From NCBI RefSeq assembly GCF_009600315.1, contig NZ_WIWC01000007.1, forward strand, positions 62,001-126,000: a stretch of 64,000 nt of DNA. The letters run 5' to 3'. Both the position numbers and the translations under genes were made by a program. This DNA is from Pseudomonas helleri. Its GTDB lineage: Bacteria; Pseudomonadota; Gammaproteobacteria; Pseudomonadales; Pseudomonadaceae. Shown here piece by piece: positions 1 through 64,000 of the stretch (positions are counted from its first letter, which is position 1; every line of letters begins with the position of its first letter). The notes below the pieces were generated by a model. It ran no database searches, had not been told where the DNA came from, and saw only the letters and a list, made by a program, of their open reading frames with translations.

Positions 1-2
1 TC

Positions 3-938
3 GACCTGCGTCTGTTTATCCATATTGCCGAATCCCCCAGCCTGACTCAGGGGGCGCGCAAGGCATTCATTTCCCCGGCCGCGGCCAGTGCCCGGATCAA
101 GAACCTGGAAGACAACCTCGCCAGCCGCCTGCTCTACCGTGACAGCCGGGGCGTTGAACTTACACCCGCGGGCGAACTGTTCTTGCACCATGCGCGCGTG
201 ATCATGCGCCAGGTGGACTACATGAAAAGCGAGTTCACCGAGTACGGCACTGAGTCCTCAGGGCATATCAGAATCTTTGCCAATACCACCGCAGCCACTG
301 AGTTTCTCCCCGAAATCCTCGCCGGTTTTCTCGCCGAACGTCCAGGTGTGACCGTTGATCTGCAGGAGCGATTGAGTCGCGACATAGTGCGTGGCGTGAT
401 GGATGGTTCTTCAGACATGGGCATCATTGCCGGCCCGGTAGAGGCCGACAGCTTGCAGGTCATACACTTCAGTACCGACCAGTTGGTACTGGTGACGTCC
501 CTCGATCATCCTCTGGCCCGGCGCAAATCCATCAAGTTGGCAGAAACCCTGGCCTATCCGCACATTGGGTTGCACGAAGGCACCACCCTGTTGCGTTTTT
601 TGAGTGAGCAGGTCGCCCTGCACGGCAATACGCTGAACATGCGTATCAAGGTCTATAGCTTCGAAGCGATGTGCCGGATGGTCGAAGCAGGTGTCGGCCT
701 GGCCATTCTTCCTGAGTCATCGGCACGCCGACATCAACAGACCATGGGCCTTTCAGTCATCGAGCTCGACGAGGCCTGGCGCGTGCGCGAGCGAAGTGTG
801 CTGGTGCGTGATTTACAAGCACTGCCGAAGGTGATCCGCTCCTTGATCGACATCTTATTGGCACAACACAAAGGAACGACTCAAGAAAAAAATGATCCTT
901 CGCAGACACTGCCGGCCTCCCTTGCTCCACGGGTTTAG
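3..938 (+). CDS. LysR-family transcriptional regulator, 5' end outside window
   Basis: A DNA-binding regulator of the LysR type, cut by the left edge. The frame is open from base 3 and already reads inside the N-terminal winged helix-turn-helix (LRLFIHIAES, then ISPAAASARIKNLE and LTPAGELFLHHAR), so only a few residues are missing. About 311 residues are visible; the rest is the periplasmic-binding-like effector domain (GHIRIFANTTAATEFLPEIL onward) that senses a small molecule. It ends at TAG 936-938. A superoxide dismutase gene follows 109 bases downstream on the same strand, but the gap is long enough for a separate promoter. The effector and target genes cannot be read from the sequence; LysR proteins usually control a divergent neighbour, which here lies outside the window. 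Confidence 0.93.
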   Translation, partial: DLRLFIHIAESPSLTQGARKAFISPAAASARIKNLEDNLASRLLYRDSRGVELTPAGELFLHHARVIMRQVDYMKSEFTEYGTESSGHIRIFANTTAATEFLPEILAGFLAERPGVTVDLQERLSRDIVRGVMDGSSDMGIIAGPVEADSLQVIHFSTDQLVLVTSLDHPLARRKSIKLAETLAYPHIGLHEGTTLLRFLSEQVALHGNTLNMRIKVYSFEAMCRMVEAGVGLAILPESSARRHQQTMGLSVIELDEAWRVRERSVLVRDLQALPKVIRSLIDILLAQHKGTTQEKNDPSQTLPASLAPRV

Positions 939-1047
939 GACTGACGAGTCGTCGTGCGTCGTCACGATCCCCTTCATCGGCCGTTAATTGCCTACAGTCT
1001 AAGGGTTCGCCCTCTCAAAAATCGCTCGTACACTTCAGGAATCGACT

Positions 1048-1569
1048 ATGAAACGCTCTCTGTGGTTTGGCTTGATCGGCACCCTCGTAGTGGGTACGTC
1101 CCACGCGGCATCCCAGGATGTACCCATAAATCTGGTGAGCGCTGACGGTGCGCCACAAGCCATCGGTGTGATAACGATCAGTGAGACGCCCTATGGCCTA
1201 CTGTTCACGCCGAATCTGAAATCGCTGCCGGTGGGTGTGCATGGTTTCCATGTGCACGAAAACGGCAGTTGCGAAGCCGGCGAGAAAGACGGGGTCAAAG
1301 GTGCTGCGCTGGCGGCCGGTGGGCATTTCGATCCGCAGAAAACCGGCAAGCATCTTGGGCCGTATGCTGACGGGCATCTGGGGGATTTGCCGGCGGTGTA
1401 CGTGACCGCCGACGGTATGGCCACCTACCCGGTGCTGGCTCCGCGGCTCAAGAGCCTCTCAGAGATCAAAGGCCACGCGCTGATGATCCATGCCGGTGGT
1501 GACAACCATTCGGATATGCCCAAGCCGCTGGGTGGTGGTGGCGACCGAGTGGCGTGCGGCGTGATCTGA
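1048..1569 (+). CDS. sodC: Periplasmic Cu/Zn superoxide dismutase
   Basis: Converts superoxide to hydrogen peroxide and oxygen in the periplasm. The 173-residue product starts with a Sec signal peptide ([20 protein letters not shown], cleavage near residue 20). The copper and zinc ligands are readable in order: His68 and His70 in [10 protein letters not shown], bridging His93 in GGHFDP, His102, His110 and Asp113 in the zinc loop, and copper ligand His148 in [11 protein letters not shown]. Cys75 and Cys170 are placed for the family disulfide, and the C-terminal [12 protein letters not shown] is typical. The start is supported by AGGA seven bases upstream. A hairpin at 1585-1612 follows. It appears to be transcribed alone. 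Identification as SodC is secure; which stress induces it is not visible. Confidence 0.97.
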
Positions 1570-1584
1570 TTGTCACACGGTCAA

Positions 1585-1612
1585 GGTAGGCGTTTTGCAA
1601 TTAGCGCCTACC
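1585..1612 (+). terminator. Hairpin after sodC
   Basis: GGTAGGCG (1585-1592) and CGCCTACC (1605-1612) form a perfect 8-bp stem with a 12-base loop, 16 bases after the sodC stop. A run of seven T begins about 13 bases after the stem instead of directly against it, so this is a plausible but not ideal intrinsic terminator. Confidence 0.5.
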
Positions 1613-1819
1613 GCTAGACCATCACTTTTTTTATGCTTTTAAGCCCTTCGCTATCAATTGCCCGTCTGATGCCTGCCTACTGAGCAGACTATTTAAGCCT
1701 GCCAGGCCAAAATGTTTGGAATAAACCCGGGATTATCTTTTATTCGAACCTGTTTACAGTTAGCCAAGGGGTTGTCGGCTTCCCTGCCAACCATTAATCA
1801 CCTACAGAGGTTATTTACC

Positions 1820-2299
1820 TTGGACATCAATCTCAAAGGGCTGCTCGATCGCGAAGAAATCCGCAACCTCAGAACGCTCTATGCGCACCATCTCGACGGC
1901 AACAACATTGCTGCACTCGATCAGGTCTTCTCTGCGGATGCGGTCGTTGAGGTCACCGTCGGCAAGATGGAAGGCATCGAGGCTATACGGGTCGGGTTGA
2001 CTGAGGCGTTCAAACTGTACGATCGGGATCATCGAAACCATTATCCCTTTATGCATGCGATCACCAACCACTGGGTCAAGCTGACCGGGCCAGATACTGC
2101 ACAAGGCCGCTGCTACTTGATTGATTTTGAAACGGCGTCAAAGCCTGACCCGAATCCTTTGCTACTGCTTGGCCTCTATACAGATGAGTACAAACGTATT
2201 GACGGCGAATGGCGCATCACGCACACCCGCCTGGAAGTTGTCTGGCCAGCAGGCAACACCCGCGAAGAGCAGGCACCTGAACAGACTGAAGGAGCGTAA
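1820..2299 (+). CDS. SnoaL-like (NTF2-fold) protein
   Basis: A 159-residue protein of the SnoaL/NTF2-like cone fold, a family of small-molecule cyclases, isomerases, hydroxylases and proteins of unknown role. I place the start at TTG 1820, where AGAGG (1806-1810) lies nine bases upstream. The in-frame ATG at 1712 would add 36 residues unlike the family. The visible pattern is the usual one: a helical start (LDREEIRNLRTLYAHHLDG), NNIAALDQVFSADAVVEV, a GIEAIR turn, and the strands HAITNHWVKL, GRCYLIDF and EWRITHTRLEVVW. It ends a few bases before a luciferase-like monooxygenase gene, so the two are probably one operon. The substrate is unknown. Confidence 0.75.
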   Translation: MDINLKGLLDREEIRNLRTLYAHHLDGNNIAALDQVFSADAVVEVTVGKMEGIEAIRVGLTEAFKLYDRDHRNHYPFMHAITNHWVKLTGPDTAQGRCYLIDFETASKPDPNPLLLLGLYTDEYKRIDGEWRITHTRLEVVWPAGNTREEQAPEQTEGA

Positions 2300-2302
2300 A
2301 CC

Positions 2303-3313
2303 GTGATGAAATCCATGAAGCTGAGCATTCTGGACTATTCACCCGTCGATGAAGGTCTTCTCCCAGTCGATGCGCTGGCGTCCAGTGTGCGACTGGCACA
2401 GCGTGTGGAAGACAAAGGATTCAACCGGTTTTGGGTGTCCGAGCATCATGGAGCCCCCGCCACCGCAAGCAACTCACCGGAAATACTGATGTCGCGCATC
2501 GCTTCTGCGACGACAGCCATCCGCGTAGGTTCCGGGGGCGTTCTGCTGCCCAACTACAGCAGCCTGAAAATAGCCTAGAACTATCAACTGCTTGAGGCGC
2601 TTTTCCCGAACAGGATCGATCTCGGATTTGGCCGGGCACCCGGCGCCGATCGTCGTACGAGTCAGGCGCTCAACGATGAGAAAAGTGAATCGATCCCCTA
2701 TTCGCGAAAAGTTTCCGACCTGCTTGGTTTTGTGACCGGACGACACCCGTCAGGTTCGCCCTATGCCGGAATGCGTGCCCACCCACAGACACGTGGCAAG
2801 CCTCAACCGTTTGTTCTGGGCGCATCCGGGGCGACGGCAGAGATCGCTGCGCAGGCAGGCTTGGGTTTCACCTTCGCCCACTTCATCAACCCGAGTGGCG
2901 ATGGCCCGCTAGCGGCCAAGGCCTATCGCGTTGCGTTCAAGCGCAATGACTTTGCCACCGAGCCCACGGTGATCGTCGCGGTATTCGTGGCGGTCGGTGA
3001 CACCGAGGCGCAGGCCCGCGAGTTCGCTGACGCCTTCCACCTCTGGCTCACTTATGCAGAAAGCGCGAGCCCGTTCGAGCGAGTGCCTTCGCTTGCCACA
3101 ACCCGTGACCATAACTGGTCGCCCGATGAGCTGGCTGTTCGTAAACGCAACAAAGGCAGGCTGATATCCGGAACGGCCACTCAGGTCGTTACCCAACTTC
3201 GTGAGCTGGGCAACGCCTATGGCACCGATGAAGTCATGATTAATTTGATGATGCCAGGTGAGTCGGCGCGGCTCTGCGCCATTGACGCCATCAGCCAGGC
3301 AATGGTGTTGTGA
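2303..3313 (+). pseudogene. Luciferase-like (LLM) flavin monooxygenase, interrupted by one in-frame TAG
   Basis: One continuous reading frame of 337 codons (counting from GTG 2303; ATG 2306 is an alternative, with AAGGAG just upstream) encodes a bacterial-luciferase-like F420/FMN-dependent monooxygenase. The N-terminal part has MKLSILDYSPVDEG, FWVSEHHGAPATASNSPEIL and RVGSGGVLLPNYSSLKIA. The frame then meets TAG at 2576-2578 and goes straight on with NYQLLEALFPNRIDLGFGRAPGADR, the usual next block, to the TGA at 3311-3313. The family has Glu-Asn-Tyr at this point (VAENYQLLEALFP), so a G-to-T change of GAG to TAG explains it. There is no frameshift and no missing segment. As written the gene makes only 91 residues. 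A sequencing error or suppressor read-through is possible. Confidence 0.85.
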
Positions 3314-3442
3314 CTCTGAATGACGTTTAGCAAGACGCCTCCACTCCCCCACTCCTGCTAGCGGGAATAATGCCATTCCATTCCTGTATGATCTGGCGAT
3401 TAAGCCGAGCAAATCCCATACATTGTAGAACTGGATTCCATA

Positions 3443-4363
3443 ATGACTGACACCACCTTTGACGGTATTCGGGAATTCGTCGCCGCCGCACAATCGCTCA
3501 GTTTTACAGCCGCCGGGCTTGAGCTCGGGGTGACCAGCTCCGCCGTAGGTAAAAGTGTGAGCCGTCTGGAAGCAAGATTAGGCGTCAAGCTTCTGCATCG
3601 TACAACTCGCCGTTTGATCCTCACTCAAGAAGGGGAAACTTATCTGGCGAGTTGCTTGCGGGTGCTGGACGAACTGGCTGAAACCCAGGGGCTTCTTACC
3701 ACCGGTCAACAAGAGCCTATCGGTCGTTTGCGTGTAGATCTGCCCGCGACCTTTGGCCGACGTCACATCTTGCCGACCCTCATCGAAATGGCTGTTCGAT
3801 ACCAAAAGCTCGACCTTTCGGTCAGCTTCAGCGAGCGTCTGGTTGATATCGTCAACGATGGAATCGATCTGGTCGTCAGAATCGGAACCTTGAAAGATGA
3901 TGCGGAGATAGTGGCTCGAAAACTGGGCAGTCAATGCTTGTTGATCTGTGCCACCCCGGACTACCTGGCGCGGCACCCTGCCCCTCAAAATCGAAATGAC
4001 CTGCTGCAACATGACTGCATCGTAGGCTGGCGCCATGGCACCCGTAAAACCTGGATGTTGATTGATGAAAACGGCCAGACAGTTGAGCAAGAGGTACGCG
4101 TCAAACATGAGATGGGTGATGGTGAAATGCTGCTCAACATGACACTCGCGGGCGCAGGACTCGCACAACTGCCCACTTGGCTGGTTCAGGACTATATCGA
4201 ACGGGGTGACTTGGTAGCGGTTCTTGAACGCTACGCTGGCGCCGAGATGCCCATCCACGTCATCTGGCCTCGGACCCGCTACATCCAGCCAAAGATCAGA
4301 ATGATCGTTGATGAACTCTTGGCACTGGCCCAGCGGGACTCAATCATTTTCAGGCCCGAGTAA
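3443..4363 (+). CDS. LysR-family transcriptional regulator
   Basis: A 306-residue LysR regulator of the CrgA/DsdC-like branch common in Pseudomonas. The N-terminal helix-turn-helix reads FDGIREFVAAAQSLSFTAAG, then SSAVGKSVSRLEARLGVKLLHRTTR. The effector domain follows, with GRLRVDLPATFGRRHILPTL and the DLVVRIGTLKD region typical of the branch. It is transcribed toward the old-yellow-enzyme gene and ends just before a bidirectional terminator. Regulators of this branch often control a nearby oxidoreductase, so the reductase at 4438-5541 is a reasonable target; a perfect dyad at 5625-5643 in that gene's promoter region is a candidate site. That link is inference. Confidence 0.93.
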   Translation: MTDTTFDGIREFVAAAQSLSFTAAGLELGVTSSAVGKSVSRLEARLGVKLLHRTTRRLILTQEGETYLASCLRVLDELAETQGLLTTGQQEPIGRLRVDLPATFGRRHILPTLIEMAVRYQKLDLSVSFSERLVDIVNDGIDLVVRIGTLKDDAEIVARKLGSQCLLICATPDYLARHPAPQNRNDLLQHDCIVGWRHGTRKTWMLIDENGQTVEQEVRVKHEMGDGEMLLNMTLAGAGLAQLPTWLVQDYIERGDLVAVLERYAGAEMPIHVIWPRTRYIQPKIRMIVDELLALAQRDSIIFRPE

Positions 4364-4383
4364 ATAGCGCATGCCCGGAACAA

Positions 4384-4421
4384 GAAAAAGCGTCTCAGAT
4401 CAAATCCGAGACGCTTTTTTC
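4384..4421. terminator. Bidirectional intrinsic terminator
   Basis: Arms GAAAAAGCGTCTC (4384-4396) and GAGACGCTTTTTTC (4408-4421) pair perfectly around an 11-base loop. There is a T-run on the plus strand and, through the A-run of the left arm, also on the minus strand. It sits between the convergent LysR and old-yellow-enzyme genes and should stop transcription from both sides. Confidence 0.9.
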
Positions 4422-4437
4422 GTTGAGCAGATCGTAC

Positions 4438-5541
4438 CTATTCGGCAGGTTTATAGGTTGGATAGTCTACGTAGCCCTTCTCGCCGCTGTTCCCGTAGAA
4501 CGTTGCTCGATCAGGGGTTGCAAGAGGCCAGCCGTTTTTCATGCGTTCCACCAAGTCTGGGTTCGCAATGAATGGTCGACCGAAAGCGATTAAATCCAGT
4601 TCCCCGGATTCCAGGGCACGTTCTGCAGACTCTCGATCAAAACCACCGGCGGCGATCAACGTGCCTCGGTATGTGTCACGGAAACTCGTCGCAAAGCCTT
4701 CAGGCATGCCCTCGGCGCCTATGGTCAACTGATCACTCAAATGGACGTAGGCAATATCCCGCGTTTGAAGCTCGCCCGCGACGGCAACCCACGTCTCAGC
4801 CTCATCGTCGAATGGGGCCATGTCGAAGAGACGGCCAAATGGAGATAGTCGCACACCTACCTTGGCGCGGCCTACCTCTTGGGCAACGGCATCGATGGTT
4901 TCCAGCAGCAAACGAATTCTGTTCTCGATCGAACCGCCGTAACGGTCTGTGCGATCGTTCACCGTTGGATTGATGAACTGTTCGAACAAGTAGCCATTTG
5001 CGCCATGAATTTCGACGCCATCAAAACCGGCTTCCATCGCTCTGCGAGCAGCGAGGACAAAGTCATTCTTGACGCCCGCAATTTCCTCAATGGAAAGCGC
5101 TCGCGGAGGACTGGCCTGGATCGGACATGGCTCATGCTGCTCGTTGTAGGCATAGGCCATGGAGTTAGCCGCGAGTTTATGACTCGATGAAACAGGCGCC
5201 CCGCCGTCTGGCTGCAAGGTTGTATGCGACACCCGGCCTACGTGCCAGAGTTGCGCAAAAATGCGGCCACCTTCTTCGTGGACGGCCTGTGATACGTGCT
5301 TCCATCCTTCGACCTGTTCCTGGTTGTAAAGACCTGGATTGAAGAGATAACCACGGCCCTGAATAGATACCGGAACACCTTCACTGATGATGAGCCCAGC
5401 GCTGGCCCGCTGGCGGTAATAGAGCACTGTCAAATCGTCGGGGATGTCATTCAACGCCCGCGCGCGCGTCATCGGCGCCATAACGACACGGTTTCTTAAC
5501 GTAAGACCGGAAAGTGTATAAGGCGAAAAAAGAATACTCAT
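4438..5541 (-). CDS. Old-yellow-enzyme family NAD(P)H:flavin oxidoreductase (NemA-like alkene reductase)
   Basis: An FMN-dependent ene-reductase of the OYE/NemA/XenB family that reduces activated double bonds such as enones, maleimides and nitro compounds, using NAD(P)H. From the chosen start (ATG 5541, with AGAGG eight bases upstream) the product is 367 residues, the normal family length; the frame is open further upstream but no family sequence lies there. Motifs are LFSPYTLSGLTLRNRVVMAPMTRARA for the N-terminal strand, FAQLWHVGRVSH, the substrate-binding His/Asn pair in VEIHGANGYLFEQF, NDRTDRYGGSIENR, and the phosphate-binding end LIAFGRPFIANPDLV. It is convergent with the LysR gene and probably monocistronic. 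A perfect dyad lies upstream at 5625-5643. Confidence 0.92.
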   Translation of the reverse strand: MSILFSPYTLSGLTLRNRVVMAPMTRARALNDIPDDLTVLYYRQRASAGLIISEGVPVSIQGRGYLFNPGLYNQEQVEGWKHVSQAVHEEGGRIFAQLWHVGRVSHTTLQPDGGAPVSSSHKLAANSMAYAYNEQHEPCPIQASPPRALSIEEIAGVKNDFVLAARRAMEAGFDGVEIHGANGYLFEQFINPTVNDRTDRYGGSIENRIRLLLETIDAVAQEVGRAKVGVRLSPFGRLFDMAPFDDEAETWVAVAGELQTRDIAYVHLSDQLTIGAEGMPEGFATSFRDTYRGTLIAAGGFDRESAERALESGELDLIAFGRPFIANPDLVERMKNGWPLATPDRATFYGNSGEKGYVDYPTYKPAE

Positions 5542-5624
5542 AAAGAAGGCCTCTGAAGTGGAGCGCTTCGAAGCGCCGTAAGAGCCAATATACCCAGTCT
5601 CTCCCGGAGGATAATCCCCCTTGA

Positions 5625-5643
5625 ATTCCAATCATTTTGGAAT
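5625..5643. promoter_or_regulatory. Perfect 7-5-7 inverted repeat upstream of the OYE gene
   Basis: ATTCCAA (5625-5631), five-base spacer, TTGGAAT (5637-5643). It lies 84 bases upstream of the OYE start codon. The size fits a LysR-type operator, and the LysR gene at 3443 is the obvious candidate to bind it. The assignment is inference. Confidence 0.5.
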
Positions 5644-5674
5644 ATGGATCCACAATAAAGGTAGAGATCCGGCA

Positions 5675-5695
5675 TGCGCCTCACACAGAGGCGCA
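5675..5695 (-). terminator. Hairpin after the RND efflux operon
   Basis: TGCGCCTC (5675-5682) and GAGGCGCA (5688-5695) form a perfect 8-bp stem with a five-base loop, 22 bases past the stop of the leftward efflux operon. There is no strong T-run on the minus strand, so termination strength is uncertain. Confidence 0.55.
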
Positions 5696-5717
5696 AAGCA
5701 CGGATTGCCTGATCCAT

Positions 5718-7121
5718 TCAGGTTTTTGTTTCGGTCCAACCGCCACCCAGAGCTTTGTACAGCTGTATTTGAGTACTGAGGCTGGAAAGATGACCGTTGA
5801 GTAATTGCTGGCGGGCCGAGAGCAACTGACGCTGCGCATCCAGCAACGTCATATAGCTATCGACCCCCTCTTCGTAGCGTTGCAACGCCATCTGTGTGTA
5901 TTCATCAGTAGCACGCACGAGGTCTTGTTGGCTTTTCAGCTGTTCGCTCCAGGTTCCCATTGCTGCAAGGGCATCGGACACTTCACGGAACGAGACCTGA
6001 ATGGTCTGTTCGTAGTTGGCCACACCCATGTCCTTCTGGATTTTGGCGTAGTCCAAACTGGCTTTGAGCCTGCCGCCGGTGAAGATCGGCAAGTGAATCT
6101 GAGGCATGAAGCTCCAGGCTTCCGACCCTCCATTAAATAACCCACTGAGTTGACTGCTGGCCGTTCCAGCGCCAGCCGTCAGCGTAATACTGGGGAAAAA
6201 AGCGGCCCGAGCAGCACCGATATTGGCGTTGGCCGCGAGCAACTGGTGTTCCGCAGCTCGAATGTCGGGACGTTGCTGTAACAGGTTTGCCGGAAGCCCG
6301 GCTGGAATGTCGGCCATCAACTGAGCGTTCAGGTTTGACTCGGGCAAGCCGTTTGGAATAGATGCTCCCAAAAGTATCCGCAAGGCATTAGCGCCCAGAG
6401 CCACCTGCCGGGTGTAGGCCTGGACTTGTCCACGCGCACTATCGACCAATGTCCGGGCTTGGCGAACATCCAGATCGGATGCAGTACCGGCCTCACTGCT
6501 GGCCTGGATCAGCTCAAGGTTGTGCCGGTAGTTTTCCAGTGTGGAGCGGGTTACCGCCTGCAGTTGCTTATCGGTTTCCCAACTGAGGTAAGCCATGGCG
6601 ACTTCAGCGACCAAGCCGATCTGCACGCTGCGTCGGGTTTCCTCGCTGGCCAGGTAAGTCTCCAGAGCGTTACGATCCAGGCTGCGAATGCGCCCCCATA
6701 CGTCCAGCTCGTAACGGGTCAGGCCAACCTGCAAGCTGTTGTCGCCATCGGTGCCTTGTTGGCCCGTCGAAGACAGGTCGGCCGGTGTGCGTGAACGCCC
6801 CCCACTGCCCTCAATGTCTACCTGCGGTAACAAAGCTGAACCTTGAATACCGTATTGAGCGCGGTAGGCCGCGACATTCAATGCGACTTTGCGCAGGTCG
6901 CGATTGTTCTCAAGAGCCAGATCAACCAAGCGATGCAGTGCTGGATCTTTGAAAAATGATCGCCAGCCAATTTGCGCGGTGTGTGTGCCCTGCGGCTGCG
7001 CATAAGCAGCACCTTGAGGAAATGCCTGCGGGATAGGAGCTTCGGGGCGCTGATAGTCCGGGATCATGCTGCAACCGGCCAACGTCATGGCCATGACTAA
7101 CAGCAAAGGTTTAAACGTCAT
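5718..7121 (-). CDS. RND efflux outer-membrane lipoprotein (NodT/OprM-like)
   Basis: The outer-membrane channel of a tripartite RND pump, 467 residues. I start it at ATG 7121, with AAGGAG seven bases upstream; the ATG at 7136 would place that ribosome site inside the gene. It has a lipoprotein signal, [17 protein letters not shown] with Cys17 as the acylation site. The two repeated outer-membrane efflux protein domains follow, with [38 protein letters not shown] and the closing ALGGGW. It overlaps the stop of the transporter gene by 11 bases, so translation is coupled. It is the last gene of a leftward operon with its adaptor and transporter. The substrates cannot be read from the sequence. 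Confidence 0.93.
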
Positions 7122-10100
7122 GGGAAACTCCTTCACGCGTGGCTTGAAGTTTGACTGCGGGTTGTTTGGGTTTGAACAGCTTCATGACAGCCACGTAGAA
7201 CAGCGGCACAAAGAAGATCGCCAGGAACGTCGCAGCCAAGGTGCCGCCCACCACGGCGGTGCCTATGGAGTGCTGACTGCCGCTGCCCGGGCCGTAAGCA
7301 CGAGCCAATGGCAGAGTGCCCATGACAAATGCGATAGAGGTCATGATGATCGGGCGCAGACGCAGACGCGCTGCCTCAGTGGTCGCCTCAACCAGGCTGC
7401 GGCCATGGTTCTCATACAGATCCTTGGCAAACTCCACGATCAGAATGGCATTCTTCGCCGCCAGCCCCATGGTGGTCAGCATGCCGACCTGGAAGAACAC
7501 ATCATTGGACAAGCCTCGGCCAAGCGTTGCGGCTACAGCCCCGAGCACACCCAATGGCACAACCAGCATGACCGCCACAGGGACTGACCAACTCTCATAC
7601 ATGGCTGCCAGGCAAAGGAACACGATGATCAGCGACATGACATACAACAAAGTTGCCTGTGAACCCGCGGCCCGTTCCTCATAGGACAAACCTGTCCAGG
7701 ACACACCAAAACCATTCGGCAACTGCGTAGCAATACGCTCAATTGCTGCCATTGCATCCCCGGTGCTATAACCCTCGGCAGGCTGGCCCAAGAGTTCAAC
7801 GGACGAAATACCACTGTAACGTTCCAGTTTCGGAGATCCGTAAACCCACGTACCGGTGGCGAATGAAGAGAATGGCACCATCTGCCCGGCATCATTGCGC
7901 ACGTACCACTTGTCAAAGTCTTCCGGCGAAATACGGGCATCCATCTCCCCTTGTACGTAGACCTTTTTCACACGCCCCTTGTCGATGAAGTCATTGACAT
8001 ACGTCGACCCCCAGGCCACCGACATGGTGTTGTCGATAGACTCGATGGAGACTTGCAGAGCGCGTGCTTTTTCGTCGTCGATCGTGACTTGGTACTGCGC
8101 CTCATCATCCAGACCGTTGGCCCGGGTAATGGCCAACGCAGGTTCTTTGGCCGCAAGGCTCATCAACTGATCCCGTGCTTGCAGCAGTGCAGTGTGTCCA
8201 CGACCACCGTTGTCCTGAAGAAACAGATCAAAGCCGGTGGCGTTGCCCATCTCCATAATGGCGGGGGGAACGATGGAAACGACGTTGGCATCCTTGATCG
8301 TGGCGGCAAACGCGGTGATGCGTTTAGAGATGGAAAAGGCATTGTTTTCGCTGGATTTACGCGCTTCGAAGGGTTTGAGCCGCACCCAGATCACAGCCGA
8401 ATTCTGCCCACGCCCCGCAAAGTTGTAACCGCTGATCGAGAACGCTGAAACAACCCCCTCTTTTTCATCCTCGCGCAGGTAGTCGCGGACTTCATTAAGC
8501 ACTGCCTCGGTGCGCTCGGCGCTGCTGTTGGGCGGCGTCTGGATTTGAACAATCAGCAGTCCCTGATCTTCATCGGGCAGAAACGCGGTCGGCAAATCAC
8601 GGAACATCAGTACAACACCGGCCAGCAGCAAAAAGTACACGACAAAGGTTCGTTTTGGGTTGCGCAGAATCCGTGAAACAACGCCTTCGTAGCGAACGGT
8701 ACTGCTGTCAAAGACCCTGTTAAACCAGGCAAAGAAGCCCTTCTGCTTTTTCTGACCATGCTCCGCGTGCGCTTTGAGTAAGGTCGCGCAAAGTGCCGGG
8801 GTGAAGATCAGCGCTACGAGTACTGACAGCCCCATCGCGGTAATGATCGTGACCGAGAATTGGCGGTAGATAATCCCGGCCGAACCGCCGAAAAAGGCCA
8901 TGGGCATAAACACAGCGCTGATCACCAGACCAATCCCCACCAGGGCGCCCGAGATCTGACTCATAGATTTGTAAGTGGCTTCGCGCGGTGACAGGTTCTC
9001 CTGCTCCATCAACCGTTCAACGTTTTCGACCACCACGATGGCATCGTCAACCAGCAGTCCAATCGCCAGCACCATCGCGAACATGGTCATGACGTTAATT
9101 GTGAAACCAAAGGCGTATAGCACTCCGAAGGTGCCCAACAGAACGACAGGCACTGCCAAAGTTGGAATCAAGGTGGCGCGAAAGTTCTGCAAAAACAGAA
9201 ACATCACCAGGAACACCAATACGATGGCTTCGAACAGGGTATGGACAACAGAGTCAATAGACGCTTTTACCGACGGGCTCGTATCGTACGGGTACACAAC
9301 CTCGACGCCGGGCGGCAAGTAAAGTTTGAGACTGTCTACGGTTTTTTTAACATGATCGACAGCCTCAAGCATGTTGGCGCCTGTCGCTAATCGCAAAGCA
9401 ATACCGGCGGCAGGTTGACCGTTGTAGTTCACATCGTAGGAATAGGTTTCATTGCCCAATACCACGTCACCTAGATCTTTCAAGCGTATTTGCGAGCCAT
9501 CCGGCTGCACCTTGACCAGAATCTCCTTAAACTCATCAGCCGAGTTGAAACGTGTTTTACCGATAACGGTGGCACTGAGCTGTACACCTTTGCGTGTCGG
9601 CAACCCACCTACCGAACCGGAAGACACCTGAACGTTCTGTGCAGAGATGGCATCGACCACATCCTTGGGCATCAACTGATAGCTATGTAGCTTGGCCGGA
9701 TCAAGCCAAATGCGCATGGCATTCTGAAAGCCAAAGACAAAGAAATCCCCAACACCCTGAGTACGGGACAGCGGATCCTGAAAGTTGGAAACAACCAGGT
9801 TACCCAAGTCGCCGTAATTCAACTTTCCATCTGTCGAGACCAGCCCCACCAAGAGCATGAAGTTGGCCTGGTACTTAACCACTCGAATACCCTGACGCTG
9901 GACTTCTTGTGGAAGGTTCGGTGTAGCCAGTTGCAGTTTGTTCTGCACCTGAACCTGGGCAATATCAGGGTTTATTCCTTGGTCAAAGGTGACGATGATC
10001 TCGACACTGCCATCACTGTTGGCCGCTGAACTGATGTAACGCAAACCATCCAACCCATTAAGCTGCTGCTCAATGACTTGCAGAACAGTGTCTTGAACCG

Positions 10101-10266
10101 TCTGGGCAGAGGCGCCGGGGTACGTCACTGTAATCATGACTGCCGGGGCGGCGATATTCGGATACTGGTTGACCGGCAAACTACGTATGGCCAACGCTCC
10201 GGCGAGCATGATTGCCAGCGCAATCACCCAAGCGAAGATCGGTCTATCAATAAAAAAGCGTGACAT
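7111..10266 (-). CDS. RND multidrug efflux transporter (HAE-1, AcrB/MexB/TtgB type)
   Basis: The proton-driven inner-membrane pump of the tripartite system, 1051 residues, the normal length. The start is ATG 10266, with GAGAGG six bases upstream. It opens with [20 protein letters not shown], has the porter-domain signature [15 protein letters not shown] and [20 protein letters not shown], and in TM4 the proton-relay aspartates in [19 protein letters not shown] (about residue 405). The second repeat has [24 protein letters not shown] and ends in a short cytoplasmic tail. It reads closer to the MexB/TtgB branch than to MexF. It is encoded 10 bases after the adaptor and overlaps the channel gene. 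No regulator (TetR or LysR) lies next to the operon, which is unusual for such pumps. Confidence 0.95.
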
Positions 10267-10276
10267 AACCAACCTC

Positions 10277-11401
10277 TCAATTTGCTGTGAAAGCCGCTTT
10301 CAGTTCAACATTTGTTGCGGGTTGAGCGTCCACCAGGGAACTGGCCTGCACATGCTGCAAACCTTCAGTGATCACCCGCTCGCCTGACGTGACCCCGCTC
10401 TCTACCAACCAGGCGTTACCCACAGTGCGCACTGTTTTCAGATCGCGGTGCTCAACATGGTTGTCCTCAGTCACTACCCATGCCGTGGCCACACCTCGAC
10501 TGTCACGGACGATGGCCTGCTGGGGAACCAAAAGCGCTTTTTCCCTGACGCCTTCTTTGACTTGTGCGTGGACAAACATGCCCGGCAGCAGCGCGCGGTC
10601 TGGATTAGGGAATACCGCTCGCAAGGTCACGGAGCCAGTGCCTTGGTCGACGCTGACCTCAGAGAATTTCACGATGCCGGTGAGTGGATAGGCACTGCCG
10701 TCATCGAGCGTCAGACTGACCTCTGCCTGATCGGAGCCTGTATTTTTCAGGACGCCTGTCTTCAAGGCACGCTTCAACTCCAAAATACGAGTGATGGGTT
10801 GAGTGACATCGACATAGATCGGATCAAGCTGATTAACGGTTGCCATGGGTGCATTCTGGCCTTCGGTTACCAGCGCGCCTTCGGTCATCGCCGATCGGCC
10901 TATGCGACCTGAAATAGGCGACAACACCTGGGTGTACTGCACATTGATGGCTGCCACTTGCTGGTCGGCGGCGGCTTGCTTCCAAGCAGCAACGGCCTCG
11001 TCGTATTGCTGCTGGCTGACTGCTCGCGCCTTGAGAAGACGCTCATAGCGCTCTGCCAAATTGCGCGCACTGCGAAGGTTGGCATCGGCGCGCGATTGCT
11101 GGGCAACGTAGGTACGTGAGTCAATCTGGTACAACGGTTGCCCCTGTTTGACTTCACTGCCTTCGGTGAACAAGCGACGCTGCAAGATACCCGCGACTTG
11201 CGGGCGCACCTCGGCAGCACGGTACGCAGAAGTACGTCCGGGCAAGTCAGTAGTAAGCGTGAGAGGTGCTTCATTGAGGGTGTAATAACCAACTTTTACC
11301 GCTGCGACGTGCTCTGCCACTGGCTCCGTTGGTTTGCACGCAGTTAGAAAAAGTGCTGACAGTGGCAATAATCCAGCCATGACAAGTGAGGGTTTAAACA
11401 T
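10277..11401 (-). CDS. RND efflux periplasmic adaptor (membrane fusion protein, AcrA/MexA type)
   Basis: A 374-residue periplasmic lipoprotein that links the transporter to the outer-membrane channel. It starts at ATG 11401, with GGAG five bases upstream; the open frame upstream has no family sequence. The lipobox is LTAC (Cys22). The biotinyl-lipoyl half-motifs flank a helical hairpin: [32 protein letters not shown] before it and [19 protein letters not shown] after it. The beta-barrel and C-terminal domains end in ITEGLQHVQ. It is the first gene of the leftward operon, so the promoter should lie just right of 11401. Confidence 0.94.
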
Positions 11402-12312
11402 ACAAACTCCAAAAACGCCGGTATTTATTGCAACAACACCGGGTGTGAATATCGGGGCGAGACTAAGGCTTACGTCTTTCAAAAGTGAGTACGCAGGCGC
11501 ATGACTCCAGAAGATAAGATCCCTGGTCTAAAGGTTAAGTGGGTTGGTTTTGTTTAGAGGGTGCAAATAATTCAGTGATCCACCAGAAGGCGGGCCGAAT
11601 CAAAACAAACAATAAGACTGGCCATATTGATTTGGCCTACTTCAATATCCCCGCAATCACTAATCTCATCTTTCGTTCAACGTCAGACGCTTTAATTTGC
11701 ACCTCTAATGTCAATCAAGCCCATCGAATTTGCCGCCTGCCCCATTCATGACGCTGGCGCAGTGCGCAAAGTCAGAAAGGGATCAAGCTCGCTGGCGCAC
11801 AGTATATTAGGTGTGCTTTAGATGATTAAGTCGGGACAATTCCAATCATTGCATCCCTCAACGCCATAATTGAGCGGTCGTAATCCCCATTCATGCTCCT
11901 GAATTGGGTCTTACGAGCGATGAGCGTGTTGTTTCAGGCAGGTTTGGCAGAACAGCCAGAGCTCTACAATTTACAGAACAGGTGAAGCTGGACTCGTTGC
12001 GAGGATGGAGGCAGAGCGAGTCCTGAAATGTAGTCGCTGGGCTACCCGAATACCGCAGTGATAGCCACAGCTGCAAACCCAGTGTCGAAACGCTACTTTT
12101 TGGGGGGCAACGCAAACGCCACTAGATAGTCGCCTCGTTCAGATGAGCTTCGCGTTCCCCCGGCACTGGCTCGATCTTCCTCGGTCATTCTGACCTGTCT
12201 TTCCTGCGACTCTCCAGAAACACAACTCCTCTTGTTGAGTCACAGGAACTTATCTGGCATCCCGAGCCGGCTCGCCTTGCGCAGCGCCAAACGGAACCCC
12301 ACCCTTACGCCA
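11402..12312. other. Gene-poor interval between the efflux operon and an MFS gene
   Basis: About 0.9 kb in which I can support no gene. Short open frames exist on both strands (for example 11539-11751 plus and 11891-12115 minus), but they have no convincing ribosome site or recognisable family. The part next to 11401 should carry the efflux operon promoter. The rest may be a decayed or transferred fragment; nothing in it resembles a transposase or RNA gene that I recognise. Confidence 0.6.
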
Positions 12313-13755
12313 TCATGCTGTTCGTGTACCTATAGCGCTTGCGAGCTGGACATGCACTGCTGATGCTTCATGGGCTATTTCCCAGGCATCCCTTGGTTCG
12401 TCCAGGTCACGATTGAGGGTTTCCGGGGTTTTGAATGTGGCGTACAGGGTGATCAGTGTGAGCAGGGTCAGGTAACAGGCAATGGGCAGCCACGCGCCGA
12501 TACCTGCGCTGGCATCACCGTCATGGCTCGCCACCACCAAGGCGATGATGCCTGCCCCGATCATCGGCGCAATGCCACCGGCAATCACTGCCGACGCTTC
12601 CCGTGCAATCGACACGCCCATGTAGCGGTGACGCGAGCCAAACAATTCTGGCAACAACGCGGCCTGCGTACCGAACATGCCCCAAGTGCCGATGCCTAAA
12701 GCAATGGAGATTGCAATGATGCTTGCAGCGACATTGCCCAGGCTGAGTACCCACCACACCGGGAATGCTAATGCCAATTGCACCAGAGCAAAGGCCCGGT
12801 AAACCACAACTCGACCGAAATGATCACTGAGTTTGCCCGCAATGGGTACGGTGATCGCGCCCAGGCTGGCTGCGCAGATAAGGGTCAGGACACCCACCGG
12901 CCCTTGCAGTCCCACCACGCCAACGATGTAGCTCACCGCCAACGCCTGGTATATCGATGAACCACCGTTTTCTCCCAGACGCAGCCCAATGCCTATCAGC
13001 AACGTGGGTTTGGAATGCTCCATCGCACTTTTCAGTGGATTGACGCAGACACGCTTGAGCGCCTTAAGGCGGATGAACGTCGGAGACTCCTTGAGTGACA
13101 TGCGCATGTACAGGCCCAACGCAACGATCACCACGCTGCTGAAGAACGGCCATCGCCACAGGCCACTTTCGATCACGTTGTCATTGCCGCTGACCACCAG
13201 GAAATACACCACTGCTGCGAGGATGGTGCCCAATTGAATGCCAAGGAACGGCAGCGAAGCGTAGAAGCCGCGTCGGCCTTCGGGGGCGTATTCGGTCATC
13301 ATTACCGCCGCTCCGGCCTGTTCGGCACCCGCGCCCAGTCCTTGCAGAAGACGCAGGATCACCAACAGTACAGGTGCCCAATAGCCAACTTGATGAAAGC
13401 TGGGCAGTGCACCGATGAGCGTGCTGGAAATACCCATCAGCAGCACCGTCGATGCCAACACGAACTTGCGCCCGACGCGATCACCGATCATACCGAACAG
13501 CACCCCGCCCAGCGGCCGTATTGCAAAACCGAGGAAATAGGTACCGAAACTGGCGATCAGGCTCATGGCACGGGTCTGCTCAGGAAAGAACAGGGGCCCG
13601 AAAATCAGTGCCGAAGCCAGGGTGTAAAGCGCAAAGTCGTAGTACTCAAGCGCACTTCCCAGGGAACAAGCCCAGGCCGCGCGGTGCAAGTCTTTCTTGT
13701 GCGCTTGCGCCTCGGGGAGTGTGGCAGTGTCGGATGCTGGATGATCGTCAGTCAT
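12313..13755 (-). CDS. MFS metabolite:H+ symporter (ShiA/KgtP-like)
   Basis: A 480-residue, 12-helix inner-membrane transporter of the metabolite:proton symporter family, which includes shikimate (ShiA), 2-oxoglutarate (KgtP) and proline/betaine (ProP) carriers. Signatures are LGSALEYYDFALYTLASALIF in helix 1, FAIRPLGGVLFGMIGDRVGRKFVL (the loop 2-3 motif) and LRLLQGLGAGAEQAGAAVMMTEYAPEGRRGFYAS. The start ATG 13755 has TGGAGA just upstream. It follows a shikimate-dehydrogenase-like gene by 55 bases in the same leftward operon, which suggests a shikimate, quinate or related carboxylate substrate. That substrate is inferred from context. Confidence 0.9.
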   Translation of the reverse strand: MTDDHPASDTATLPEAQAHKKDLHRAAWACSLGSALEYYDFALYTLASALIFGPLFFPEQTRAMSLIASFGTYFLGFAIRPLGGVLFGMIGDRVGRKFVLASTVLLMGISSTLIGALPSFHQVGYWAPVLLVILRLLQGLGAGAEQAGAAVMMTEYAPEGRRGFYASLPFLGIQLGTILAAVVYFLVVSGNDNVIESGLWRWPFFSSVVIVALGLYMRMSLKESPTFIRLKALKRVCVNPLKSAMEHSKPTLLIGIGLRLGENGGSSIYQALAVSYIVGVVGLQGPVGVLTLICAASLGAITVPIAGKLSDHFGRVVVYRAFALVQLALAFPVWWVLSLGNVAASIIAISIALGIGTWGMFGTQAALLPELFGSRHRYMGVSIAREASAVIAGGIAPMIGAGIIALVVASHDGDASAGIGAWLPIACYLTLLTLITLYATFKTPETLNRDLDEPRDAWEIAHEASAVHVQLASAIGTRTA

Positions 13756-13810
13756 GGGGTATCTCCAGGTGCCTTTACGGCATCTTGTTATTGACAGGTC
13801 AGTAGGTTGT

Positions 13811-14626
13811 TTACAATTTCAACCGCTGTATTTCCTGGAGCATGGCCTGCTCCATGATGTCGATTGGCGCCTCTTTCCCGGTGTACAACTCGATTTGCCG
13901 ACACGCTTGGTGCACTAACATGCGGGTGCCGGCAATGGTGCGGCATCCCAACGATTTGGCTTGCAGCAGCAACGCGGTCTGCACTGGCATGAACGCCACA
14001 TCCATGACAATCAGATGACTGGCCAGACAACCGTTCAGCGGGTTGCTGTCTGGCTGCTTGAAGCCAACCGAGGTGGCATTGATGACAATGTCGAAGGCCT
14101 CGGCCGTGAACGCCTCAACGCTGCCGCCCCACCGGGCACCCAGATCCTCGGCCAGCGCAGCACCGCGCTCGACACTGCGATTGAACACCGTGACCTCGGC
14201 CGCTGCTTGCAAACACCCGTAGACCACCGCACGAGCCGCTCCGCCGGCACCGATCACGGCGATGCGCTTGCCGCACAGCTCGGTAACTTCTTCCAGGGCA
14301 CGCAGTGCACCGAGGTAGTCGGTGTTATAGCCAGTCAGCACGCCGTCGACGTTGTTGATGGTGTTGACCGCACCGATGATTTGGGCCGACACGTCGATCC
14401 TGTCCAAATGAGGCATGACTGCGGTTTTGTACGGCATGGAAACGTTCATGCCGCGTACGCCCAGGGTACGAATGGCTGCCACGGCGGCGACCGGATCTTC
14501 GACGCCAAAACAGACAAAGGTGTAATCCAGGCCCAGCGCTGCGTAAGCGGCGTTGTGAATCTTTGCCGAGAGCGAAAACGGCGAGCCCATGATTGAGCCG
14601 CAAAGGGTTGGCAGAGATTGAGGCAT
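13811..14626 (-). CDS. Shikimate/quinate dehydrogenase-like enzyme (AroE family)
   Basis: A 271-residue NAD(P)-dependent dehydrogenase of the AroE fold. The substrate-binding half shows SPFSLSAKIHNAAY (family SxS...HN), NVSMPYK with the catalytic-type lysine, AVNTI and GYNTDYLGA with the catalytic-type aspartate. The cofactor half has the glycine motif GAGGAARA, FNRSVERG, NATSVG and a C-terminal ATP-grasp-free helix. The lysine block reads NVSMPYK where classical AroE has NVTxPxK. Because it sits in an operon with an SDR dehydrogenase and a transporter and is controlled by a divergent LysR gene, it is more likely a catabolic or specialised paralogue than the housekeeping biosynthetic enzyme. 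That last point is inference. Confidence 0.85.
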   Translation of the reverse strand: MPQSLPTLCGSIMGSPFSLSAKIHNAAYAALGLDYTFVCFGVEDPVAAVAAIRTLGVRGMNVSMPYKTAVMPHLDRIDVSAQIIGAVNTINNVDGVLTGYNTDYLGALRALEEVTELCGKRIAVIGAGGAARAVVYGCLQAAAEVTVFNRSVERGAALAEDLGARWGGSVEAFTAEAFDIVINATSVGFKQPDSNPLNGCLASHLIVMDVAFMPVQTALLLQAKSLGCRTIAGTRMLVHQACRQIELYTGKEAPIDIMEQAMLQEIQRLKL

Positions 14627-14648
14627 ACAGGAGTCCTTGGCGTGAGAG

Positions 14649-15413
14649 TTAAACGACGCTGGTCAAACCACCATCAACGAAAAGGGTCTGACCGTTAACG
14701 AAGTTGGACGCTGATGAGGCGAGGAAAACAGCTGCGCCGCAGAGTTCCTCTACATTGCCCCAGCGCCCGGCGGGCGTTCGCTGCAACAGCCATTCGCAGA
14801 ACGCCGGATCGTTGACCAGCGCATGATTCAATTCCGTCTGGAAATAGCCGGGGGCCAGGGCGTTAATCTGAAGGCCCAGGCCTGCCCAGTCGGCACACAT
14901 GCCACGTGTGAGCATTCGCACGGCGCCCTTGCTGGCGGCATACGGTGCGATGGAACGTCGGGCCAATTCGCTTTGCACCGAGCCGATGTTGATGATCTTG
15001 CCGTGCCGCCGCGTGATCATGTGGCGGGCCACCGCCTTGGACACATTGAATACGCCATCGAGATTGGTACTCATCACCCGATGCCAGTCATCGGCGCTGA
15101 CGTCCTGAAGCGCCTGTCGATGCTGCAAGCCGGCATTGTTGATCAGAATATCAAGCGGCCCCAAGCGCAGTTCCAAGGCATCAATGGCCTTTGCAACAGC
15201 CGCGTGATCGGTCACATCGAACACTGAGTAATCGACGTCCAGCCCTTCATCGCGCAACAGCGCGCAAGCACCTTGGGCGCGTTCCGTATCGCGACCATTG
15301 AGCACCACTTGGGCGCCCGCTTGTGCCAGCCCGCGAGCCAGAGCCAGGCCAATGCCGCGTACCGAACCGGTGATCAGCGCTCGACGCCCGTTCAGACGAA
15401 AGCTGTCGATCAT
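14649..15413 (-). CDS. Short-chain dehydrogenase/reductase (gluconate-5-dehydrogenase-like)
   Basis: A classical SDR, 254 residues from ATG 15413 (GGGAG six bases upstream; the longer open frame has no family sequence). The cofactor motif is TGSVRGIG, followed by NNAG (ILINNAGLQHRQ). The catalytic Ser lies in IINIGSVQS and Tyr-Lys in YAASKGAVRML, then LAPGYFQTEL and the closing FVNGQTLFVDGG. The overall pattern resembles gluconate 5-dehydrogenase and similar polyol/sugar-acid dehydrogenases. It is the first gene of the leftward operon with the AroE-like enzyme and the transporter, 22 bases before the AroE-like gene. The real substrate is unknown. Confidence 0.9.
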   Translation of the reverse strand: MIDSFRLNGRRALITGSVRGIGLALARGLAQAGAQVVLNGRDTERAQGACALLRDEGLDVDYSVFDVTDHAAVAKAIDALELRLGPLDILINNAGLQHRQALQDVSADDWHRVMSTNLDGVFNVSKAVARHMITRRHGKIINIGSVQSELARRSIAPYAASKGAVRMLTRGMCADWAGLGLQINALAPGYFQTELNHALVNDPAFCEWLLQRTPAGRWGNVEELCGAAVFLASSASNFVNGQTLFVDGGLTSVV

Positions 15414-15505
15414 GTGTGTCTCCCTACGCTGAATTGTTTTTATGGGTAATGACGTCACTTTCCACCGCTATCGCGCAAACGTGCCAATCGTTTATGGTGA
15501 TGTTG

Positions 15506-15524
15506 TGATCACCCTTCGTGATCA
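15506..15524. promoter_or_regulatory. Perfect inverted repeat between divergent SDR and LysR genes
   Basis: TGATCAC (15506-15512), spacer CCTTC, GTGATCA (15518-15524). A further TGGTGAT at about 15495-15501 and ATCACCA at 15521-15527 extend the symmetry. It lies 93 bases upstream of the SDR start and 30 bases upstream of the LysR GTG start, the classical position for a LysR autoregulatory operator. Confidence 0.7.
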
Positions 15525-15554
15525 CCAAGTGGCTATGTTGCATGGGGAGTCATT

Positions 15555-16442
15555 GTGGAGCTCAAGCATTTGAAAGCGTTTGCGACCTTGGCCGAAGAGC
15601 TGCATTTCGGTCGTGCGGCGGCGCGTCTGCACATTGTCCAGCCAGCCATGAGTGCGCAAATACGTGCTCTGGAGGAATTTGTAGGCGCGCAGTTATTCGA
15701 GCGTAACCGGCACCGAGTCGAGTTGACCGAGGAGGGAATGCTGTTTCTGCCCGAGGCCTTGGCGACCCTGCGCCAGGCGGGTCGCGCCCTAGAGGTGTTA
15801 CAGCAAGCAGCGGCCGGAGACGTTGGCATATTGCGTCTGGCATTTGTGTCTTCAACGCTGTCGCACTTGTTGCCGCAACTTGTGCGTACGCTGGAGCAGC
15901 GCCACCCGCATATCGAACTGGAGCTCAAGGACATGCCATCGCAAGCGCAAGCTCGGGCCTTGCTGGACAACGCTCTGGATTTTGGCTTGGTACGCCTGCC
16001 CTTGAATGCACCGGGCGTGCATACCCGCATGCTCTTCGAAGAGTCACTGGTCGTAGCGCTGCCACAAGAACACCCTCTATGCGCCAAGCGTCGTATAAAG
16101 CCTCAGGATTTGGCCGGGTGTCCGGTTTTGGTACTGGCGCGCAAGTTTGCTCCCGGCTTGTATGACCAAATGCTGGCAGGCTTCCACAGACGAAAAGTGA
16201 CACTGACCATTGCCCGGGAAATGGGCGAGTTCACCACTCAGTTGGCGTTGGTGGCCGCCGGTTTAGGTATTGGCATCTTGCCAAGCGGTGCCGCATCGGC
16301 ATTGCCAGCCGGTGTTGTGACGTTACCACTGGCTCTGCCCATGAGTGGAGCAGGCATCGGCGTGGCCTGGCTCGGTCTGGAAAACCCTCGCAAACGGGCG
16401 CTGATGAGGGCGCTGGATGAACTTTATCCTGCGATTGAGTAG
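15555..16442 (+). CDS. LysR-family regulator divergent from the SDR/AroE-like/MFS operon
   Basis: A 295-residue LysR protein starting at GTG 15555 with GGGGAG five bases upstream. The winged helix reads MELKHLKAFATLAEELHFGRAAARL and QPAMSAQIRALEEFVGAQLFER, typical of the BenM/CatM/CbbR-like group. The effector domain has GDVGILRLAFVSSTLSHLLPQLV and closes with GLENPRKRALMRALDELYP. It is transcribed away from the SDR/AroE-like/MFS operon with a perfect dyad between, so it very probably controls that operon. Its last 19 bases overlap the 3' end of the convergent gene that ends the aminoglycoside-type cluster. Confidence 0.93.
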   Translation: MELKHLKAFATLAEELHFGRAAARLHIVQPAMSAQIRALEEFVGAQLFERNRHRVELTEEGMLFLPEALATLRQAGRALEVLQQAAAGDVGILRLAFVSSTLSHLLPQLVRTLEQRHPHIELELKDMPSQAQARALLDNALDFGLVRLPLNAPGVHTRMLFEESLVVALPQEHPLCAKRRIKPQDLAGCPVLVLARKFAPGLYDQMLAGFHRRKVTLTIAREMGEFTTQLALVAAGLGIGILPSGAASALPAGVVTLPLALPMSGAGIGVAWLGLENPRKRALMRALDELYPAIE

Positions 16443-18055
16443 CAACCCAGAGTTGTCCAATCGATCCCTTTTTCCAGTTCAAATCGACAGACAGGACCCC
16501 CCAGCAAAAGCTGCGCCTCAATAGCGTGCTCAGCGTCGGCGGTGTGCCCCCACGGAACGGTGTCCAGGCCCCGCAGTAATTCCGTCAGTACGCCCTGATC
16601 GAGGCTATCGCCGAAGCGAGCAACCACAAAATGTTTCGCGCGGCGAAATCGTATGCCAGTGTCGAGCAGTTGCGTAACCAAGGACGACACCCCAAAGACC
16701 TGCACCGCCATTTCAGGATTATGCCGCACCATCATCCCAGACAATCCAGATAGCGATAACGACCCAGCGACCACCAATTGCCGGAGGTCATCTGCCATGT
16801 CCGAACGTTTAAACAAGCAGGCTGCGGTCAGGTCATCACCCGTATTGAAGACACTCCGTCTAGAGAGCTCCCCAAGCGCCTCTCCAGGCCACTGGGCCGC
16901 GAGGAAAAGGCTGGCCTGCCTGAGCGATTCATAACGATCGGACCACCGTAAATCGCCCGCAGAAGCCTCATTCAACCAGCACGCATACCTGTCGATTAAG
17001 CGCCGGCAATAATCAAATCCCCTGCGTAAACAACGCAAGAGCAGACCACGGATAACTCGGCTACGTGCAATCGCGGCAACCAGCGACGACATCGGCAAAG
17101 CGTGCAAAGGCACGTACTGCGACGCGTCCTCGAGCACAGCCCGATACCGTACCATCGTAGTCAATATCTCCCGCCATTCCTGCCCGCGTAATCGCTCGGC
17201 CAGGCCATCGACGACCACGTTGGCGACATATGAAAAATCGTAAGAGGCATCGAATAGCAAACGCGTGACGACCACAAAGTGTCTGAGCTCCTCGTAATCC
17301 CAAGGGTCTGATCCAGGTGCGGTCAGCCGTATGAACAGTGTCCAGGTACCCAGCACTTGCTCGCGTCGAAACGTCAACGTAGGGAACGTCCACGTGCGGA
17401 ACAGTTCTAGAAACACCTCAAACGCCAAAATCCGGGCGATTTCATCGCCAGGACAATCAGGCGGCTCCGTCCATTCCACCGAGATCTGCCGTGGCGTGAA
17501 CACGTAACTGGCCTTGTGCGTGCCCATCGGAATCTGAATCTCTAACAACTCGCGATCAAAGCGCAGAACCTTCGTCGAGCGGCTGCTAAACGTTGAACAA
17601 AAGTGTTCGAGCGCTTGCACGCGTTCTGGTAGTCGCAACGTGTCGAGCCGCAGCCCTGCTAAGGAGTATTGATGAAGGAGATTGTGTAAAACGTGCGGAT
17701 TTTTATATCGCACGGGGGTGCCGCAGGCGCCAGCAACAAGGTCAAATTCGAATCGCCAGTTGCGGTCCTGTATATCGAATGACTCAGGTATCTCTTCATC
17801 AGCCCATTGGCGCAACCAGATTTGAAAGCGCTGAAGCACTGCACTATCACGCTCAGACAACGATCCCATGCTCATAAACTCGATCCATCCTTGCATCACG
17901 CTCAGATAGCGGCGATAGCTTGTAGCATCCACCTGTTCAACCGTACGTCCTAGTAAACCCTTCAATGAGGCGTCGTAAACTTCGACTAGCGATCCTCTGA
18001 TCTGCTCAGCTACGTTCTCCAGACTGGCATCATGAAGCGCAGACCGAAGTGACAA
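16424..18055 (-). CDS. Unknown protein at the end of the aminoglycoside-type cluster
   Basis: A protein of up to 543 residues that I do not recognise. It has no signal peptide, no clear membrane segment and no metal or nucleotide motif; it looks largely helical and soluble, with the hydrophobic stretches of a globular core (RILAFEVFLELFRTWTFPTL, RHFVVVTRLLFDASYDFSYV). The only start near the beginning is TTG 18055 without a good ribosome site, and the first 46 bases overlap the end of the ATP-grasp protein gene in another frame. The frame stays open about 14 codons upstream of that TTG. It may therefore be translated by coupling, or it may be the C-terminal part of a single larger protein split by a frameshift. 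The cluster context suggests a role with the ATP-grasp protein. Confidence 0.75.
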   Translation of the reverse strand: MSLRSALHDASLENVAEQIRGSLVEVYDASLKGLLGRTVEQVDATSYRRYLSVMQGWIEFMSMGSLSERDSAVLQRFQIWLRQWADEEIPESFDIQDRNWRFEFDLVAGACGTPVRYKNPHVLHNLLHQYSLAGLRLDTLRLPERVQALEHFCSTFSSRSTKVLRFDRELLEIQIPMGTHKASYVFTPRQISVEWTEPPDCPGDEIARILAFEVFLELFRTWTFPTLTFRREQVLGTWTLFIRLTAPGSDPWDYEELRHFVVVTRLLFDASYDFSYVANVVVDGLAERLRGQEWREILTTMVRYRAVLEDASQYVPLHALPMSSLVAAIARSRVIRGLLLRCLRRGFDYCRRLIDRYACWLNEASAGDLRWSDRYESLRQASLFLAAQWPGEALGELSRRSVFNTGDDLTAACLFKRSDMADDLRQLVVAGSLSLSGLSGMMVRHNPEMAVQVFGVSSLVTQLLDTGIRFRRAKHFVVARFGDSLDQGVLTELLRGLDTVPWGHTADAEHAIEAQLLLGGPVCRFELEKGIDWTTLGCYSIAG

Positions 18056-20094
18056 ATAGGCGTGATTAGTTGCTGAGCAAGCCCCTGCGACACATCACCA
18101 CCCGACACAATGCCTCTAAACAACTCTACTGACTGCCGGAATCTATCTACCGGCTCAAGAACGACTGGTTTATTAAGCGCCTGTCTCGCAAGCAAGACCC
18201 CACTTACGATCGGCAACTCCAATGAGCGAATGGACACTATCGCCTCGACAGGTAAACCGCCTTCAAGGCTGCACGCCAATGCATCAAGGCAGGAAACCGT
18301 CTCCTCCAGCGTATAGACCGGCAGTTTCGCGCACTCATCTCTGACTAAGGCCACACTTTCAAGAATCAGTACGGCGTGGTCGCGCCGAAACGCCGCCACG
18401 TGTACGGCGGCCGAATGGAGCAATCGCCGCAACGTCTGCGGCGGCACCCAGGAGGTAGCGGCTTCACAGCTGAGCAGTGCCATGACGATTCGAAGATCAC
18501 CACTCGCGACCAGCGCGCGTGTTGCGGACGATAGCGCGAACAGTGCGTGCAACTCGTGCTGCGGCGTCCCCTGCAAGACCTGAAAAGCACGTTTATAGTC
18601 TGTGGCGAACTCAGTGAGCGAGTAGCATTTTTCAGTCTCTCCCGAGTGCTGTGAACGCCAGATTGCCGCGAACAAAGAAGGTGACGCCACTGCTCCATCA
18701 GCACGCTGTATCCACCTTGTCGGGTTCGGCTGTTCGGTGCGAGCGAACAGCCTGTCCTTGACTTCACTCGCGATCGGCAGGCTGCGCAATTCAGAAAGAA
18801 CTTCGACACAGTCTCGTGCTAGCTCACCACCGGAAATCAACACCTCATCAGTGAAAACAAGACCGCAGTCATCGGGCAACACCAACTCTCGGCGAGTCAC
18901 ACTTTGAATGGACCGCAACATCGTTGAGTCGCCAAGGATGCAAGCACCACGGTCAAATACAACGCAATCTGCTCCGACAGGCGCTCGTCGAGTGTCCATC
19001 TTGATGCAGGTGATTTTCTGGTGGCGAAACATGATGCCAGCGTGCTCCTCCGCACTGCCTTCATCCACAACGACCACTGCCACCTCGGCCTTGTCATTCG
19101 CGTTGAGCGCGAGATAGCGACGCCACGCGCTCATGAGATCGGGCGCCAATAGTGCGCGCCCCGAAGAATGTGCACCTAGCGTCAGCAAGCCCGCTTCAAC
19201 TGCATCGTAACGTCCGATCAACGCCTCACGACATGCATCGGTCAGTACTTCACGATCGCGAAAGTCACCTTCAGAACAGGCGGGTCTAACCTGAAGCAAA
19301 TACATGTGTTTCACCGTCGTCATACGCAGGTGACGTCCACGCCAGAGCCTAAGACCTGAGGAAGCCGGACGCAAAGCCAAGGTCGTCGCGCGGGAGCCCG
19401 TATTCTGAGCGCATGCAAAACCGAAACCGATTGTATGCGCAACGTTCATCAGCTTTGGGTTCATCGGCATGACGGTCGTGACAGACACAAAACCCAGCGT
19501 CGTCTCGAGCCCCCATTCGCAATCGATCGCCGTGAAGTCAAATATCTGCATTAACTCATTACATACCGACTCCATGTAATCCAGAACGGCTAAATCCAGA
19601 TACGGCGAGTGGTCCGGGGCGACATCGTCGCAGACAGCTATGTTCAACAGTGGCTGCACAAAGCATGGGATGTCAGCGGCATCACCGTTATGCCCCGACA
19701 GTGCAAGCTGGCGTTGTGCGTGCTCAGTAGACCCACTCATGGCCACAACGGCAACGCACCGTATCAACGCCTGTGGCTCATGACATATAAGGCTTTCATA
19801 GCCGCCAGCATTAACGTTATCAGTTAAATCCTCATTACCCGCACTACGGACGATCCAGGGCGCTGGACCGCAGACCGCCTCCACGCGCTGCCTCAACTGC
19901 GGAGAAGCTTTTTCCAAAGTAGCTGCATAGATTGATACCGCGTCGGCCGCCGGAGGCAGGCTACCAGCCACAATGGTCGACAATGGCTTTATAGGAAATA
20001 CAGGCAGGACAAGATGGCTCAGAGACTCGACTTTACGGATATGCAGCAGTCGATCTACCTTGGGTGCGTAACGGCGCTCTTTGTCTATGGTCAT
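18010..20094 (-). CDS. PEP-synthase-like protein: PPDK N-type ATP-grasp plus phosphohistidine domain
   Basis: A 694-residue protein with a dikinase layout. Residues about 75-271 follow the pyruvate phosphate dikinase N-terminal ATP-grasp pattern: WIVRSAGNEDL (82-90, family VRSSATxEDL), NAGGYESLI, DCEWGLE (191-197) and YLLQVRP (265-271), the family's closing Q-x-RP motif. A swivel-domain-like block follows, with His351 in GSAEEHAGIMFRHQKITCI, where PEP synthase has TCHAAIIARELGIPAV. Residues about 400-694 do not resemble the PEP-binding barrel and I do not recognise them. The known chemistry of this layout is transfer of a phosphate from ATP through a histidine to an acceptor; rifampicin phosphotransferase uses it to inactivate an antibiotic. 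A self-resistance or tailoring phosphotransferase role here is inference. Confidence 0.7.
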   Translation of the reverse strand: MTIDKERRYAPKVDRLLHIRKVESLSHLVLPVFPIKPLSTIVAGSLPPAADAVSIYAATLEKASPQLRQRVEAVCGPAPWIVRSAGNEDLTDNVNAGGYESLICHEPQALIRCVAVVAMSGSTEHAQRQLALSGHNGDAADIPCFVQPLLNIAVCDDVAPDHSPYLDLAVLDYMESVCNELMQIFDFTAIDCEWGLETTLGFVSVTTVMPMNPKLMNVAHTIGFGFACAQNTGSRATTLALRPASSGLRLWRGRHLRMTTVKHMYLLQVRPACSEGDFRDREVLTDACREALIGRYDAVEAGLLTLGAHSSGRALLAPDLMSAWRRYLALNANDKAEVAVVVVDEGSAEEHAGIMFRHQKITCIKMDTRRAPVGADCVVFDRGACILGDSTMLRSIQSVTRRELVLPDDCGLVFTDEVLISGGELARDCVEVLSELRSLPIASEVKDRLFARTEQPNPTRWIQRADGAVASPSLFAAIWRSQHSGETEKCYSLTEFATDYKRAFQVLQGTPQHELHALFALSSATRALVASGDLRIVMALLSCEAATSWVPPQTLRRLLHSAAVHVAAFRRDHAVLILESVALVRDECAKLPVYTLEETVSCLDALACSLEGGLPVEAIVSIRSLELPIVSGVLLARQALNKPVVLEPVDRFRQSVELFRGIVSGGDVSQGLAQQLITPICHFGLRFMMPVWRT

Positions 20095-20213
20095 GATTTA
20101 GTACGCAATATTGGATGAGTGGAGTAGTTGAGTATGAAGCTGGGCCAGCATCTGGGATCTATTAACCTCACACCACATACGTGCTCCGCACATCTTTAAT
20201 AAGCCGCCTGAAT

Positions 20214-22046
20214 TCATTTGCAATCTCCCAGAAAGCCACCGCTTTGATGAGCCCACAACCTTGCATAAAGACCACCTTGTTCAAGCAGCGTCGCGTGGTT
20301 GCCTTGTTCGACAATACGTCCCTCATCAAGAACGATTAAACGGTCCATCGCCGCGATAGTGGAGAGTCGATGCGCGATCGCAATGACAGTCTTACCTTCC
20401 ATTAATCGGTAAAGGCTTTGCTGAATTACGGCTTCTACTTCGGAGTCGAGTGCGCTGGTCGCCTCATCTAGCAGCAGGATTGGTGCGTCTTTGAGCATCA
20501 CGCGCGCAATGGCTATTCGCTGACGCTGCCCACCCGAGAGTTTGACTCCACGCTCACCCACATGTGCTTCATAACCGCAGCGCTTTCCGGCATCACCGAG
20601 ATCTCGGATAAATGTGTGCGCCTCTGCGCGCCGAGCAGCTGCCTCAACCTGGGAGAAATTCGCGTCGGGTCTCCCATATGAAATATTGTCAGCTACTGAC
20701 CTATGCAGCAGCGAGACGTCCTGAGTAACTATGCCGATTTGGCTGCGCAACGACTCCTGAGTAACGTGTGCGATATTCTGTCCGTCAATCAGGATGCGAC
20801 CGTTTTCAAGATCATGAAAACGCAGCAACAAGTTCAACAGAGTCGACTTACCAGCTCCCGATCGGCCAACCAGGCCAATTTTTTCACCAGCCCTGATCGT
20901 GAGATCCAGATCGTCAATCACACGTCGACTGCTTTCTGCGTAACAAAAGCTCACTCGTTTGAAACATACCTCGCCATGCCTAGTCTGAAGGGAGATAGCA
21001 TCAGGTGCATCGAGAACCGTAGGTGGGATCGACAGCATCTTCATCCCGTCCTGCACTATTCCGACGTTCTCGAAGAGGCTAGTCATTTCCCACATAAGCC
21101 ATTGCGACATACTTTGCAGTCGCAACGCCATAGCGGTGCCAGCAGCAACGGCCCCTACTCCCACTAAACCTTGCGACCACAGCCACAATGCAGTGCCCAA
21201 CATGCCAATCGTGAGCCCAACGCTCAGAAGATGATTCACAATCTCGAAGGTACTCACTAGTCGCATCTCTGCGTAACCGGTGCGCATGAATTCGTGCATA
21301 GCTTCGCGCGCAAACACCGCCTCACGCTGCGTATGCGAGAACAATTTAACGGTGGCTATATTGGAATACGCGTCGGTCACACGCCCCGTCAACAAGGCCC
21401 CCGCGTCAGCTTGCTCCTTGCCAAACTTGCCAAGGCGAGGCACAAAGTAGAACAACACAGCGACAAAAATGACGAACCAAATCATAAAAGGCCATATCAA
21501 TTGCACATCAATGACGCCAACCAAGATGATCATGCTCGTCACGTACACACTCATAGCAACCATGACATCGGCCAGCACGAAAATAGTTCCGCGCACGGCT
21601 ATAGAGGTTTGCATCACCTTGGCCGTAATACGCCCCGCGAACTCGTCCTGATAAAAGGACATGCTCTGCCCCAACACCAACCTGTGAAAGTTCCACTTAA
21701 GCCGCATGGGCAAATTTACTGTGAAGGTCTGATGCTTTAAGACAGTCTGTAGCACCACTACTGCGATGCTGATCCCCATCACGACTAACAGCCATAATAA
21801 TGTTCCGCCGCGCTCAACCCACAAGTGCGTTGGCACCTGAACACTGAGCCAGTCAACAATTCTTCCTAGCATGGCAATCAGCAATACTTCTAACGCTGAC
21901 ATTATCATCGTGAGTAAAGCCATAAGTGCGATCTTGCCTCGCATTCCCTGCGTGCAAGCCCATAGAAAAGCGATTAAACCCCGAGGCGGCTGCGATGGCT
22001 CAGAGACAGGAAACGGGCAGAGAAGCTTTTCAAAATAGCCGAACAA
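20214..22046 (-). CDS. ABC exporter, fused permease and ATPase
   Basis: A 610-residue half-transporter of the MsbA/peptide-and-lipid exporter type. The first two thirds carry about six membrane helices (for example KIALMALLTMIMSALEVLLI and LWLLVVMGISIAVVVLQTV). The ATPase domain has Walker A GLVGRSGAGKSTLL, the Q-loop region GIVTQDVSLLHRSVADNISYG, signature KLSGGQRQRIAIAR, Walker B ILLLDEATSALDSE and the switch His in AIAHRLST. The start is TTG 22046, with GTGAGG seven bases upstream. It lies within the leftward arm of the aminoglycoside-type cluster, so export of the product or of a precursor, and so part of self-protection, is likely by context. Substrate specificity cannot be read. Confidence 0.92.
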   Translation of the reverse strand: MFGYFEKLLCPFPVSEPSQPPRGLIAFLWACTQGMRGKIALMALLTMIMSALEVLLIAMLGRIVDWLSVQVPTHLWVERGGTLLWLLVVMGISIAVVVLQTVLKHQTFTVNLPMRLKWNFHRLVLGQSMSFYQDEFAGRITAKVMQTSIAVRGTIFVLADVMVAMSVYVTSMIILVGVIDVQLIWPFMIWFVIFVAVLFYFVPRLGKFGKEQADAGALLTGRVTDAYSNIATVKLFSHTQREAVFAREAMHEFMRTGYAEMRLVSTFEIVNHLLSVGLTIGMLGTALWLWSQGLVGVGAVAAGTAMALRLQSMSQWLMWEMTSLFENVGIVQDGMKMLSIPPTVLDAPDAISLQTRHGEVCFKRVSFCYAESSRRVIDDLDLTIRAGEKIGLVGRSGAGKSTLLNLLLRFHDLENGRILIDGQNIAHVTQESLRSQIGIVTQDVSLLHRSVADNISYGRPDANFSQVEAAARRAEAHTFIRDLGDAGKRCGYEAHVGERGVKLSGGQRQRIAIARVMLKDAPILLLDEATSALDSEVEAVIQQSLYRLMEGKTVIAIAHRLSTIAAMDRLIVLDEGRIVEQGNHATLLEQGGLYARLWAHQSGGFLGDCK

Positions 22047-22155
22047 TTTATTGCCTCACAGAGAGTCCATGACAGTTACAAATCGTTGTAAGTTGGTATC
22101 GGACAACGCGTTGGCATATCAGAACAATGCGATAAATAGACTATTTCATATTCCC

Positions 22156-23430
22156 TTAAGCACGCTGGTTTCCGATCAACTTCGCAACTTTTTCGAAAGC
22201 TGCAGCTACATACGTCATCGCTCCCGTGTCAGCCAACAGCATGCGATGAGGTAGAGCGATACAGGACTTGGAAAAGTCTTGCGCTATAGGTAATTGAAAG
22301 CGTGATGGATCAATCGCATCAGTGAATGCCTGATTCAACTTAAACCGGTTGCGCGAGTATGGTTTGTAGAGACGGCTCTGATTAAGCGAGCTATACATCA
22401 TCTTGCAGGGAAGACAAATTTCCGCAGAAAGAGCTGCGGCGAATCGTTCAGCTCCATGATTCTCAACAATCGACTGCGGCAACCTCACCACATAAGTGTA
22501 ATGTGACCGCTCAGTAGTACGAGGGGCAGTAGCTTGTGGCATGAAACCAAGAGAAGCTAGGAGGCTATCCAGAACAGATGCATTATGCCGCCGATGTGCC
22601 AGATGTTCGTCCAAGATCTCTAGTTGCGCCATCAAGATGGCAGCATGAAACTCTGAGAGACAGTAGTTGTTGCCCATGATCTCCGCAGTCTCGACCAGTG
22701 CCATCTCATCTATGTAAGGAGGTAGCACGGCGAGCGTTCGGCCATCAGCCCTTAGATGCTCCACTCGGCGTGCCAGGCTATGGCTGTTAGTAATTACAGC
22801 CCCACCCTCTCCGCTTGTCAGCAGCTTACTATGCTGCATTGAAAAGGTGCCGACCGCACCGAAGCAACCAACATGTCGACCGGCATAACGCGCACCATGT
22901 GCTTGGGCGCAATCTTCAATCAAAGGAATGGAGTGCGCCCGAGCAATCGCAACCAAGCGATCCAGATCGGCAACTGCCGAACCTAGATGAACCACCGTGA
23001 TAGCTCGAGTACGCGACGTGATTGAGCGCTCAAGTGCCACTGGATCAAGGCAACCGGTCTCGGGATCCACATCGGTCAGGACAGGGATAGCATTGACCCC
23101 AAGTACCGCGGACGCAGATGCGACCCAACTCACGCCTGGCACAATCACCTCGTCATAGGCACCGACCTCGCAGGCCTCTAACGCCATGCTCAAGCTAGCG
23201 GTTCCTGACGAAGCAGGCACGCAGTAGCTGGCACCTGTATAAAGAGCAAAAGCCCGTCCGAAACGCTCTTCCCAAGAAGACTGCCCACGATACTGACCGC
23301 TGATAGACCATCGGTGGCTCCCTAGCACAGCATTCACATTACTACGGGTGCTCTCAGTGCTCTGGGGCCAATCAGGCCAATTCCCGTCGTGGATCGTAGC
23401 TCCTCCATAAATCGCTAATTTTTCCAACAT
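22156..23430 (-). CDS. DegT/StrS-type aminotransferase, probable 2-deoxy-scyllo-inosose aminotransferase
   Basis: A 424-residue PLP enzyme of the secondary-metabolic aminotransferase family. It has the family order: WSISGQYRG, SGTASLSMALEA, DEVIVPGVSWVASASAVLGV, VVHLGSAVADLD, IEDCAQAHGA (172-180) and SMQHSKLLTSGEGG with the PLP lysine at 202. This wording matches the BtrR/NeoB/StsC group, which uses L-glutamine to aminate 2-deoxy-scyllo-inosose and later the amino-inosose on the way to 2-deoxystreptamine. GGAGG lies five bases before ATG 23430. It is encoded in the same arm as the inosose synthase, which makes the substrate assignment strong. By family knowledge one enzyme can serve both transamination steps. 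Confidence 0.9.
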   Translation of the reverse strand: MLEKLAIYGGATIHDGNWPDWPQSTESTRSNVNAVLGSHRWSISGQYRGQSSWEERFGRAFALYTGASYCVPASSGTASLSMALEACEVGAYDEVIVPGVSWVASASAVLGVNAIPVLTDVDPETGCLDPVALERSITSRTRAITVVHLGSAVADLDRLVAIARAHSIPLIEDCAQAHGARYAGRHVGCFGAVGTFSMQHSKLLTSGEGGAVITNSHSLARRVEHLRADGRTLAVLPPYIDEMALVETAEIMGNNYCLSEFHAAILMAQLEILDEHLAHRRHNASVLDSLLASLGFMPQATAPRTTERSHYTYVVRLPQSIVENHGAERFAAALSAEICLPCKMMYSSLNQSRLYKPYSRNRFKLNQAFTDAIDPSRFQLPIAQDFSKSCIALPHRMLLADTGAMTYVAAAFEKVAKLIGNQRA

Positions 23431-23527
23431 GGATGCCTCCGTCGTTCAAGGTTAATTGGGACTGCCTAGAACAACCGCAGGATGAGCCCCGCGGTTATTT
23501 CGAATCAATTCTTTGGTTAGAACGGAT

Positions 23528-24259
23528 TCAATTCTCACGGCGCCATAGGCGCTCCGCATACCGAGATGTGCCAGTACCGACACGTCTAGCATGGAGCAGC
23601 ATCTGAACAACCGTAGTGCTACTAGTCTGTGAACGGTACCCCCACATGTCTTCACATTTGCTTTCCAACGCACTTTCGATATCGGTCGTCATGGCGGGTA
23701 TCAAGCCTTGAACTGCAAGCTGTCTTTCGAGCTCCGGGAGCGGCAAATTCGCACTGTATGGAACGTCTTCGTAGTAAAGGACCTGAACGCGATCTAGCGC
23801 ATCTGCGGCAACCCGTACTATTTGATGATCGACATGCCCCCCAATCCCGCATGGAGCAAGCACAACCTCAGGTACCCAACACGTCACGGCATTACGGATC
23901 AAATCCACCACGCTCTCTGTTCTAGGGTCTTCAGTGGCTGAGAAACGCAGCTCGGTCGCAGTGTCATATCCCATCACAAAGCTATCCGGGCAGTGCAGAA
24001 GGTCATAATCGATACTCCGTCGCACACAATACTCACGATCCTCTAGCTCCCGCTCTGCCGATATGGCATCTGCAGACTGCTCGCACGTTACCCTCGGCAG
24101 AACCCATCCACTGTGACCGAAGATTGTCATAAGGCGCAGATCCGCTCGCTGGGAAAGCCGCGCAACAATCCCACCTATGGAGTAGGCAATATCATCTGAG
24201 TGCGGGGACAGCAGCAGGATTCGCTTGCCCATCATCGACTCAAGGGAGGACGGAATCAT
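23528..24259 (-). CDS. PIG-L/LmbE-type N-deacetylase, probable 2'-N-acetylparomamine deacetylase
   Basis: A 243-residue zinc-dependent deacetylase. The metal motif PHSDD lies at residues 19-23 (LLLSPHSDDIAYSIGG) and the second ligand pair is in HVDH (142-145) after LAPCGIGG, both as in the family. ATG 24259 has GGGAGGA four bases upstream and overlaps the stop of the 6'-aminotransferase gene as ATGA, so translation is coupled. In aminoglycoside pathways BtrD/NeoD of this family remove the acetyl group from 2'-N-acetylparomamine after the GlcNAc transfer. The neighbouring NeoM-type glycosyltransferase and inosose synthase support the same role here. Confidence 0.88.
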   Translation of the reverse strand: MIPSSLESMMGKRILLLSPHSDDIAYSIGGIVARLSQRADLRLMTIFGHSGWVLPRVTCEQSADAISAERELEDREYCVRRSIDYDLLHCPDSFVMGYDTATELRFSATEDPRTESVVDLIRNAVTCWVPEVVLAPCGIGGHVDHQIVRVAADALDRVQVLYYEDVPYSANLPLPELERQLAVQGLIPAMTTDIESALESKCEDMWGYRSQTSSTTVVQMLLHARRVGTGTSRYAERLWRREN

Positions 24260-25503
24260 CGTTCCTCCCTGATCAAACGAATCGCTTGCCCAGCGGAAAC
24301 TACATCGCTAGCTCCATCCATCATGCGAAAGGCCGCCTTGAAGCGCCGCTGTCGGCTTACCGAAGCGGGATCTCCTCTCGAGAACTGCTGGGAAGTGGCA
24401 ATGAGTCCTTTCTCGAAACGCTTAAGTAACTCGTCAAGAACATCACCAGTGGCTAAGGAGACCGCTTGATTATCCCCTTCGTATAAAAGTAGACCCGTGC
24501 GTGCACAATTCGCATACAAGGCTTGGTCTAATTCCTCGGTGGCAGCAACGATTTGCAGCATTGGACCATCGCCGTAAATCATTATCGGCAGTTCAAAACG
24601 TTGCACTAGATCACGCATTCCCGTAGCCAGGGTAGCTCCACACTGCACCAATCGCTGGTAGCCATCATGACTGTCCATGTAGTCCAGTGTGGCCAACGCA
24701 GCTACGATCGGGATCGTGTCAAAGTAGGCGGTATAGGTAAATTCCTTCGCCGCTGCCATCACATCGGATCGCCCCATCAGACACGACAGTCTGTGACCAT
24801 TAGATAAACCCTTGGCAAAGGTGTACATATCTGCATGAAAGCCTACCGCAGCCGAAAATTGAGAGGCCCGCATCGAACGGTAGCCTTGCTTGACGTCATC
24901 GCAGCACAGGAGTACCCGCTCATTCACAGCGATCTGCGCTAACCGACGAAGTGTATTCGGTTGCAGGTGGACGTAATCGGGAGACAAAATCACCAGAGCT
25001 ATTTGTCCGCGATGCTGCTCCAGAACCTGCTCCAGAAGTTCCGGTACAAAGTAGAAATCAACAACTCCACTCGCGTTGGATTCCAGTAGGTGATCGCTGC
25101 TGGCCCAATAGTCATCCCAACCGTGATAACCCGCACTTGCAATGACATGCCTACCTGTAAATAGACGCGCAGCTTGAACAGCTGCTCGACAGGCTTCCGT
25201 CCCCGTGCTGAACAGAGCAAGCCGTACGTCGCTCATTCCTACGTCGCCAATGATCCGATTTGAGAGCACCTCATGCAGGTTGCTCCAGCAGGACGCGGAT
25301 GCCTGCTTGTTCTGTAAATGGCGCGTAATCGCCGAGTTCACGGCCGGATGATGGTGCCCGAGCGTGACGCTGCCTTTGCCATTCATTAGATCTATATATT
25401 GCTTGCCATCCGAGAGCGTCACCATGGCACCACTGGAGCGGACAGCGCGAAGCCTAGGCAGTGCGGTGTAGATATCGGAGATGATGCGATTAGGTCTGTC
25501 CAT
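24256..25503 (-). CDS. Class III PLP aminotransferase, probable 6'-aminotransferase (Neo18/BtrB type)
   Basis: A 415-residue fold-type I aminotransferase of the glutamate-semialdehyde-aminomutase-like group. The PLP-phosphate site is STGTEACRAA (about 100), followed by SAGYHGWDDYW, LLCCDDVKQGYR with the PLP-nitrogen aspartate near 202, and the Schiff-base lysine 231 in FAKGLSNGH. The closing block EELDQALYANCARTGLLLYEGDNQAVS reads like the neomycin and butirosin 6'-aminotransferases, which turn 6'-oxoparomamine into neamine. ATG 25503 begins one base after the stop of the phosphoribosyltransferase-like gene, with GGGGGA upstream. It works directly after the flavin 6'-oxidase encoded on the other arm (28946). 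Confidence 0.92.
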   Translation of the reverse strand: MDRPNRIISDIYTALPRLRAVRSSGAMVTLSDGKQYIDLMNGKGSVTLGHHHPAVNSAITRHLQNKQASASCWSNLHEVLSNRIIGDVGMSDVRLALFSTGTEACRAAVQAARLFTGRHVIASAGYHGWDDYWASSDHLLESNASGVVDFYFVPELLEQVLEQHRGQIALVILSPDYVHLQPNTLRRLAQIAVNERVLLCCDDVKQGYRSMRASQFSAAVGFHADMYTFAKGLSNGHRLSCLMGRSDVMAAAKEFTYTAYFDTIPIVAALATLDYMDSHDGYQRLVQCGATLATGMRDLVQRFELPIMIYGDGPMLQIVAATEELDQALYANCARTGLLLYEGDNQAVSLATGDVLDELLKRFEKGLIATSQQFSRGDPASVSRQRRFKAAFRMMDGASDVVSAGQAIRLIREER

Positions 25504-25504
25504 G

Positions 25505-27358
25505 TCATTCCCCCGAGAAGGTGTCTATCTCAGCCAACTCAAAAGTTATCTTGAGCAACTGATGGAAATCTTCACAGAGCGTGGTACGTCCACTGTCGCT
25601 AAGGACCCTCACACTGCGAATCCTGGACTCGGCAATCGTCAGTGCAGCCAGAGATAAGCTCTCCCGGACGCTAGACCAAGTTAGGCCGCACAGTGATGCG
25701 AGCTGTCCAGCAACTTCAATCTCCAGGCTATTCTCGAGGATGAAAGCGGCTACTTCGAGCTCGGGAAAGCTGATATCACCCCAGTTTGCTTCCAGTTGAA
25801 AATGATGAAGCCTTGCGTTTCGGTCAACTTGCCAGTGCCAACCACCACTCCCATAACGCAATGACGAACGGAATACCCTGCCTTGCTCTCCTGGCCACAT
25901 CACTGGTTTCACTAGAAACTCTCTCAGTGGCTCAGATATCTTTTGCAGCGGATCACAACCGCAGTGCTTGCGCATGGTATCTGCCATTACCGACCAACGC
26001 AGATCAAGCGCCAATATCACAGGACTGTTAAATGTGTGCGCTATGGTTTGACATTCAGGTACAACCAACCAGCTCGCCGCTTGAAGCAGTAGGTCGGCTC
26101 GTCTGAAGCCGCGCGATAAATGAAACTCCTCCTGGAATGAACGTGTTTCGCCGATATCGACCGTAATTACATAACCATCAACTAGCCAAGCTGAACGTGT
26201 GGGGGCCATCTTCCGCACACGATCGAACTCTGCACAACCAAACACTCCTTCGCCGATGAAACGCAGATGTAACAGTGCCTCACCATTTGAACCCTGAATT
26301 TCGATCGGCGTCTTACGCGGATTAACTAAAACCCGACGCCCGCTTAGAACCTGCGGGTCATTCCATGGAAGCCAAGCCTGACCGAATCCGTAACGCATCT
26401 CACCTTGTGGGCACCGGTAGTGGAGTCGCGCCTGAGAGGGAAACGAAGGTATTCCCGCTATGCTCCGTAGTCTCGCCATGAATTCTGGCTGTTCATTAGG
26501 TAATAAACATTCCCAAAGACGTGGTGTACGCGAGTTACGTATAACGCATGCCGAGAGGTTTGATGCTACACAGCGAGCTTCAGAATCGTGCCGGAGCTTG
26601 CCGACGCTCGCGAACCACAAATCCACCCCGCGCTCGCGAAACTGCTCTCCTACACATTCCATGGTAGCCCCCGTATCCGGCTGATCGTCTACCACCACGA
26701 TCACAGGTGCAAATCGATGCTGCAACCAAGCCCGAGCTGTTTCTAAACCATCAACCGCTGCACACCCTTTGCTCGGTCGCACCGTGCACCAGTGCACATC
26801 CTCGACCCCCAACCCCGTAAGTGAGGCCTTCCAGAGGGGAGCAAGATATGCTCCACCTGTACGGATCCCGACGATCAAGAAAGGCCTGTCAAAGCTCACC
26901 TGCGTAATTAATCGATCAACGTCGCCAGAAATTAAAGCCAAATCAGCAAGGTCGTAGCCGCAACACTCTGGCATCGGCAAAAGGAGTAATTTGTTCAGGC
27001 AATCGGGCGTTGTATTTACATGTAGTTCGAGAATCGCACATGCGAGGTGATCAATATCTTCGGGCACATCAACAATCCGCCCCAGCAACATAAGTGCAGC
27101 ACAATCAGCTGCACATTCGGCGTGAAAAAGTAGTGTTTCTAGCCTTTCCGGTGTGGTATTACCGTGCACGCCATAAATTTTGACCAGAGAAAGCAGATCG
27201 GCCAAAAATTGCACACTGGCGCAGGCGACCAGATATCGATGATCCAAGGCGCCCGGAACAACTGCTGCATTCAAACGCCCGATCACTTCGCCGATATCGA
27301 TGCGCAACAACCCTACTGGGCTCGCTCTGGAAGATTGGTTAACAAGGAGATTACTCAT
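25505..27358 (-). CDS. Large protein with a phosphoribosyltransferase motif, candidate neamine phosphoribosyltransferase (BtrL/NeoL role)
   Basis: About 617 residues from ATG 27358 (a GTG at 27391 in frame is an alternative; neither has a clear ribosome site). Residues about 155-240 hold a type I phosphoribosyltransferase core: FLIVGIRTGGAYLAPLWKA (GIRTGG 164-169) and the PRPP loop VIVVVDDQPDTGATM (about 219-233, family DDxxxTGxT). The N-terminal helical part and the C-terminal 350 residues are not recognised. In butirosin and neomycin synthesis BtrL/NeoL join ribose-5-phosphate from PRPP to neamine and a phosphatase then gives ribostamycin. A PRPP-type transferase in a cluster with the whole neamine set points to that step. 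The role is inference; the motif is visible. Confidence 0.75.
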   Translation of the reverse strand: MSNLLVNQSSRASPVGLLRIDIGEVIGRLNAAVVPGALDHRYLVACASVQFLADLLSLVKIYGVHGNTTPERLETLLFHAECAADCAALMLLGRIVDVPEDIDHLACAILELHVNTTPDCLNKLLLLPMPECCGYDLADLALISGDVDRLITQVSFDRPFLIVGIRTGGAYLAPLWKASLTGLGVEDVHWCTVRPSKGCAAVDGLETARAWLQHRFAPVIVVVDDQPDTGATMECVGEQFRERGVDLWFASVGKLRHDSEARCVASNLSACVIRNSRTPRLWECLLPNEQPEFMARLRSIAGIPSFPSQARLHYRCPQGEMRYGFGQAWLPWNDPQVLSGRRVLVNPRKTPIEIQGSNGEALLHLRFIGEGVFGCAEFDRVRKMAPTRSAWLVDGYVITVDIGETRSFQEEFHLSRGFRRADLLLQAASWLVVPECQTIAHTFNSPVILALDLRWSVMADTMRKHCGCDPLQKISEPLREFLVKPVMWPGEQGRVFRSSLRYGSGGWHWQVDRNARLHHFQLEANWGDISFPELEVAAFILENSLEIEVAGQLASLCGLTWSSVRESLSLAALTIAESRIRSVRVLSDSGRTTLCEDFHQLLKITFELAEIDTFSGE

Positions 27359-27421
27359 ATATACCAACGCAGTAAAAGTTCGACCTTGCACCCATATATC
27401 TGGACATAAAAATCGCCAAAA

Positions 27422-28564
27422 CTATGGCTTTGCTCCAGTGGAAACATCATTTACTTCCACTAAACAATCTTCAATGCAAGATTGAATTAGCGAGGCATCA
27501 ACCAGTACCAGGGGCCTGTCAATAGGCCCAGCCGGAATCCCCAGACAATCAAGAAGGATCATGGCAACTTGATCAGGACGAGTGAATAGATAACCTCGCT
27601 TATTGTCCGTACTCAGCAACGCCATCACTGCGGCGACAGTAACCCCGACTGGCAATTTAACTGCCAGCCCGTTAAGTTTGAGTAATCTATGGTGAAGACT
27701 CTTATCTGCATCGCTTAATAGCCCTAAACGACTGGAAACTTCCGCAGCCACTATCATTCCAAGACCCACGGCCTCGCCATGCGGTACTCGACCCTCTGCC
27801 ACCAGCTCAATTGCATGACCTACTGTGTGGCCATACTCAAATACAAGGGCCTCTTTGCGCTCACATTTGTCGACTTTCATAACCTTCTGTTTTGCAAGCA
27901 AGCCGGCCTCAACAATGACCATGAGCTCTGTATCCGAATAATTTGCGTCCAACCTCAGTCCACTTTCAAGAAAAGGAATGTTTTCGGTGGCTACGGTCAA
28001 TGCGTTTTTGATGATCTCGTACATTCCTGAACGAATTTGCGCCGCCGGTAATGTCTGCAAGAAATTGAGATCTATCAAAACTGCAGTGGGTTTGTGAAAA
28101 CAACCCAGTAAATTTTTTCCTGAAGAAAGATTCACCGCTTGCTTGAGTGAGGCTACGGAATCTGCCGCTGCTATCAATGTAGTAGGCACATGGACGAGAC
28201 GAATACCTCGAAACAATAAGGCCGCTAACAATCCAGCGATATTTCCGACGACACCACCCCCTACAGCGACTACCACGCTCGCTCTATCAATTCCAGCGCA
28301 AACCATTTTCTCCGCAAGACACTCAACCGTTCTCAGAGACTTTAAAAGCTCACGGCTATCAATAACAGACATATTAACTAAAGCATGAACTGATAGCTGA
28401 TCATATAACTCGGCAGCATGCAACTTACTCAAGAGCTTATCGGTAATCAGATGAAAACTCGAAGCATTAAGCTCAAGCAAATTTGATACGATTTCATCAA
28501 TACATCGAATACCAATCCTTACCGGATAGCACTCTTCTTCAAATTGAAGACACAAGCTACGCAT
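27422..28564 (-). CDS. 2-deoxy-scyllo-inosose synthase (DHQ-synthase fold sugar-phosphate cyclase)
   Basis: The first committed enzyme of 2-deoxystreptamine synthesis: it cyclises glucose-6-phosphate, using NAD+ and a divalent metal. From ATG 28564 (AGGGGG four bases upstream) it has 380 residues; BtrC is a little shorter, and the open frame upstream has no family sequence. Diagnostic blocks are AVGGGVVGNIAG (100-110), DSVASLKQAVNLSSGKNLLG (135-154), GMYEIIKN, FEYGHTVGHAIE (242-253), PHGEA and DNKRGY. Zinc ligands read as Glu183, His246 and His262. True dehydroquinate synthases have a DSSVGGKTGVN block in place of DSVASLKQAVN, so a housekeeping aroB is excluded. It opens the leftward arm. Base composition here is AT-rich compared with the flanks. 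Confidence 0.95.
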   Translation of the reverse strand: MRSLCLQFEEECYPVRIGIRCIDEIVSNLLELNASSFHLITDKLLSKLHAAELYDQLSVHALVNMSVIDSRELLKSLRTVECLAEKMVCAGIDRASVVVAVGGGVVGNIAGLLAALLFRGIRLVHVPTTLIAAADSVASLKQAVNLSSGKNLLGCFHKPTAVLIDLNFLQTLPAAQIRSGMYEIIKNALTVATENIPFLESGLRLDANYSDTELMVIVEAGLLAKQKVMKVDKCERKEALVFEYGHTVGHAIELVAEGRVPHGEAVGLGMIVAAEVSSRLGLLSDADKSLHHRLLKLNGLAVKLPVGVTVAAVMALLSTDNKRGYLFTRPDQVAMILLDCLGIPAGPIDRPLVLVDASLIQSCIEDCLVEVNDVSTGAKP

Positions 28565-28945
28565 GAGACCCCCTAGGAGCTTTCGCCATAGTTGCTTTGA
28601 TTTACTCAGCACTTCCATAAAGATAATGGTATTTGTAAATCTGTCAATAGCCTTTCGCTGCAAATTCAATTAAAAATCCACACATCTAAATGTAAGAAAC
28701 ACCTTACAAACTCTATATTTATATTAGGAAAAGTATTACAAAACAACCAAGCCATTAAAGCTCACGCTCATTTTTATAGTTCCTATCGATCAAAAGTTAT
28801 TTGACTACTCGACAACTGCGTGCAATTTTAAAGAGAAATCACGAATCAAACCCCATAACAACAAACGCATCTGTAGGATCAGGATTACACAACTTTAAAA
28901 CCAACATCTCAGAATTTTTAGAAACAACATAAAGGAATTCCCTCA
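28565..28945. promoter_or_regulatory. AT-rich divergent promoter region of the aminoglycoside-type cluster
   Basis: Some 380 bases, clearly richer in A and T than the rest of the window, between the inosose synthase (leftward) and the flavin 6'-oxidase (rightward). It must hold the promoters of both arms. A perfect dyad lies at 28691-28708. A TTGACT at 28801-28806 could be a -35 element for the rightward arm, but I see no good -10 at the right distance. No gene is supported inside it. Confidence 0.6.
28691..28708. promoter_or_regulatory. Perfect 6-6-6 inverted repeat, possible operator
   Basis: TGTAAG (28691-28696), spacer AAACAC, CTTACA (28703-28708). It lies in the divergent promoter region about 130 bases before the inosose synthase start. 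No pathway-specific regulator is encoded in the cluster, so its binding protein, if any, is unknown. Confidence 0.4.
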
Positions 28946-30553
28946 ATGATGATTTCTTTATTAGAGCATTACGTCGAAGTCACTCCACTTGGTACGTCTC
29001 ATATTCACGGGTTACAGTTAAAGACCCCACTGGACGATGCTTACGACGTGGTGGTCATTGGTAGCGGAGCCGCGGGAGCGATTACTGCTAACACATTCGT
29101 CAGAACAGGGCTTCGCACTCTCTTGCTGGAGGAGGGAGCTAGACCTAAAGCCACTGCAAGCAATGCAGACGTTGACGCGCAAGCCGAACACGCATTGGCA
29201 GGCAATTGCACGAAAGGCTGGAGTGAATGCGGATGGCCGTGGAGTACGCGCAATCTCGGTGGGGGCACTGTTTTCTACGGCGGAGCTTCATTTCGGTACA
29301 CCGAATTCGATTTCGATCCCAGCGAGCGCATCCGTGTCGAAGGGTTACCAGTGAAATGGCCCATTAGTTCTTCCGATCTCGCTCCTTTCTACGACGAAAT
29401 AGAATCGACTCTTTCGATCGATCGTGCCGGATTTGAGTGTTGCCGGACACAGGCTCCAGATACGCTGAGCCTACCTGCGGAGCATCTTTGGGCAGGAGCG
29501 CTGCAGCTCGGTTTATCCCCCCGTCCAACGCCTGTGGCAATTGACCGTAGCAAGTGCGACCACTGCTCCTTGTGCATCGCGAGACAGTGCTCACGCGGTG
29601 CCAAGCGTGATGTGGTCAGCTCCCTTCTAGCCCCCTTGGCCAACACGTCAAATATGCTGCTATTAACCGGCGTTAAGGCCATCGCCCTAACACAGGATAA
29701 ATACGATCGTGCTAGCGCGGTCCAGTGCATGGATACAACAACGGGGCAGACTTTTTCCATCCGTGGGCACCGTTTTGTACTCGCCTGTAATGCAATTCAA
29801 ACGGCCGCGTTACTGCTACGTTCGATTACGCCTCATGCACCAAGAGGACTTGGCAATGAGCACGATTTAGTCGGTCGTGGCCTTTGCATGAAACTCAGCG
29901 AGTACTCACAAGGCCTGGTTAGTGTGAGCAGACAACAAATCGACAATCACCCTATAGGTTATAGGGGACCTTTTTCGACAGTCTGCACGCTTGACCATTA
30001 TCTGGATGAACGCTGCCCTACCGGTGTCGGCGGACTAATGTACGAAGCCAAACACGACGACTGGGGCCTTCTGCAAGGCGATGGCTTGATATTACGTGTG
30101 GAAACCATTCTTGCTGACCAACCGTCTCTCGGAAATCGGGTCCGTCTATCCACTAGTACAGACTCATGGGGCTTACCCAAAATAATGATCGACTACACGA
30201 CAAACCCACAGGATCTGGCACGCCTAGCTTATATGGTAGAGCGCTCAACTGACTGGCTCAAAGCCGCCGGCGCACGTGATATCAAACATGAAGCCTCGAA
30301 CTTCGCAATGGGCAGTACTCACCTACACGGGACCTGCCGTGCGGGTGACGATCCGCGAACATCCGTTGTAGATCGCAATGGCAAGCTCCATTCACTGGAT
30401 AACGTTTACGTTGCAGATGGCAGCTATATGCCCTATCCCGGCGGTGTGAATCCAACTCTTACAATCCAAGCCAATGCATTGAGAATTGCCCGCCTTATCG
30501 CCCACGATGCAACGGGTCATGCGACCGCTAGCTTGCAGCCATTTTTTAACTGA
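28946..30553 (+). CDS. Flavin-dependent paromamine 6'-oxidase-like enzyme (GMC oxidoreductase, NeoQ/BtrQ role)
   Basis: A 535-residue FAD enzyme of the glucose-methanol-choline family. It has the dinucleotide motif VVVIGSGAAGAI (35-46), NLGGGTVFYGGASFRY, a four-cysteine block CDHCSLCIARQC (Cys204, 207, 210, 215) followed by RGAKRDV, ACNAIQTAALLLRS, LVGRGLCMKLSEY, DERCPTGVGG, the catalytic-region STHLHGTCRAGDDP and the closing VADGSYMPYPGGVNPTLTIQ. This wording is that of the paromamine 6'-oxidases of the neomycin and kanamycin clusters, which oxidise the 6'-alcohol to the aldehyde before transamination. AAAGGA lies upstream of ATG 28946. It opens the rightward arm, divergent from the inosose synthase. 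Confidence 0.93.
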   Translation: MMISLLEHYVEVTPLGTSHIHGLQLKTPLDDAYDVVVIGSGAAGAITANTFVRTGLRTLLLEEGARPKATASNADVDAQAEHALAGNCTKGWSECGWPWSTRNLGGGTVFYGGASFRYTEFDFDPSERIRVEGLPVKWPISSSDLAPFYDEIESTLSIDRAGFECCRTQAPDTLSLPAEHLWAGALQLGLSPRPTPVAIDRSKCDHCSLCIARQCSRGAKRDVVSSLLAPLANTSNMLLLTGVKAIALTQDKYDRASAVQCMDTTTGQTFSIRGHRFVLACNAIQTAALLLRSITPHAPRGLGNEHDLVGRGLCMKLSEYSQGLVSVSRQQIDNHPIGYRGPFSTVCTLDHYLDERCPTGVGGLMYEAKHDDWGLLQGDGLILRVETILADQPSLGNRVRLSTSTDSWGLPKIMIDYTTNPQDLARLAYMVERSTDWLKAAGARDIKHEASNFAMGSTHLHGTCRAGDDPRTSVVDRNGKLHSLDNVYVADGSYMPYPGGVNPTLTIQANALRIARLIAHDATGHATASLQPFFN

Positions 30554-30566
30554 AGATCAGCCAAAA

Positions 30567-30827
30567 ATGATCACCTTAATGTCACCTCACTTCATTCGCC
30601 GACTCATCATTCACACGATCTGTAATGTGACCGGGGAGTCCCCGAAAGATGTAAACGCCCTCGACAGGGTTGCATTAAATACACGCGACTGGGAACAGGT
30701 CTTCAGCCGCTTGGAGGCGAAACTCGACATCCAGACCGACATGATGACTTCTGCAGAGCGGTCAATATCAATAGACGAGTTGGCGTGTGTTCTGCACACC
30801 ATGCTGTCAGACGACGTCAGCACTTGA
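30567..30827 (+). CDS. Acyl-carrier-protein-like small protein lacking the phosphopantetheine serine
   Basis: An 86-residue protein starting 13 bases after the oxidase stop (ATG 30567; ATG 30579 is possible). Its pattern of hydrophobic positions fits a four-helix carrier protein: IRRLIIHTICNVTGESPKDV, then LNTRDWEQVFSRLEAKLDI, then SISIDELACVLHTML. Where carrier proteins have LDSLDW with the phosphopantetheine serine, this one has LNTRDW, so Thr replaces Ser. It may be a non-modified docking or scaffold protein, a carrier with unusual modification, or an unrelated helical protein. Butirosin synthesis uses a carrier protein (BtrI) of similar size, but none of its partner genes are seen here. 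Confidence 0.6.
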   Translation: MITLMSPHFIRRLIIHTICNVTGESPKDVNALDRVALNTRDWEQVFSRLEAKLDIQTDMMTSAERSISIDELACVLHTMLSDDVST

Positions 30828-30978
30828 CCGATGCATAACGGTCGTCGCTTAGAGTCCTGAACAGCACCGAAACCTCACGGTCAGGATGGCTGAAGACAAC
30901 TGTTACATACCGCTACAGCCCACGCTTGCGTTCTCGAATTGCCTTCACACCTAATTCATTACCAAAGGCCTGATTCGC

Positions 30979-32214
30979 ATGAAAGTATTGAAACTGACGC
31001 CCTTTTCCCATCATCCCGATGTTGATTCGTGGCCAGCAGCGTACGACTCGGTAGGCGGCATGCAGATTCAGACTTGGCGACAAGCAGTTTGGCTCGCTCA
31101 GAAAGGTATCAATCAACATGTCATGACTATTGGCTTCCCGGGACTGCCCAAGCAACGGTTATTACAGCCGTTTCTATCGGTAGAGTGCCTGCTGCTACCT
31201 ATGCTCCACATACCGTCCGAATTTAGTGGCTTGATTGGGCTGACTCAGTCGTGGGCCTTGGCAACACTGGCCGCGCTATTCCCAAAAAGGCGCAAGCATG
31301 ATTTCGATGTGGTTCATATTCATCTCGACGGACAAATTCCGGCACTGCTCGTCGCCTGTTTAGCACCTGGATTGCTACGATGCCCTCTAATTCTGACGGT
31401 GCATTGCTCTCGTCTCGCGGTCTACACGCCGCATTCTTGGCTGGATAAGGTTCAGCACCGCCTTGCCGGGTGGCTGGAACGCAAAGCTGTAAGCTCGGCC
31501 TTAACTGTCGTCGCCCTGACCCAAAGAACGGCCTCTCAACTCATAGATGATGCTCGTCGTGTCGAAATCATTCCTGACGTGGTCGACACCACACAATTTG
31601 CACCGCCCCCACAAGAAGCTATAACTGCGTTCCGCAAGCATCATAATCTACGACGGAAAACGGTAGGATTTGTCGGCCGTATCGCGAAAGAAAAAGGATG
31701 GAAGCACCTCATCCCACTTGCTCAGGCACTTCGCGAACAAGAGTGTGAGTTGCTTATCGTCGGCGACGGAACACAACGTGATCGACTACAGCACGGCATA
31801 GACAAGGCTGGACTGAAAGAATGGGTAACAGTGACGGGTTTCATCCCGAATCATGAAGTGCCATTGGCGATGTCGGCCTGCCGTCTAATAGTCATGCCCT
31901 CGGCGTATGAAGAGTTCGGCGGCGTCAGCATTGAAGCGCTGGCCACTGGGGTCCCAGTGGTAGCTTTTGCCGTTGGAGGTCTTCCGGAAATTTTGCGTGG
32001 CATTACTCCCGACTTGTTGATCGCGCCAGAAGATACGCGCGCGCTAATTGCACGAGTCCAAGCGGTACTAGCCGGACATCATTCACAGAGTATCGCTCCA
32101 GATCGGTTGCGGGCCTACGTTAAGCAACGGTATGACCCATCCGTAATGGGCGCCCAAATTCTGTCTCTATACCAACTGGCATTAAGCAATTCTACGAGAC
32201 CTGTCAGACGGTGA
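30979..32214 (+). CDS. GT4 glycosyltransferase, probable 2-deoxystreptamine N-acetylglucosaminyltransferase (NeoM/BtrM type)
   Basis: A 411-residue GT-B enzyme. The N-terminal acceptor half reads MKVLKLTPFSHHPDVDSWPA, VGGMQIQ, VMTIGFPGLPKQR, SGLIGLTQSWALA and VVHIHLDGQIPALL, wording shared with the neomycin and butirosin first glycosyltransferases. The donor half has VGFVGRIAKEKGWKHL, TGFIPNHEVPLAMSACR and the nucleotide-sugar block YEEFGGVSIEALATGVPVVAFAVGGLPE. It should join GlcNAc from UDP-GlcNAc to the 4-hydroxyl of 2-deoxystreptamine, giving the substrate of the PIG-L deacetylase at 23528. It follows the small carrier-like gene by 151 bases. Only one glycosyltransferase is present in the cluster, so a second hexosamine is not predicted. 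Confidence 0.92.
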   Translation: MKVLKLTPFSHHPDVDSWPAAYDSVGGMQIQTWRQAVWLAQKGINQHVMTIGFPGLPKQRLLQPFLSVECLLLPMLHIPSEFSGLIGLTQSWALATLAALFPKRRKHDFDVVHIHLDGQIPALLVACLAPGLLRCPLILTVHCSRLAVYTPHSWLDKVQHRLAGWLERKAVSSALTVVALTQRTASQLIDDARRVEIIPDVVDTTQFAPPPQEAITAFRKHHNLRRKTVGFVGRIAKEKGWKHLIPLAQALREQECELLIVGDGTQRDRLQHGIDKAGLKEWVTVTGFIPNHEVPLAMSACRLIVMPSAYEEFGGVSIEALATGVPVVAFAVGGLPEILRGITPDLLIAPEDTRALIARVQAVLAGHHSQSIAPDRLRAYVKQRYDPSVMGAQILSLYQLALSNSTRPVRR

Positions 32215-32263
32215 CGCCATCGACAATAGCTTGCCCAACTAAAAAACTGCTATGGAGGATTCT

Positions 32264-33091
32264 ATGTCGCTAATTCACCTCCCGAATAATGTTTCAGCAT
32301 CAGAAGTCGTGCAGTGCTTGCGGGAGCACGGCTACGCCATAATTGACAAGCTCGTACCAGGCATCGCGATGGATCGCATTGCCGTAGAGCTCGAACCCTA
32401 TACCAGAATGACGCCCTTCGGGCCTGACGACATACTTGGCAGGAAAACCAAACGTACCGGCGGATTAATCGCGCGATCTCCAGGAGCGCGTGAATTAATC
32501 CTCAATCCCACTATTCTAGAGACTACACGGCGCTTTCTATCTCACGCCTCGACGTTTCAGATCCATTGCACTCAGGTCGTGTCCATTCATCCGGGAGCAA
32601 GAGCACAAACACTGCATCAAGACGAAGTAGCTTGGGACATGTTCCCTTTTCCTCACGACTATCATGTGCAATGCAACACGTTATGGGCCATGACCGACTA
32701 CTCGGAAAAGATGGGTGCCACACGCATCGTACCCGGCAGCCACAAAGCTGGACGTAGTGTCGAGTTTGAGATAAAGGACAGCTACCCTGCAGAAATGGAA
32801 AAAGGGTCAGTACTCGTTTACGACGGAAAGGTGTACCACGGCGGTGGAGCCAATCACTCCAACCAAGTCCGGTCCGCCATCAACCTGACATATGCGCTCG
32901 GCTGGCTTCGGCAAGAGGAGAACCAGTTCCTGTCCTGCCCGCTCGAAATTGCTCGTAAGTTACCGGACCAATTGCTACACCTCATGGGTTATCAATGCGC
33001 AGCGTTCGCTTTGGGATACGTTAATGGGTTCGAGGATCCGATGACTGTGCTAGGCCGAGGTCAACCAGGAAAACTCATGGGGCGCAGTTGA
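32264..33091 (+). CDS. PhyH-family Fe(II)/2-oxoglutarate dioxygenase
   Basis: A 275-residue non-heme iron dioxygenase; ATG 32264 has GGAGG five bases upstream, whereas ATG 32252 would contain that ribosome site. The iron triad is His118 and Asp120 in LHQDEVAWDMFPFP and His192 in VYHGGGANHS, and Arg203 is placed to bind 2-oxoglutarate. IVPGSHKAG and CNTLWAMTDYSEKMGATR are typical. It is the last gene of the rightward arm, 49 bases after the glycosyltransferase. KanJ of the kanamycin pathway is a PhyH enzyme that oxidises an amino carbon to a ketone, so tailoring of the aminoglycoside, or supply of the missing inosamine oxidation, are the two roles I would test. Both are inference. Confidence 0.88.
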   Translation: MSLIHLPNNVSASEVVQCLREHGYAIIDKLVPGIAMDRIAVELEPYTRMTPFGPDDILGRKTKRTGGLIARSPGARELILNPTILETTRRFLSHASTFQIHCTQVVSIHPGARAQTLHQDEVAWDMFPFPHDYHVQCNTLWAMTDYSEKMGATRIVPGSHKAGRSVEFEIKDSYPAEMEKGSVLVYDGKVYHGGGANHSNQVRSAINLTYALGWLRQEENQFLSCPLEIARKLPDQLLHLMGYQCAAFALGYVNGFEDPMTVLGRGQPGKLMGRS

Positions 33092-33178
33092 TGCTGAAGG
33101 GGGAACAGAATGTGGATCGCAGATCTTTCCTGCGCGAAGTAAAATTTGATTGAAGAGCGCTCAGAAGCGCCCAGACAA

Positions 33179-33799
33179 TCAGAAATGACACTCGAGCACG
33201 CGATATATCTCAGAAACCACCTGCCGGGTTGCGGTTTCGATCGCACCCTCATTGCGGGATAAAACCCATCCTTGATCGGCAGCCGCTCGCTCGAACGCCT
33301 CCGTACACGCAACATGCTCAGCCTGGTGATGGATCACGGTGCTACCCAGTCCCCGCGAGCGTGTTGCCGCCCTCGCCCAGGAAATTTCAGGGTCAGTGAC
33401 CACCCCGACATGCAAGTCTGGCACCCGCACGTTTCGCTCGATGTTCAACTGCAGAATTTCTGCAAACGGCACTGTCCGCCGGAACGCGGCATCCGACGGG
33501 TACCAGCGATCAATCAGGATAATGCTGCCCACAGGCTGTTTAGTGAGTACATGGCTGGAAATCCAGGCGCGGCTATCCGCGAAGCGCTGACAAATCGTCA
33601 ACTCCAGATCGAGGGAGGGATTTCTGGCGAACGTGTTGACCAGGGCCATTGTTTCAGCCCTGTAGGGATCACTTTTTCTCTCGCATAACCGGATCACTTT
33701 CTTGTTATCAGCCCTCAGTACGTGCGTGATGGCTTCCAACAGTGTGGTTTTACCAGTGCCCTTAGGCCCATCAAGAGAAACAAACAGCGTGGAGTTCAT
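33179..33799 (-). CDS. Thymidylate-kinase-like P-loop protein
   Basis: A 206-residue nucleoside-monophosphate-kinase-fold protein. The P-loop is SLDGPKGTGKTT (residues 8-19), followed by CERKSDPYRAET, a helical block and IILIDRWYPSDAAFR, which corresponds to the DRY region of thymidylate kinases. The family's usual FEGxDGxGKTT start is replaced by DGPKGTGKTT and the lid is unlike that of Tmk, so it is a divergent member and not the housekeeping tmk. It is convergent with the PhyH gene and 94 bases from the next MFS gene on the same strand. Whether it belongs to the aminoglycoside cluster or is the first native gene beyond it is unclear. Confidence 0.75.
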   Translation of the reverse strand: MNSTLFVSLDGPKGTGKTTLLEAITHVLRADNKKVIRLCERKSDPYRAETMALVNTFARNPSLDLELTICQRFADSRAWISSHVLTKQPVGSIILIDRWYPSDAAFRRTVPFAEILQLNIERNVRVPDLHVGVVTDPEISWARAATRSRGLGSTVIHHQAEHVACTEAFERAAADQGWVLSRNEGAIETATRQVVSEIYRVLECHF

Positions 33800-33870
33800 A
33801 CTTCAACCGTTGATACACATTGACGATGACTTTAACCCGATGGGTGGCTTACGCGCCTGAAAACCTACAA

Positions 33871-33890
33871 TCATAAGGTTTTGCTTATGA
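33871..33890. promoter_or_regulatory. Perfect 7-bp stem between the MFS and thymidylate-kinase-like genes
   Basis: TCATAAG (33871-33877) and CTTATGA (33884-33890) around GTTTTG. It abuts the stop of the leftward MFS gene (33893) and lies 72 bases before the kinase-like start, so it may be a weak terminator of the first or an operator of the second. Confidence 0.4.
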
Positions 33891-33892
33891 GG

Positions 33893-35122
33893 TTAAGTCA
33901 TATCACTACGCTGTGTAGTGGCGACGTATTCCTCATGTGTGCGTGTCGCCTCCCGCAGAGCCGTTATCCCGAACAGTACGGTGACGACCATGAACAGACC
34001 GGCGCCAATACCCACGCCAAACCCGGCAGCGGCACCGTACACATCAATCACCAGCCCTGCTAGCACACTGCCGAGCGCCACACCGATGCTGATGCCGGTC
34101 GACATCCAGGTCAGACCTTCGGTCATGCGTGACGCGGGCACAATGATCGAACCAAGATTCATGGCAATGACCATGGTGGGAGCAAAAGAGATCCCCGCCA
34201 CCAGTAGCATGACCGCCAAGGTATAAACGTCGGGTGAAAAAACGGGCAAAACCGCTGTCAGTGCAGTGACCAGCAAGGCGATAAAGAATTGCTTTTCTAT
34301 AGGCATCCCTATTCGGAATGCGCCAAAACTCAGGCCGGCGATCATGGAGCCCAATGCATAAGCCGCCAGAATGAAGCTCGCGGAGGTTGGCCAATCGTGC
34401 TCGTTCGCAAACGCGACGACGGCCACATCGACCGCCCCACCAATGACGCCCATGGCCAGAAGTGCCAGCACGATGATGCGCAGGCCCGGGTTATGCAGGG
34501 TTGAGCGTGCCTTGCCCTTACTGGCCACGATCACCTGCGGCTCTGTGCGGCGCTGCAATAGAAACGCTGTCACCCCGATAGCCAGCAGCAATACCGCAGT
34601 CAGGGGCCCGGCCTCAGCAAATAAACCGGTGCTCAAGCCAATCGCCAATGGCGGACCGATTATAAAGGCCAGCTCTGTCAGCACGGTGTCCAGCGAAAAA
34701 GCCGTGTGCAGCTGCGGTGAGCCGCGAAACAAGTGGGTCCAGCGAGCCCTGATCATCGCTGGCATGCTGGGCATACTGCCTGCAAGCACCGCCAAAATAA
34801 AAAGGACAACCGCAGGCGCGCCGATGTAAACGGCAGCTATCAGGGCGAGCAACATGATGATGCTGAAAGATGTGACCCACGGCAGAACGCGACTCTGCCC
34901 CCGGCGATCTACCAGACGTGAGAGATGCGGGCCAATCAGTGCGTTGGCCAAAGTAAATGTCGCCGCGATAGCGCCAGCCAACCAATACCCGCCGTTGTGC
35001 TGCACCAGCATGGTAATGAGCCCGATGCCCACCATTGCGTGTGGCAACCGAGCAATGGCGCTTGCGATCACTAACCCCGGGACTCCGGGTGTAGAAAACA
35101 GGTCACGGTAAGGATTTGCCAT
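33893..35122 (-). CDS. MFS transporter (drug/sugar exporter-like)
   Basis: A 409-residue major facilitator with about 12 helices. Visible features are the loop 2-3 region IGPHLSRLVDRRGQSRVLPW, VLAGSMPSMPAMIRARWTHLF in helix 4-5 and FIIGPPLAIGLSTGLF in helix 5, a layout typical of the small exporter branch. The start at 35122 is preceded by GGGT. It is divergent from the isopentenyl-diphosphate isomerase gene and upstream of the thymidylate-kinase-like gene. It might export the product of the neighbouring cluster, but nothing specific shows this and it may simply be a native efflux carrier. Confidence 0.88.
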   Translation of the reverse strand: MANPYRDLFSTPGVPGLVIASAIARLPHAMVGIGLITMLVQHNGGYWLAGAIAATFTLANALIGPHLSRLVDRRGQSRVLPWVTSFSIIMLLALIAAVYIGAPAVVLFILAVLAGSMPSMPAMIRARWTHLFRGSPQLHTAFSLDTVLTELAFIIGPPLAIGLSTGLFAEAGPLTAVLLLAIGVTAFLLQRRTEPQVIVASKGKARSTLHNPGLRIIVLALLAMGVIGGAVDVAVVAFANEHDWPTSASFILAAYALGSMIAGLSFGAFRIGMPIEKQFFIALLVTALTAVLPVFSPDVYTLAVMLLVAGISFAPTMVIAMNLGSIIVPASRMTEGLTWMSTGISIGVALGSVLAGLVIDVYGAAAGFGVGIGAGLFMVVTVLFGITALREATRTHEEYVATTQRSDMT

Positions 35123-35280
35123 GAATTTACCCGTAAGAAATTAGCGAGAGCGTGCCTGTACATTATTCAGCGTCATTCACCTCTTGTCGGCAAATCACAC
35201 AAAGCATGCACCCAAGCAGTGGCGCTGACTGCACAGTACTCCTAGCCTAGCTGAACCTTTTCCCAAAAAGATTTCTCGAT

Positions 35281-35841
35281 ATGACGTCTTCAAAAGACGA
35301 AAAGCTCATTCTCGTAGATGAACACGACCAACCCATCGGCACAGGTTCGAAACTGAGCGTGCATCAAGACGGTCTGCTTCATCGGGCTTTTTCTATTTTT
35401 ATTTTCAATGGCAAGGGTCAACTGATGCTGCAACGGCGCGCATTGGGTAAATATCACTCGGGGGGGTTGTGGACCAATACCTGTTGTGGCCACCCTCGCC
35501 CCGATGAAACGGTTCTCGGTGCCGCACATCGTCGGTTGCAGGAGGAGATGGGGTTTGATTGTGCCCTGCACGAAGCGGGCACCTTGACGTACCGTGCCGA
35601 AGTTTCGCAGGGTTTAATCGAGCATGAATTTGATCACGTGTTTGTTGGGCGATTTGATGGCCAGGTTCACCCTGATCCCGATGAAGCCCTCGATTGGCAG
35701 TGGGTTGACCTCGACACGTTACACACTGCACTCATGACCCAACCCGACACCTTTACGGTCTGGTTTAAAACCATTGTGGAACAGCCCGGTGGCAACCTGC
35801 GCAACCTCAAGGCTTTAGCCCTGAAGCTGCACACTGAGTAG
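35281..35841 (+). CDS. idi: Isopentenyl-diphosphate delta-isomerase, type I
   Basis: Interconverts isopentenyl and dimethylallyl diphosphate. The 186-residue Nudix-fold protein shows the catalytic Cys69 in WTNTCCGHPRP, metal ligands His28, His34, His71, Glu114 and Glu116 (LIEHEFDH), and Tyr104. It also has the Nudix-like helix AAHRRLQEEMGF. These positions match the Escherichia coli enzyme closely. The ATG at 35281 has only a weak ribosome site. It appears monocistronic, divergent from an MFS gene and convergent with the mannitol-synthesis gene (12-base gap). Many bacteria using the MEP pathway keep this enzyme as a non-essential balancer. Confidence 0.96.
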   Translation: MTSSKDEKLILVDEHDQPIGTGSKLSVHQDGLLHRAFSIFIFNGKGQLMLQRRALGKYHSGGLWTNTCCGHPRPDETVLGAAHRRLQEEMGFDCALHEAGTLTYRAEVSQGLIEHEFDHVFVGRFDGQVHPDPDEALDWQWVDLDTLHTALMTQPDTFTVWFKTIVEQPGGNLRNLKALALKLHTE

Positions 35842-35852
35842 GCCTTCAGTCA

Positions 35853-37973
35853 TCAAGCACTAATTGCGTCAGCTTCCACACCCCGTGCGAAGTGGCCAGC
35901 AATGGACTCCAGCAACACCTTGTCCTTTAAAGGGTCAAGACCCGGGTACGGCTGTCCGTTGTAAGGGCCGGTGTAGGTCAACACGTTTTCAATGCTTGAG
36001 CCCGTCTCATACACACTTCGCATTAAATGGCATTCGGCGTCCTTGGCGTCAGCAGCACTCAGCGCATAATGCAGCGCCAATGAACTGCCGAACTCCAACG
36101 CGTTGCATTCGATGCCATGTTTTTTCGCCAGATCAATGCTGCGGAAAATGCGCTCATTGCGCTGCAACTTGCGCAACGGATCCCGCCCGACGCGAACGCA
36201 GGGGTCCTTGAAGGAATTCTTGCAACGCTCAAGAAAGGTCGAGGAAAAATCACTGATGGCATCTGCCAGATGCGGGTATTCCGCGACCAGCGCAGGCCCT
36301 ACTTCGTGATGAATCAGTCGTTCAGCCAGAGCGCTGACACGCGGATCGCCCATGCCCTGCCCCACCCACGAATACCCCAGCAAGCTGGAGTACCAGGCAA
36401 TAATCGCGTGCGGGCCGTTCCAGAGCAGGTTCTTCATCACTTGGGTCTGGCTGATGTCATCCACGGTTTTAACCTGACGCAGACGCTCCAGCAGGTTGCT
36501 GCCCCGCTCGGCATACAGCAGCATATCAGGCTCACTGTTAAACAGGATCAAGTGCAATTGACCGAGTGCATTGGTCGACTGGGCAAACGGTCGGAAGCGC
36601 GCAATGAGCCGCTCATACTCAGGCACAGGGGATTTCAGTGAGCGTTTTGGCGCGGGTGTGCCGTCATTCAGGCTGTTTTGGAAGATCGTCGATTTAATCC
36701 GCAACTGTCGCACCAGCGCTTCATTGGTGATTTTGGAGACGATACGGCTCACGACGGTTTCAGCAAAATGGGTGTTATCCAGAATTTTGGCGCACAGCTC
36801 GGGCGATACCTGCTGCGCCAGATGCGTCTGGACTTGGCGGCGAACAAACTCCGCGCCACCCACCTTGTTCAGCACAATCAGAATCGTCAGCTCTCGGCCG
36901 CGCCGCTCGAAACGTCGGACCAAGCCTCTGGCAATCACCCCTACCTGCTTGCGAATCGCGGGTTCGGGCAAACTAAGCCCGACAATCTCCGCGACGTCGT
37001 ACATACGGATCACCGCTTCGTCGTCGTCCATGTCAATCATGTTGAGCGAATCGATGGTTTGGTCAAAGGATGTCGCGCCGTAACGCACGCTAAAGCTGCC
37101 AAAGGCCTGAATGGTTTCTCTGAGCATCCGTGAGCGCGTCGCGGCAATGATTTCACACGGGCGCGTGTAACCATCCCAGTGCGAGAAAATCTGTGTCAGG
37201 TAACCGCCGCCCATGGCACCAAAACCGTGGATCCCGACACTGAACTGGTTCAGCGCCTGCGGAAAACTTTCAGTCAAATGCGGTGTGCCCAGGTCAGGCA
37301 TGCAATCGTTCAGGTCGGCGAGAAAGCCATGCATGCTCTGATACACCTTCAAAGCTGCGGCCTTGACCTCTGGGGCTGGCGGCTTGATGTCTTCAATCAG
37401 AATGGGTTGGCCTTCAGCGCGGGTCGCAGAGAGCAGGCCATTTTCAGAGTCTTCCAGCATCAAGCAATGTTCAGGCAGGCAGTTCAGCGCACTGGCTGCT
37501 GCCAGAAAAATCTCGGGGTGGGGCTTGCCTTGAGTCACTTCGTCGCCACACACGGTGACATCGAAATACTTCAGCACATTGGCATTAATCAGGTATTCCT
37601 CGGCAATCGCTCGACGGCTGGATGTTGCAACGGCCATGGTCAGGCCGTATTTGCGCAATCGCTCCAAGACCTCCAGCAAACCGTCCTTGATCGGCACGCC
37701 ATTGTCGCGGACATAAGCCAGCTCAAGTTCATCGGCGCGCTTTCTAACTTCGGCGTAGGGAAAGTCATCGCCATGGTTGGCCTTGGCCAGCGCTTCGGCT
37801 TTCTTGGCACTCAGGCCCAGTGAGCCTATGAGAGTGGCTTCACTCAGCGGCGTGCCGAAAATCTCGAGTGCCGCCTGTTTCAGGGTTTTGAAACGCAGGC
37901 GTTCCGTGTCAAACATCGTGCCGTCCATATCGAAAATGGCACTGAAAATGCGTTTGCCCTGGAAATAAATCAT
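35853..37973 (-). CDS. mtlD: Bifunctional mannitol-1-phosphatase / mannitol-1-phosphate 5-dehydrogenase
   Basis: A 706-residue fusion. The first about 220 residues are a HAD phosphatase of the beta-phosphoglucomutase-like type: FDMDGTMFDTE with nucleophile Asp15 and Asp17, VATSSRRA, GKPHPEIFL and LEDSENGLLSA. From about residue 245 a Rossmann start (VGIHGFGAMGGGYL) leads into a polyol-dehydrogenase-type C-terminus with VMKNLLWNGPHAIIAWYSSLLGY. The only family I know with this order is the Acinetobacter baylyi MtlD, which makes mannitol from fructose-6-phosphate as a compatible solute under salt stress. AAGGAG lies nine bases before ATG 37973. Single-gene synthesis and secretion of free mannitol is the expected role; osmotic induction is inferred. 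Confidence 0.9.
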   Translation of the reverse strand: MIYFQGKRIFSAIFDMDGTMFDTERLRFKTLKQAALEIFGTPLSEATLIGSLGLSAKKAEALAKANHGDDFPYAEVRKRADELELAYVRDNGVPIKDGLLEVLERLRKYGLTMAVATSSRRAIAEEYLINANVLKYFDVTVCGDEVTQGKPHPEIFLAAASALNCLPEHCLMLEDSENGLLSATRAEGQPILIEDIKPPAPEVKAAALKVYQSMHGFLADLNDCMPDLGTPHLTESFPQALNQFSVGIHGFGAMGGGYLTQIFSHWDGYTRPCEIIAATRSRMLRETIQAFGSFSVRYGATSFDQTIDSLNMIDMDDDEAVIRMYDVAEIVGLSLPEPAIRKQVGVIARGLVRRFERRGRELTILIVLNKVGGAEFVRRQVQTHLAQQVSPELCAKILDNTHFAETVVSRIVSKITNEALVRQLRIKSTIFQNSLNDGTPAPKRSLKSPVPEYERLIARFRPFAQSTNALGQLHLILFNSEPDMLLYAERGSNLLERLRQVKTVDDISQTQVMKNLLWNGPHAIIAWYSSLLGYSWVGQGMGDPRVSALAERLIHHEVGPALVAEYPHLADAISDFSSTFLERCKNSFKDPCVRVGRDPLRKLQRNERIFRSIDLAKKHGIECNALEFGSSLALHYALSAADAKDAECHLMRSVYETGSSIENVLTYTGPYNGQPYPGLDPLKDKVLLESIAGHFARGVEADAISA

Positions 37974-38412
37974 GGGGTGTTACTCCTTATACCGCGGGTG
38001 ATGGGTTCAGATAAAAACAGTGCTCAGAACGCATCAGGCGGGGGGACGTAACAATGGCGCCAGTCGGCGCAGCTGCCTGGTAAGCGGGGTCGCAGGCGGG
38101 GTATGGCGAAGTGTATGAAGCGGCGAAAAACAAACCCTGTCACTGCGCGCGGGCAGCTTTTAACGTGAGGCCCACACTTGGCAATCAGGGATGCGCAAGG
38201 TGAGCCGAACGAGCGATTGATACGTGTGATTCCATCCATAGGGCGTTGAAATATCCTGTTTCGATAGAGAGTCCTTTTTAGCTATAACCCATTTAATGGC
38301 TCTAAATCAAGGCAACAAGCCCTGTACTTCGTAGCAGTTGCCGAAGGCGACGTCCGATTGCGAAGCGATCGTAACTACCTGAGCACTCAATTTAGAGAAA
38401 CGCAGTGATTGT
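37974..38412. other. Intergenic interval with a repeat-like element and no supported gene
   Basis: About 440 bases. The part next to 37973 carries the mtlD promoter. A minus-strand open frame at 38024-38239 (71 codons, start MDGITRINRS) has the arginine-, cysteine- and proline-rich composition of a spurious frame, though similar frames recur in Pseudomonas as I recall, which would suggest a conserved DNA element. A repeat-like stretch lies at 38329-38375. Confidence 0.5.
38329..38375. repeat. REP-like element
   Basis: The stretch begins TTCGTAGCAGTTGCCGAAGG and continues CGATTGCGAAGCGATCG, forming an imperfect hairpin (GATTGC against GCGATC with one wobble pair). This GTAGCAG...GCCGAAGG type is familiar to me as a dispersed intergenic repeat of fluorescent pseudomonads. 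A single copy is present here, so repetition cannot be shown from this window. Confidence 0.4.
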
Positions 38413-39438
38413 CTATTTCTGGCTCAATTGTTCAACCAGAACTTTATTGAAAGCGGCTGGATCTTCCATTTGCGGCGCATGGCCCATGCCTGCAAATTCA
38501 ATCAATCTGGCGCCCGGTATCAGGGCTGCGGCCTGTTTGCCGAGCACTTTGTAATGGCCTATTTTGGCCTTCACTTGCGGCGGTGCTATATCGCTGCCAA
38601 TGGCTGTCGTGTCGGCGTCACCGATCAGCAACACGGTAGGCACCTTGAGTTGTGGCATCTCGTAGATCACCGGCTGGGTAAAAATCATGTCGTAGATCAA
38701 GGCCGAGTTCCATGCCACACGCTTATGCCCCGGGCCTTTATTCAACCCTGCGAGCATGTCCACCCAACGGTCGTATTCGGGCTTCCAGTTGCCTGCGTAA
38801 TAGGTGCTTTGTTCATACTTACGAATGCCGGCAGCGTCCAGTTTCAGCTCGCGTTCATACCATTGATCGACGCTTCGCCACGGTACGCCCAAGGCTTTCC
38901 AGTCTTCCAGTCCAATCGGATTGACCAGCACCAGCTTCTCGGTATTTGAAGGGTAAAGCAGCGCGTAGCGGGTCGCTAACATCCCGCCGGTGGAATGACC
39001 AATCACACTGGCTTTGTCGATGCCAAGCTGGCTGAGCAAGGCATGGGTATTGGCTGACAGTTGCTGGAAACTGTACTGATAGTGTTCAGGCTTGCTGGAC
39101 GTGCAAAAGCCGATTTGATCAGGCGCCACTACCCGATAGCCCTGCGCACTCAGCGCTTTGATGCTGTCACCCCAAGTCGCTGCACAGAAATTTTTGCCGT
39201 GTAATAACACGGCGGTATGACCATTGGCCTCACCTGTAGGCGCAACGTCCATATAGCCCATCTGCAAGGCTTGCCCTTGGGACTCTAAATCGAAGTGATG
39301 CAGCGGATACGGGTACTCAAACCCCTGAAGTTGTTCACCATAGCCCGTAGTCGAAGACGCGGGGGCCGCGACAGCAAGCATGGGTAACGCGCAGGACAGA
39401 GCCAAGCATGAACGCTTGATAAAAGGTGCACACTGCAT
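38413..39438 (-). CDS. Exported alpha/beta hydrolase
   Basis: A serine hydrolase of about 341 residues with a Sec signal peptide ending in AVA-AP. I prefer ATG 39438, with GAGG eight bases upstream, over ATG 39444. The oxyanion region is LLHGKNF, the nucleophile elbow GHSTGG (Ser near 149), the acid is probably in LLIGDADTTA, and the histidine is in FAGMGHAPQMEDP. This is the family's normal order. It should act in the periplasm. It is divergent from the TonB-dependent receptor gene with a 137-base gap, so the two could be co-regulated, for example in uptake and cleavage of an ester ligand. Substrate unknown. Confidence 0.88.
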   Translation of the reverse strand: MQCAPFIKRSCLALSCALPMLAVAAPASSTTGYGEQLQGFEYPYPLHHFDLESQGQALQMGYMDVAPTGEANGHTAVLLHGKNFCAATWGDSIKALSAQGYRVVAPDQIGFCTSSKPEHYQYSFQQLSANTHALLSQLGIDKASVIGHSTGGMLATRYALLYPSNTEKLVLVNPIGLEDWKALGVPWRSVDQWYERELKLDAAGIRKYEQSTYYAGNWKPEYDRWVDMLAGLNKGPGHKRVAWNSALIYDMIFTQPVIYEMPQLKVPTVLLIGDADTTAIGSDIAPPQVKAKIGHYKVLGKQAAALIPGARLIEFAGMGHAPQMEDPAAFNKVLVEQLSQK

Positions 39439-39478
39439 GGGCATCGCCTCAAAAAGACTTGAGACTCACACGCCGCTA

Positions 39479-39493
39479 TTAACCCAAGGTTAA
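39479..39493. promoter_or_regulatory. Short palindrome between divergent hydrolase and receptor genes
   Basis: TTAACC (39479-39484), CAA, GGTTAA (39488-39493). A perfect dyad in the shared promoter region of the hydrolase and TonB-receptor genes. It does not read as a Fur box. The binding protein is unknown. Confidence 0.35.
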
Positions 39494-39575
39494 AACCCGC
39501 CTGTATGATGTCGCGCTCAAGAATCAGGCCACTACTCAAGCCTGACACGGGTCAGTCATAGCTCAGGAGCGTTTA

Positions 39576-41765
39576 ATGAACAGGCTTTACCGGACTTTCA
39601 ACGTGGCAGAGTCCGCCCCGCGGTTCGCGCTCAACTCACTGACCCTGGGCGTATTGCTATCCAGCGCCTCGCCCGTTGCTTATGCAGTGCAAACTGAACT
39701 GCCAGCCACCAGCGTGACCACCTCCGAGGCATTGGGCTATCAAGCTGATCAGGCCACAGTCGCAGGTTTCGAATCAGCGCCATTGCTGGACACACCTGCT
39801 GCGATCACGGTCTTTACCGACGCCTTGATCGCAGACCAGCAAGCCCGACTGCTCAGCGATGTGTTGAAAAATGACGCTTCTGTGGGTGAAAGCTATGCGC
39901 CCGTGGGTTATTACGAAAACTTCGTGGTGCGTGGCTTCTCGTTGAATTCGGCCAGTAGTTACAAGATCAATGGCCGTACCATCACTGGCGAGCAAAATGT
40001 CGGTCTGGAAAACAAACAGCAGGTTGAATTGCTGAAAGGCCTAGCGGGTTTGCAAAGCGGTGTTTCAGAGCCTGGAGGTGTGGTCAATTACGTGACAAAG
40101 CGGGCCGCGGATGTGCGTTCGGTTACCGTTTCGACCGATGACCGCGGCAGTGGATACCTGGCCACAGACGTAGGCGGCTGGTTTGGGAGCGAGCAACAAT
40201 TCGGACTGAGGGTCAATCTGGCCCATGAAGACATTCATTCTTACGTCCAGCATGCCAACGGGCAGCGGGATTTCGCGTCCGTAGCCTTCGACTGGAACAT
40301 CAGCCCCAATGCCCTGCTGCAATTGGACGTTGAATACCAAAACAAGGAGCAGCGCTCAGTACCGGGCTTTCAACTGCTGGGAAACACTGACCTCCCCCAT
40401 CATGCTTCGCCGAAAAAGCTGCTGGCCCACCAAAGTGGCAGCAAACCTGTGACCATAGATTCTCTGAACCTTAACGGGAATTTTGAGTACCGTTTCAGCG
40501 ATACCTTAAAAGCGAGCCTCAGCGCCTCGCGCAGCAAAGTCATCATTGATGACTACAGCTCGTTTGCCTGGGGCTGTTACGGATCAGACAGTTGTGCGGG
40601 TAGTGCCGTGCCGAACTACTTCAGCCCCGAAGGCAATTACGACATCTACGATTTTCGCAGCCCCGACGACACCCGCCGCAACGATGAAATACAAGCGGCT
40701 CTCAGCGGACAATTCGATACAGGATCTCTTAGCCATGAACTGACCGTGGGCACCAGCGCATTTCGTCGTGTGGTGGACCAGCGTGAGCTCATCAACGAGA
40801 TGATCGGCAGCGGTAATATCGACAGCGAACCCGAAGCCTTTCCCCGCTACACCGGCGCGGTCAATGACAGTTATCGCCGCCTGGACAGCCGCCAATACAG
40901 CGTGTTCTTCAATGACCGCATCAGCTTCAATGAGCAGTGGCAAACGGTGCTGGGTGGCCGAGAAGTCCGCCTTGATGAGCGAACGTTTGATGATCAGGGC
41001 GACACGACGCGCCACACCCAACGCTATGAGTTCTTGCCGCAGGCCGCACTGATTTATAAACCGATGCAAAACCTGTCGCTGTACACCCGTTACAGCAAAG
41101 GTTTGTCGCTGGGGGGCGAGGCGCCCTGGTTCGCCAGCAATGCCTTTGAAATATTGGCACCAAGCGTGTCTCGGCAAATCGAGGCCGGCATCAAATACGA
41201 CTGGCAGCGCATGAGCGTGAGCGCCACGCTGTTTCAGATCCGTCAGGACTACCAGTACGCACGGCCCAATGACGATGCCAGTTTTACCTTTGTGCAACAG
41301 GGTGAACAGAAAAACATGGGGCTGGAATTAGCGGCCAATGGACAGGCTACTGATCGTTTGCACGTTTTTGCCAGCGTGGCAGCAATCCGCTCCAGAGTGA
41401 CCGGCAGCGGTACACCTGAATATGAAGGGCACCAGACAATCAATGTGCCCACCCTGCGCGCCAGCCTGTATGGCGACTATGCACTGCCTTGGATCGAAGG
41501 TTTGGCCTTGCTGGGCGGCGTGCAATATAGCGGTAAAAAATATGCCAACCAGCAAGGTGCTGTCGAAGTGGGTTCCTACGCTATTTTCAATATTGGCAGC
41601 CGTTACAGCACGCGTATCGATGGCTATGACACGGTGTTCCGTTTGACGGTCGATAACCTTTTTGACAAGCGATACTGGCGCGATGTGGGCGAATACATGG
41701 GTGACAACTACCTGTTTCAGGGCGCCCCGTTAACCGCAAGGCTGAGCGCCTCAATCAATTTCTGA
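39576..41765 (+). CDS. TonB-dependent siderophore-type outer-membrane receptor
   Basis: A 729-residue outer-membrane receptor. It has a signal peptide of about 38 residues, then a plug domain (AAITVFTDALIADQQARLLSDVL, SYAPVGYYENFVVRGFSLN, VELLKGLAGLQSGVSEPGGVVNYVTKRA) and a 22-strand barrel that ends in the expected aromatic residue (LTARLSASINF). The domain order is that of ferrisiderophore receptors such as FhuA/FpvA relatives. There is no N-terminal signalling domain, so it does not activate a sigma factor. AGGAG lies just upstream of ATG 39576. The exported alpha/beta hydrolase encoded divergently may process its ligand. The ligand is not known. Confidence 0.94.
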   Translation: MNRLYRTFNVAESAPRFALNSLTLGVLLSSASPVAYAVQTELPATSVTTSEALGYQADQATVAGFESAPLLDTPAAITVFTDALIADQQARLLSDVLKNDASVGESYAPVGYYENFVVRGFSLNSASSYKINGRTITGEQNVGLENKQQVELLKGLAGLQSGVSEPGGVVNYVTKRAADVRSVTVSTDDRGSGYLATDVGGWFGSEQQFGLRVNLAHEDIHSYVQHANGQRDFASVAFDWNISPNALLQLDVEYQNKEQRSVPGFQLLGNTDLPHHASPKKLLAHQSGSKPVTIDSLNLNGNFEYRFSDTLKASLSASRSKVIIDDYSSFAWGCYGSDSCAGSAVPNYFSPEGNYDIYDFRSPDDTRRNDEIQAALSGQFDTGSLSHELTVGTSAFRRVVDQRELINEMIGSGNIDSEPEAFPRYTGAVNDSYRRLDSRQYSVFFNDRISFNEQWQTVLGGREVRLDERTFDDQGDTTRHTQRYEFLPQAALIYKPMQNLSLYTRYSKGLSLGGEAPWFASNAFEILAPSVSRQIEAGIKYDWQRMSVSATLFQIRQDYQYARPNDDASFTFVQQGEQKNMGLELAANGQATDRLHVFASVAAIRSRVTGSGTPEYEGHQTINVPTLRASLYGDYALPWIEGLALLGGVQYSGKKYANQQGAVEVGSYAIFNIGSRYSTRIDGYDTVFRLTVDNLFDKRYWRDVGEYMGDNYLFQGAPLTARLSASINF

Positions 41766-41942
41766 TGGGGCTATTCATAACGTCACAGGGATAGTGGTGC
41801 ATGGCTCTTCTTTTGCCTTCGCCGTGATTGCATAAAAAAACCGGTCCAGTTACACGAATACACATTCATTAACGATACATCCTAAGACTTCGAGCGGCTG
41901 TAGCTGACGGTTAACGCTACAAAGGCAGTGATAGTTTTCCAA

Positions 41943-41969
41943 ACGTGAAGTGGATCAGCCACTTCACGT
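41943..41969. promoter_or_regulatory. Perfect 27-base hairpin just before the Tc toxin start codon
   Basis: ACGTGAAGTGG (41943-41953) and CCACTTCACGT (41959-41969) are perfect 11-base arms around ATCAG. The element ends 16 bases before the first Tc start codon (41986) and one base before its ribosome site AAGGA. It could be an operator, a 5' leader structure controlling translation, or a terminator for the upstream receptor, though no T-run follows. Confidence 0.65.
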
Positions 41970-41985
41970 CAAGGAACTGCTCACT

Positions 41986-44915
41986 ATGCCCAAGGATTAC
42001 TCTCCCTTACTGGATTTACTCATCGCTTCGCGCCCAGGGCGTGAACATCAACGGGACAGGTTTAACGCTGCACTACTGGCGCTCGACATCCACTCGGTGT
42101 TCGACATCATCCGGTTCTCCAGAAACGACTTTATTGATCGACTTGCCAAGCATTGCGACGAAGATGGGGGGCAAGCCTATGACAATGCCGTCGGCTATGC
42201 CTCAAAAATAGAACTGCTGGCGCGTACCCCCTCTTTGCGCGATCCCGACATGCTACGTAACAAACGCGGCTCGACTTCCGACCCGCATGCTCCTCCCACC
42301 TACGCGACCCTGTTCCCCGAAAATGAGGACTCGTTCTGCTCGGCGTCCTCTTTGGCTGCAGTCGATTCCCCCGCCGCTTATCTGCGAGCGCTCTATATGT
42401 TTGCGCTTCAGGTTGAACAAACAGGCAAAGGAACACAAGAAAAAATAACCCTCGACCAAAGACGGCCGGCACTCAAATACTTGATGATCGACGATGAAAA
42501 TACCCATCGCGAACTGCCTATGCTGACCTTGGTCAACGAGACCTTGCGCGAACATTTAAAAAAGTATTTAAACGATAACAGTGATCTCTATGGCAACCGT
42601 ACAGTCGAGCAGGTGTTAACTGAACTTCGCTTTCCGTTCGAACTTCCGTTCGATCTGGCACATCAGCAATGTGTCTTGAGCCTGTCGGGCCAAAAACCGC
42701 AGCTAGGGGCCTTGAATTACCTCATCAGTCTCAAGCTTCCTTACACCCAGCAGCCTGAAAATAAATATGGAGTCGTTTATCAGGAAGCCTATGAGGCACA
42801 ACGCCTGCTTACACTCTTGAGCCCTGCTCAGCAAAATCTATTAACAGAAGATATCTACGGACAAAACCCGTCACTCGATGCGCAGCCTGCGTCCTTTTTC
42901 AAAAAACACTATGGCAATGCCCAACCCATTACTGATCAACAACATTTCATGCAGAACACAGGTTTGAATACTGACCAACTCCTGGAGTTATTGGCGTTGG
43001 GACGTCACCGTCCGCAGCGCTCTGCCCATGTATTACCTGCACCCGCACAGATAACCAGCGATCAAAACATAGGTGCACGCTATATCAATGGCCCCTTGGT
43101 GGGCGGCAAAAAAAGGCTGGGACTCAGCACTTTCACTGCTGAAAAAATGCATCTTGAGCAGACCACTAACCAACGATATGACCGCTTGCAAAGGATGATC
43201 CGCTTGCAACGCTGGCTCGATATACCCTTTTTTGAACTGGACGAGTTTGTTCATAGCGCTCAACGCTGCGAAGGCACTCCATCAGACTCACTGATCATTA
43301 ATGACAACACCCTGCGGGCATTGGGCGTTTTTCGCTATTTAAGTCGGCGCTTTGCCATCAACCTCAAAACGTTTTCAGCCTGGCTGTATCAGTTATCCGT
43401 GCATGGAACAGGTAAACAGGCAGCGTTGTTCGATCAAGTTTTCAACCCGCCGAATTGGTTACATTCCCCCTTGACGCTGGATAACCAACCCTTAGACCTC
43501 ACTACAACGGATGCCACTCTATTTCGAATCTGTGCGTCATTGGGTCTGGAAGATACGCCAGTGTCTATGGGACTTCTCAAAACCCGTACCCAAGACTATT
43601 TGAGTCAGCCCGCTCGCAATATTTCAACCCTCTCCAGCTTTTATCGCCAAGCCACACTGCCTGGATTGTTCGCACTGTCTATTAATGAGTGCGATCAACT
43701 GGTTCATATGCTGGGTGGTGCGGACTACCGGCGGCAATTGGTTATTCCCGCCTTACGTACATCAGGCAGCAACTCTCCGCCGGACTTTCTCGACGTACTG
43801 ATGCAATTGGACTGGGCTGTCACTTGGCTCAAAGAAAGCAAGACCAGCACTTCCCAATTGCGCCGGCAATTATTGCTGGACACTGCGCCCCCCCCGCATC
43901 AGTACAGGCGCGACTTGCTCAAGTCCACACTGTACTGCAAGGCACGCAAGAGTACTTTCTTCCGCAGACCATGCTCGATGAACTGGACCTTCCTCAGGCC
44001 GAAGCAAGCGCCAAACACCTTGAACTCCCTTGGAACATGCTGTTGGGAAAAGCATTGCTAAGAGCGCATGTGCTGCCTACCAGGCAACCAAAGCTGGAAG
44101 CTATGGAGAAAGCCGTCGATCAAGGCGTTGATCGCTACACAACTCTGAGCATTGACCCCGAACGTAACCGGGAACTTAAAAACGCGGCTAAACAAAAACT
44201 TTACACGGTGGTAGAGGCAGCCTTCATGCAACTTCAGCCATTGAGGGAGGATGTGGAGCGTTTGCTCAAGGATTCGTCTCAAGCCAGCGAGAATTCCGGC
44301 TTGTATAAACAGGCTTTCAGACAGGTAACCCGCGCGTTAGCCAATGCCCTTGGCGTCCAACAACCCAAGGAAACACTCAAGCACATTCTGCTGTATTTAC
44401 CCAATGCCGAGGGCGACCTGCAACTGCCCTTGAGCCGTGAGGTACTGCAATCATTTCTGCTTAACCCCCACTGGCTGGACGCGGAGCAGGTAAGCACTGC
44501 CAGGATCAAACTGACACTTAGCACCCTGTATCTGTTCGAGCGATTCAATCGTTTCAACCTGAAGTACGGGGCCAATCACGACATGCTGCTCATTTATTTG
44601 AACCAGGCCAACCCACAGGTTCAGCCCGAAAACTCGATCAGCCTGAATGCGCAATGTAACCGTCAGTTATCCGAAATTATGGGCTGGAGTCCAGCTGAGG
44701 TTGAGTTGCTTACCCATCGTCTGCCAGAGAAGCGAGTGCGTTCGATGACCGAACTGGACTGGCTTATGCGCTGCCATGACACCACTAAAGTAACAGGACT
44801 CTCGGCAAAGACAGTGCTGTCAGCCACAAGTTTGACGTCTACTTTCAGCTCTGATGACTGGAAAAACGTGGGTATCGCAGCCCTCGGTACTCACTCAAGG
44901 AATGACCATGTCTGA
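41986..44915 (+). pseudogene. Tc toxin A-component N-terminal subunit (TccA/TcaA-like), frameshifted at a C8 tract
   Basis: The N-terminal part of the insecticidal Tc A component: the helical shell that shields the pore. I start it at ATG 41986 with AAGGA 10 bases upstream. The first frame gives about 635 residues, with LDLLIASRPGREHQRDRFNA, YATLFPENEDSFCSASSLAAVDSPAAYLRALYMF (the family's VRP1-type block) and QRYDRLQRMIRLQRWLDI. At the run of eight C (43888-43895) the homologous reading moves by one base to the next frame, which continues ASVQARLAQVHTVLQGTQEY to TGA 44913-44915. One more C would restore a single protein of about 975 residues, close to the size I recall for TccA. Loss by phase variation, fixed mutation and sequencing error cannot be told apart. 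The next gene overlaps by eight bases. Confidence 0.85.
43888..43895 (+). repeat. Homopolymer of eight C at the frameshift site
   Basis: A C8 run inside codons reading GCG CCC CCC CCG, exactly where the two halves of the TccA-like reading frame part. Runs of this length are prone to slipped-strand change. Confidence 0.9.
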
Positions 44916-47900
44916 ACACATCCACCAGCAGCTCAATGAACAACTGCGAGATGCATTACTCGCGTTTTACCTCACCTACGCGCTGGTTCAAGACAACAAC
45001 CTGCAAGGCAAATACGAGATCCACTCGCCTGATGATCTTTACGCCTACTGGCTTCTGGATGTACAAGTCAGTCAAGCGGTTCCAACCACTCGCGTCGCCA
45101 GTGCCATTACCAGTCTGCAACACTATATCAACGCAATTTCATCCGGGCTTGAACCCGGCTATGAAATCTTGGGTATGTCATCTGCTCAACACAGCACTTG
45201 GCGGGACAATTTGTATGCCTATTCGATATGGCGAACAGCTCAACAAGTGCGTCATTTTCCGGCTCATTACTTGGACCCGATGCTGCGCAGTCAAAAAACC
45301 GAAAATTTCCATAAACTCGAAAACGACCTGAATCAATGTCGTTTACATCCTGACAGTGTGCGCCCTGCTGTTCAACGGTATTTAACCGCGTTTGAAGAAA
45401 TTGCAACCCTTACGACGTTAAGTGGTTACATCGACGGCGCCCCCAACAACTTTGCCAATAGCACGTATTACTTTATTGCTAAGTCCAATATCGACAGTAC
45501 GCATTTCTGGCGTTCGCTGGATATGTCCAAGCGAACTGAAGTTTTTGTGACCGACGGTGCTCAACTCTACAAACAAGATATCCCGCAACCCGGCGCTTGG
45601 TCGGAATGGAAAAAAATCCCTATTCCAGCATCGGAATTCATTCCGGCTCATAGTATTAGGCTTGTGCGTTTGAATAATCGCTTGTTAGTGATCTGGGCTG
45701 AATGCGTGTCTCCCTCGGCCACTCACAACAGCGCCGAGTACAGTTGGGCTGAGCCAGGGGAGTCTGAAAAAAGTTATAAACTCCGCTTGAAAGACTATCT
45801 TAAAAGCCGCTTTGTACAGTTTCGCTTGTGCTTTTCTTATCTGAAATACGATGGCAGTTGGAGTGGGCCGCAAGTGTGCAGTGATGAATACTGCGTCATG
45901 AAGGAACTTAACAAACTCGACAAGGATGCCATTAAATCAGCCACTGATACTATTGCAGTGCTGGATTCGACCACACAACCCCCTTCACTGTTTATCGGCC
46001 TCAATGCCTATGCTCGACCCTCATCCCAAAAAGAGAATGACTACACCGGAAGTGATTTTTTTCAGGCCGTCAGAATCCATCATGACTTCAGCGTTAAGCG
46101 TCTAATCTCAAGGGGTACATTAGTTGACCTGGCGTTCAATGCGGAAAATGAAAAGCTGGCGCAAGGCTATTTGGCTTTATTCGTGTACAACAACAAGAAC
46201 ACTTTCAACTTTCATGCTCCCGCGAGCGAATCGATACTTATCAACGAGGTCGTAGCCAGCTCCCCCAATTCAGAGCAATCCAATTGGAACTTCGAAAATA
46301 AACAAGGGTTTATCCGCACCTTGCGCGCAGGTAGAGATATTGTTTACAACGCCACCTCCAGCGTATTAGAAGTCACCTCAACGCTGGACGAACAGCTCGT
46401 AGGGCATCGAAGCATTGCATTCAAAGCGAGTAATAATAATTCTGAATTAACCTTGGAGTTATGCTTGCAATGGCCCACAAATGGTGACGATGGAAAATCA
46501 GAGTTAGCGAATGGCTCCTTGTTGAGATTAACGTCCAGCAGCGGATTGCCCTGCAACTGGACATCCCTTGCCATTACCTGTCGCAAGACCGGACTTAGCT
46601 ATTCAAGCTTGATTTTTGATAACGATTCCGCAACAGATACAAGCGTGCAGCCCATCGATTTAAAGCCCGTAGGCCGAGGCTGGGAAGTCCAGCTAAAAGG
46701 CAAATACATCGAGTACGATGCCTTTAATTTTATATTCGAAAACAGCAATACCGATTACCGTATTACTGTCCACTTTCATGTGCAGCAAAGCGACCCTGCA
46801 GATCACCGTTCCAATTGGGTTTTCGAGGACGCAAGTGCCACGCTATATGCACGTCACTACAAGCCCGTCGTTATCATCCCGCGCAATGATGCGCAAACCC
46901 ATCCTTCCAATATCCACCGTGGTAACAGCTATATCGTAGGTGAGCCTAAAACCTCGCGCCGCGAACTCAATGGCACATCATTAAGTTTGCCCCCCGATAT
47001 TCCATTTATTGCGCACATCCAACTTAACCCGAAAACCTTGCGGCCTTTAGAGGAGCAAACCCAAGGGGCGACTGATCAACCCCGGCCCATCACGATCATT
47101 CACGGAGTGCTGATTTTCGATACGGACACCCACCACAATGACCGAGTTATTCGAGGATATGCCCTGAAAGCTTCGGATGTGACGTTGCCAGCCAAAAATG
47201 GAACAACATTTACACCCATTTCGCCCAAAATCACCCGCCGGTTCGATAGTCCTGACGGAAAAGTAGAATTCATTGATTTCAGCGACTCTACGATTAATCA
47301 CAGCGACAACCCTGTTTTACAAACGCCTCGGGCGCCTATTCGTATGAATACTGGCATTAGCCGTCAACTAATTGATGCCGCAAATATCAGTCTCGACCAC
47401 CTTTTTACAACAAGCGCCAGCCAATGGCGCGAACCTGCAATAGAAGCAAACGCTGAACCCGGTTCACTGGATTTTCATGGCGCGCATGGCATCTATTTTT
47501 GGGAGTTGTTTCTTTACCTGCCCTGGCTTGTTGCCAGTCGCTTGAATACAGAACGCCGTTACGCCGAAGCTCAATCCTGGCTTAACTATATTTTTGATCC
47601 GCAGAGTAATAACACTGAGTTACAGCATCCTGCAGTGCATTGGAAGCTGCCTGCGTTGATAGACGATATCGGTCACGTGAGTTATGCGCAGAACCAACAG
47701 GATGACCCGAACCTGATCGCTCTTAGCGCCCCGGTCTACTTCCGTCAAGCGTTATTTATGCTGTATCTGGACATTCAGTTCAACCGTGGCGATGCCGCCT
47801 ACCGTCAGGCAAGTCCTGACAGTCTGGTAGAAGCCAAATTCTGGTTTCTACGTGTCAAAAACCTGCTGGGCCCTCGGCCGAACATGACGCGTTCCGACCC

Positions 47901-49740
47901 GTGGCAACCTATTACGCTAAAGGAACTGGGCGCATCGACATCAAGTGAGCTGCGTCGGCTGGAAAAACGTTTGGGCCGAGACAATGAATTCAGTAGCCTT
48001 TTGCATCGAGTCCCTGACACTGACACTCAAACTGCTCTAGCACGAGACTCTTCTACCCTGTACCTCCCGCTAAATCCTGATTTTGTTGCACGTTGGGACA
48101 AACTGCAAAGCCGTCTGCATAACTTGCGCCATCACCTCAGTATCAACGGCAAGCCTCTACAGCATGCCGTATTCTCACCACCCATTTCGCCACACGCCCT
48201 ATTGAGCGGATACGCGCAGAGTAACCGTGTTGGCCAAATTGCCATGCATGTCAGGCAGCAAGCGGATATTGGGTATTATCGTTTCCAGGTGATCTACGCT
48301 CGCGCCTTGACCATGGTCGAAAACGTCATACAACTCGGTAACACGCTACTCCTGTTGTTAGAACGCAAGGAGCAGGCGCAGTACTTGCAACAACAACAAC
48401 TTCACGCGTGGGACCTGGCCAATATTGCAGTCGAACAACAGAAGCAAAGTTTGCTGGTCGACGAATCGAACCATCGCACGCTGCTTGCCGGTCGCAAGGT
48501 GATTGAGGGTCGGTTGAACTACTTTGAAAAACAACTCAAGGAAGGAATCTCTTCGCCAGAGGATCGTGCCAGTCAGCAGTATCTGGAAGCTGCGAAATGG
48601 GATATTGCCGCTGCAAGCGCTCAGGCCAGCGCAGGGCTAGCAATGCTGTTACCCAATATTTTCGGAACCTCCAACGGCGGGATGCGCTTTGAAGGAGCAT
48701 TTCATGCCATTCAAGCGGGTGCCCAAGGGGTGGCAAACGAAAAACGCTCCAGCGCCCAACATCTGGATCGAACTGAACTGTTTAATCGTCGCGCTCAAGA
48801 ATGGGCCCAAGCCTTGGATCAATGCCGGCTGGAAATCAACCAGCTCGACATGCAGCTGCAAGCCCACGAGCAACAATCGGTCACGCTACGCCTGCAACTG
48901 CGGCAGAACGAATCAGTGATGGAACATGCCCGACTGAGCTATGAAATGCTCAATAAACGTTTTTCCAGCGCCGAACTATACCAGTGGCTCAACACTCAAT
49001 TGGCTGCTTTCTTCTATCAAGCATACGACGCGGCCCATGCACTGTGCCTGACCGCACAGGCATGTTGGCAATTTGAGCGGGCAGATTGGAGCAGCTCCTT
49101 CATCACAAGCAACAGCTGGAATAATCAGTTCAAGGGGATGACTGCGGGCGAATCGCTAAAACTCGATTTACAACGCATGGATGCAGCTTATCTCCAGCGT
49201 AACCAGCGTGAACTGGAGATCACCAAAACCGTATCTCTGCGCCTGTTACATGGCAAGGACACGAGCACCTCTCTGAACAAGGAGTGGACAGAACTCAAGC
49301 AGCGGATGGTCTTGGATGGAACAGTCGAATTTGCGTTGACCAAAGCGTTATTCGATGCAGATTATCCCGGCCATTACCTGCGAAGGATCAAAAGTGTCAG
49401 CGTATCTCTGCCGGCCACACTCGGTCCTTATGAGGATATTCGAGCGACACTGACCCAGCTTCACAACCAGACCCAGCTATCTGAAGTCCCTGGCGATACC
49501 CGTGACAATTTGCGGGTCAGAGAGCAGGTTGCACTCTCTACAGGTGTCAACGACAGCGGACTGTTCACCCTTAACTTCGACACTGATGAACGTTACCTGC
49601 CTTTTGAATTCACCGGGGTGGTATCCCGTTGGCGCTTGGCCTTTCCAAATCCCGCGGCACAACACGCAATGCTCGACTCCCTCAGCGACATCATTATTCA
49701 TGTGCGCTACACCGCAAGAAGCGCTGGAGGCCTGGGATGA
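44908..49740 (+). CDS. Tc toxin A-component C-terminal subunit (TccB-like)
   Basis: A 1610-residue protein, near the size I recall for TccB. I start it at ATG 44908, six bases after AAGGA; it overlaps the previous gene by eight bases. The N-terminus (LRDALLAFYLTYALVQDNNLQGKYEIHSPDDLYAYWLLDVQ) is the alpha-helical part. The middle holds the neuraminidase-like and receptor-binding region (KSNIDSTHFWRSLDM, WSEWKKIPIPASEFIPAHSIRLVRLNNRLLVIWAE). The C-terminal third is the pore-forming and TcB-binding region (KWDIAAASAQASAGLAMLLPNIFG, then SAELYQWLNTQLAAFFYQAYDAA). Together with the preceding subunit it should assemble the pentameric injection channel. It is followed by the B component with an ATGA overlap. 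Confidence 0.93.
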   Translation: MSEHIHQQLNEQLRDALLAFYLTYALVQDNNLQGKYEIHSPDDLYAYWLLDVQVSQAVPTTRVASAITSLQHYINAISSGLEPGYEILGMSSAQHSTWRDNLYAYSIWRTAQQVRHFPAHYLDPMLRSQKTENFHKLENDLNQCRLHPDSVRPAVQRYLTAFEEIATLTTLSGYIDGAPNNFANSTYYFIAKSNIDSTHFWRSLDMSKRTEVFVTDGAQLYKQDIPQPGAWSEWKKIPIPASEFIPAHSIRLVRLNNRLLVIWAECVSPSATHNSAEYSWAEPGESEKSYKLRLKDYLKSRFVQFRLCFSYLKYDGSWSGPQVCSDEYCVMKELNKLDKDAIKSATDTIAVLDSTTQPPSLFIGLNAYARPSSQKENDYTGSDFFQAVRIHHDFSVKRLISRGTLVDLAFNAENEKLAQGYLALFVYNNKNTFNFHAPASESILINEVVASSPNSEQSNWNFENKQGFIRTLRAGRDIVYNATSSVLEVTSTLDEQLVGHRSIAFKASNNNSELTLELCLQWPTNGDDGKSELANGSLLRLTSSSGLPCNWTSLAITCRKTGLSYSSLIFDNDSATDTSVQPIDLKPVGRGWEVQLKGKYIEYDAFNFIFENSNTDYRITVHFHVQQSDPADHRSNWVFEDASATLYARHYKPVVIIPRNDAQTHPSNIHRGNSYIVGEPKTSRRELNGTSLSLPPDIPFIAHIQLNPKTLRPLEEQTQGATDQPRPITIIHGVLIFDTDTHHNDRVIRGYALKASDVTLPAKNGTTFTPISPKITRRFDSPDGKVEFIDFSDSTINHSDNPVLQTPRAPIRMNTGISRQLIDAANISLDHLFTTSASQWREPAIEANAEPGSLDFHGAHGIYFWELFLYLPWLVASRLNTERRYAEAQSWLNYIFDPQSNNTELQHPAVHWKLPALIDDIGHVSYAQNQQDDPNLIALSAPVYFRQALFMLYLDIQFNRGDAAYRQASPDSLVEAKFWFLRVKNLLGPRPNMTRSDPWQPITLKELGASTSSELRRLEKRLGRDNEFSSLLHRVPDTDTQTALARDSSTLYLPLNPDFVARWDKLQSRLHNLRHHLSINGKPLQHAVFSPPISPHALLSGYAQSNRVGQIAMHVRQQADIGYYRFQVIYARALTMVENVIQLGNTLLLLLERKEQAQYLQQQQLHAWDLANIAVEQQKQSLLVDESNHRTLLAGRKVIEGRLNYFEKQLKEGISSPEDRASQQYLEAAKWDIAAASAQASAGLAMLLPNIFGTSNGGMRFEGAFHAIQAGAQGVANEKRSSAQHLDRTELFNRRAQEWAQALDQCRLEINQLDMQLQAHEQQSVTLRLQLRQNESVMEHARLSYEMLNKRFSSAELYQWLNTQLAAFFYQAYDAAHALCLTAQACWQFERADWSSSFITSNSWNNQFKGMTAGESLKLDLQRMDAAYLQRNQRELEITKTVSLRLLHGKDTSTSLNKEWTELKQRMVLDGTVEFALTKALFDADYPGHYLRRIKSVSVSLPATLGPYEDIRATLTQLHNQTQLSEVPGDTRDNLRVREQVALSTGVNDSGLFTLNFDTDERYLPFEFTGVVSRWRLAFPNPAAQHAMLDSLSDIIIHVRYTARSAGGLG

Positions 49741-52700
49741 GCACACAATCTGCCACTAATGGCGATGTCGTCACACCGTCTCTGCCAAAGGGGGGCGGTG
49801 CCATACACAGTATAGGTACGGGATGGGGCGCGGTCGGTATGACTGGCGGCGCGTCATTTCAGGTTCCGTTACCTTTCTCGCCTGGGCGCGGTTTCACTGC
49901 GCCAATGAGCTTGAGCTACCACAGTGAACTGGGCAACAGCCCGTTCGGTATGGGCTGGGATGCTTCAGCAGGTGCTATCAGTCGCAATACTTTAAAGGGG
50001 GTTCCTGCCTATAACCATGAAGACGTGTTTATTGGCCCTTCAGGATCAGAACTTATTCCCGAACGTACTCTAACTAAAACCTTGTTAACCCGTGTTGCCA
50101 GTCATTACAACGGTCTGCAACTAGATTCTTCCTACACGGTGGTGCGTTATTTGCCGCGAAATGAAAACACGTTCGACCGTATCGAGCACTGGTCATCGCC
50201 GGCTGATAAGGCCGGCTTCTGGCTTGTCCAGGGGGCAGACGACAACATTCATCTGTATGGCAAAACGCTCGCAGCACGCATCGTCGACTCGCAAACGCCC
50301 ACGCATGTTGCCCAGTGGTTGCTGGAGGAAAGCCTGAGCCCGCACGGCGAGCAGATTTATTATCAATACAAGGCTGACACTAACGACAATACCCCGCGCG
50401 ATTTCAGCGCCCAACGCTATTTGACGCGTATCTGTTACGGCAATATCACCGCCAGGTCCCAGTTGATGCTTTGGACGGCGCAAACGCCAGCGCCCCAGCA
50501 ATGGCATTTTGAGCTGGTATTTGATTATGGCGAGCGCACCCGTTCGATGACTCAAGCGCCCACCTACCTTGAGCAAACCCCGTGGCTTGAGCGCAGTGAC
50601 CCCTACTTCAGCTATGCCTATGGATTCGAACTGGGAAGCCGACGTCTTTGCCAACAAGTCTTGATGTTTCACTATTTTCCTGAAGAAGCCGAAATGGGCC
50701 GCGAGCCCGTTCTGACACGCAGGTTGTTGTTCGAGTACGCATCCACCCACACTCAGGTAAACCAGTTGCACTGCGTGCATCACCAGGCATGCGAGGCGAG
50801 CGGAGCAATCAGCCACTGGCCCCCGCTGGAGTTGACCTATAGCGATTTTGCGTTGACGGTCACCCCGACTGACTGGCGACCTTTTGACGCGTTGCAAGGC
50901 CCCATTAATAGCCAGGGTTATCAACTGGTTGACTTGTACCGCGACGGCCTGCCCGGAGTGCTCTATCGTAACGATAAAAGCTGGTACTACCGCGAGCCGC
51001 TCAGGGCCGAACCTGCGCAAGACGCCAATCACGTGGTTTACGGTGCGTTACAAATGCTTGAACGCATCCCCTTTGCGGATCAAACGCGCCCGTTTCAACA
51101 ATCTCTGGCAGATCTAAATGGTGATGGGCAGTTGGAGTGGATCATTGCTCAACCGGGTATGAGTGGTTTTTTTACTCTGGACAGTAACCGCCAATGGTCA
51201 AACTTCGCGCCCTTTACGGCGCTGCCACAGGAGTTCTTTCACCCCCAGGGGCAACTGGCGGATTTGATGGGTAACGGCGTGTATGACCTGGCTCTGATCG
51301 GAAGTAACAGCGTGCGCCTCTACATCAATCAAGGCCCACAGGGGTTTGCTTCAGGCACTGATATTGATCATCAACCTGACGATGACCACTTACCGCTGCC
51401 CGGCAATGGCACCACTGAACTGCTGGCATTCAGCGACGTGCTTGGCAGCGGCCAGCAGCACTTGATCCGCATTCGTCACAACGAAGTCAAATGTTGGCCA
51501 AATCTGGGGCGTGGCCGATTTGGTAAAGGCTTTGTTTTCGCCACATTGCCCTTTACCTACGCCGAATTTGAAGCATCGCGGGTCTTACTGGGCGATCTGG
51601 ATGGCTCGGGGGCCAGCGACTTGCTTTATGTGGAATCTGATCAGGTGCTGATTTTCATGAATCGCTCTGGCAATGGGCTGCAAAGCACACCTGCTTCGCT
51701 ACCCTGGCCCAAGGGGGTCAGGCATGATCGTTTCTCTCATGCCAGCGTCTCGGATCTGCAAGGCTTGGGGTGCTCCAGTTTGATCCTGACAGTCAATCAT
51801 CCAGAACCACGTCACTGGCGCTACGATTTTGTCAGTCAAAAACCCTACTTGTTAATCAGCACCGATAACAATATGGGCGCTGTCGGTCATATTGATTACA
51901 GCAGCAGCGCACAGCAGTGGCTGGACGAAAAAAACAAGCGCCTTCGCGATGGGAAATCGTCCATCAGCGGTTTGCCATTTGCACTGCACCTTGTCACACG
52001 CCAGCAACAGCACGATCAGATCAGCGGCAATCAACTGACTCAACGCTTCACTTATAGGGAAGGTTATTACGACGGCCTTGAACGCAAATTTCAAGGATAT
52101 GGGCTGTTGGTGACCACCGACACCGAGCAATCAACCCTAACGGGGAGCACTGATGGGCACACGGCTGCGCTGCTGCGAAAAACCTGGTTTCACACCGGCA
52201 AATCACTCGACATGCCCCGCGAAGATTACTGGGCTGGCGATGAGCGTGCCCAGCCTCTGGGCAATACTGTGCTCACCCGCCTGGAGGCTGGCAAACTACA
52301 CGACACCTTAATAACCACTCCGTCCCCTGGTGACTTGCGTGAAGCAGCGCTTGCCCTTAGCGGTTTAACCTTACGGGAAGAAGTATTCGCCGCCGATGAG
52401 ACCGAGGCTACATCTGTGCCTTACACCGTCAGCGAGCACCGCTATCAACTGCGCCAGTTACAGCCGCCCGCCTCCCAACTGGTTTTACCCTTGGAGTCGA
52501 AAACCTATCGTTATGAACGCGAGCGAACAGATCCTGCCTGCCAACACACAATCAATCTTCGACGGGATCACTATGGCGCTCTGGTTCACGGTTTAATCAT
52601 TGACTACGCCCGCCGCTCAAGCCCCACAGACCTGCCCCCTTTCACCGAGACTCACCAACAAAACTGGTGGCGCGATACCCACGATCCGGCTCAACAGGCG

Positions 52701-54227
52701 TACTACATCAGCGAAGTTCTGGCGCAACCTATCCATCTGGACGGCAATCAGCGCTGGCGGCTGAACCTGCCTTATCGACAGCGCAGCAATGCGCTGGTAA
52801 TGGAGAAAGACAGCCTCGAACCTGCGCAAATCAGCTACGAGCACTTGATCAGCAGTGGGCCAGGAAATCCGTTGGACCTGCACGTCCCTCGAACGTTGGC
52901 CAGCATGACAGTTCAGTACTACATCCTCGCAATGAGCGACTCAGCGCTGGCACAAGGACAAGCCAGCTTTGAAGCATTACCGGCCTATCGTGAATGCGCT
53001 GAACTGGACGCGACGGCGCTGTCAGCATACGACGATCTCCCCACCTTGGCAGGTGCCCCCCCTTTTGATTTGACCCGCACCCTTCGCCAGGAACACTACC
53101 ATCTCATGTCAGTGTTTCTGCCCACTCCTGGCGCAGATGACACGCAGAGCGGTGCGTTAACGCCACTATGGTCACTCAAGCAAGGTTTTGCCCGTTACGG
53201 CAGTGAGCAGAACTTCTACCGAGCCACATTGTTGCATCCTTCGGAAAGTCACTCCTTCACAGCACTTACCTATGATAGCTATCACTGCCATATCGCTTCA
53301 GTGACTTCAGTAGATGGTTGCCAAACCCAGGCCGTGTATGACTACAGATTATTGCTGCCCATCAAGATTATCGATCCTCAGGGCAGCATTCAGCAGGCGC
53401 TATATGACGCATTCGGGCAGCTGCAGGCGACCAGCATTTACGGGCATGAACGCGGTAAGCCCACGGGGTTCGCCCCTCTTACGCAGTACAGGCGTCCTGC
53501 TGATGACAGCCCGCCAGCAGCTATCCAGGCTCCTGAAGCAGCGCTGTTAAATGCAGCCAGCGCTTGTTTCTATTCCCCCTTTAGCTGGATGGGGCAAATT
53601 CCTGTATCCCCTCAACGTGCGCAATGGATAGCAGAGGGCTATTTAACCCCTGAGGGACATATCCGAGCCAGCGGGCGCACACGTGTGGCCACACTGGACT
53701 TAATGCAGCCCGATAACCGTTTGTTCAGCGAGCAGATCCGCCTCGCGCGTCGAGAGCCGGTTTACAGTGCTGTATTACAGGCAGATACCTACACCACCAG
53801 CGACCCGGATATTACCCGACACATCCATATCAACCTGACGTGTAGCGATGGTTTTGGCCGAGTTTTACAAACCAAACAAAAAACCTCCGCAGGAATGGCC
53901 TACGTGGTCGACTCATCGGGACGACTGAGTCAGGACAGCCAAGCGAAGCCCCTGAGTCAACACAGCGAAAAACGATGGCGCGTCAGCGGCCGGGTTGAAT
54001 ACAACAACAAAGGCCTGGCTATACGTAGCTACCGACCTTACTTCGCAGATCAGTACGGATACATCGAAGACGATGCATTACGAAAAAACGGACTCAGCGA
54101 TCAATTGTTTTATGACCCGCTCGGACGCCTGACGAGCAAAATTAACGCCAAGGGTGATTTAAGTCGTCAGACTTATCACACTTGGTACACCGTCAGTGAA
54201 GATGAAAACGATACCTTTGAGGAATAA
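49737..54227 (+). CDS. Tc toxin B component (TcdB/TcaC-like)
   Basis: A 1496-residue protein, the family size. ATG 49737 overlaps the preceding stop as ATGA, so it is translationally coupled. It opens with the SpvB-type domain: SLPKGGGAIHSIGTGWGAVG, ASFQVPLPFSPGRGFTAPMS, ELGNSPFGMGWDAS. FG-GAP-like beta-propeller repeats follow (DLNGDGQLEW, DLMGNGVYDLALIG, GDLDGSGASDLLYV), then the TcdB middle regions and the start of the RHS shell near the end (YDPLGRLTSKINAKGDLSRQ). Established knowledge: the B component forms a cocoon with the C component that holds the toxic domain and docks on the A channel. A hairpin at 54257-54283 follows. Confidence 0.95.
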   Translation: MSTQSATNGDVVTPSLPKGGGAIHSIGTGWGAVGMTGGASFQVPLPFSPGRGFTAPMSLSYHSELGNSPFGMGWDASAGAISRNTLKGVPAYNHEDVFIGPSGSELIPERTLTKTLLTRVASHYNGLQLDSSYTVVRYLPRNENTFDRIEHWSSPADKAGFWLVQGADDNIHLYGKTLAARIVDSQTPTHVAQWLLEESLSPHGEQIYYQYKADTNDNTPRDFSAQRYLTRICYGNITARSQLMLWTAQTPAPQQWHFELVFDYGERTRSMTQAPTYLEQTPWLERSDPYFSYAYGFELGSRRLCQQVLMFHYFPEEAEMGREPVLTRRLLFEYASTHTQVNQLHCVHHQACEASGAISHWPPLELTYSDFALTVTPTDWRPFDALQGPINSQGYQLVDLYRDGLPGVLYRNDKSWYYREPLRAEPAQDANHVVYGALQMLERIPFADQTRPFQQSLADLNGDGQLEWIIAQPGMSGFFTLDSNRQWSNFAPFTALPQEFFHPQGQLADLMGNGVYDLALIGSNSVRLYINQGPQGFASGTDIDHQPDDDHLPLPGNGTTELLAFSDVLGSGQQHLIRIRHNEVKCWPNLGRGRFGKGFVFATLPFTYAEFEASRVLLGDLDGSGASDLLYVESDQVLIFMNRSGNGLQSTPASLPWPKGVRHDRFSHASVSDLQGLGCSSLILTVNHPEPRHWRYDFVSQKPYLLISTDNNMGAVGHIDYSSSAQQWLDEKNKRLRDGKSSISGLPFALHLVTRQQQHDQISGNQLTQRFTYREGYYDGLERKFQGYGLLVTTDTEQSTLTGSTDGHTAALLRKTWFHTGKSLDMPREDYWAGDERAQPLGNTVLTRLEAGKLHDTLITTPSPGDLREAALALSGLTLREEVFAADETEATSVPYTVSEHRYQLRQLQPPASQLVLPLESKTYRYERERTDPACQHTINLRRDHYGALVHGLIIDYARRSSPTDLPPFTETHQQNWWRDTHDPAQQAYYISEVLAQPIHLDGNQRWRLNLPYRQRSNALVMEKDSLEPAQISYEHLISSGPGNPLDLHVPRTLASMTVQYYILAMSDSALAQGQASFEALPAYRECAELDATALSAYDDLPTLAGAPPFDLTRTLRQEHYHLMSVFLPTPGADDTQSGALTPLWSLKQGFARYGSEQNFYRATLLHPSESHSFTALTYDSYHCHIASVTSVDGCQTQAVYDYRLLLPIKIIDPQGSIQQALYDAFGQLQATSIYGHERGKPTGFAPLTQYRRPADDSPPAAIQAPEAALLNAASACFYSPFSWMGQIPVSPQRAQWIAEGYLTPEGHIRASGRTRVATLDLMQPDNRLFSEQIRLARREPVYSAVLQADTYTTSDPDITRHIHINLTCSDGFGRVLQTKQKTSAGMAYVVDSSGRLSQDSQAKPLSQHSEKRWRVSGRVEYNNKGLAIRSYRPYFADQYGYIEDDALRKNGLSDQLFYDPLGRLTSKINAKGDLSRQTYHTWYTVSEDENDTFEE

Positions 54228-54256
54228 GCAGTACGCTTGCACGTAACAGAAGCTGA

Positions 54257-54283
54257 GCGAGCCTGCATCTATAGCAGGCTCGC
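54257..54283. terminator. Hairpin between convergent B and C component genes
   Basis: GCGAGCCTGC (54257-54266) and GCAGGCTCGC (54274-54283) form a perfect 10-bp stem with a seven-base loop. No T-run on either side. It lies between two convergent genes, so it may act as a terminator for both or be a stray repeat. Confidence 0.55.
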
Positions 54284-54314
54284 ACTGCTCCGGGGCAACG
54301 GGCGCAAATTGCTC

Positions 54315-57221
54315 TCAATGTGGATCGCGTATGCCGGCAACTCGGTAGGTACGAGCACCGAGGTGCTCAAACATCAATCGATATGCACTGCGCCGTTTCC
54401 CGGCACCTGGAAACCCATGAAGATCCGCAGACCACAAGTCACCGTCGTCGCGGTGTTTGTGCCAATGCACCGCAGCCATCCGGCCTTCATTCAGATGACC
54501 CAGCGTGATTGCGATGCTGCGACCCTCACGACCACTCATAAGATGCGCGACCTCAGATGTATCAACACTGAAAGCCGATGTACTTGAGCCCGTAGCAAGG
54601 GCCTGCTTGCGGGTGCTCGCAGGAGCACTTTCACCTTTCACCACTTTTCGCTTGGCCAGCGGCGTGGAACCCTGGACGTCGAATCGGCTAAGCCCGCTTG
54701 TAGCTGAGCTTTGGGCCACCACCTCTCGAGCAGGTTCGCGTAGCAAAATATGGCTATAGCCCAGCTGACGCAGCTCTTTGCCCATTGGCCTATCAAGCTC
54801 AATCAACTGGTTCAAGCGCTCTTGAGAGGTCGCTGGTCCAATAAAAGCATAAATTTTGCCTTCCGCTGTCGTGTGTGACTGAATCGAAAGCTTTTCGTCA
54901 TCATGTTGTTGTTGATAAAAAAAATTGACCAGCCGATTCGTCTCTTCGTGGGTCAGGCCCCGAGACTCGGCAATGTATACAGCACATTCAGACAGCCACT
55001 TAGCTACTGTTCTTTGCCTGTGGTCCGGGGAGTTAAGCAAGGCACGCCTGCTTTCTCTCTGATAGCCTTCATGAAGCAACAAAGCCAAAATGCTCACTCC
55101 GAGCAAGGCACCCAGGCTTGCTCCAATGGCGGGTTCACCTGCCACTGCCCAGCCCAAGCCCGCCCCCAGTCCTGCGAGTATCGGAATAAAAGCAAGCCCC
55201 AAGAGCACGCGTTGAGTCATTCCAACCCCCTGACGCCCGTCCATATCACGCAAGGTCATCGGATTGTTGTTCACCATCCTGTAAAGATTAAGCCCATTGA
55301 TATCGTAGCCGGGGTCAGGGCTTATCCAGCGCTGCAACCAAGGCGCGTAATATCTCAAACCGTAGTAGTAGAGCCCCGTTGCGTCCCGCTCTTTACCCGA
55401 ATAGCGAAAGGTCTTGAACGTCACCTCAATTGAATTTTTCGCTGCACACCATGCAGTGGCCCCATAGGGGTAATACCCTTCCTGACTGAGAAGCGCGGCT
55501 TGCTCATCAAGTTCCAGCGAACAACTGCCAAGGGGATCCGACAGGCAGAATCGAAGTTGCTCGTCATCTACCGCTCGGGGTCTGCCCTTCTCCCATAGCA
55601 ATGCCTTGACCGTCGCACGCCCGGTGTCGACTGACACGACCGTGAACCACTGACCCAGCGCATGGTCACGGCGTAACTCGAGCCCTGGCAAATAGATAAC
55701 TTCACGCGTATGGGTCAGGCTCATGGCTTTGCTCGACCGGCATTTGAGAACACGCATCCCGCCCGCATCGTATGTATAGGTCTCCATGTCGTCTTCAGCG
55801 TCGTCGCGAAGGACTTGGTTAACCCGAGTCAGTTGGTTGCGCACGTTCCACTCCATGCTCTGGCTCTGTGCCAACATTTGCTGGTTGCCACAACGGTCAA
55901 AACTACTGTCCGCGAACGGGCTCTTTGCGTAGAGGATGCTTCGATTACTGTTTAGCGCCACATGCATGCGCTGGGTGTAACCCTGTCCTGACGAGGGTAC
56001 ATGCCGCATTTGTAATAGATTACCGCCCGCATCGTACTGATACTGGCGAGTGTAGTTACGCCACAGATTACTTTGGGGAGCACCGAACATCACCCATCCC
56101 GGCAATGCCGGACCACCGTTGTGCTGCGCATTTTCGCGCCCGGTGGCGTGGATCAACTGGTAGAGGGTGTCGTACTCATACAGGCTTATGGCATTGACCT
56201 TCGCATTGCTGGTCCAGGTGGTGGGCTGTGCAGCATCATTGATGCTGCATACATTGCCCACCCGGTCATAGCCATATGTGAGGTCCTGGAGTGCATGCTC
56301 CCGGCGCTCGGAACGGTAGCTTGCCAGCCGCTGTAAGCTGCCATCAGCCTCGTTGTAACTGACCTCAGTAATCATGCCGTTGCCTGCGCGCTCCTTGATC
56401 ACAAGTCCCATTGCGTTATAGATCCTGTGGTCCAGCACAACTTTGCGCTTACCACTATTTAACAGCAGTGAAACCTGTGTCAGTTCACCTTCCGGGCCGT
56501 ATTGCGAGAGATGACGATTACCTTTGGCGTCGATCTGCTCACGCACAGCGCCCAATGCAGTGTATTGCCAGCTACTGCTAAAGCGCTCGGAACGCAACGC
56601 TGACTCGCGAAGGCTCTGCACCACAGACCAATTGATTTCACCGGGCACCAGCGCAAAACGGCGGGACTCACCGCTAATGCTCCCCATGAGTGCGTAATGA
56701 TCGTAGTTCACGCATCCCGCTGTATCGTCATGACGCGTCAGCCGACCACAACAATTATTCTCAGCCAGTTCAGAGGTCACAGCACCGTAGGTTAAACGCT
56801 CAACGCAACGCTCCTGTTGGTCGTTACTGGCCTGTTCAAATAGCGCAATGGGCCTGAGCAATGAATCATATTCATGGCGTGTTCTGGCACCGCGACCGTC
56901 CCAGCGCTGAATGGGCTGCCCGCCACTGCCAAACAGCGCCACGCTGCGCCCGGCATCAATGGAATCGGTGCTCAATGCCAGTCCCGATAGACTGTAACGG
57001 TGGCTAATATTAGGAAGTACAGAAGGATCGCCCAGCTGCAGTGCATAAAAGCGCGGATCCCATTGTTCAAGCAAGTATCCGGATGCACTCCACACATTGC
57101 GGGTGATGCGTGCCTTGGGCGTATCCCCGCTGCGCAGCCGGTGGTAAGCCACCGAACGCACTACGGCTCTCCGGGGGTCTATAGCAATGAGTGAAGGTGT
57201 ATGACGGTGTAGGGAAGGCAT
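54315..57221 (-). CDS. Tc toxin C component (TccC-like RHS protein) with variable C-terminal toxin domain
   Basis: A 968-residue RHS-repeat protein, started at ATG 57221 where the family N-terminus begins (HTPSLIAIDPRRAVVRSVAYHR). Tandem YD-type repeats build the shell (YDSLLRPIALF, YNAMGLVIKERAGNG, YDRVGNVCSIND, YDAGGNLLQMRHV). The core ends with FRYSGKERDATGLYYYGLRYY, WISPDPGYDINGLNLYRM and the self-cleavage-site region NNNPMTLRDMDG (about 651-662). The remaining about 306 residues are the hypervariable effector: a hydrophobic stretch of about 45 residues, then a soluble region ending HLNEGRMAAVHWHKHRDDG and RRSAYRLMFEHLGARTYRVAG that I do not recognise. It is encoded opposite to and convergent with the B component, so it needs its own promoter right of 57221. 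Confidence 0.92.
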   Translation of the reverse strand: MPSLHRHTPSLIAIDPRRAVVRSVAYHRLRSGDTPKARITRNVWSASGYLLEQWDPRFYALQLGDPSVLPNISHRYSLSGLALSTDSIDAGRSVALFGSGGQPIQRWDGRGARTRHEYDSLLRPIALFEQASNDQQERCVERLTYGAVTSELAENNCCGRLTRHDDTAGCVNYDHYALMGSISGESRRFALVPGEINWSVVQSLRESALRSERFSSSWQYTALGAVREQIDAKGNRHLSQYGPEGELTQVSLLLNSGKRKVVLDHRIYNAMGLVIKERAGNGMITEVSYNEADGSLQRLASYRSERREHALQDLTYGYDRVGNVCSINDAAQPTTWTSNAKVNAISLYEYDTLYQLIHATGRENAQHNGGPALPGWVMFGAPQSNLWRNYTRQYQYDAGGNLLQMRHVPSSGQGYTQRMHVALNSNRSILYAKSPFADSSFDRCGNQQMLAQSQSMEWNVRNQLTRVNQVLRDDAEDDMETYTYDAGGMRVLKCRSSKAMSLTHTREVIYLPGLELRRDHALGQWFTVVSVDTGRATVKALLWEKGRPRAVDDEQLRFCLSDPLGSCSLELDEQAALLSQEGYYPYGATAWCAAKNSIEVTFKTFRYSGKERDATGLYYYGLRYYAPWLQRWISPDPGYDINGLNLYRMVNNNPMTLRDMDGRQGVGMTQRVLLGLAFIPILAGLGAGLGWAVAGEPAIGASLGALLGVSILALLLHEGYQRESRRALLNSPDHRQRTVAKWLSECAVYIAESRGLTHEETNRLVNFFYQQQHDDEKLSIQSHTTAEGKIYAFIGPATSQERLNQLIELDRPMGKELRQLGYSHILLREPAREVVAQSSATSGLSRFDVQGSTPLAKRKVVKGESAPASTRKQALATGSSTSAFSVDTSEVAHLMSGREGRSIAITLGHLNEGRMAAVHWHKHRDDGDLWSADLHGFPGAGKRRSAYRLMFEHLGARTYRVAGIRDPH

Positions 57222-57400
57222 AAATAACTGACCTGCTTGGCACAATAATTGGTCCAAACTAAACAGTCACTCTGCTTCTTGCGGGGTATTTATTCGTTGT
57301 TTTTTGCGCCGGCATTAGCGTGTATCGAACGCTTTAACTTCAGCCATTTATTGATAGCATGCTAATAAAAACCGCAAGCTAGACAGCTCGCTTCGACTTT

Positions 57401-57419
57401 CTATCATTCCCAGTGATAG
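57401..57419. promoter_or_regulatory. Dyad upstream of mexE, possible MexT-type site
   Basis: CTATCA (57401-57406) and TGATAG (57414-57419) around seven bases, 85 bases before the mexE start. The longer reading ATCA-N5-xxxGAT-N4-ACCxT (57403-57427) matches, as I recall it, most of the MexT consensus ATCA-N5-GTCGAT-N4-ACYAT with exact spacing. Binding by a MexT orthologue encoded elsewhere is inference. Confidence 0.55.
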
Positions 57420-57503
57420 TAACCTTTGCTGGGTTCGATTCGTTTGCCAGTACGCGCGCCAGCATTATCCGCCCATCTCAACAAATTGGCGGATACACCC
57501 CTC

Positions 57504-58748
57504 ATGGAACAGTCACTGAAACATTTGCGCTTCCCACTGGCGGCTTTGGCCATCGTGGTGATGAGTGCATGCGGAAAAACGCCACAAGCGACTGCTCCTG
57601 CTCCCGCAGCAAAAGTCAGTGTGGCCAAAGTGCTGGAACAGCCGGTCAACGAATGGGACGAATTCACCGGGCGCCTTGAAGCGCCAGAAACGGTTGAAAT
57701 ACGTCCGCGCGTGTCGGGCCAGATTGATCAGGTCGCCTTTACCGAGGGCGCCCTGGTGAAAAAGGGCGACTTGCTGTTCCAGATTGACCCGCGTCCGTTC
57801 CAGGCCGCCGTACGCCAGCTCGAAGCACAAGTGCAACAAGCTCGTGCCAACGCCAGCCGTACTGAAAACGAAGCTCAACGCGGTGAGCGTCTGCGCCAGA
57901 GCAATGCCATTTCTGCAGAACTGGCGGACTCGCGCACCACCGCAGCACAGGAAGCTCGCGCCGGTGTCGCGGCAATTCAGGCGCAACTGGATCTGGCCAA
58001 GCTCAACCTGAGCTTTACCCGTGTTACATCGCCCATCAGTGGCCGTGTCAGCCGTGCTGAAATCACCGCTGGCAACATCGTCACCGCTGATGTCACCCCC
58101 CTGACCAGCGTGGTTTCGACAGACAAGGTATACGCCTACTTCGACGCCGACGAACGCGTATTCCTCAAGTATTCGCAACTGGCCCGTCAGGGGCAGCGCG
58201 GCCAGACCACCCCGGTCTATCTCGGCCTGTCCAACGAAGAAGGTAATCCTCATCTCGGTCAGATGAACTTCGTCGATAACCGGGTTAATCCGCAAACCGG
58301 CACCATCCGCGGTCGCGCGGTATTCGACAACGCCGATGGCAGCTTCACGCCCGGCCTGTATGCACGCCTGAAGTTAGTGGGCAGCGGCACCTACTCTGCG
58401 GTACTGATCAATGAAGAGGCGGTCGGGACTGATCTGGGCAAGAAATTTGTACTGGTGATGGATGCGGACAACAAAACCACCTACCGCACGGTTGATCTGG
58501 GGCCAAAAATCGAGGGCTTGCGCATCGTTCGCAGCGGCCTGAACAAGGACGACACCATCATCGTCAAAGGCTTGCAGAAAGTACGTCCCGGTTCGCCGGT
58601 AGCACCTGAAGTGATCCCGATGGCCAACGAACAAACCCTCGCCGCACTGGCACAACAACGACAAGCTCTGGAAGCCAGCAACCTGCCACAGGTGAAGCCC
58701 GCCGCCAGCGCGCCGAAGCTGGCCAGCGTTGCGACTCCGCGCGGTTAA
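57504..58748 (+). CDS. mexE: MexE periplasmic adaptor of the MexEF-OprN pump
   Basis: A 414-residue membrane-fusion lipoprotein; the P. aeruginosa protein has the same length and the same start wording, MEQSLKHLRFPLA, so ATG 57504 is chosen over the longer frame. The lipobox is MSAC (Cys23). Lipoyl half-motifs are VEIRPRVSGQIDQVAFTEGALVKKGDLLFQIDPRPF and FTRVTSPISGRVSRAEITAGNIV around a helical hairpin. The beta-barrel has DKVYAYFDADERVFLKY. It is the first gene of the operon. In P. aeruginosa this pump exports chloramphenicol, fluoroquinolones and quorum-signal precursors and is activated by the LysR protein MexT. No mexT lies beside it here. Confidence 0.96.
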   Translation: MEQSLKHLRFPLAALAIVVMSACGKTPQATAPAPAAKVSVAKVLEQPVNEWDEFTGRLEAPETVEIRPRVSGQIDQVAFTEGALVKKGDLLFQIDPRPFQAAVRQLEAQVQQARANASRTENEAQRGERLRQSNAISAELADSRTTAAQEARAGVAAIQAQLDLAKLNLSFTRVTSPISGRVSRAEITAGNIVTADVTPLTSVVSTDKVYAYFDADERVFLKYSQLARQGQRGQTTPVYLGLSNEEGNPHLGQMNFVDNRVNPQTGTIRGRAVFDNADGSFTPGLYARLKLVGSGTYSAVLINEEAVGTDLGKKFVLVMDADNKTTYRTVDLGPKIEGLRIVRSGLNKDDTIIVKGLQKVRPGSPVAPEVIPMANEQTLAALAQQRQALEASNLPQVKPAASAPKLASVATPRG

Positions 58749-58763
58749 GGGACGATAACTCCG

Positions 58764-61700
58764 ATGAATTTTTCCCAGTTCTTTATTCAGCGGCCGATTT
58801 TCGCGGCTGTGCTTTCCTTGCTGATTCTGATTGCGGGCGGCATTTCGCTGTTCCAATTGCCTATCAGTGAATACCCCGAAGTCGTGCCGCCAACCGTAGT
58901 GGTGCGTGCCAGCTTCCCCGGTGCTAACCCTAAAGTGATTGGCGATACCGTTGCCGCTCCACTGGAGCAAGCCATTACCGGCGTGGAAAACATGCTGTAC
59001 ATGTCTTCGCAATCCACCGCCGACGGCAAAATCACCCTGACCATTACGTTTGCACTGGGCACTAATCTGGACACCGCCCAGGTGCAGGTGCAGAACCGCG
59101 TGACGCGGACGCAGCCCAAGCTGCCCGAAGAAGTGACGCGTATCGGTATCACGGTGGACAAGGCCTCGCCCGACCTGACCATGGTTGTGCACTTGACCTC
59201 GCCGGATCAGCGTTACGACATGCTCTACCTGTCCAACTACGCCATTCTCAATATCAAGGACGAACTGGCGCGTCTGGACGGTATCGGTGATGTACAGATG
59301 TTCGGCATGGGCGACTACTCACTGCGGGTATGGCTCGATCCCAACAAAACCGCATCGCGCAACCTGACCGCGACGGACGTGGTCACGGCTATCCGTGAGC
59401 AAAACCGTCAGGTCGCCGCCGGTGCTCTGGGCTCACCGCCTGCACCCAACGCGTCCAGCTTCCAGCTGTCGGTTAACACCCAAGGCCGTCTGGTCACAGA
59501 AGAAGAGTTCGAAAACATCATCATTCGCTCCGGCGATGATGGCCAGATCACGCGCCTCAAAGACATCGCCAGGGTTGAGCTGGGTTCCAGCCAGTACGCG
59601 TTGCGTTCGTTGCTGGACAACCAGCCGGCTGTGGCACTTCCCATTTTCCAGCGCCCCGGCTCCAATGCAATCCAGATCTCGAACGACGTTCGCGCCAAAA
59701 TGGCCGAACTGAAGAAGAGCTTCCCGCAGGGCATGGACTACCAAATTGCCTACGACCCGACCATCTTCGTCCGTGGCTCGATTGAAGCGGTGGTTCATAC
59801 CCTGTTTGAAGCCCTGATTCTGGTTGTACTGGTCGTCATCCTGTTTCTGCAAACCTGGCGCGCCTCGATTATTCCGCTGGTGGCCGTTCCCGTATCGCTG
59901 ATCGGTACGTTTGCAGTGATGCATATGTTCGGCTTCTCGCTCAACGCCCTGTCGCTGTTCGGCCTGGTTTTGGCCATCGGTATCGTGGTGGACGATGCGA
60001 TCGTGGTGGTGGAAAACGTCGAGCGGAATATCGAACTGGGGCTCAACCCCGTCGATGCGACCAAGCGGGCGATGCGTGAAGTGACCGGGCCGATCATTGC
60101 CACGGCATTGGTGCTGTGTGCGGTGTTCATCCCGGCCGCCTTTATTTCCGGCCTGACAGGCCAGTTCTATAAGCAGTTCGCGTTGACCATTGCCATCTCG
60201 ACAGTGATCTCTGCCTTCAACTCGCTGACGTTGTCGCCTGCGCTGGCAGCGGTATTGCTTAAAGGCCATCACGCACCCAAAGATCGTTTCACCCGACTTT
60301 TGGACCGTCTGTTTGGTGGATGGCTGTTTGCTCCATTCAACCGTTTCTTCGTCAAAGCCAGTAACGGCTATGTCGGTACGGTGCGTCGGATCATTCGTGG
60401 CAGCGGGATAGCCATGTTGATTTACGCTGGCCTGATGGTGTTGACGTGGGCCGGATTTGCTCACACACCGACCGGCTTTGTACCGCCGCAAGACAAGCAA
60501 TACCTGGTGGCCTTTGCTCAACTTCCGGATGCGGCCAGTCTGGATCGCACTGAAAGCGTGATCAAGCGCATGTCCGAGTTGGCCCTCAAGCAGCCAGGTG
60601 TGGCCAATTCGATAGCCTTCCCCGGACTGTCGATCAACGGCTTCACCAATAGCCCCAACAGCGGCATTGTGTTTGTCGCACTGAAATCGTTTGACGAGCG
60701 TAAAGACCCTAGCCAGTCCGCTGCTGCTATTGCCGCCACACTCAATGGTGAGTTCGCCGATATTCAAGAAGCCTATATCGCTATCTTCCCGCCGCCGCCG
60801 GTACAAGGTCTGGGCACCATTGGCGGGTTCCGCCTGCAAGTCGAGGACCGTGGCGGTCTGGGTTACGACGAGTTGTACAAGGAAGTGCAGAACGTCATCG
60901 CCAAAAGCCATGACGTGCCGGAACTGGCCGGCCTGTTCACCAGCTATCAGGTCAACGTTCCGCAAGTCGATGCCGCGATTGACCGTGAAAAGGCTAAAAC
61001 CCACGGCGTGGCGATCAGCGACATCTTCGACACCTTGCAGATCTATCTAGGTTCGCTGTATGCCAACGATTTCAACCGCTTCGGACGTACTTATCAGGTA
61101 AACGTTCAAGCTGAGCAGCAGTTCCGTCTGGAGCCTGAGCAGATTGGCCAATTGAAAGTGCGTAATAACAAAGGCGAGATGATCCCGCTGGCGACCTTTA
61201 TCAAGGTCAGCGATACCGCAGGCCCTGACCGCGTCATGCATTACAACGGTTTTGTCACTGCTGAAATCAACGGCGGCGCAGCACCGGGTTACAGTTCGGG
61301 TCAGGCCGAAGCAGCAATGGAAAAACTGCTTAAAGAAGAACTGCCTAACGGCATGACCTACGAATGGACTGAGCTGACCTTCCAGCAAATCCTCTCGGGC
61401 AATACCGCACTGTTTGTCTTCCCGCTCTGCGTACTGTTGGCGTTCCTGGTACTGGCCGCTCAATACGAAAGCTGGAGCCTGCCACTGGCAGTGATCCTGA
61501 TCGTCCCGATGACGCTGCTATCAGCCATTACCGGGGTGATTCTCTCAGGCGGTGACAACAACATCTTCACTCAGATTGGCTTGATCGTTCTGGTGGGGTT
61601 GGCGTGCAAGAACGCCATTCTGATTGTCGAGTTCGCCAAGGATAAACAGGCAGAAGGGCTCGACCCGCTGGCTGCGGTACTGGAAGCTTGCCGCTTGCGT

Positions 61701-61943
61701 CTGCGGCCGATTCTGATGACTTCGTTCGCCTTCATCATGGGTGTGGTGCCTTTGGTACTTTCCAGCGGTGCCGGTTCAGAGATGCGCCACGCCATGGGTG
61801 TTGCGGTGTTCTCCGGAATGCTCGGGGTGACCTTCTTCGGCCTGCTGCTGACACCGGTGTTCTATGTATTGATTCGCCGCTATGTGGAGCGCAGTGAAGC
61901 ACGCAAAGCCGCAAAACACCTGAAGTTGGAGTCGCAGCAATGA
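58764..61943 (+). CDS. mexF: MexF RND transporter
   Basis: A 1059-residue RND pump subunit beginning MNFSQFFIQRPIFAAVLSLL, in wording almost identical to P. aeruginosa MexF through the whole length. Examples are QLPISEYPEVVPPTVVVRA, MLYMSSQSTADGKITLTI and the proton-relay region [19 protein letters not shown] near residue 405. The second repeat has [21 protein letters not shown] and the end FYVLIRRYVERSEARKAAK. It starts 15 bases after mexE and its stop overlaps the oprN start as ATGA. A long open frame on the other strand (59433-61004) is only its shadow. Confidence 0.97.
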   Translation: MNFSQFFIQRPIFAAVLSLLILIAGGISLFQLPISEYPEVVPPTVVVRASFPGANPKVIGDTVAAPLEQAITGVENMLYMSSQSTADGKITLTITFALGTNLDTAQVQVQNRVTRTQPKLPEEVTRIGITVDKASPDLTMVVHLTSPDQRYDMLYLSNYAILNIKDELARLDGIGDVQMFGMGDYSLRVWLDPNKTASRNLTATDVVTAIREQNRQVAAGALGSPPAPNASSFQLSVNTQGRLVTEEEFENIIIRSGDDGQITRLKDIARVELGSSQYALRSLLDNQPAVALPIFQRPGSNAIQISNDVRAKMAELKKSFPQGMDYQIAYDPTIFVRGSIEAVVHTLFEALILVVLVVILFLQTWRASIIPLVAVPVSLIGTFAVMHMFGFSLNALSLFGLVLAIGIVVDDAIVVVENVERNIELGLNPVDATKRAMREVTGPIIATALVLCAVFIPAAFISGLTGQFYKQFALTIAISTVISAFNSLTLSPALAAVLLKGHHAPKDRFTRLLDRLFGGWLFAPFNRFFVKASNGYVGTVRRIIRGSGIAMLIYAGLMVLTWAGFAHTPTGFVPPQDKQYLVAFAQLPDAASLDRTESVIKRMSELALKQPGVANSIAFPGLSINGFTNSPNSGIVFVALKSFDERKDPSQSAAAIAATLNGEFADIQEAYIAIFPPPPVQGLGTIGGFRLQVEDRGGLGYDELYKEVQNVIAKSHDVPELAGLFTSYQVNVPQVDAAIDREKAKTHGVAISDIFDTLQIYLGSLYANDFNRFGRTYQVNVQAEQQFRLEPEQIGQLKVRNNKGEMIPLATFIKVSDTAGPDRVMHYNGFVTAEINGGAAPGYSSGQAEAAMEKLLKEELPNGMTYEWTELTFQQILSGNTALFVFPLCVLLAFLVLAAQYESWSLPLAVILIVPMTLLSAITGVILSGGDNNIFTQIGLIVLVGLACKNAILIVEFAKDKQAEGLDPLAAVLEACRLRLRPILMTSFAFIMGVVPLVLSSGAGSEMRHAMGVAVFSGMLGVTFFGLLLTPVFYVLIRRYVERSEARKAAKHLKLESQQ

Positions 61944-63349
61944 GCTTGAAAGTCTTTATGCCGAGCCTGTTGATGTTGGCCTTGAGTGCTTGCGCCGTTG
62001 GCCCGGACTTTAAAACCCCGGACACGGCACCAGCACAGATCAATGCCGACTATTTGAAGGGGTTTGACCGCGCCCACTTTGAAGGCATCTGGTGGCAGCA
62101 GTTTGACGACCCGACGCTGAATCAGTTGGTGACGCAATCACTTGACGGCAACCGCGAGTTGCGTGTGGCATTTGCCCGCCTACGGGCAGCGCGGGCCATT
62201 CGCGATGACGTCAGTAACGACGCCATGCCAACCATTACCAGCCGAGCCAGCAGTGATGTAGGCAAAGGACAAATACCGGGTCAGACCGAAAAGCGGGTCA
62301 ACAGTGAACGCTACGATCTGGGTCTGGATATGGCCTGGGAAATCGACCTGTTTGGTCGTATTCAACGCGAACTGGAAGCCAGCGACGCTGACGAACAGGC
62401 TGCCGCGGCTGATCTTTACCAACTGCAAGTCACCATGATTGCTGAATTGGTGTATGCCTACGGCGAGCTGCGCGGCGCACAACTGCGTGAGCGCATCGCC
62501 CTGGACAACCTGAAAAACCAGCAAGACTCCAAGGCCATCACTGAAAGCCTGCGCGATGCGGGCGTGGGCGATCAATTGGACGTGGTGCGTGCGGACGCTC
62601 GCTTGGCTTCTGTTGAAGCCAGCGTCCCGCAGCTGCAAGCCGAGCAAGTGCGCGAGCGCAATCGTATCGCCACCTTATTGGGGCAACGGCCTGAGCAATT
62701 GAGCGTCGATTTGAGCCCTAAACAACTGCCGGCGATTGCCAAGGCATTGAACATCGGCAATCCCGGCGATCTGTTACAGCGCCGGCCGGACATCATGAGC
62801 GCCGAACGCAAACTGGCAGCCGCCACGGCTCGTATTGGCGTGGCCAAAGCCGATTTGTTCCCACGGGTCAGTCTGAGCGGATTCCTGGGATTTACCGCCG
62901 GGCGCGGGTCACAAATTGGCTCGGCGGCAGCCAATGCTTGGGCACTGGGCCCTCGTATTACTTGGCCGGCATTTGATCTGGGCAGTGTACGCGCCCGTTT
63001 GCGTGGCGCTGATGCCGAAGCTGAAGGCGCGTTGGCCAGTTACGAGCAGCAAGTTTTGTTAGCACTTGAGGAGTCAGACAACGCCTTCAGTGACTATGGC
63101 AAACGCCAGCAACGTCTGGTGTCGTTGATTCGTCAAAGTGAATCGAGCCGCACCGCCGCAGATTTGGCAGCGATACGCTATCGCGAAGGCACAGTGGACT
63201 TTTTAGTCCTGCTCGATGCCCAGCGCGAGCGTTTGGCCGCTGAAGACAGCCAGGCGCAGGCCGAGGTAGAACTTTATCGCGGCGTAGTGGCCATTTACAA
63301 AGCGTTGGGTGGCGGCTGGCAACCTGAGACCCTGGCCCGCGCGCACTGA
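61940..63349 (+). CDS. oprN: OprN outer-membrane channel of the MexEF-OprN pump
   Basis: A 469-residue outer-membrane efflux lipoprotein of the NodT branch. Signal and lipobox read MSLKVFMPSLLMLALSAC (Cys18). It has the duplicated efflux domain with WWQQFDDPTLNQLVTQSLDGN, WEIDLFGRIQRELEA, RRPDIMSAERKLAAATARIGVAKADLFP and the closing [14 protein letters not shown] 61940 overlaps the mexF stop, so translation is coupled. It closes the operon and is followed by two hairpins, the second with an eight-T run. Confidence 0.96.
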   Translation: MSLKVFMPSLLMLALSACAVGPDFKTPDTAPAQINADYLKGFDRAHFEGIWWQQFDDPTLNQLVTQSLDGNRELRVAFARLRAARAIRDDVSNDAMPTITSRASSDVGKGQIPGQTEKRVNSERYDLGLDMAWEIDLFGRIQRELEASDADEQAAAADLYQLQVTMIAELVYAYGELRGAQLRERIALDNLKNQQDSKAITESLRDAGVGDQLDVVRADARLASVEASVPQLQAEQVRERNRIATLLGQRPEQLSVDLSPKQLPAIAKALNIGNPGDLLQRRPDIMSAERKLAAATARIGVAKADLFPRVSLSGFLGFTAGRGSQIGSAAANAWALGPRITWPAFDLGSVRARLRGADAEAEGALASYEQQVLLALEESDNAFSDYGKRQQRLVSLIRQSESSRTAADLAAIRYREGTVDFLVLLDAQRERLAAEDSQAQAEVELYRGVVAIYKALGGGWQPETLARAH

Positions 63350-63375
63350 TTTAACGGCTGTACCCAAGAGCTCCT

Positions 63376-63393
63376 TTGGTTGGCCGCAACCAA
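63376..63393 (+). terminator. First hairpin after oprN
   Basis: TTGGTTG (63376-63382) and CAACCAA (63387-63393) form a perfect 7-bp stem with a four-base loop, followed by CCAATTTTT. It may help the stronger terminator next to it. Confidence 0.45.
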
Positions 63394-63402
63394 CCAATTT
63401 TT

Positions 63403-63437
63403 AGCCCTGCGCTCATTCGGTCGCGGGGCTTTTTTTT
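63403..63437 (+). terminator. Strong intrinsic terminator of mexEF-oprN
   Basis: AGCCCTGCG (63403-63411) pairs with CGCGGGGCT (63422-63430) with one wobble pair, followed at once by eight T (63430-63437). A textbook rho-independent terminator. Confidence 0.9.
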
Positions 63438-63534
63438 GGGTCCGAATCCGCCCGCTGTCGCCCCCGCCGTTTGACTCCAGCGCCAGACTGTCCCAATCTT
63501 GCAGCTCATACGCTCGCTTGTTTCTGGATATTGC

Positions 63535-64000
63535 ATGGTTCAGCCTCGCCGTTACCTGTTTATCAGTTTGGTGTCTGCACTGATCGCAGGCGGTCTCTGG
63601 TATGGGATGCGCACCGTTCCTACGGTAGCTCCCGCCACCACTAGCCACAGTTACTCCGCTGCGCTCGAACAAGCTCATAACGGGCAGCCCGGTGCTGCGC
63701 GGGTTTTGTATCAGCAACTGGCCCGCACCGACCTCTCCGATATACGTCGTGCTAGCTTGCATGCCGAACTGCCTAACTATCCAAGCCCTCAAGCCTTGAA
63801 ACTGGCAGATGCCGATCTGCTCAACTCCTCGCCTTTAGTGCGTCAGGCGGCGATCCAAAGCATTGTCGGCCTGGTGCCCAACGCTCAACGCACACTGCTG
63901 CTTGGCCCGTTACTGGACGACCCTGAACAAAGCGTACGGTTTGCGGCAGCCAATGCTTTGCTGGGTTTGTCGGCGGATGAACAAGGTCTGTACTTCGGAC
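63535..64000 (+). CDS. Membrane-anchored HEAT-like repeat protein, 3' end outside window
   Basis: An open frame from ATG 63535 runs to the right edge without a stop (155 codons visible). It starts with a basic end and one hydrophobic segment, RYLFISLVSALIAGGLWYGM, which is a signal anchor or uncleaved signal, then a proline/threonine linker. Helical repeat-like blocks follow: YSAALEQAHNGQPGAARVLYQQLA, then SPLVRQAAIQSIVGLVPNAQ and DPEQSVRFAAANALLGL, which read as HEAT-type repeats. The protein is probably periplasmic and anchored in the inner membrane. There is no clear ribosome site. I do not know its function; some pseudomonads carry TPR/HEAT proteins next to efflux operons, but this is not evidence of a link. 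Confidence 0.7.
   Translation, partial: MVQPRRYLFISLVSALIAGGLWYGMRTVPTVAPATTSHSYSAALEQAHNGQPGAARVLYQQLARTDLSDIRRASLHAELPNYPSPQALKLADADLLNSSPLVRQAAIQSIVGLVPNAQRTLLLGPLLDDPEQSVRFAAANALLGLSADEQGLYFG

What the first reader, a model, noticed from the sequence alone, without database searches (positions are those of the whole stretch)
16424..33091. A 2-deoxystreptamine aminoglycoside-type biosynthetic cluster in a Pseudomonas genome
Seen: inosose synthase, DegT aminotransferase, NeoM/BtrM-like glycosyltransferase, PIG-L deacetylase, GMC 6'-oxidase, class III 6'-aminotransferase and a PRPP-type transferase in two divergent arms, with an ABC exporter. Established: these are the enzymes that take glucose-6-phosphate to neamine and, with BtrL/NeoL, to ribostamycin in actinomycetes and Bacillus circulans. 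Inference: this bacterium makes a neamine- or ribostamycin-like compound. I know of no characterised aminoglycoside of this class from a Pseudomonas, but I could not search.
Basis: partly seen in the sequence, partly recalled or inferred. Interest (0 to 1): 0.97.

Follow-up and report, generated by a model that had tools for sequence, protein, structure and literature searches.

The report
Pseudomonas gene cassette for an aminoglycoside
A 16.7-kilobase block of genes in this Pseudomonas, found also in seven other Pseudomonas genomes and one Rugamonas genome, is predicted to make a neamine- or ribostamycin-like antibiotic, likely with an unusual oxidising enzyme and an unusual phosphate-transferring enzyme, although one of its large genes is out of frame in this genome.

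Summary
Its coordinates match a discrete cassette: DNA shared with five other Pseudomonas genomes begins at 16441-16452 and ends at 33150-33160, and a relative (G011) has the two flanks about 860 bases apart without it. The cyclase is a 2-deoxy-scyllo-inosose (DOI) synthase, not an AroB. The DegT enzyme matches DOI aminotransferases and the class-III enzyme NeoN-type 6'-aminotransferases. With a glycosyltransferase, PIG-L deacetylase, GMC oxidase and phosphoribosyltransferase, the set fits a route to neamine and ribostamycin. No product is shown.

It is not unreported: a 2021 eLife paper predicts the same enzyme set in Pseudomonas Ps639; the passages I read give no product.

New here: (1) the two unannotated ORFs are one ~1,200-residue protein in relatives, out of frame in this genome, with a front half most like rifampin phosphotransferase, an ATP-grasp/phosphohistidine enzyme; (2) no BtrN-type dehydrogenase in nine carriers, but an always-present 2OG-Fe(II) oxygenase that could stand in; (3) a missed DUF6137 gene; (4) a distant kin cluster on a Sodalis plasmid that does carry BtrN.

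The parts
16441..33160 (.). whole cassette: DNA shared with other Pseudomonas genomes; GC 52.1% against 54.7% in the rest of the window
16424..18055 (-). C-terminal half (543 aa ORF) of a ~1,200-aa protein; no Pfam match; largely helical in the model of an intact relative
18010..20094 (-). N-terminal half (694 aa ORF) of the same protein: predicted ATP-grasp plus phosphohistidine swivel domain (dikinase type); out of frame with the C-terminal half in this genome
20214..22046 (-). ABC exporter, membrane domain fused to ATPase (610 aa)
22156..23430 (-). DegT-type L-glutamine:2-deoxy-scyllo-inosose aminotransferase
23528..24259 (-). PIG-L deacetylase, predicted 2'-N-acetylparomamine deacetylase (NeoD/BtrD-like)
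   Evidence: role from the Ps639 comparison in PMC8719888
24256..25503 (-). class III 6'-aminotransferase (NeoN-type)
25505..27391 (-). predicted neamine phosphoribosyltransferase (628 aa): PRTase domain about 145-280 plus a C-terminal aminoglycoside-phosphotransferase/choline-kinase-like fold about 294-625
27422..28564 (-). 2-deoxy-scyllo-inosose synthase (380 aa from ATG at 28564; ORF open from 28669)
28565..28945 (.). AT-rich divergent region between the two arms
   Evidence: no promoter above chance by the consensus scan
28946..30553 (+). GMC oxidoreductase, predicted paromamine 6'-oxidase (ParQ-like)
   Evidence: role from PMC8719888
30567..30827 (+).
30979..32214 (+). GT4 glycosyltransferase, predicted 2-deoxystreptamine GlcNAc-transferase (NeoM/BtrM-like)
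   Evidence: role from PMC8719888
32252..33091 (+). PhyH-type 2OG-Fe(II) oxygenase; candidate substitute for the DOIA dehydrogenase

Best explanation
The block 16441-33160 is a conserved, likely horizontally moved gene cassette that is predicted to make a neamine- or ribostamycin-type 2-deoxystreptamine aminoglycoside and to export it through its own ABC transporter. Predicted route: glucose-6-phosphate to DOI (27422-28564), first amination (22156-23430), oxidation of the resulting DOIA (enzyme unassigned; the 2OG-Fe(II) oxygenase 32252-33091 is the best candidate in the cassette), second amination by the same DegT enzyme, addition of GlcNAc (30979-32214), deacetylation to paromamine (23528-24259), 6'-oxidation (28946-30553) and 6'-amination (24256-25503) to neamine, then phosphoribosylation (25505-27391). 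Identity of the cyclase and both aminotransferases rests on sequence tests made here; the order and products are inferred from the neomycin/butirosin pathways (recalled, and as used in PMC8719888). The ~1,200-residue protein (16424-20094, split here) is inferred to be a dikinase that moves a phosphate from ATP through a histidine to a small-molecule acceptor; the pathway intermediate or product is the likeliest acceptor, which would protect the producer.
Confidence: 0.8

Rival explanations
1. The 2OG-Fe(II) oxygenase tailors the finished aminoglycoside (for example hydroxylation), and DOIA is oxidised by an ordinary alcohol dehydrogenase encoded elsewhere in the genome.
For: KanJ, a 2OG oxygenase, acts late in kanamycin biosynthesis (recalled); this protein matches KanJ only weakly (22 bits). 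Pseudomonas genomes hold many alcohol dehydrogenases (recalled; not searched).
Against: The oxygenase is in 9 of 9 clusters of this type and was not found in the 37-kb Sodalis stretch, which has BtrN instead. But that stretch also lacks the GMC and class-III genes, so the swap is one observation only.
Confidence: 0.45
2. The GMC oxidase does both oxidations, DOIA at C-1 and paromamine at C-6', so no separate DOIA dehydrogenase is needed.
For: It is the only dehydrogenase-like protein recognised in the cassette besides the oxygenase. The Sodalis stretch, with BtrN, has no GMC gene.
Against: Closest named relative reported for Ps639 is the dedicated 6'-dehydrogenase ParQ at 51% (PMC8719888).
Confidence: 0.15
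3. The ~1,200-residue dikinase-like protein is biosynthetic, for example phosphorylating or activating an intermediate, and not a protection enzyme.
For: It goes with the phosphoribosyltransferase in all carriers examined, Sodalis included. Its order, ATP-grasp, histidine domain, third domain, puts the histidine domain in the middle as in PPDK, whereas the rifampin phosphotransferase match reaches to residue 866 of that enzyme, whose catalytic His is 825 (PMC4844700, passage).
Against: The neomycin and butirosin routes need no such step (recalled), and no other protection gene was recognised in the cassette.
Confidence: 0.4
4. In this strain the cassette is decaying and makes nothing.
For: Frameshift in the ~1,200-aa gene, 8 of 8 other carriers in frame.
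Against: Both halves still differ from two relatives mostly at third codon positions (34-40% against 11-13% at second positions) and the other cassette genes are open, so the shift is recent or an assembly error in a 218-contig draft.
Confidence: 0.3
5. The enzymes make a different aminocyclitol glycoside, not an antibiotic.
For: No product known; DOIS-type enzymes also sit in gene sets that do not look like neamine clusters, as in G1125.
Against: NeoN-type aminotransferase, the ParQ/NeoM/NeoD-type enzymes reported for Ps639 and the exporter together point to neamine.
Confidence: 0.12

Closest known systems
Aminoglycoside-like gene cluster of Pseudomonas strain Ps639 (PMC8719888)
   Same: Same enzyme set as listed in the passages read: DOI synthase, phosphoribosyltransferase, NeoN, NeoD, ParS, ParQ, NeoM types and a 2OG-Fe(II) oxygenase
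   Different: The passages name no ~1,200-aa protein, DUF6137 gene or exporter, report no product, and do not discuss the missing DOIA dehydrogenase; the strain's sequence was not compared here
Neomycin, paromomycin, ribostamycin and butirosin clusters (neo, par, rbm, btr)
   Same: DOI synthase, DOI aminotransferase and class-III 6'-aminotransferase tested here against solved members; GT4, PIG-L, GMC and phosphoribosyltransferase by family only
   Different: No BtrN found, no NeoA-like gene or phosphatase recognised in the cassette; added 2OG oxygenase, dikinase-like protein and DUF6137 (whether the known clusters hold kin of the last two was not tested)
Sodalis praecaptivus plasmid pHS1 cluster (NZ_CP006570, locus L024)
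   Same: DOI synthase 53%, DegT 61%, GT4 54%, PIG-L 34%, phosphoribosyltransferase 32%, the ~1,200-aa protein 31% (one 1,226-aa gene), DUF6137 36%
   Different: Has BtrN, a histidine phosphatase and an ABC-2 type exporter; no class-III aminotransferase, GMC oxidase or 2OG oxygenase found in the 37-kb stretch (the rest of its genome not searched)
Rifampin phosphotransferase and pyruvate phosphate dikinase
   Same: Predicted ATP-grasp and phosphohistidine swivel folds and motifs in the first ~360 residues
   Different: Third, acceptor part has no recognised relative; acceptor unknown

Membership tests
2-deoxystreptamine aminoglycoside cluster (neamine/ribostamycin type) | 2-deoxy-scyllo-inosose synthase rather than dehydroquinate synthase | tested here: met
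2-deoxystreptamine aminoglycoside cluster (neamine/ribostamycin type) | L-glutamine:DOI aminotransferase | tested here: met
2-deoxystreptamine aminoglycoside cluster (neamine/ribostamycin type) | DOIA dehydrogenase, alternative 1: BtrN (radical SAM) type | tested here: not met
   found in 1 of 14, the Sodalis positive control; absent from the window's genome and 8 other carriers. This is one of two known alternatives, so it does not by itself decide membership
2-deoxystreptamine aminoglycoside cluster (neamine/ribostamycin type) | DOIA dehydrogenase, alternative 2: NeoA (alcohol dehydrogenase) type | tested here: inconclusive
   no alcohol dehydrogenase of that kind among the cassette genes; the rest of the genome was not searched
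2-deoxystreptamine aminoglycoside cluster (neamine/ribostamycin type) | GlcNAc-transferase and N-deacetylase making paromamine | tested here: inconclusive
   right families present; substrate specificity rests on PMC8719888's identities for Ps639
2-deoxystreptamine aminoglycoside cluster (neamine/ribostamycin type) | 6'-aminotransferase of NeoN type | tested here: met
2-deoxystreptamine aminoglycoside cluster (neamine/ribostamycin type) | Phosphoribosyltransferase with PRPP loop | tested here: met
   DD.PD.G.T positions kept in at least 27 of 30 rows (the longer string DDxPDTGAT in 13 of 31); fold; activity untested
2-deoxystreptamine aminoglycoside cluster (neamine/ribostamycin type) | Phosphatase that finishes ribostamycin | tested here: inconclusive
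   none recognised among the cassette genes by Pfam; the rest of the genome was not searched
2-deoxystreptamine aminoglycoside cluster (neamine/ribostamycin type) | Product contains 2-deoxystreptamine | not testable with these tools
   needs mass spectrometry
Rifampin phosphotransferase / PPDK dikinases | ATP-grasp and swivelling His domains with their motifs | tested here: inconclusive
Rifampin phosphotransferase / PPDK dikinases | Known acceptor domain (rifampin-binding or PEP barrel) | tested here: inconclusive
   no convincing match for residues after about 365
Aminoglycoside phosphotransferase (C-terminal part of the phosphoribosyltransferase) | Catalytic HxDxxxxN motif (motif recalled) | tested here: not met
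KanJ kanamycin B dioxygenase | Close sequence kinship | tested here: not met
   22 bits; the best solved relative is SwnH1 with 89 bits

The most novel reading that the evidence does not exclude
Gram-negative bacteria run their own form of 2-deoxystreptamine aminoglycoside biosynthesis: an Fe(II)/2-oxoglutarate oxygenase makes the second ketone in place of NeoA or BtrN, and a rifampin-phosphotransferase-like dikinase, a kind of enzyme not known to me to act on aminoglycosides, phosphorylates the compound to keep the producer safe before export.
Probability: 0.25. Interest if true: 0.85.

Novelty: new variant of a known kind. Interest (0 to 1): 0.62.

Why it matters
Aminoglycosides of this class are known from actinomycetes and bacilli (recalled). 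A Pseudomonas producer would have to protect ribosomes of the kind these drugs hit, so its protection and export would be informative about how Gram-negatives live with such drugs, and its enzymes (an oxygenase in place of a dehydrogenase, a dikinase acting on a sugar antibiotic) would widen the toolbox for making them. The missing-step question is directly testable with single enzymes.

Tried and rejected
Rejected: cyclase as AroB (in one search BtrC, G1125, the Streptomyces row and Sodalis are long branches, so the order inside the DOIS group is unsure, and the window row is in no small starred set). Valiolone-type synthases were not compared apart from what the PDB search listed. Rejected: oxygenase as a KanJ orthologue. 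Rejected: 16424-18055 and 18010-20094 as two separate genes.

Led nowhere: FmrO (PF07091) search, nothing matched anywhere, controls included, so no statement on 16S rRNA methylases; papers on DUF6137 (0), on BtrL/ribostamycin/neamine/phosphoribosyltransferase (0) and on Sodalis praecaptivus with aminoglycoside (0); promoter scan of the divergent region, 1 site against 2.1 expected; repeats at the cassette ends, none of note, each end searched apart; tRNA in the window, none. NCBIfam gave no family over its cut-off among the rows shown for the ten cassette proteins scanned (lists capped at 25). PDB profile search for the ~1,200-aa protein: none. Relatives sought more widely: DOI synthase in the class, 0 of 368 others at E <= 1e-66; family of Rugamonas, 2 of 392 including Rugamonas itself; phosphoribosyltransferase in the genus group of G1125, 1 of 74, the Rugamonas genome. 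The radical SAM protein of the G190 cluster was considered a BtrN; pairwise E 2e-5 over 77 residues and no match, so left open. Protein searches scored only the ~7,997 candidates sharing most words, so absence of actinomycete NeoL or kin there shows nothing. My first motif patterns for the oxygenase were ill-spaced and found nothing or only the HxD; one search shows HxD, distal His and Arg in 9 of 9.

Papers: PMC8719888, PMC8704066, PMC12498427 (no mention of Pseudomonas) and PMC4844700, passages only; all others, search listing and start of abstract only. Searches on such clusters: 5 papers, all listed; 20 of 80 listed; 2; 20 of 240 listed; 2; 2.
Full report
Observation. The finding describes a 2-deoxystreptamine (2-DOS) cluster at 16424-33091. 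All its genes are there. The cyclase at 27422-28564(-) is a DOI synthase by three tests: its best solved relative is BtrC (249 bits) against 144 bits for the best dehydroquinate synthase; the residue two before the GHT motif is Glu (EYGHT) in all 12 DOIS-type rows that one search prints and Asn (NLGHT) in all 4 AroB-type rows, the window genome's own AroB included (that this Glu marks DOI synthases is recalled); and in a 21-row tree the 16 DOIS-type rows, BtrC among them, stand apart from 5 AroB rows at 100/100. The DegT enzyme matches L-glutamine:DOI aminotransferases (489, 298 and 296 bits, then 172 for the next kind). The class-III enzyme matches C-6' and neamine aminotransferases (223 down to 147 bits, then 80). 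For PIG-L, GMC and GT4 the Pfam families are clear but solved relatives are distant, so their roles lean on PMC8719888's identities for the Ps639 counterparts.

Genus. G002, G225 and G153, which the tool calls same genus as the window, have contigs of the same length as named Pseudomonas records, so the window is taken as Pseudomonas.

A cassette with sharp ends. The gene set is collinear in seven other Pseudomonas (G298, G002, G225, G204, G153 and the loci of 48H11 and the metagenome-assembled RYN_598; in the last two the first-fetched stretch ends inside the last gene) and complete but differently ordered, on one strand, in Rugamonas sp. CCM 8940. Shared DNA in the five genomes compared runs from 16441-16452 to 33150-33160 with nothing outside. 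In G011, which has no such DOI synthase, window 12369-16433 and 33203-33805 lie about 860 bases apart; that interval holds other sequence, so the event was not a clean insertion. Third-position GC of eight cassette genes is 0.41-0.57 against 0.64-0.72 in five flanking genes. The cassette is rare: DOI synthase at 75% identity or more in 5 of 397 other genomes of the genus, one per species, no DOIS-type match at E <= 1e-66 in 368 others of the class, and 2 of 392 in the family of Rugamonas, one of them Rugamonas itself.

Already in print in outline. PMC8719888 (eLife 2021, passages read) reports an antiSMASH-predicted aminoglycoside cluster in Pseudomonas Ps639 with the same enzymes, names ParC, NeoL, NeoN, NeoD, ParS, ParQ and NeoM as relatives at 33-56% identity, and mentions the 2OG-Fe(II) oxygenase. 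No product is given in those passages. PMC8704066 (passage) names aminoglycoside among PRISM-predicted clusters infrequent in Pseudomonas, without genes. Among the papers listed (the lists of 20 and 98 are cut at 20 of 80 and 20 of 240) I saw no other on such a cluster in Pseudomonas; the library lacks most subscription journals.

Gaps in the route. The genome has no BtrN by search: the Sodalis BtrN relative (186 bits to solved BtrN) matched in 1 of 14 records, the Sodalis control, and not in nine carriers. NeoA-type dehydrogenases elsewhere in the genome were not sought. The always-present 2OG-Fe(II) oxygenase keeps HxD, the distal His and the Arg in 9 of 9 copies (that these bind iron and 2-oxoglutarate is recalled) and is the best in-cassette candidate for the missing oxidation; the 37-kb Sodalis stretch, with BtrN, lacks it, but also lacks the GMC and class-III genes, so this is one contrast and not a pattern. 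No phosphatase was recognised in the cassette; Sodalis has a histidine phosphatase next to its ~1,200-aa gene. No canonical self-protection gene was recognised in the cassette; the one methylase search made was uninformative.

Most likely mechanism. The core makes 2-DOS, paromamine and neamine and adds phosphoribose; the ABC protein exports the product. Shown by sequence: identities of cyclase and two aminotransferases, and family membership of the others. Inferred: order, product, the oxygenase's and the dikinase's roles.

Verdict. A real, conserved and rare 2-DOS-type cassette in Pseudomonas, predicted before in another strain, with features that make it a variant of the known clusters. Interest is reduced by the earlier report and by the lack of a product, and raised by the unassigned oxidation and the dikinase-like protein.

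Noticed in passing
window 41950-54227 (+): Three large ORFs with Tc insecticidal toxin complex domains (VRP1, TcA TcB-binding domain, SpvB and TcdB regions), about 9 kb from the cassette; described by Pfam only.
   Followed up: no
L036 8971-19160 (G190); DOI synthase, DegT and PIG-L also in L038 (G104) and L040 (G127): A second, different DOIS-type gene set in 3 of 397 other Pseudomonas genomes: DOI synthase about 40% identical, DegT aminotransferase and PIG-L; in G190, the one annotated, also two glycosyltransferases, a radical SAM/SPASM protein, a methyltransferase, UDP-GlcNAc 2-epimerase-like and asparagine-synthase-like proteins.
   Followed up: partly
L024 9277-25413 (Sodalis praecaptivus plasmid pHS1): A 2-DOS-type cluster on a Sodalis plasmid, with BtrN, histidine phosphatase and ABC-2 exporter, and the ~1,200-aa dikinase-like protein as one gene.
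   Followed up: partly
L057 6323-18053 (G1125): A DOIS-type cyclase (41% identity) with, within 12 kb, a DegT aminotransferase (50%), glutamine synthetase, AMP-binding enzyme, cupin and SDR: probably another aminocyclitol product.
   Followed up: partly
L025 14980-17693 (Streptomyces sp. NBC_00015 plasmid): A gene annotated as DOI synthase with an MFS transporter beside it and no other aminoglycoside genes annotated in the 31 kb shown.
   Followed up: no
window 35853-37973 (-): HAD-type phosphatase fused to a mannitol-dehydrogenase-type domain in one 706-aa protein, outside the cassette.
   Followed up: no
window 30567-30827 (+): The DUF6137 protein reads by eye like a small carrier-protein fold without the usual serine; not tested.
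   Followed up: no
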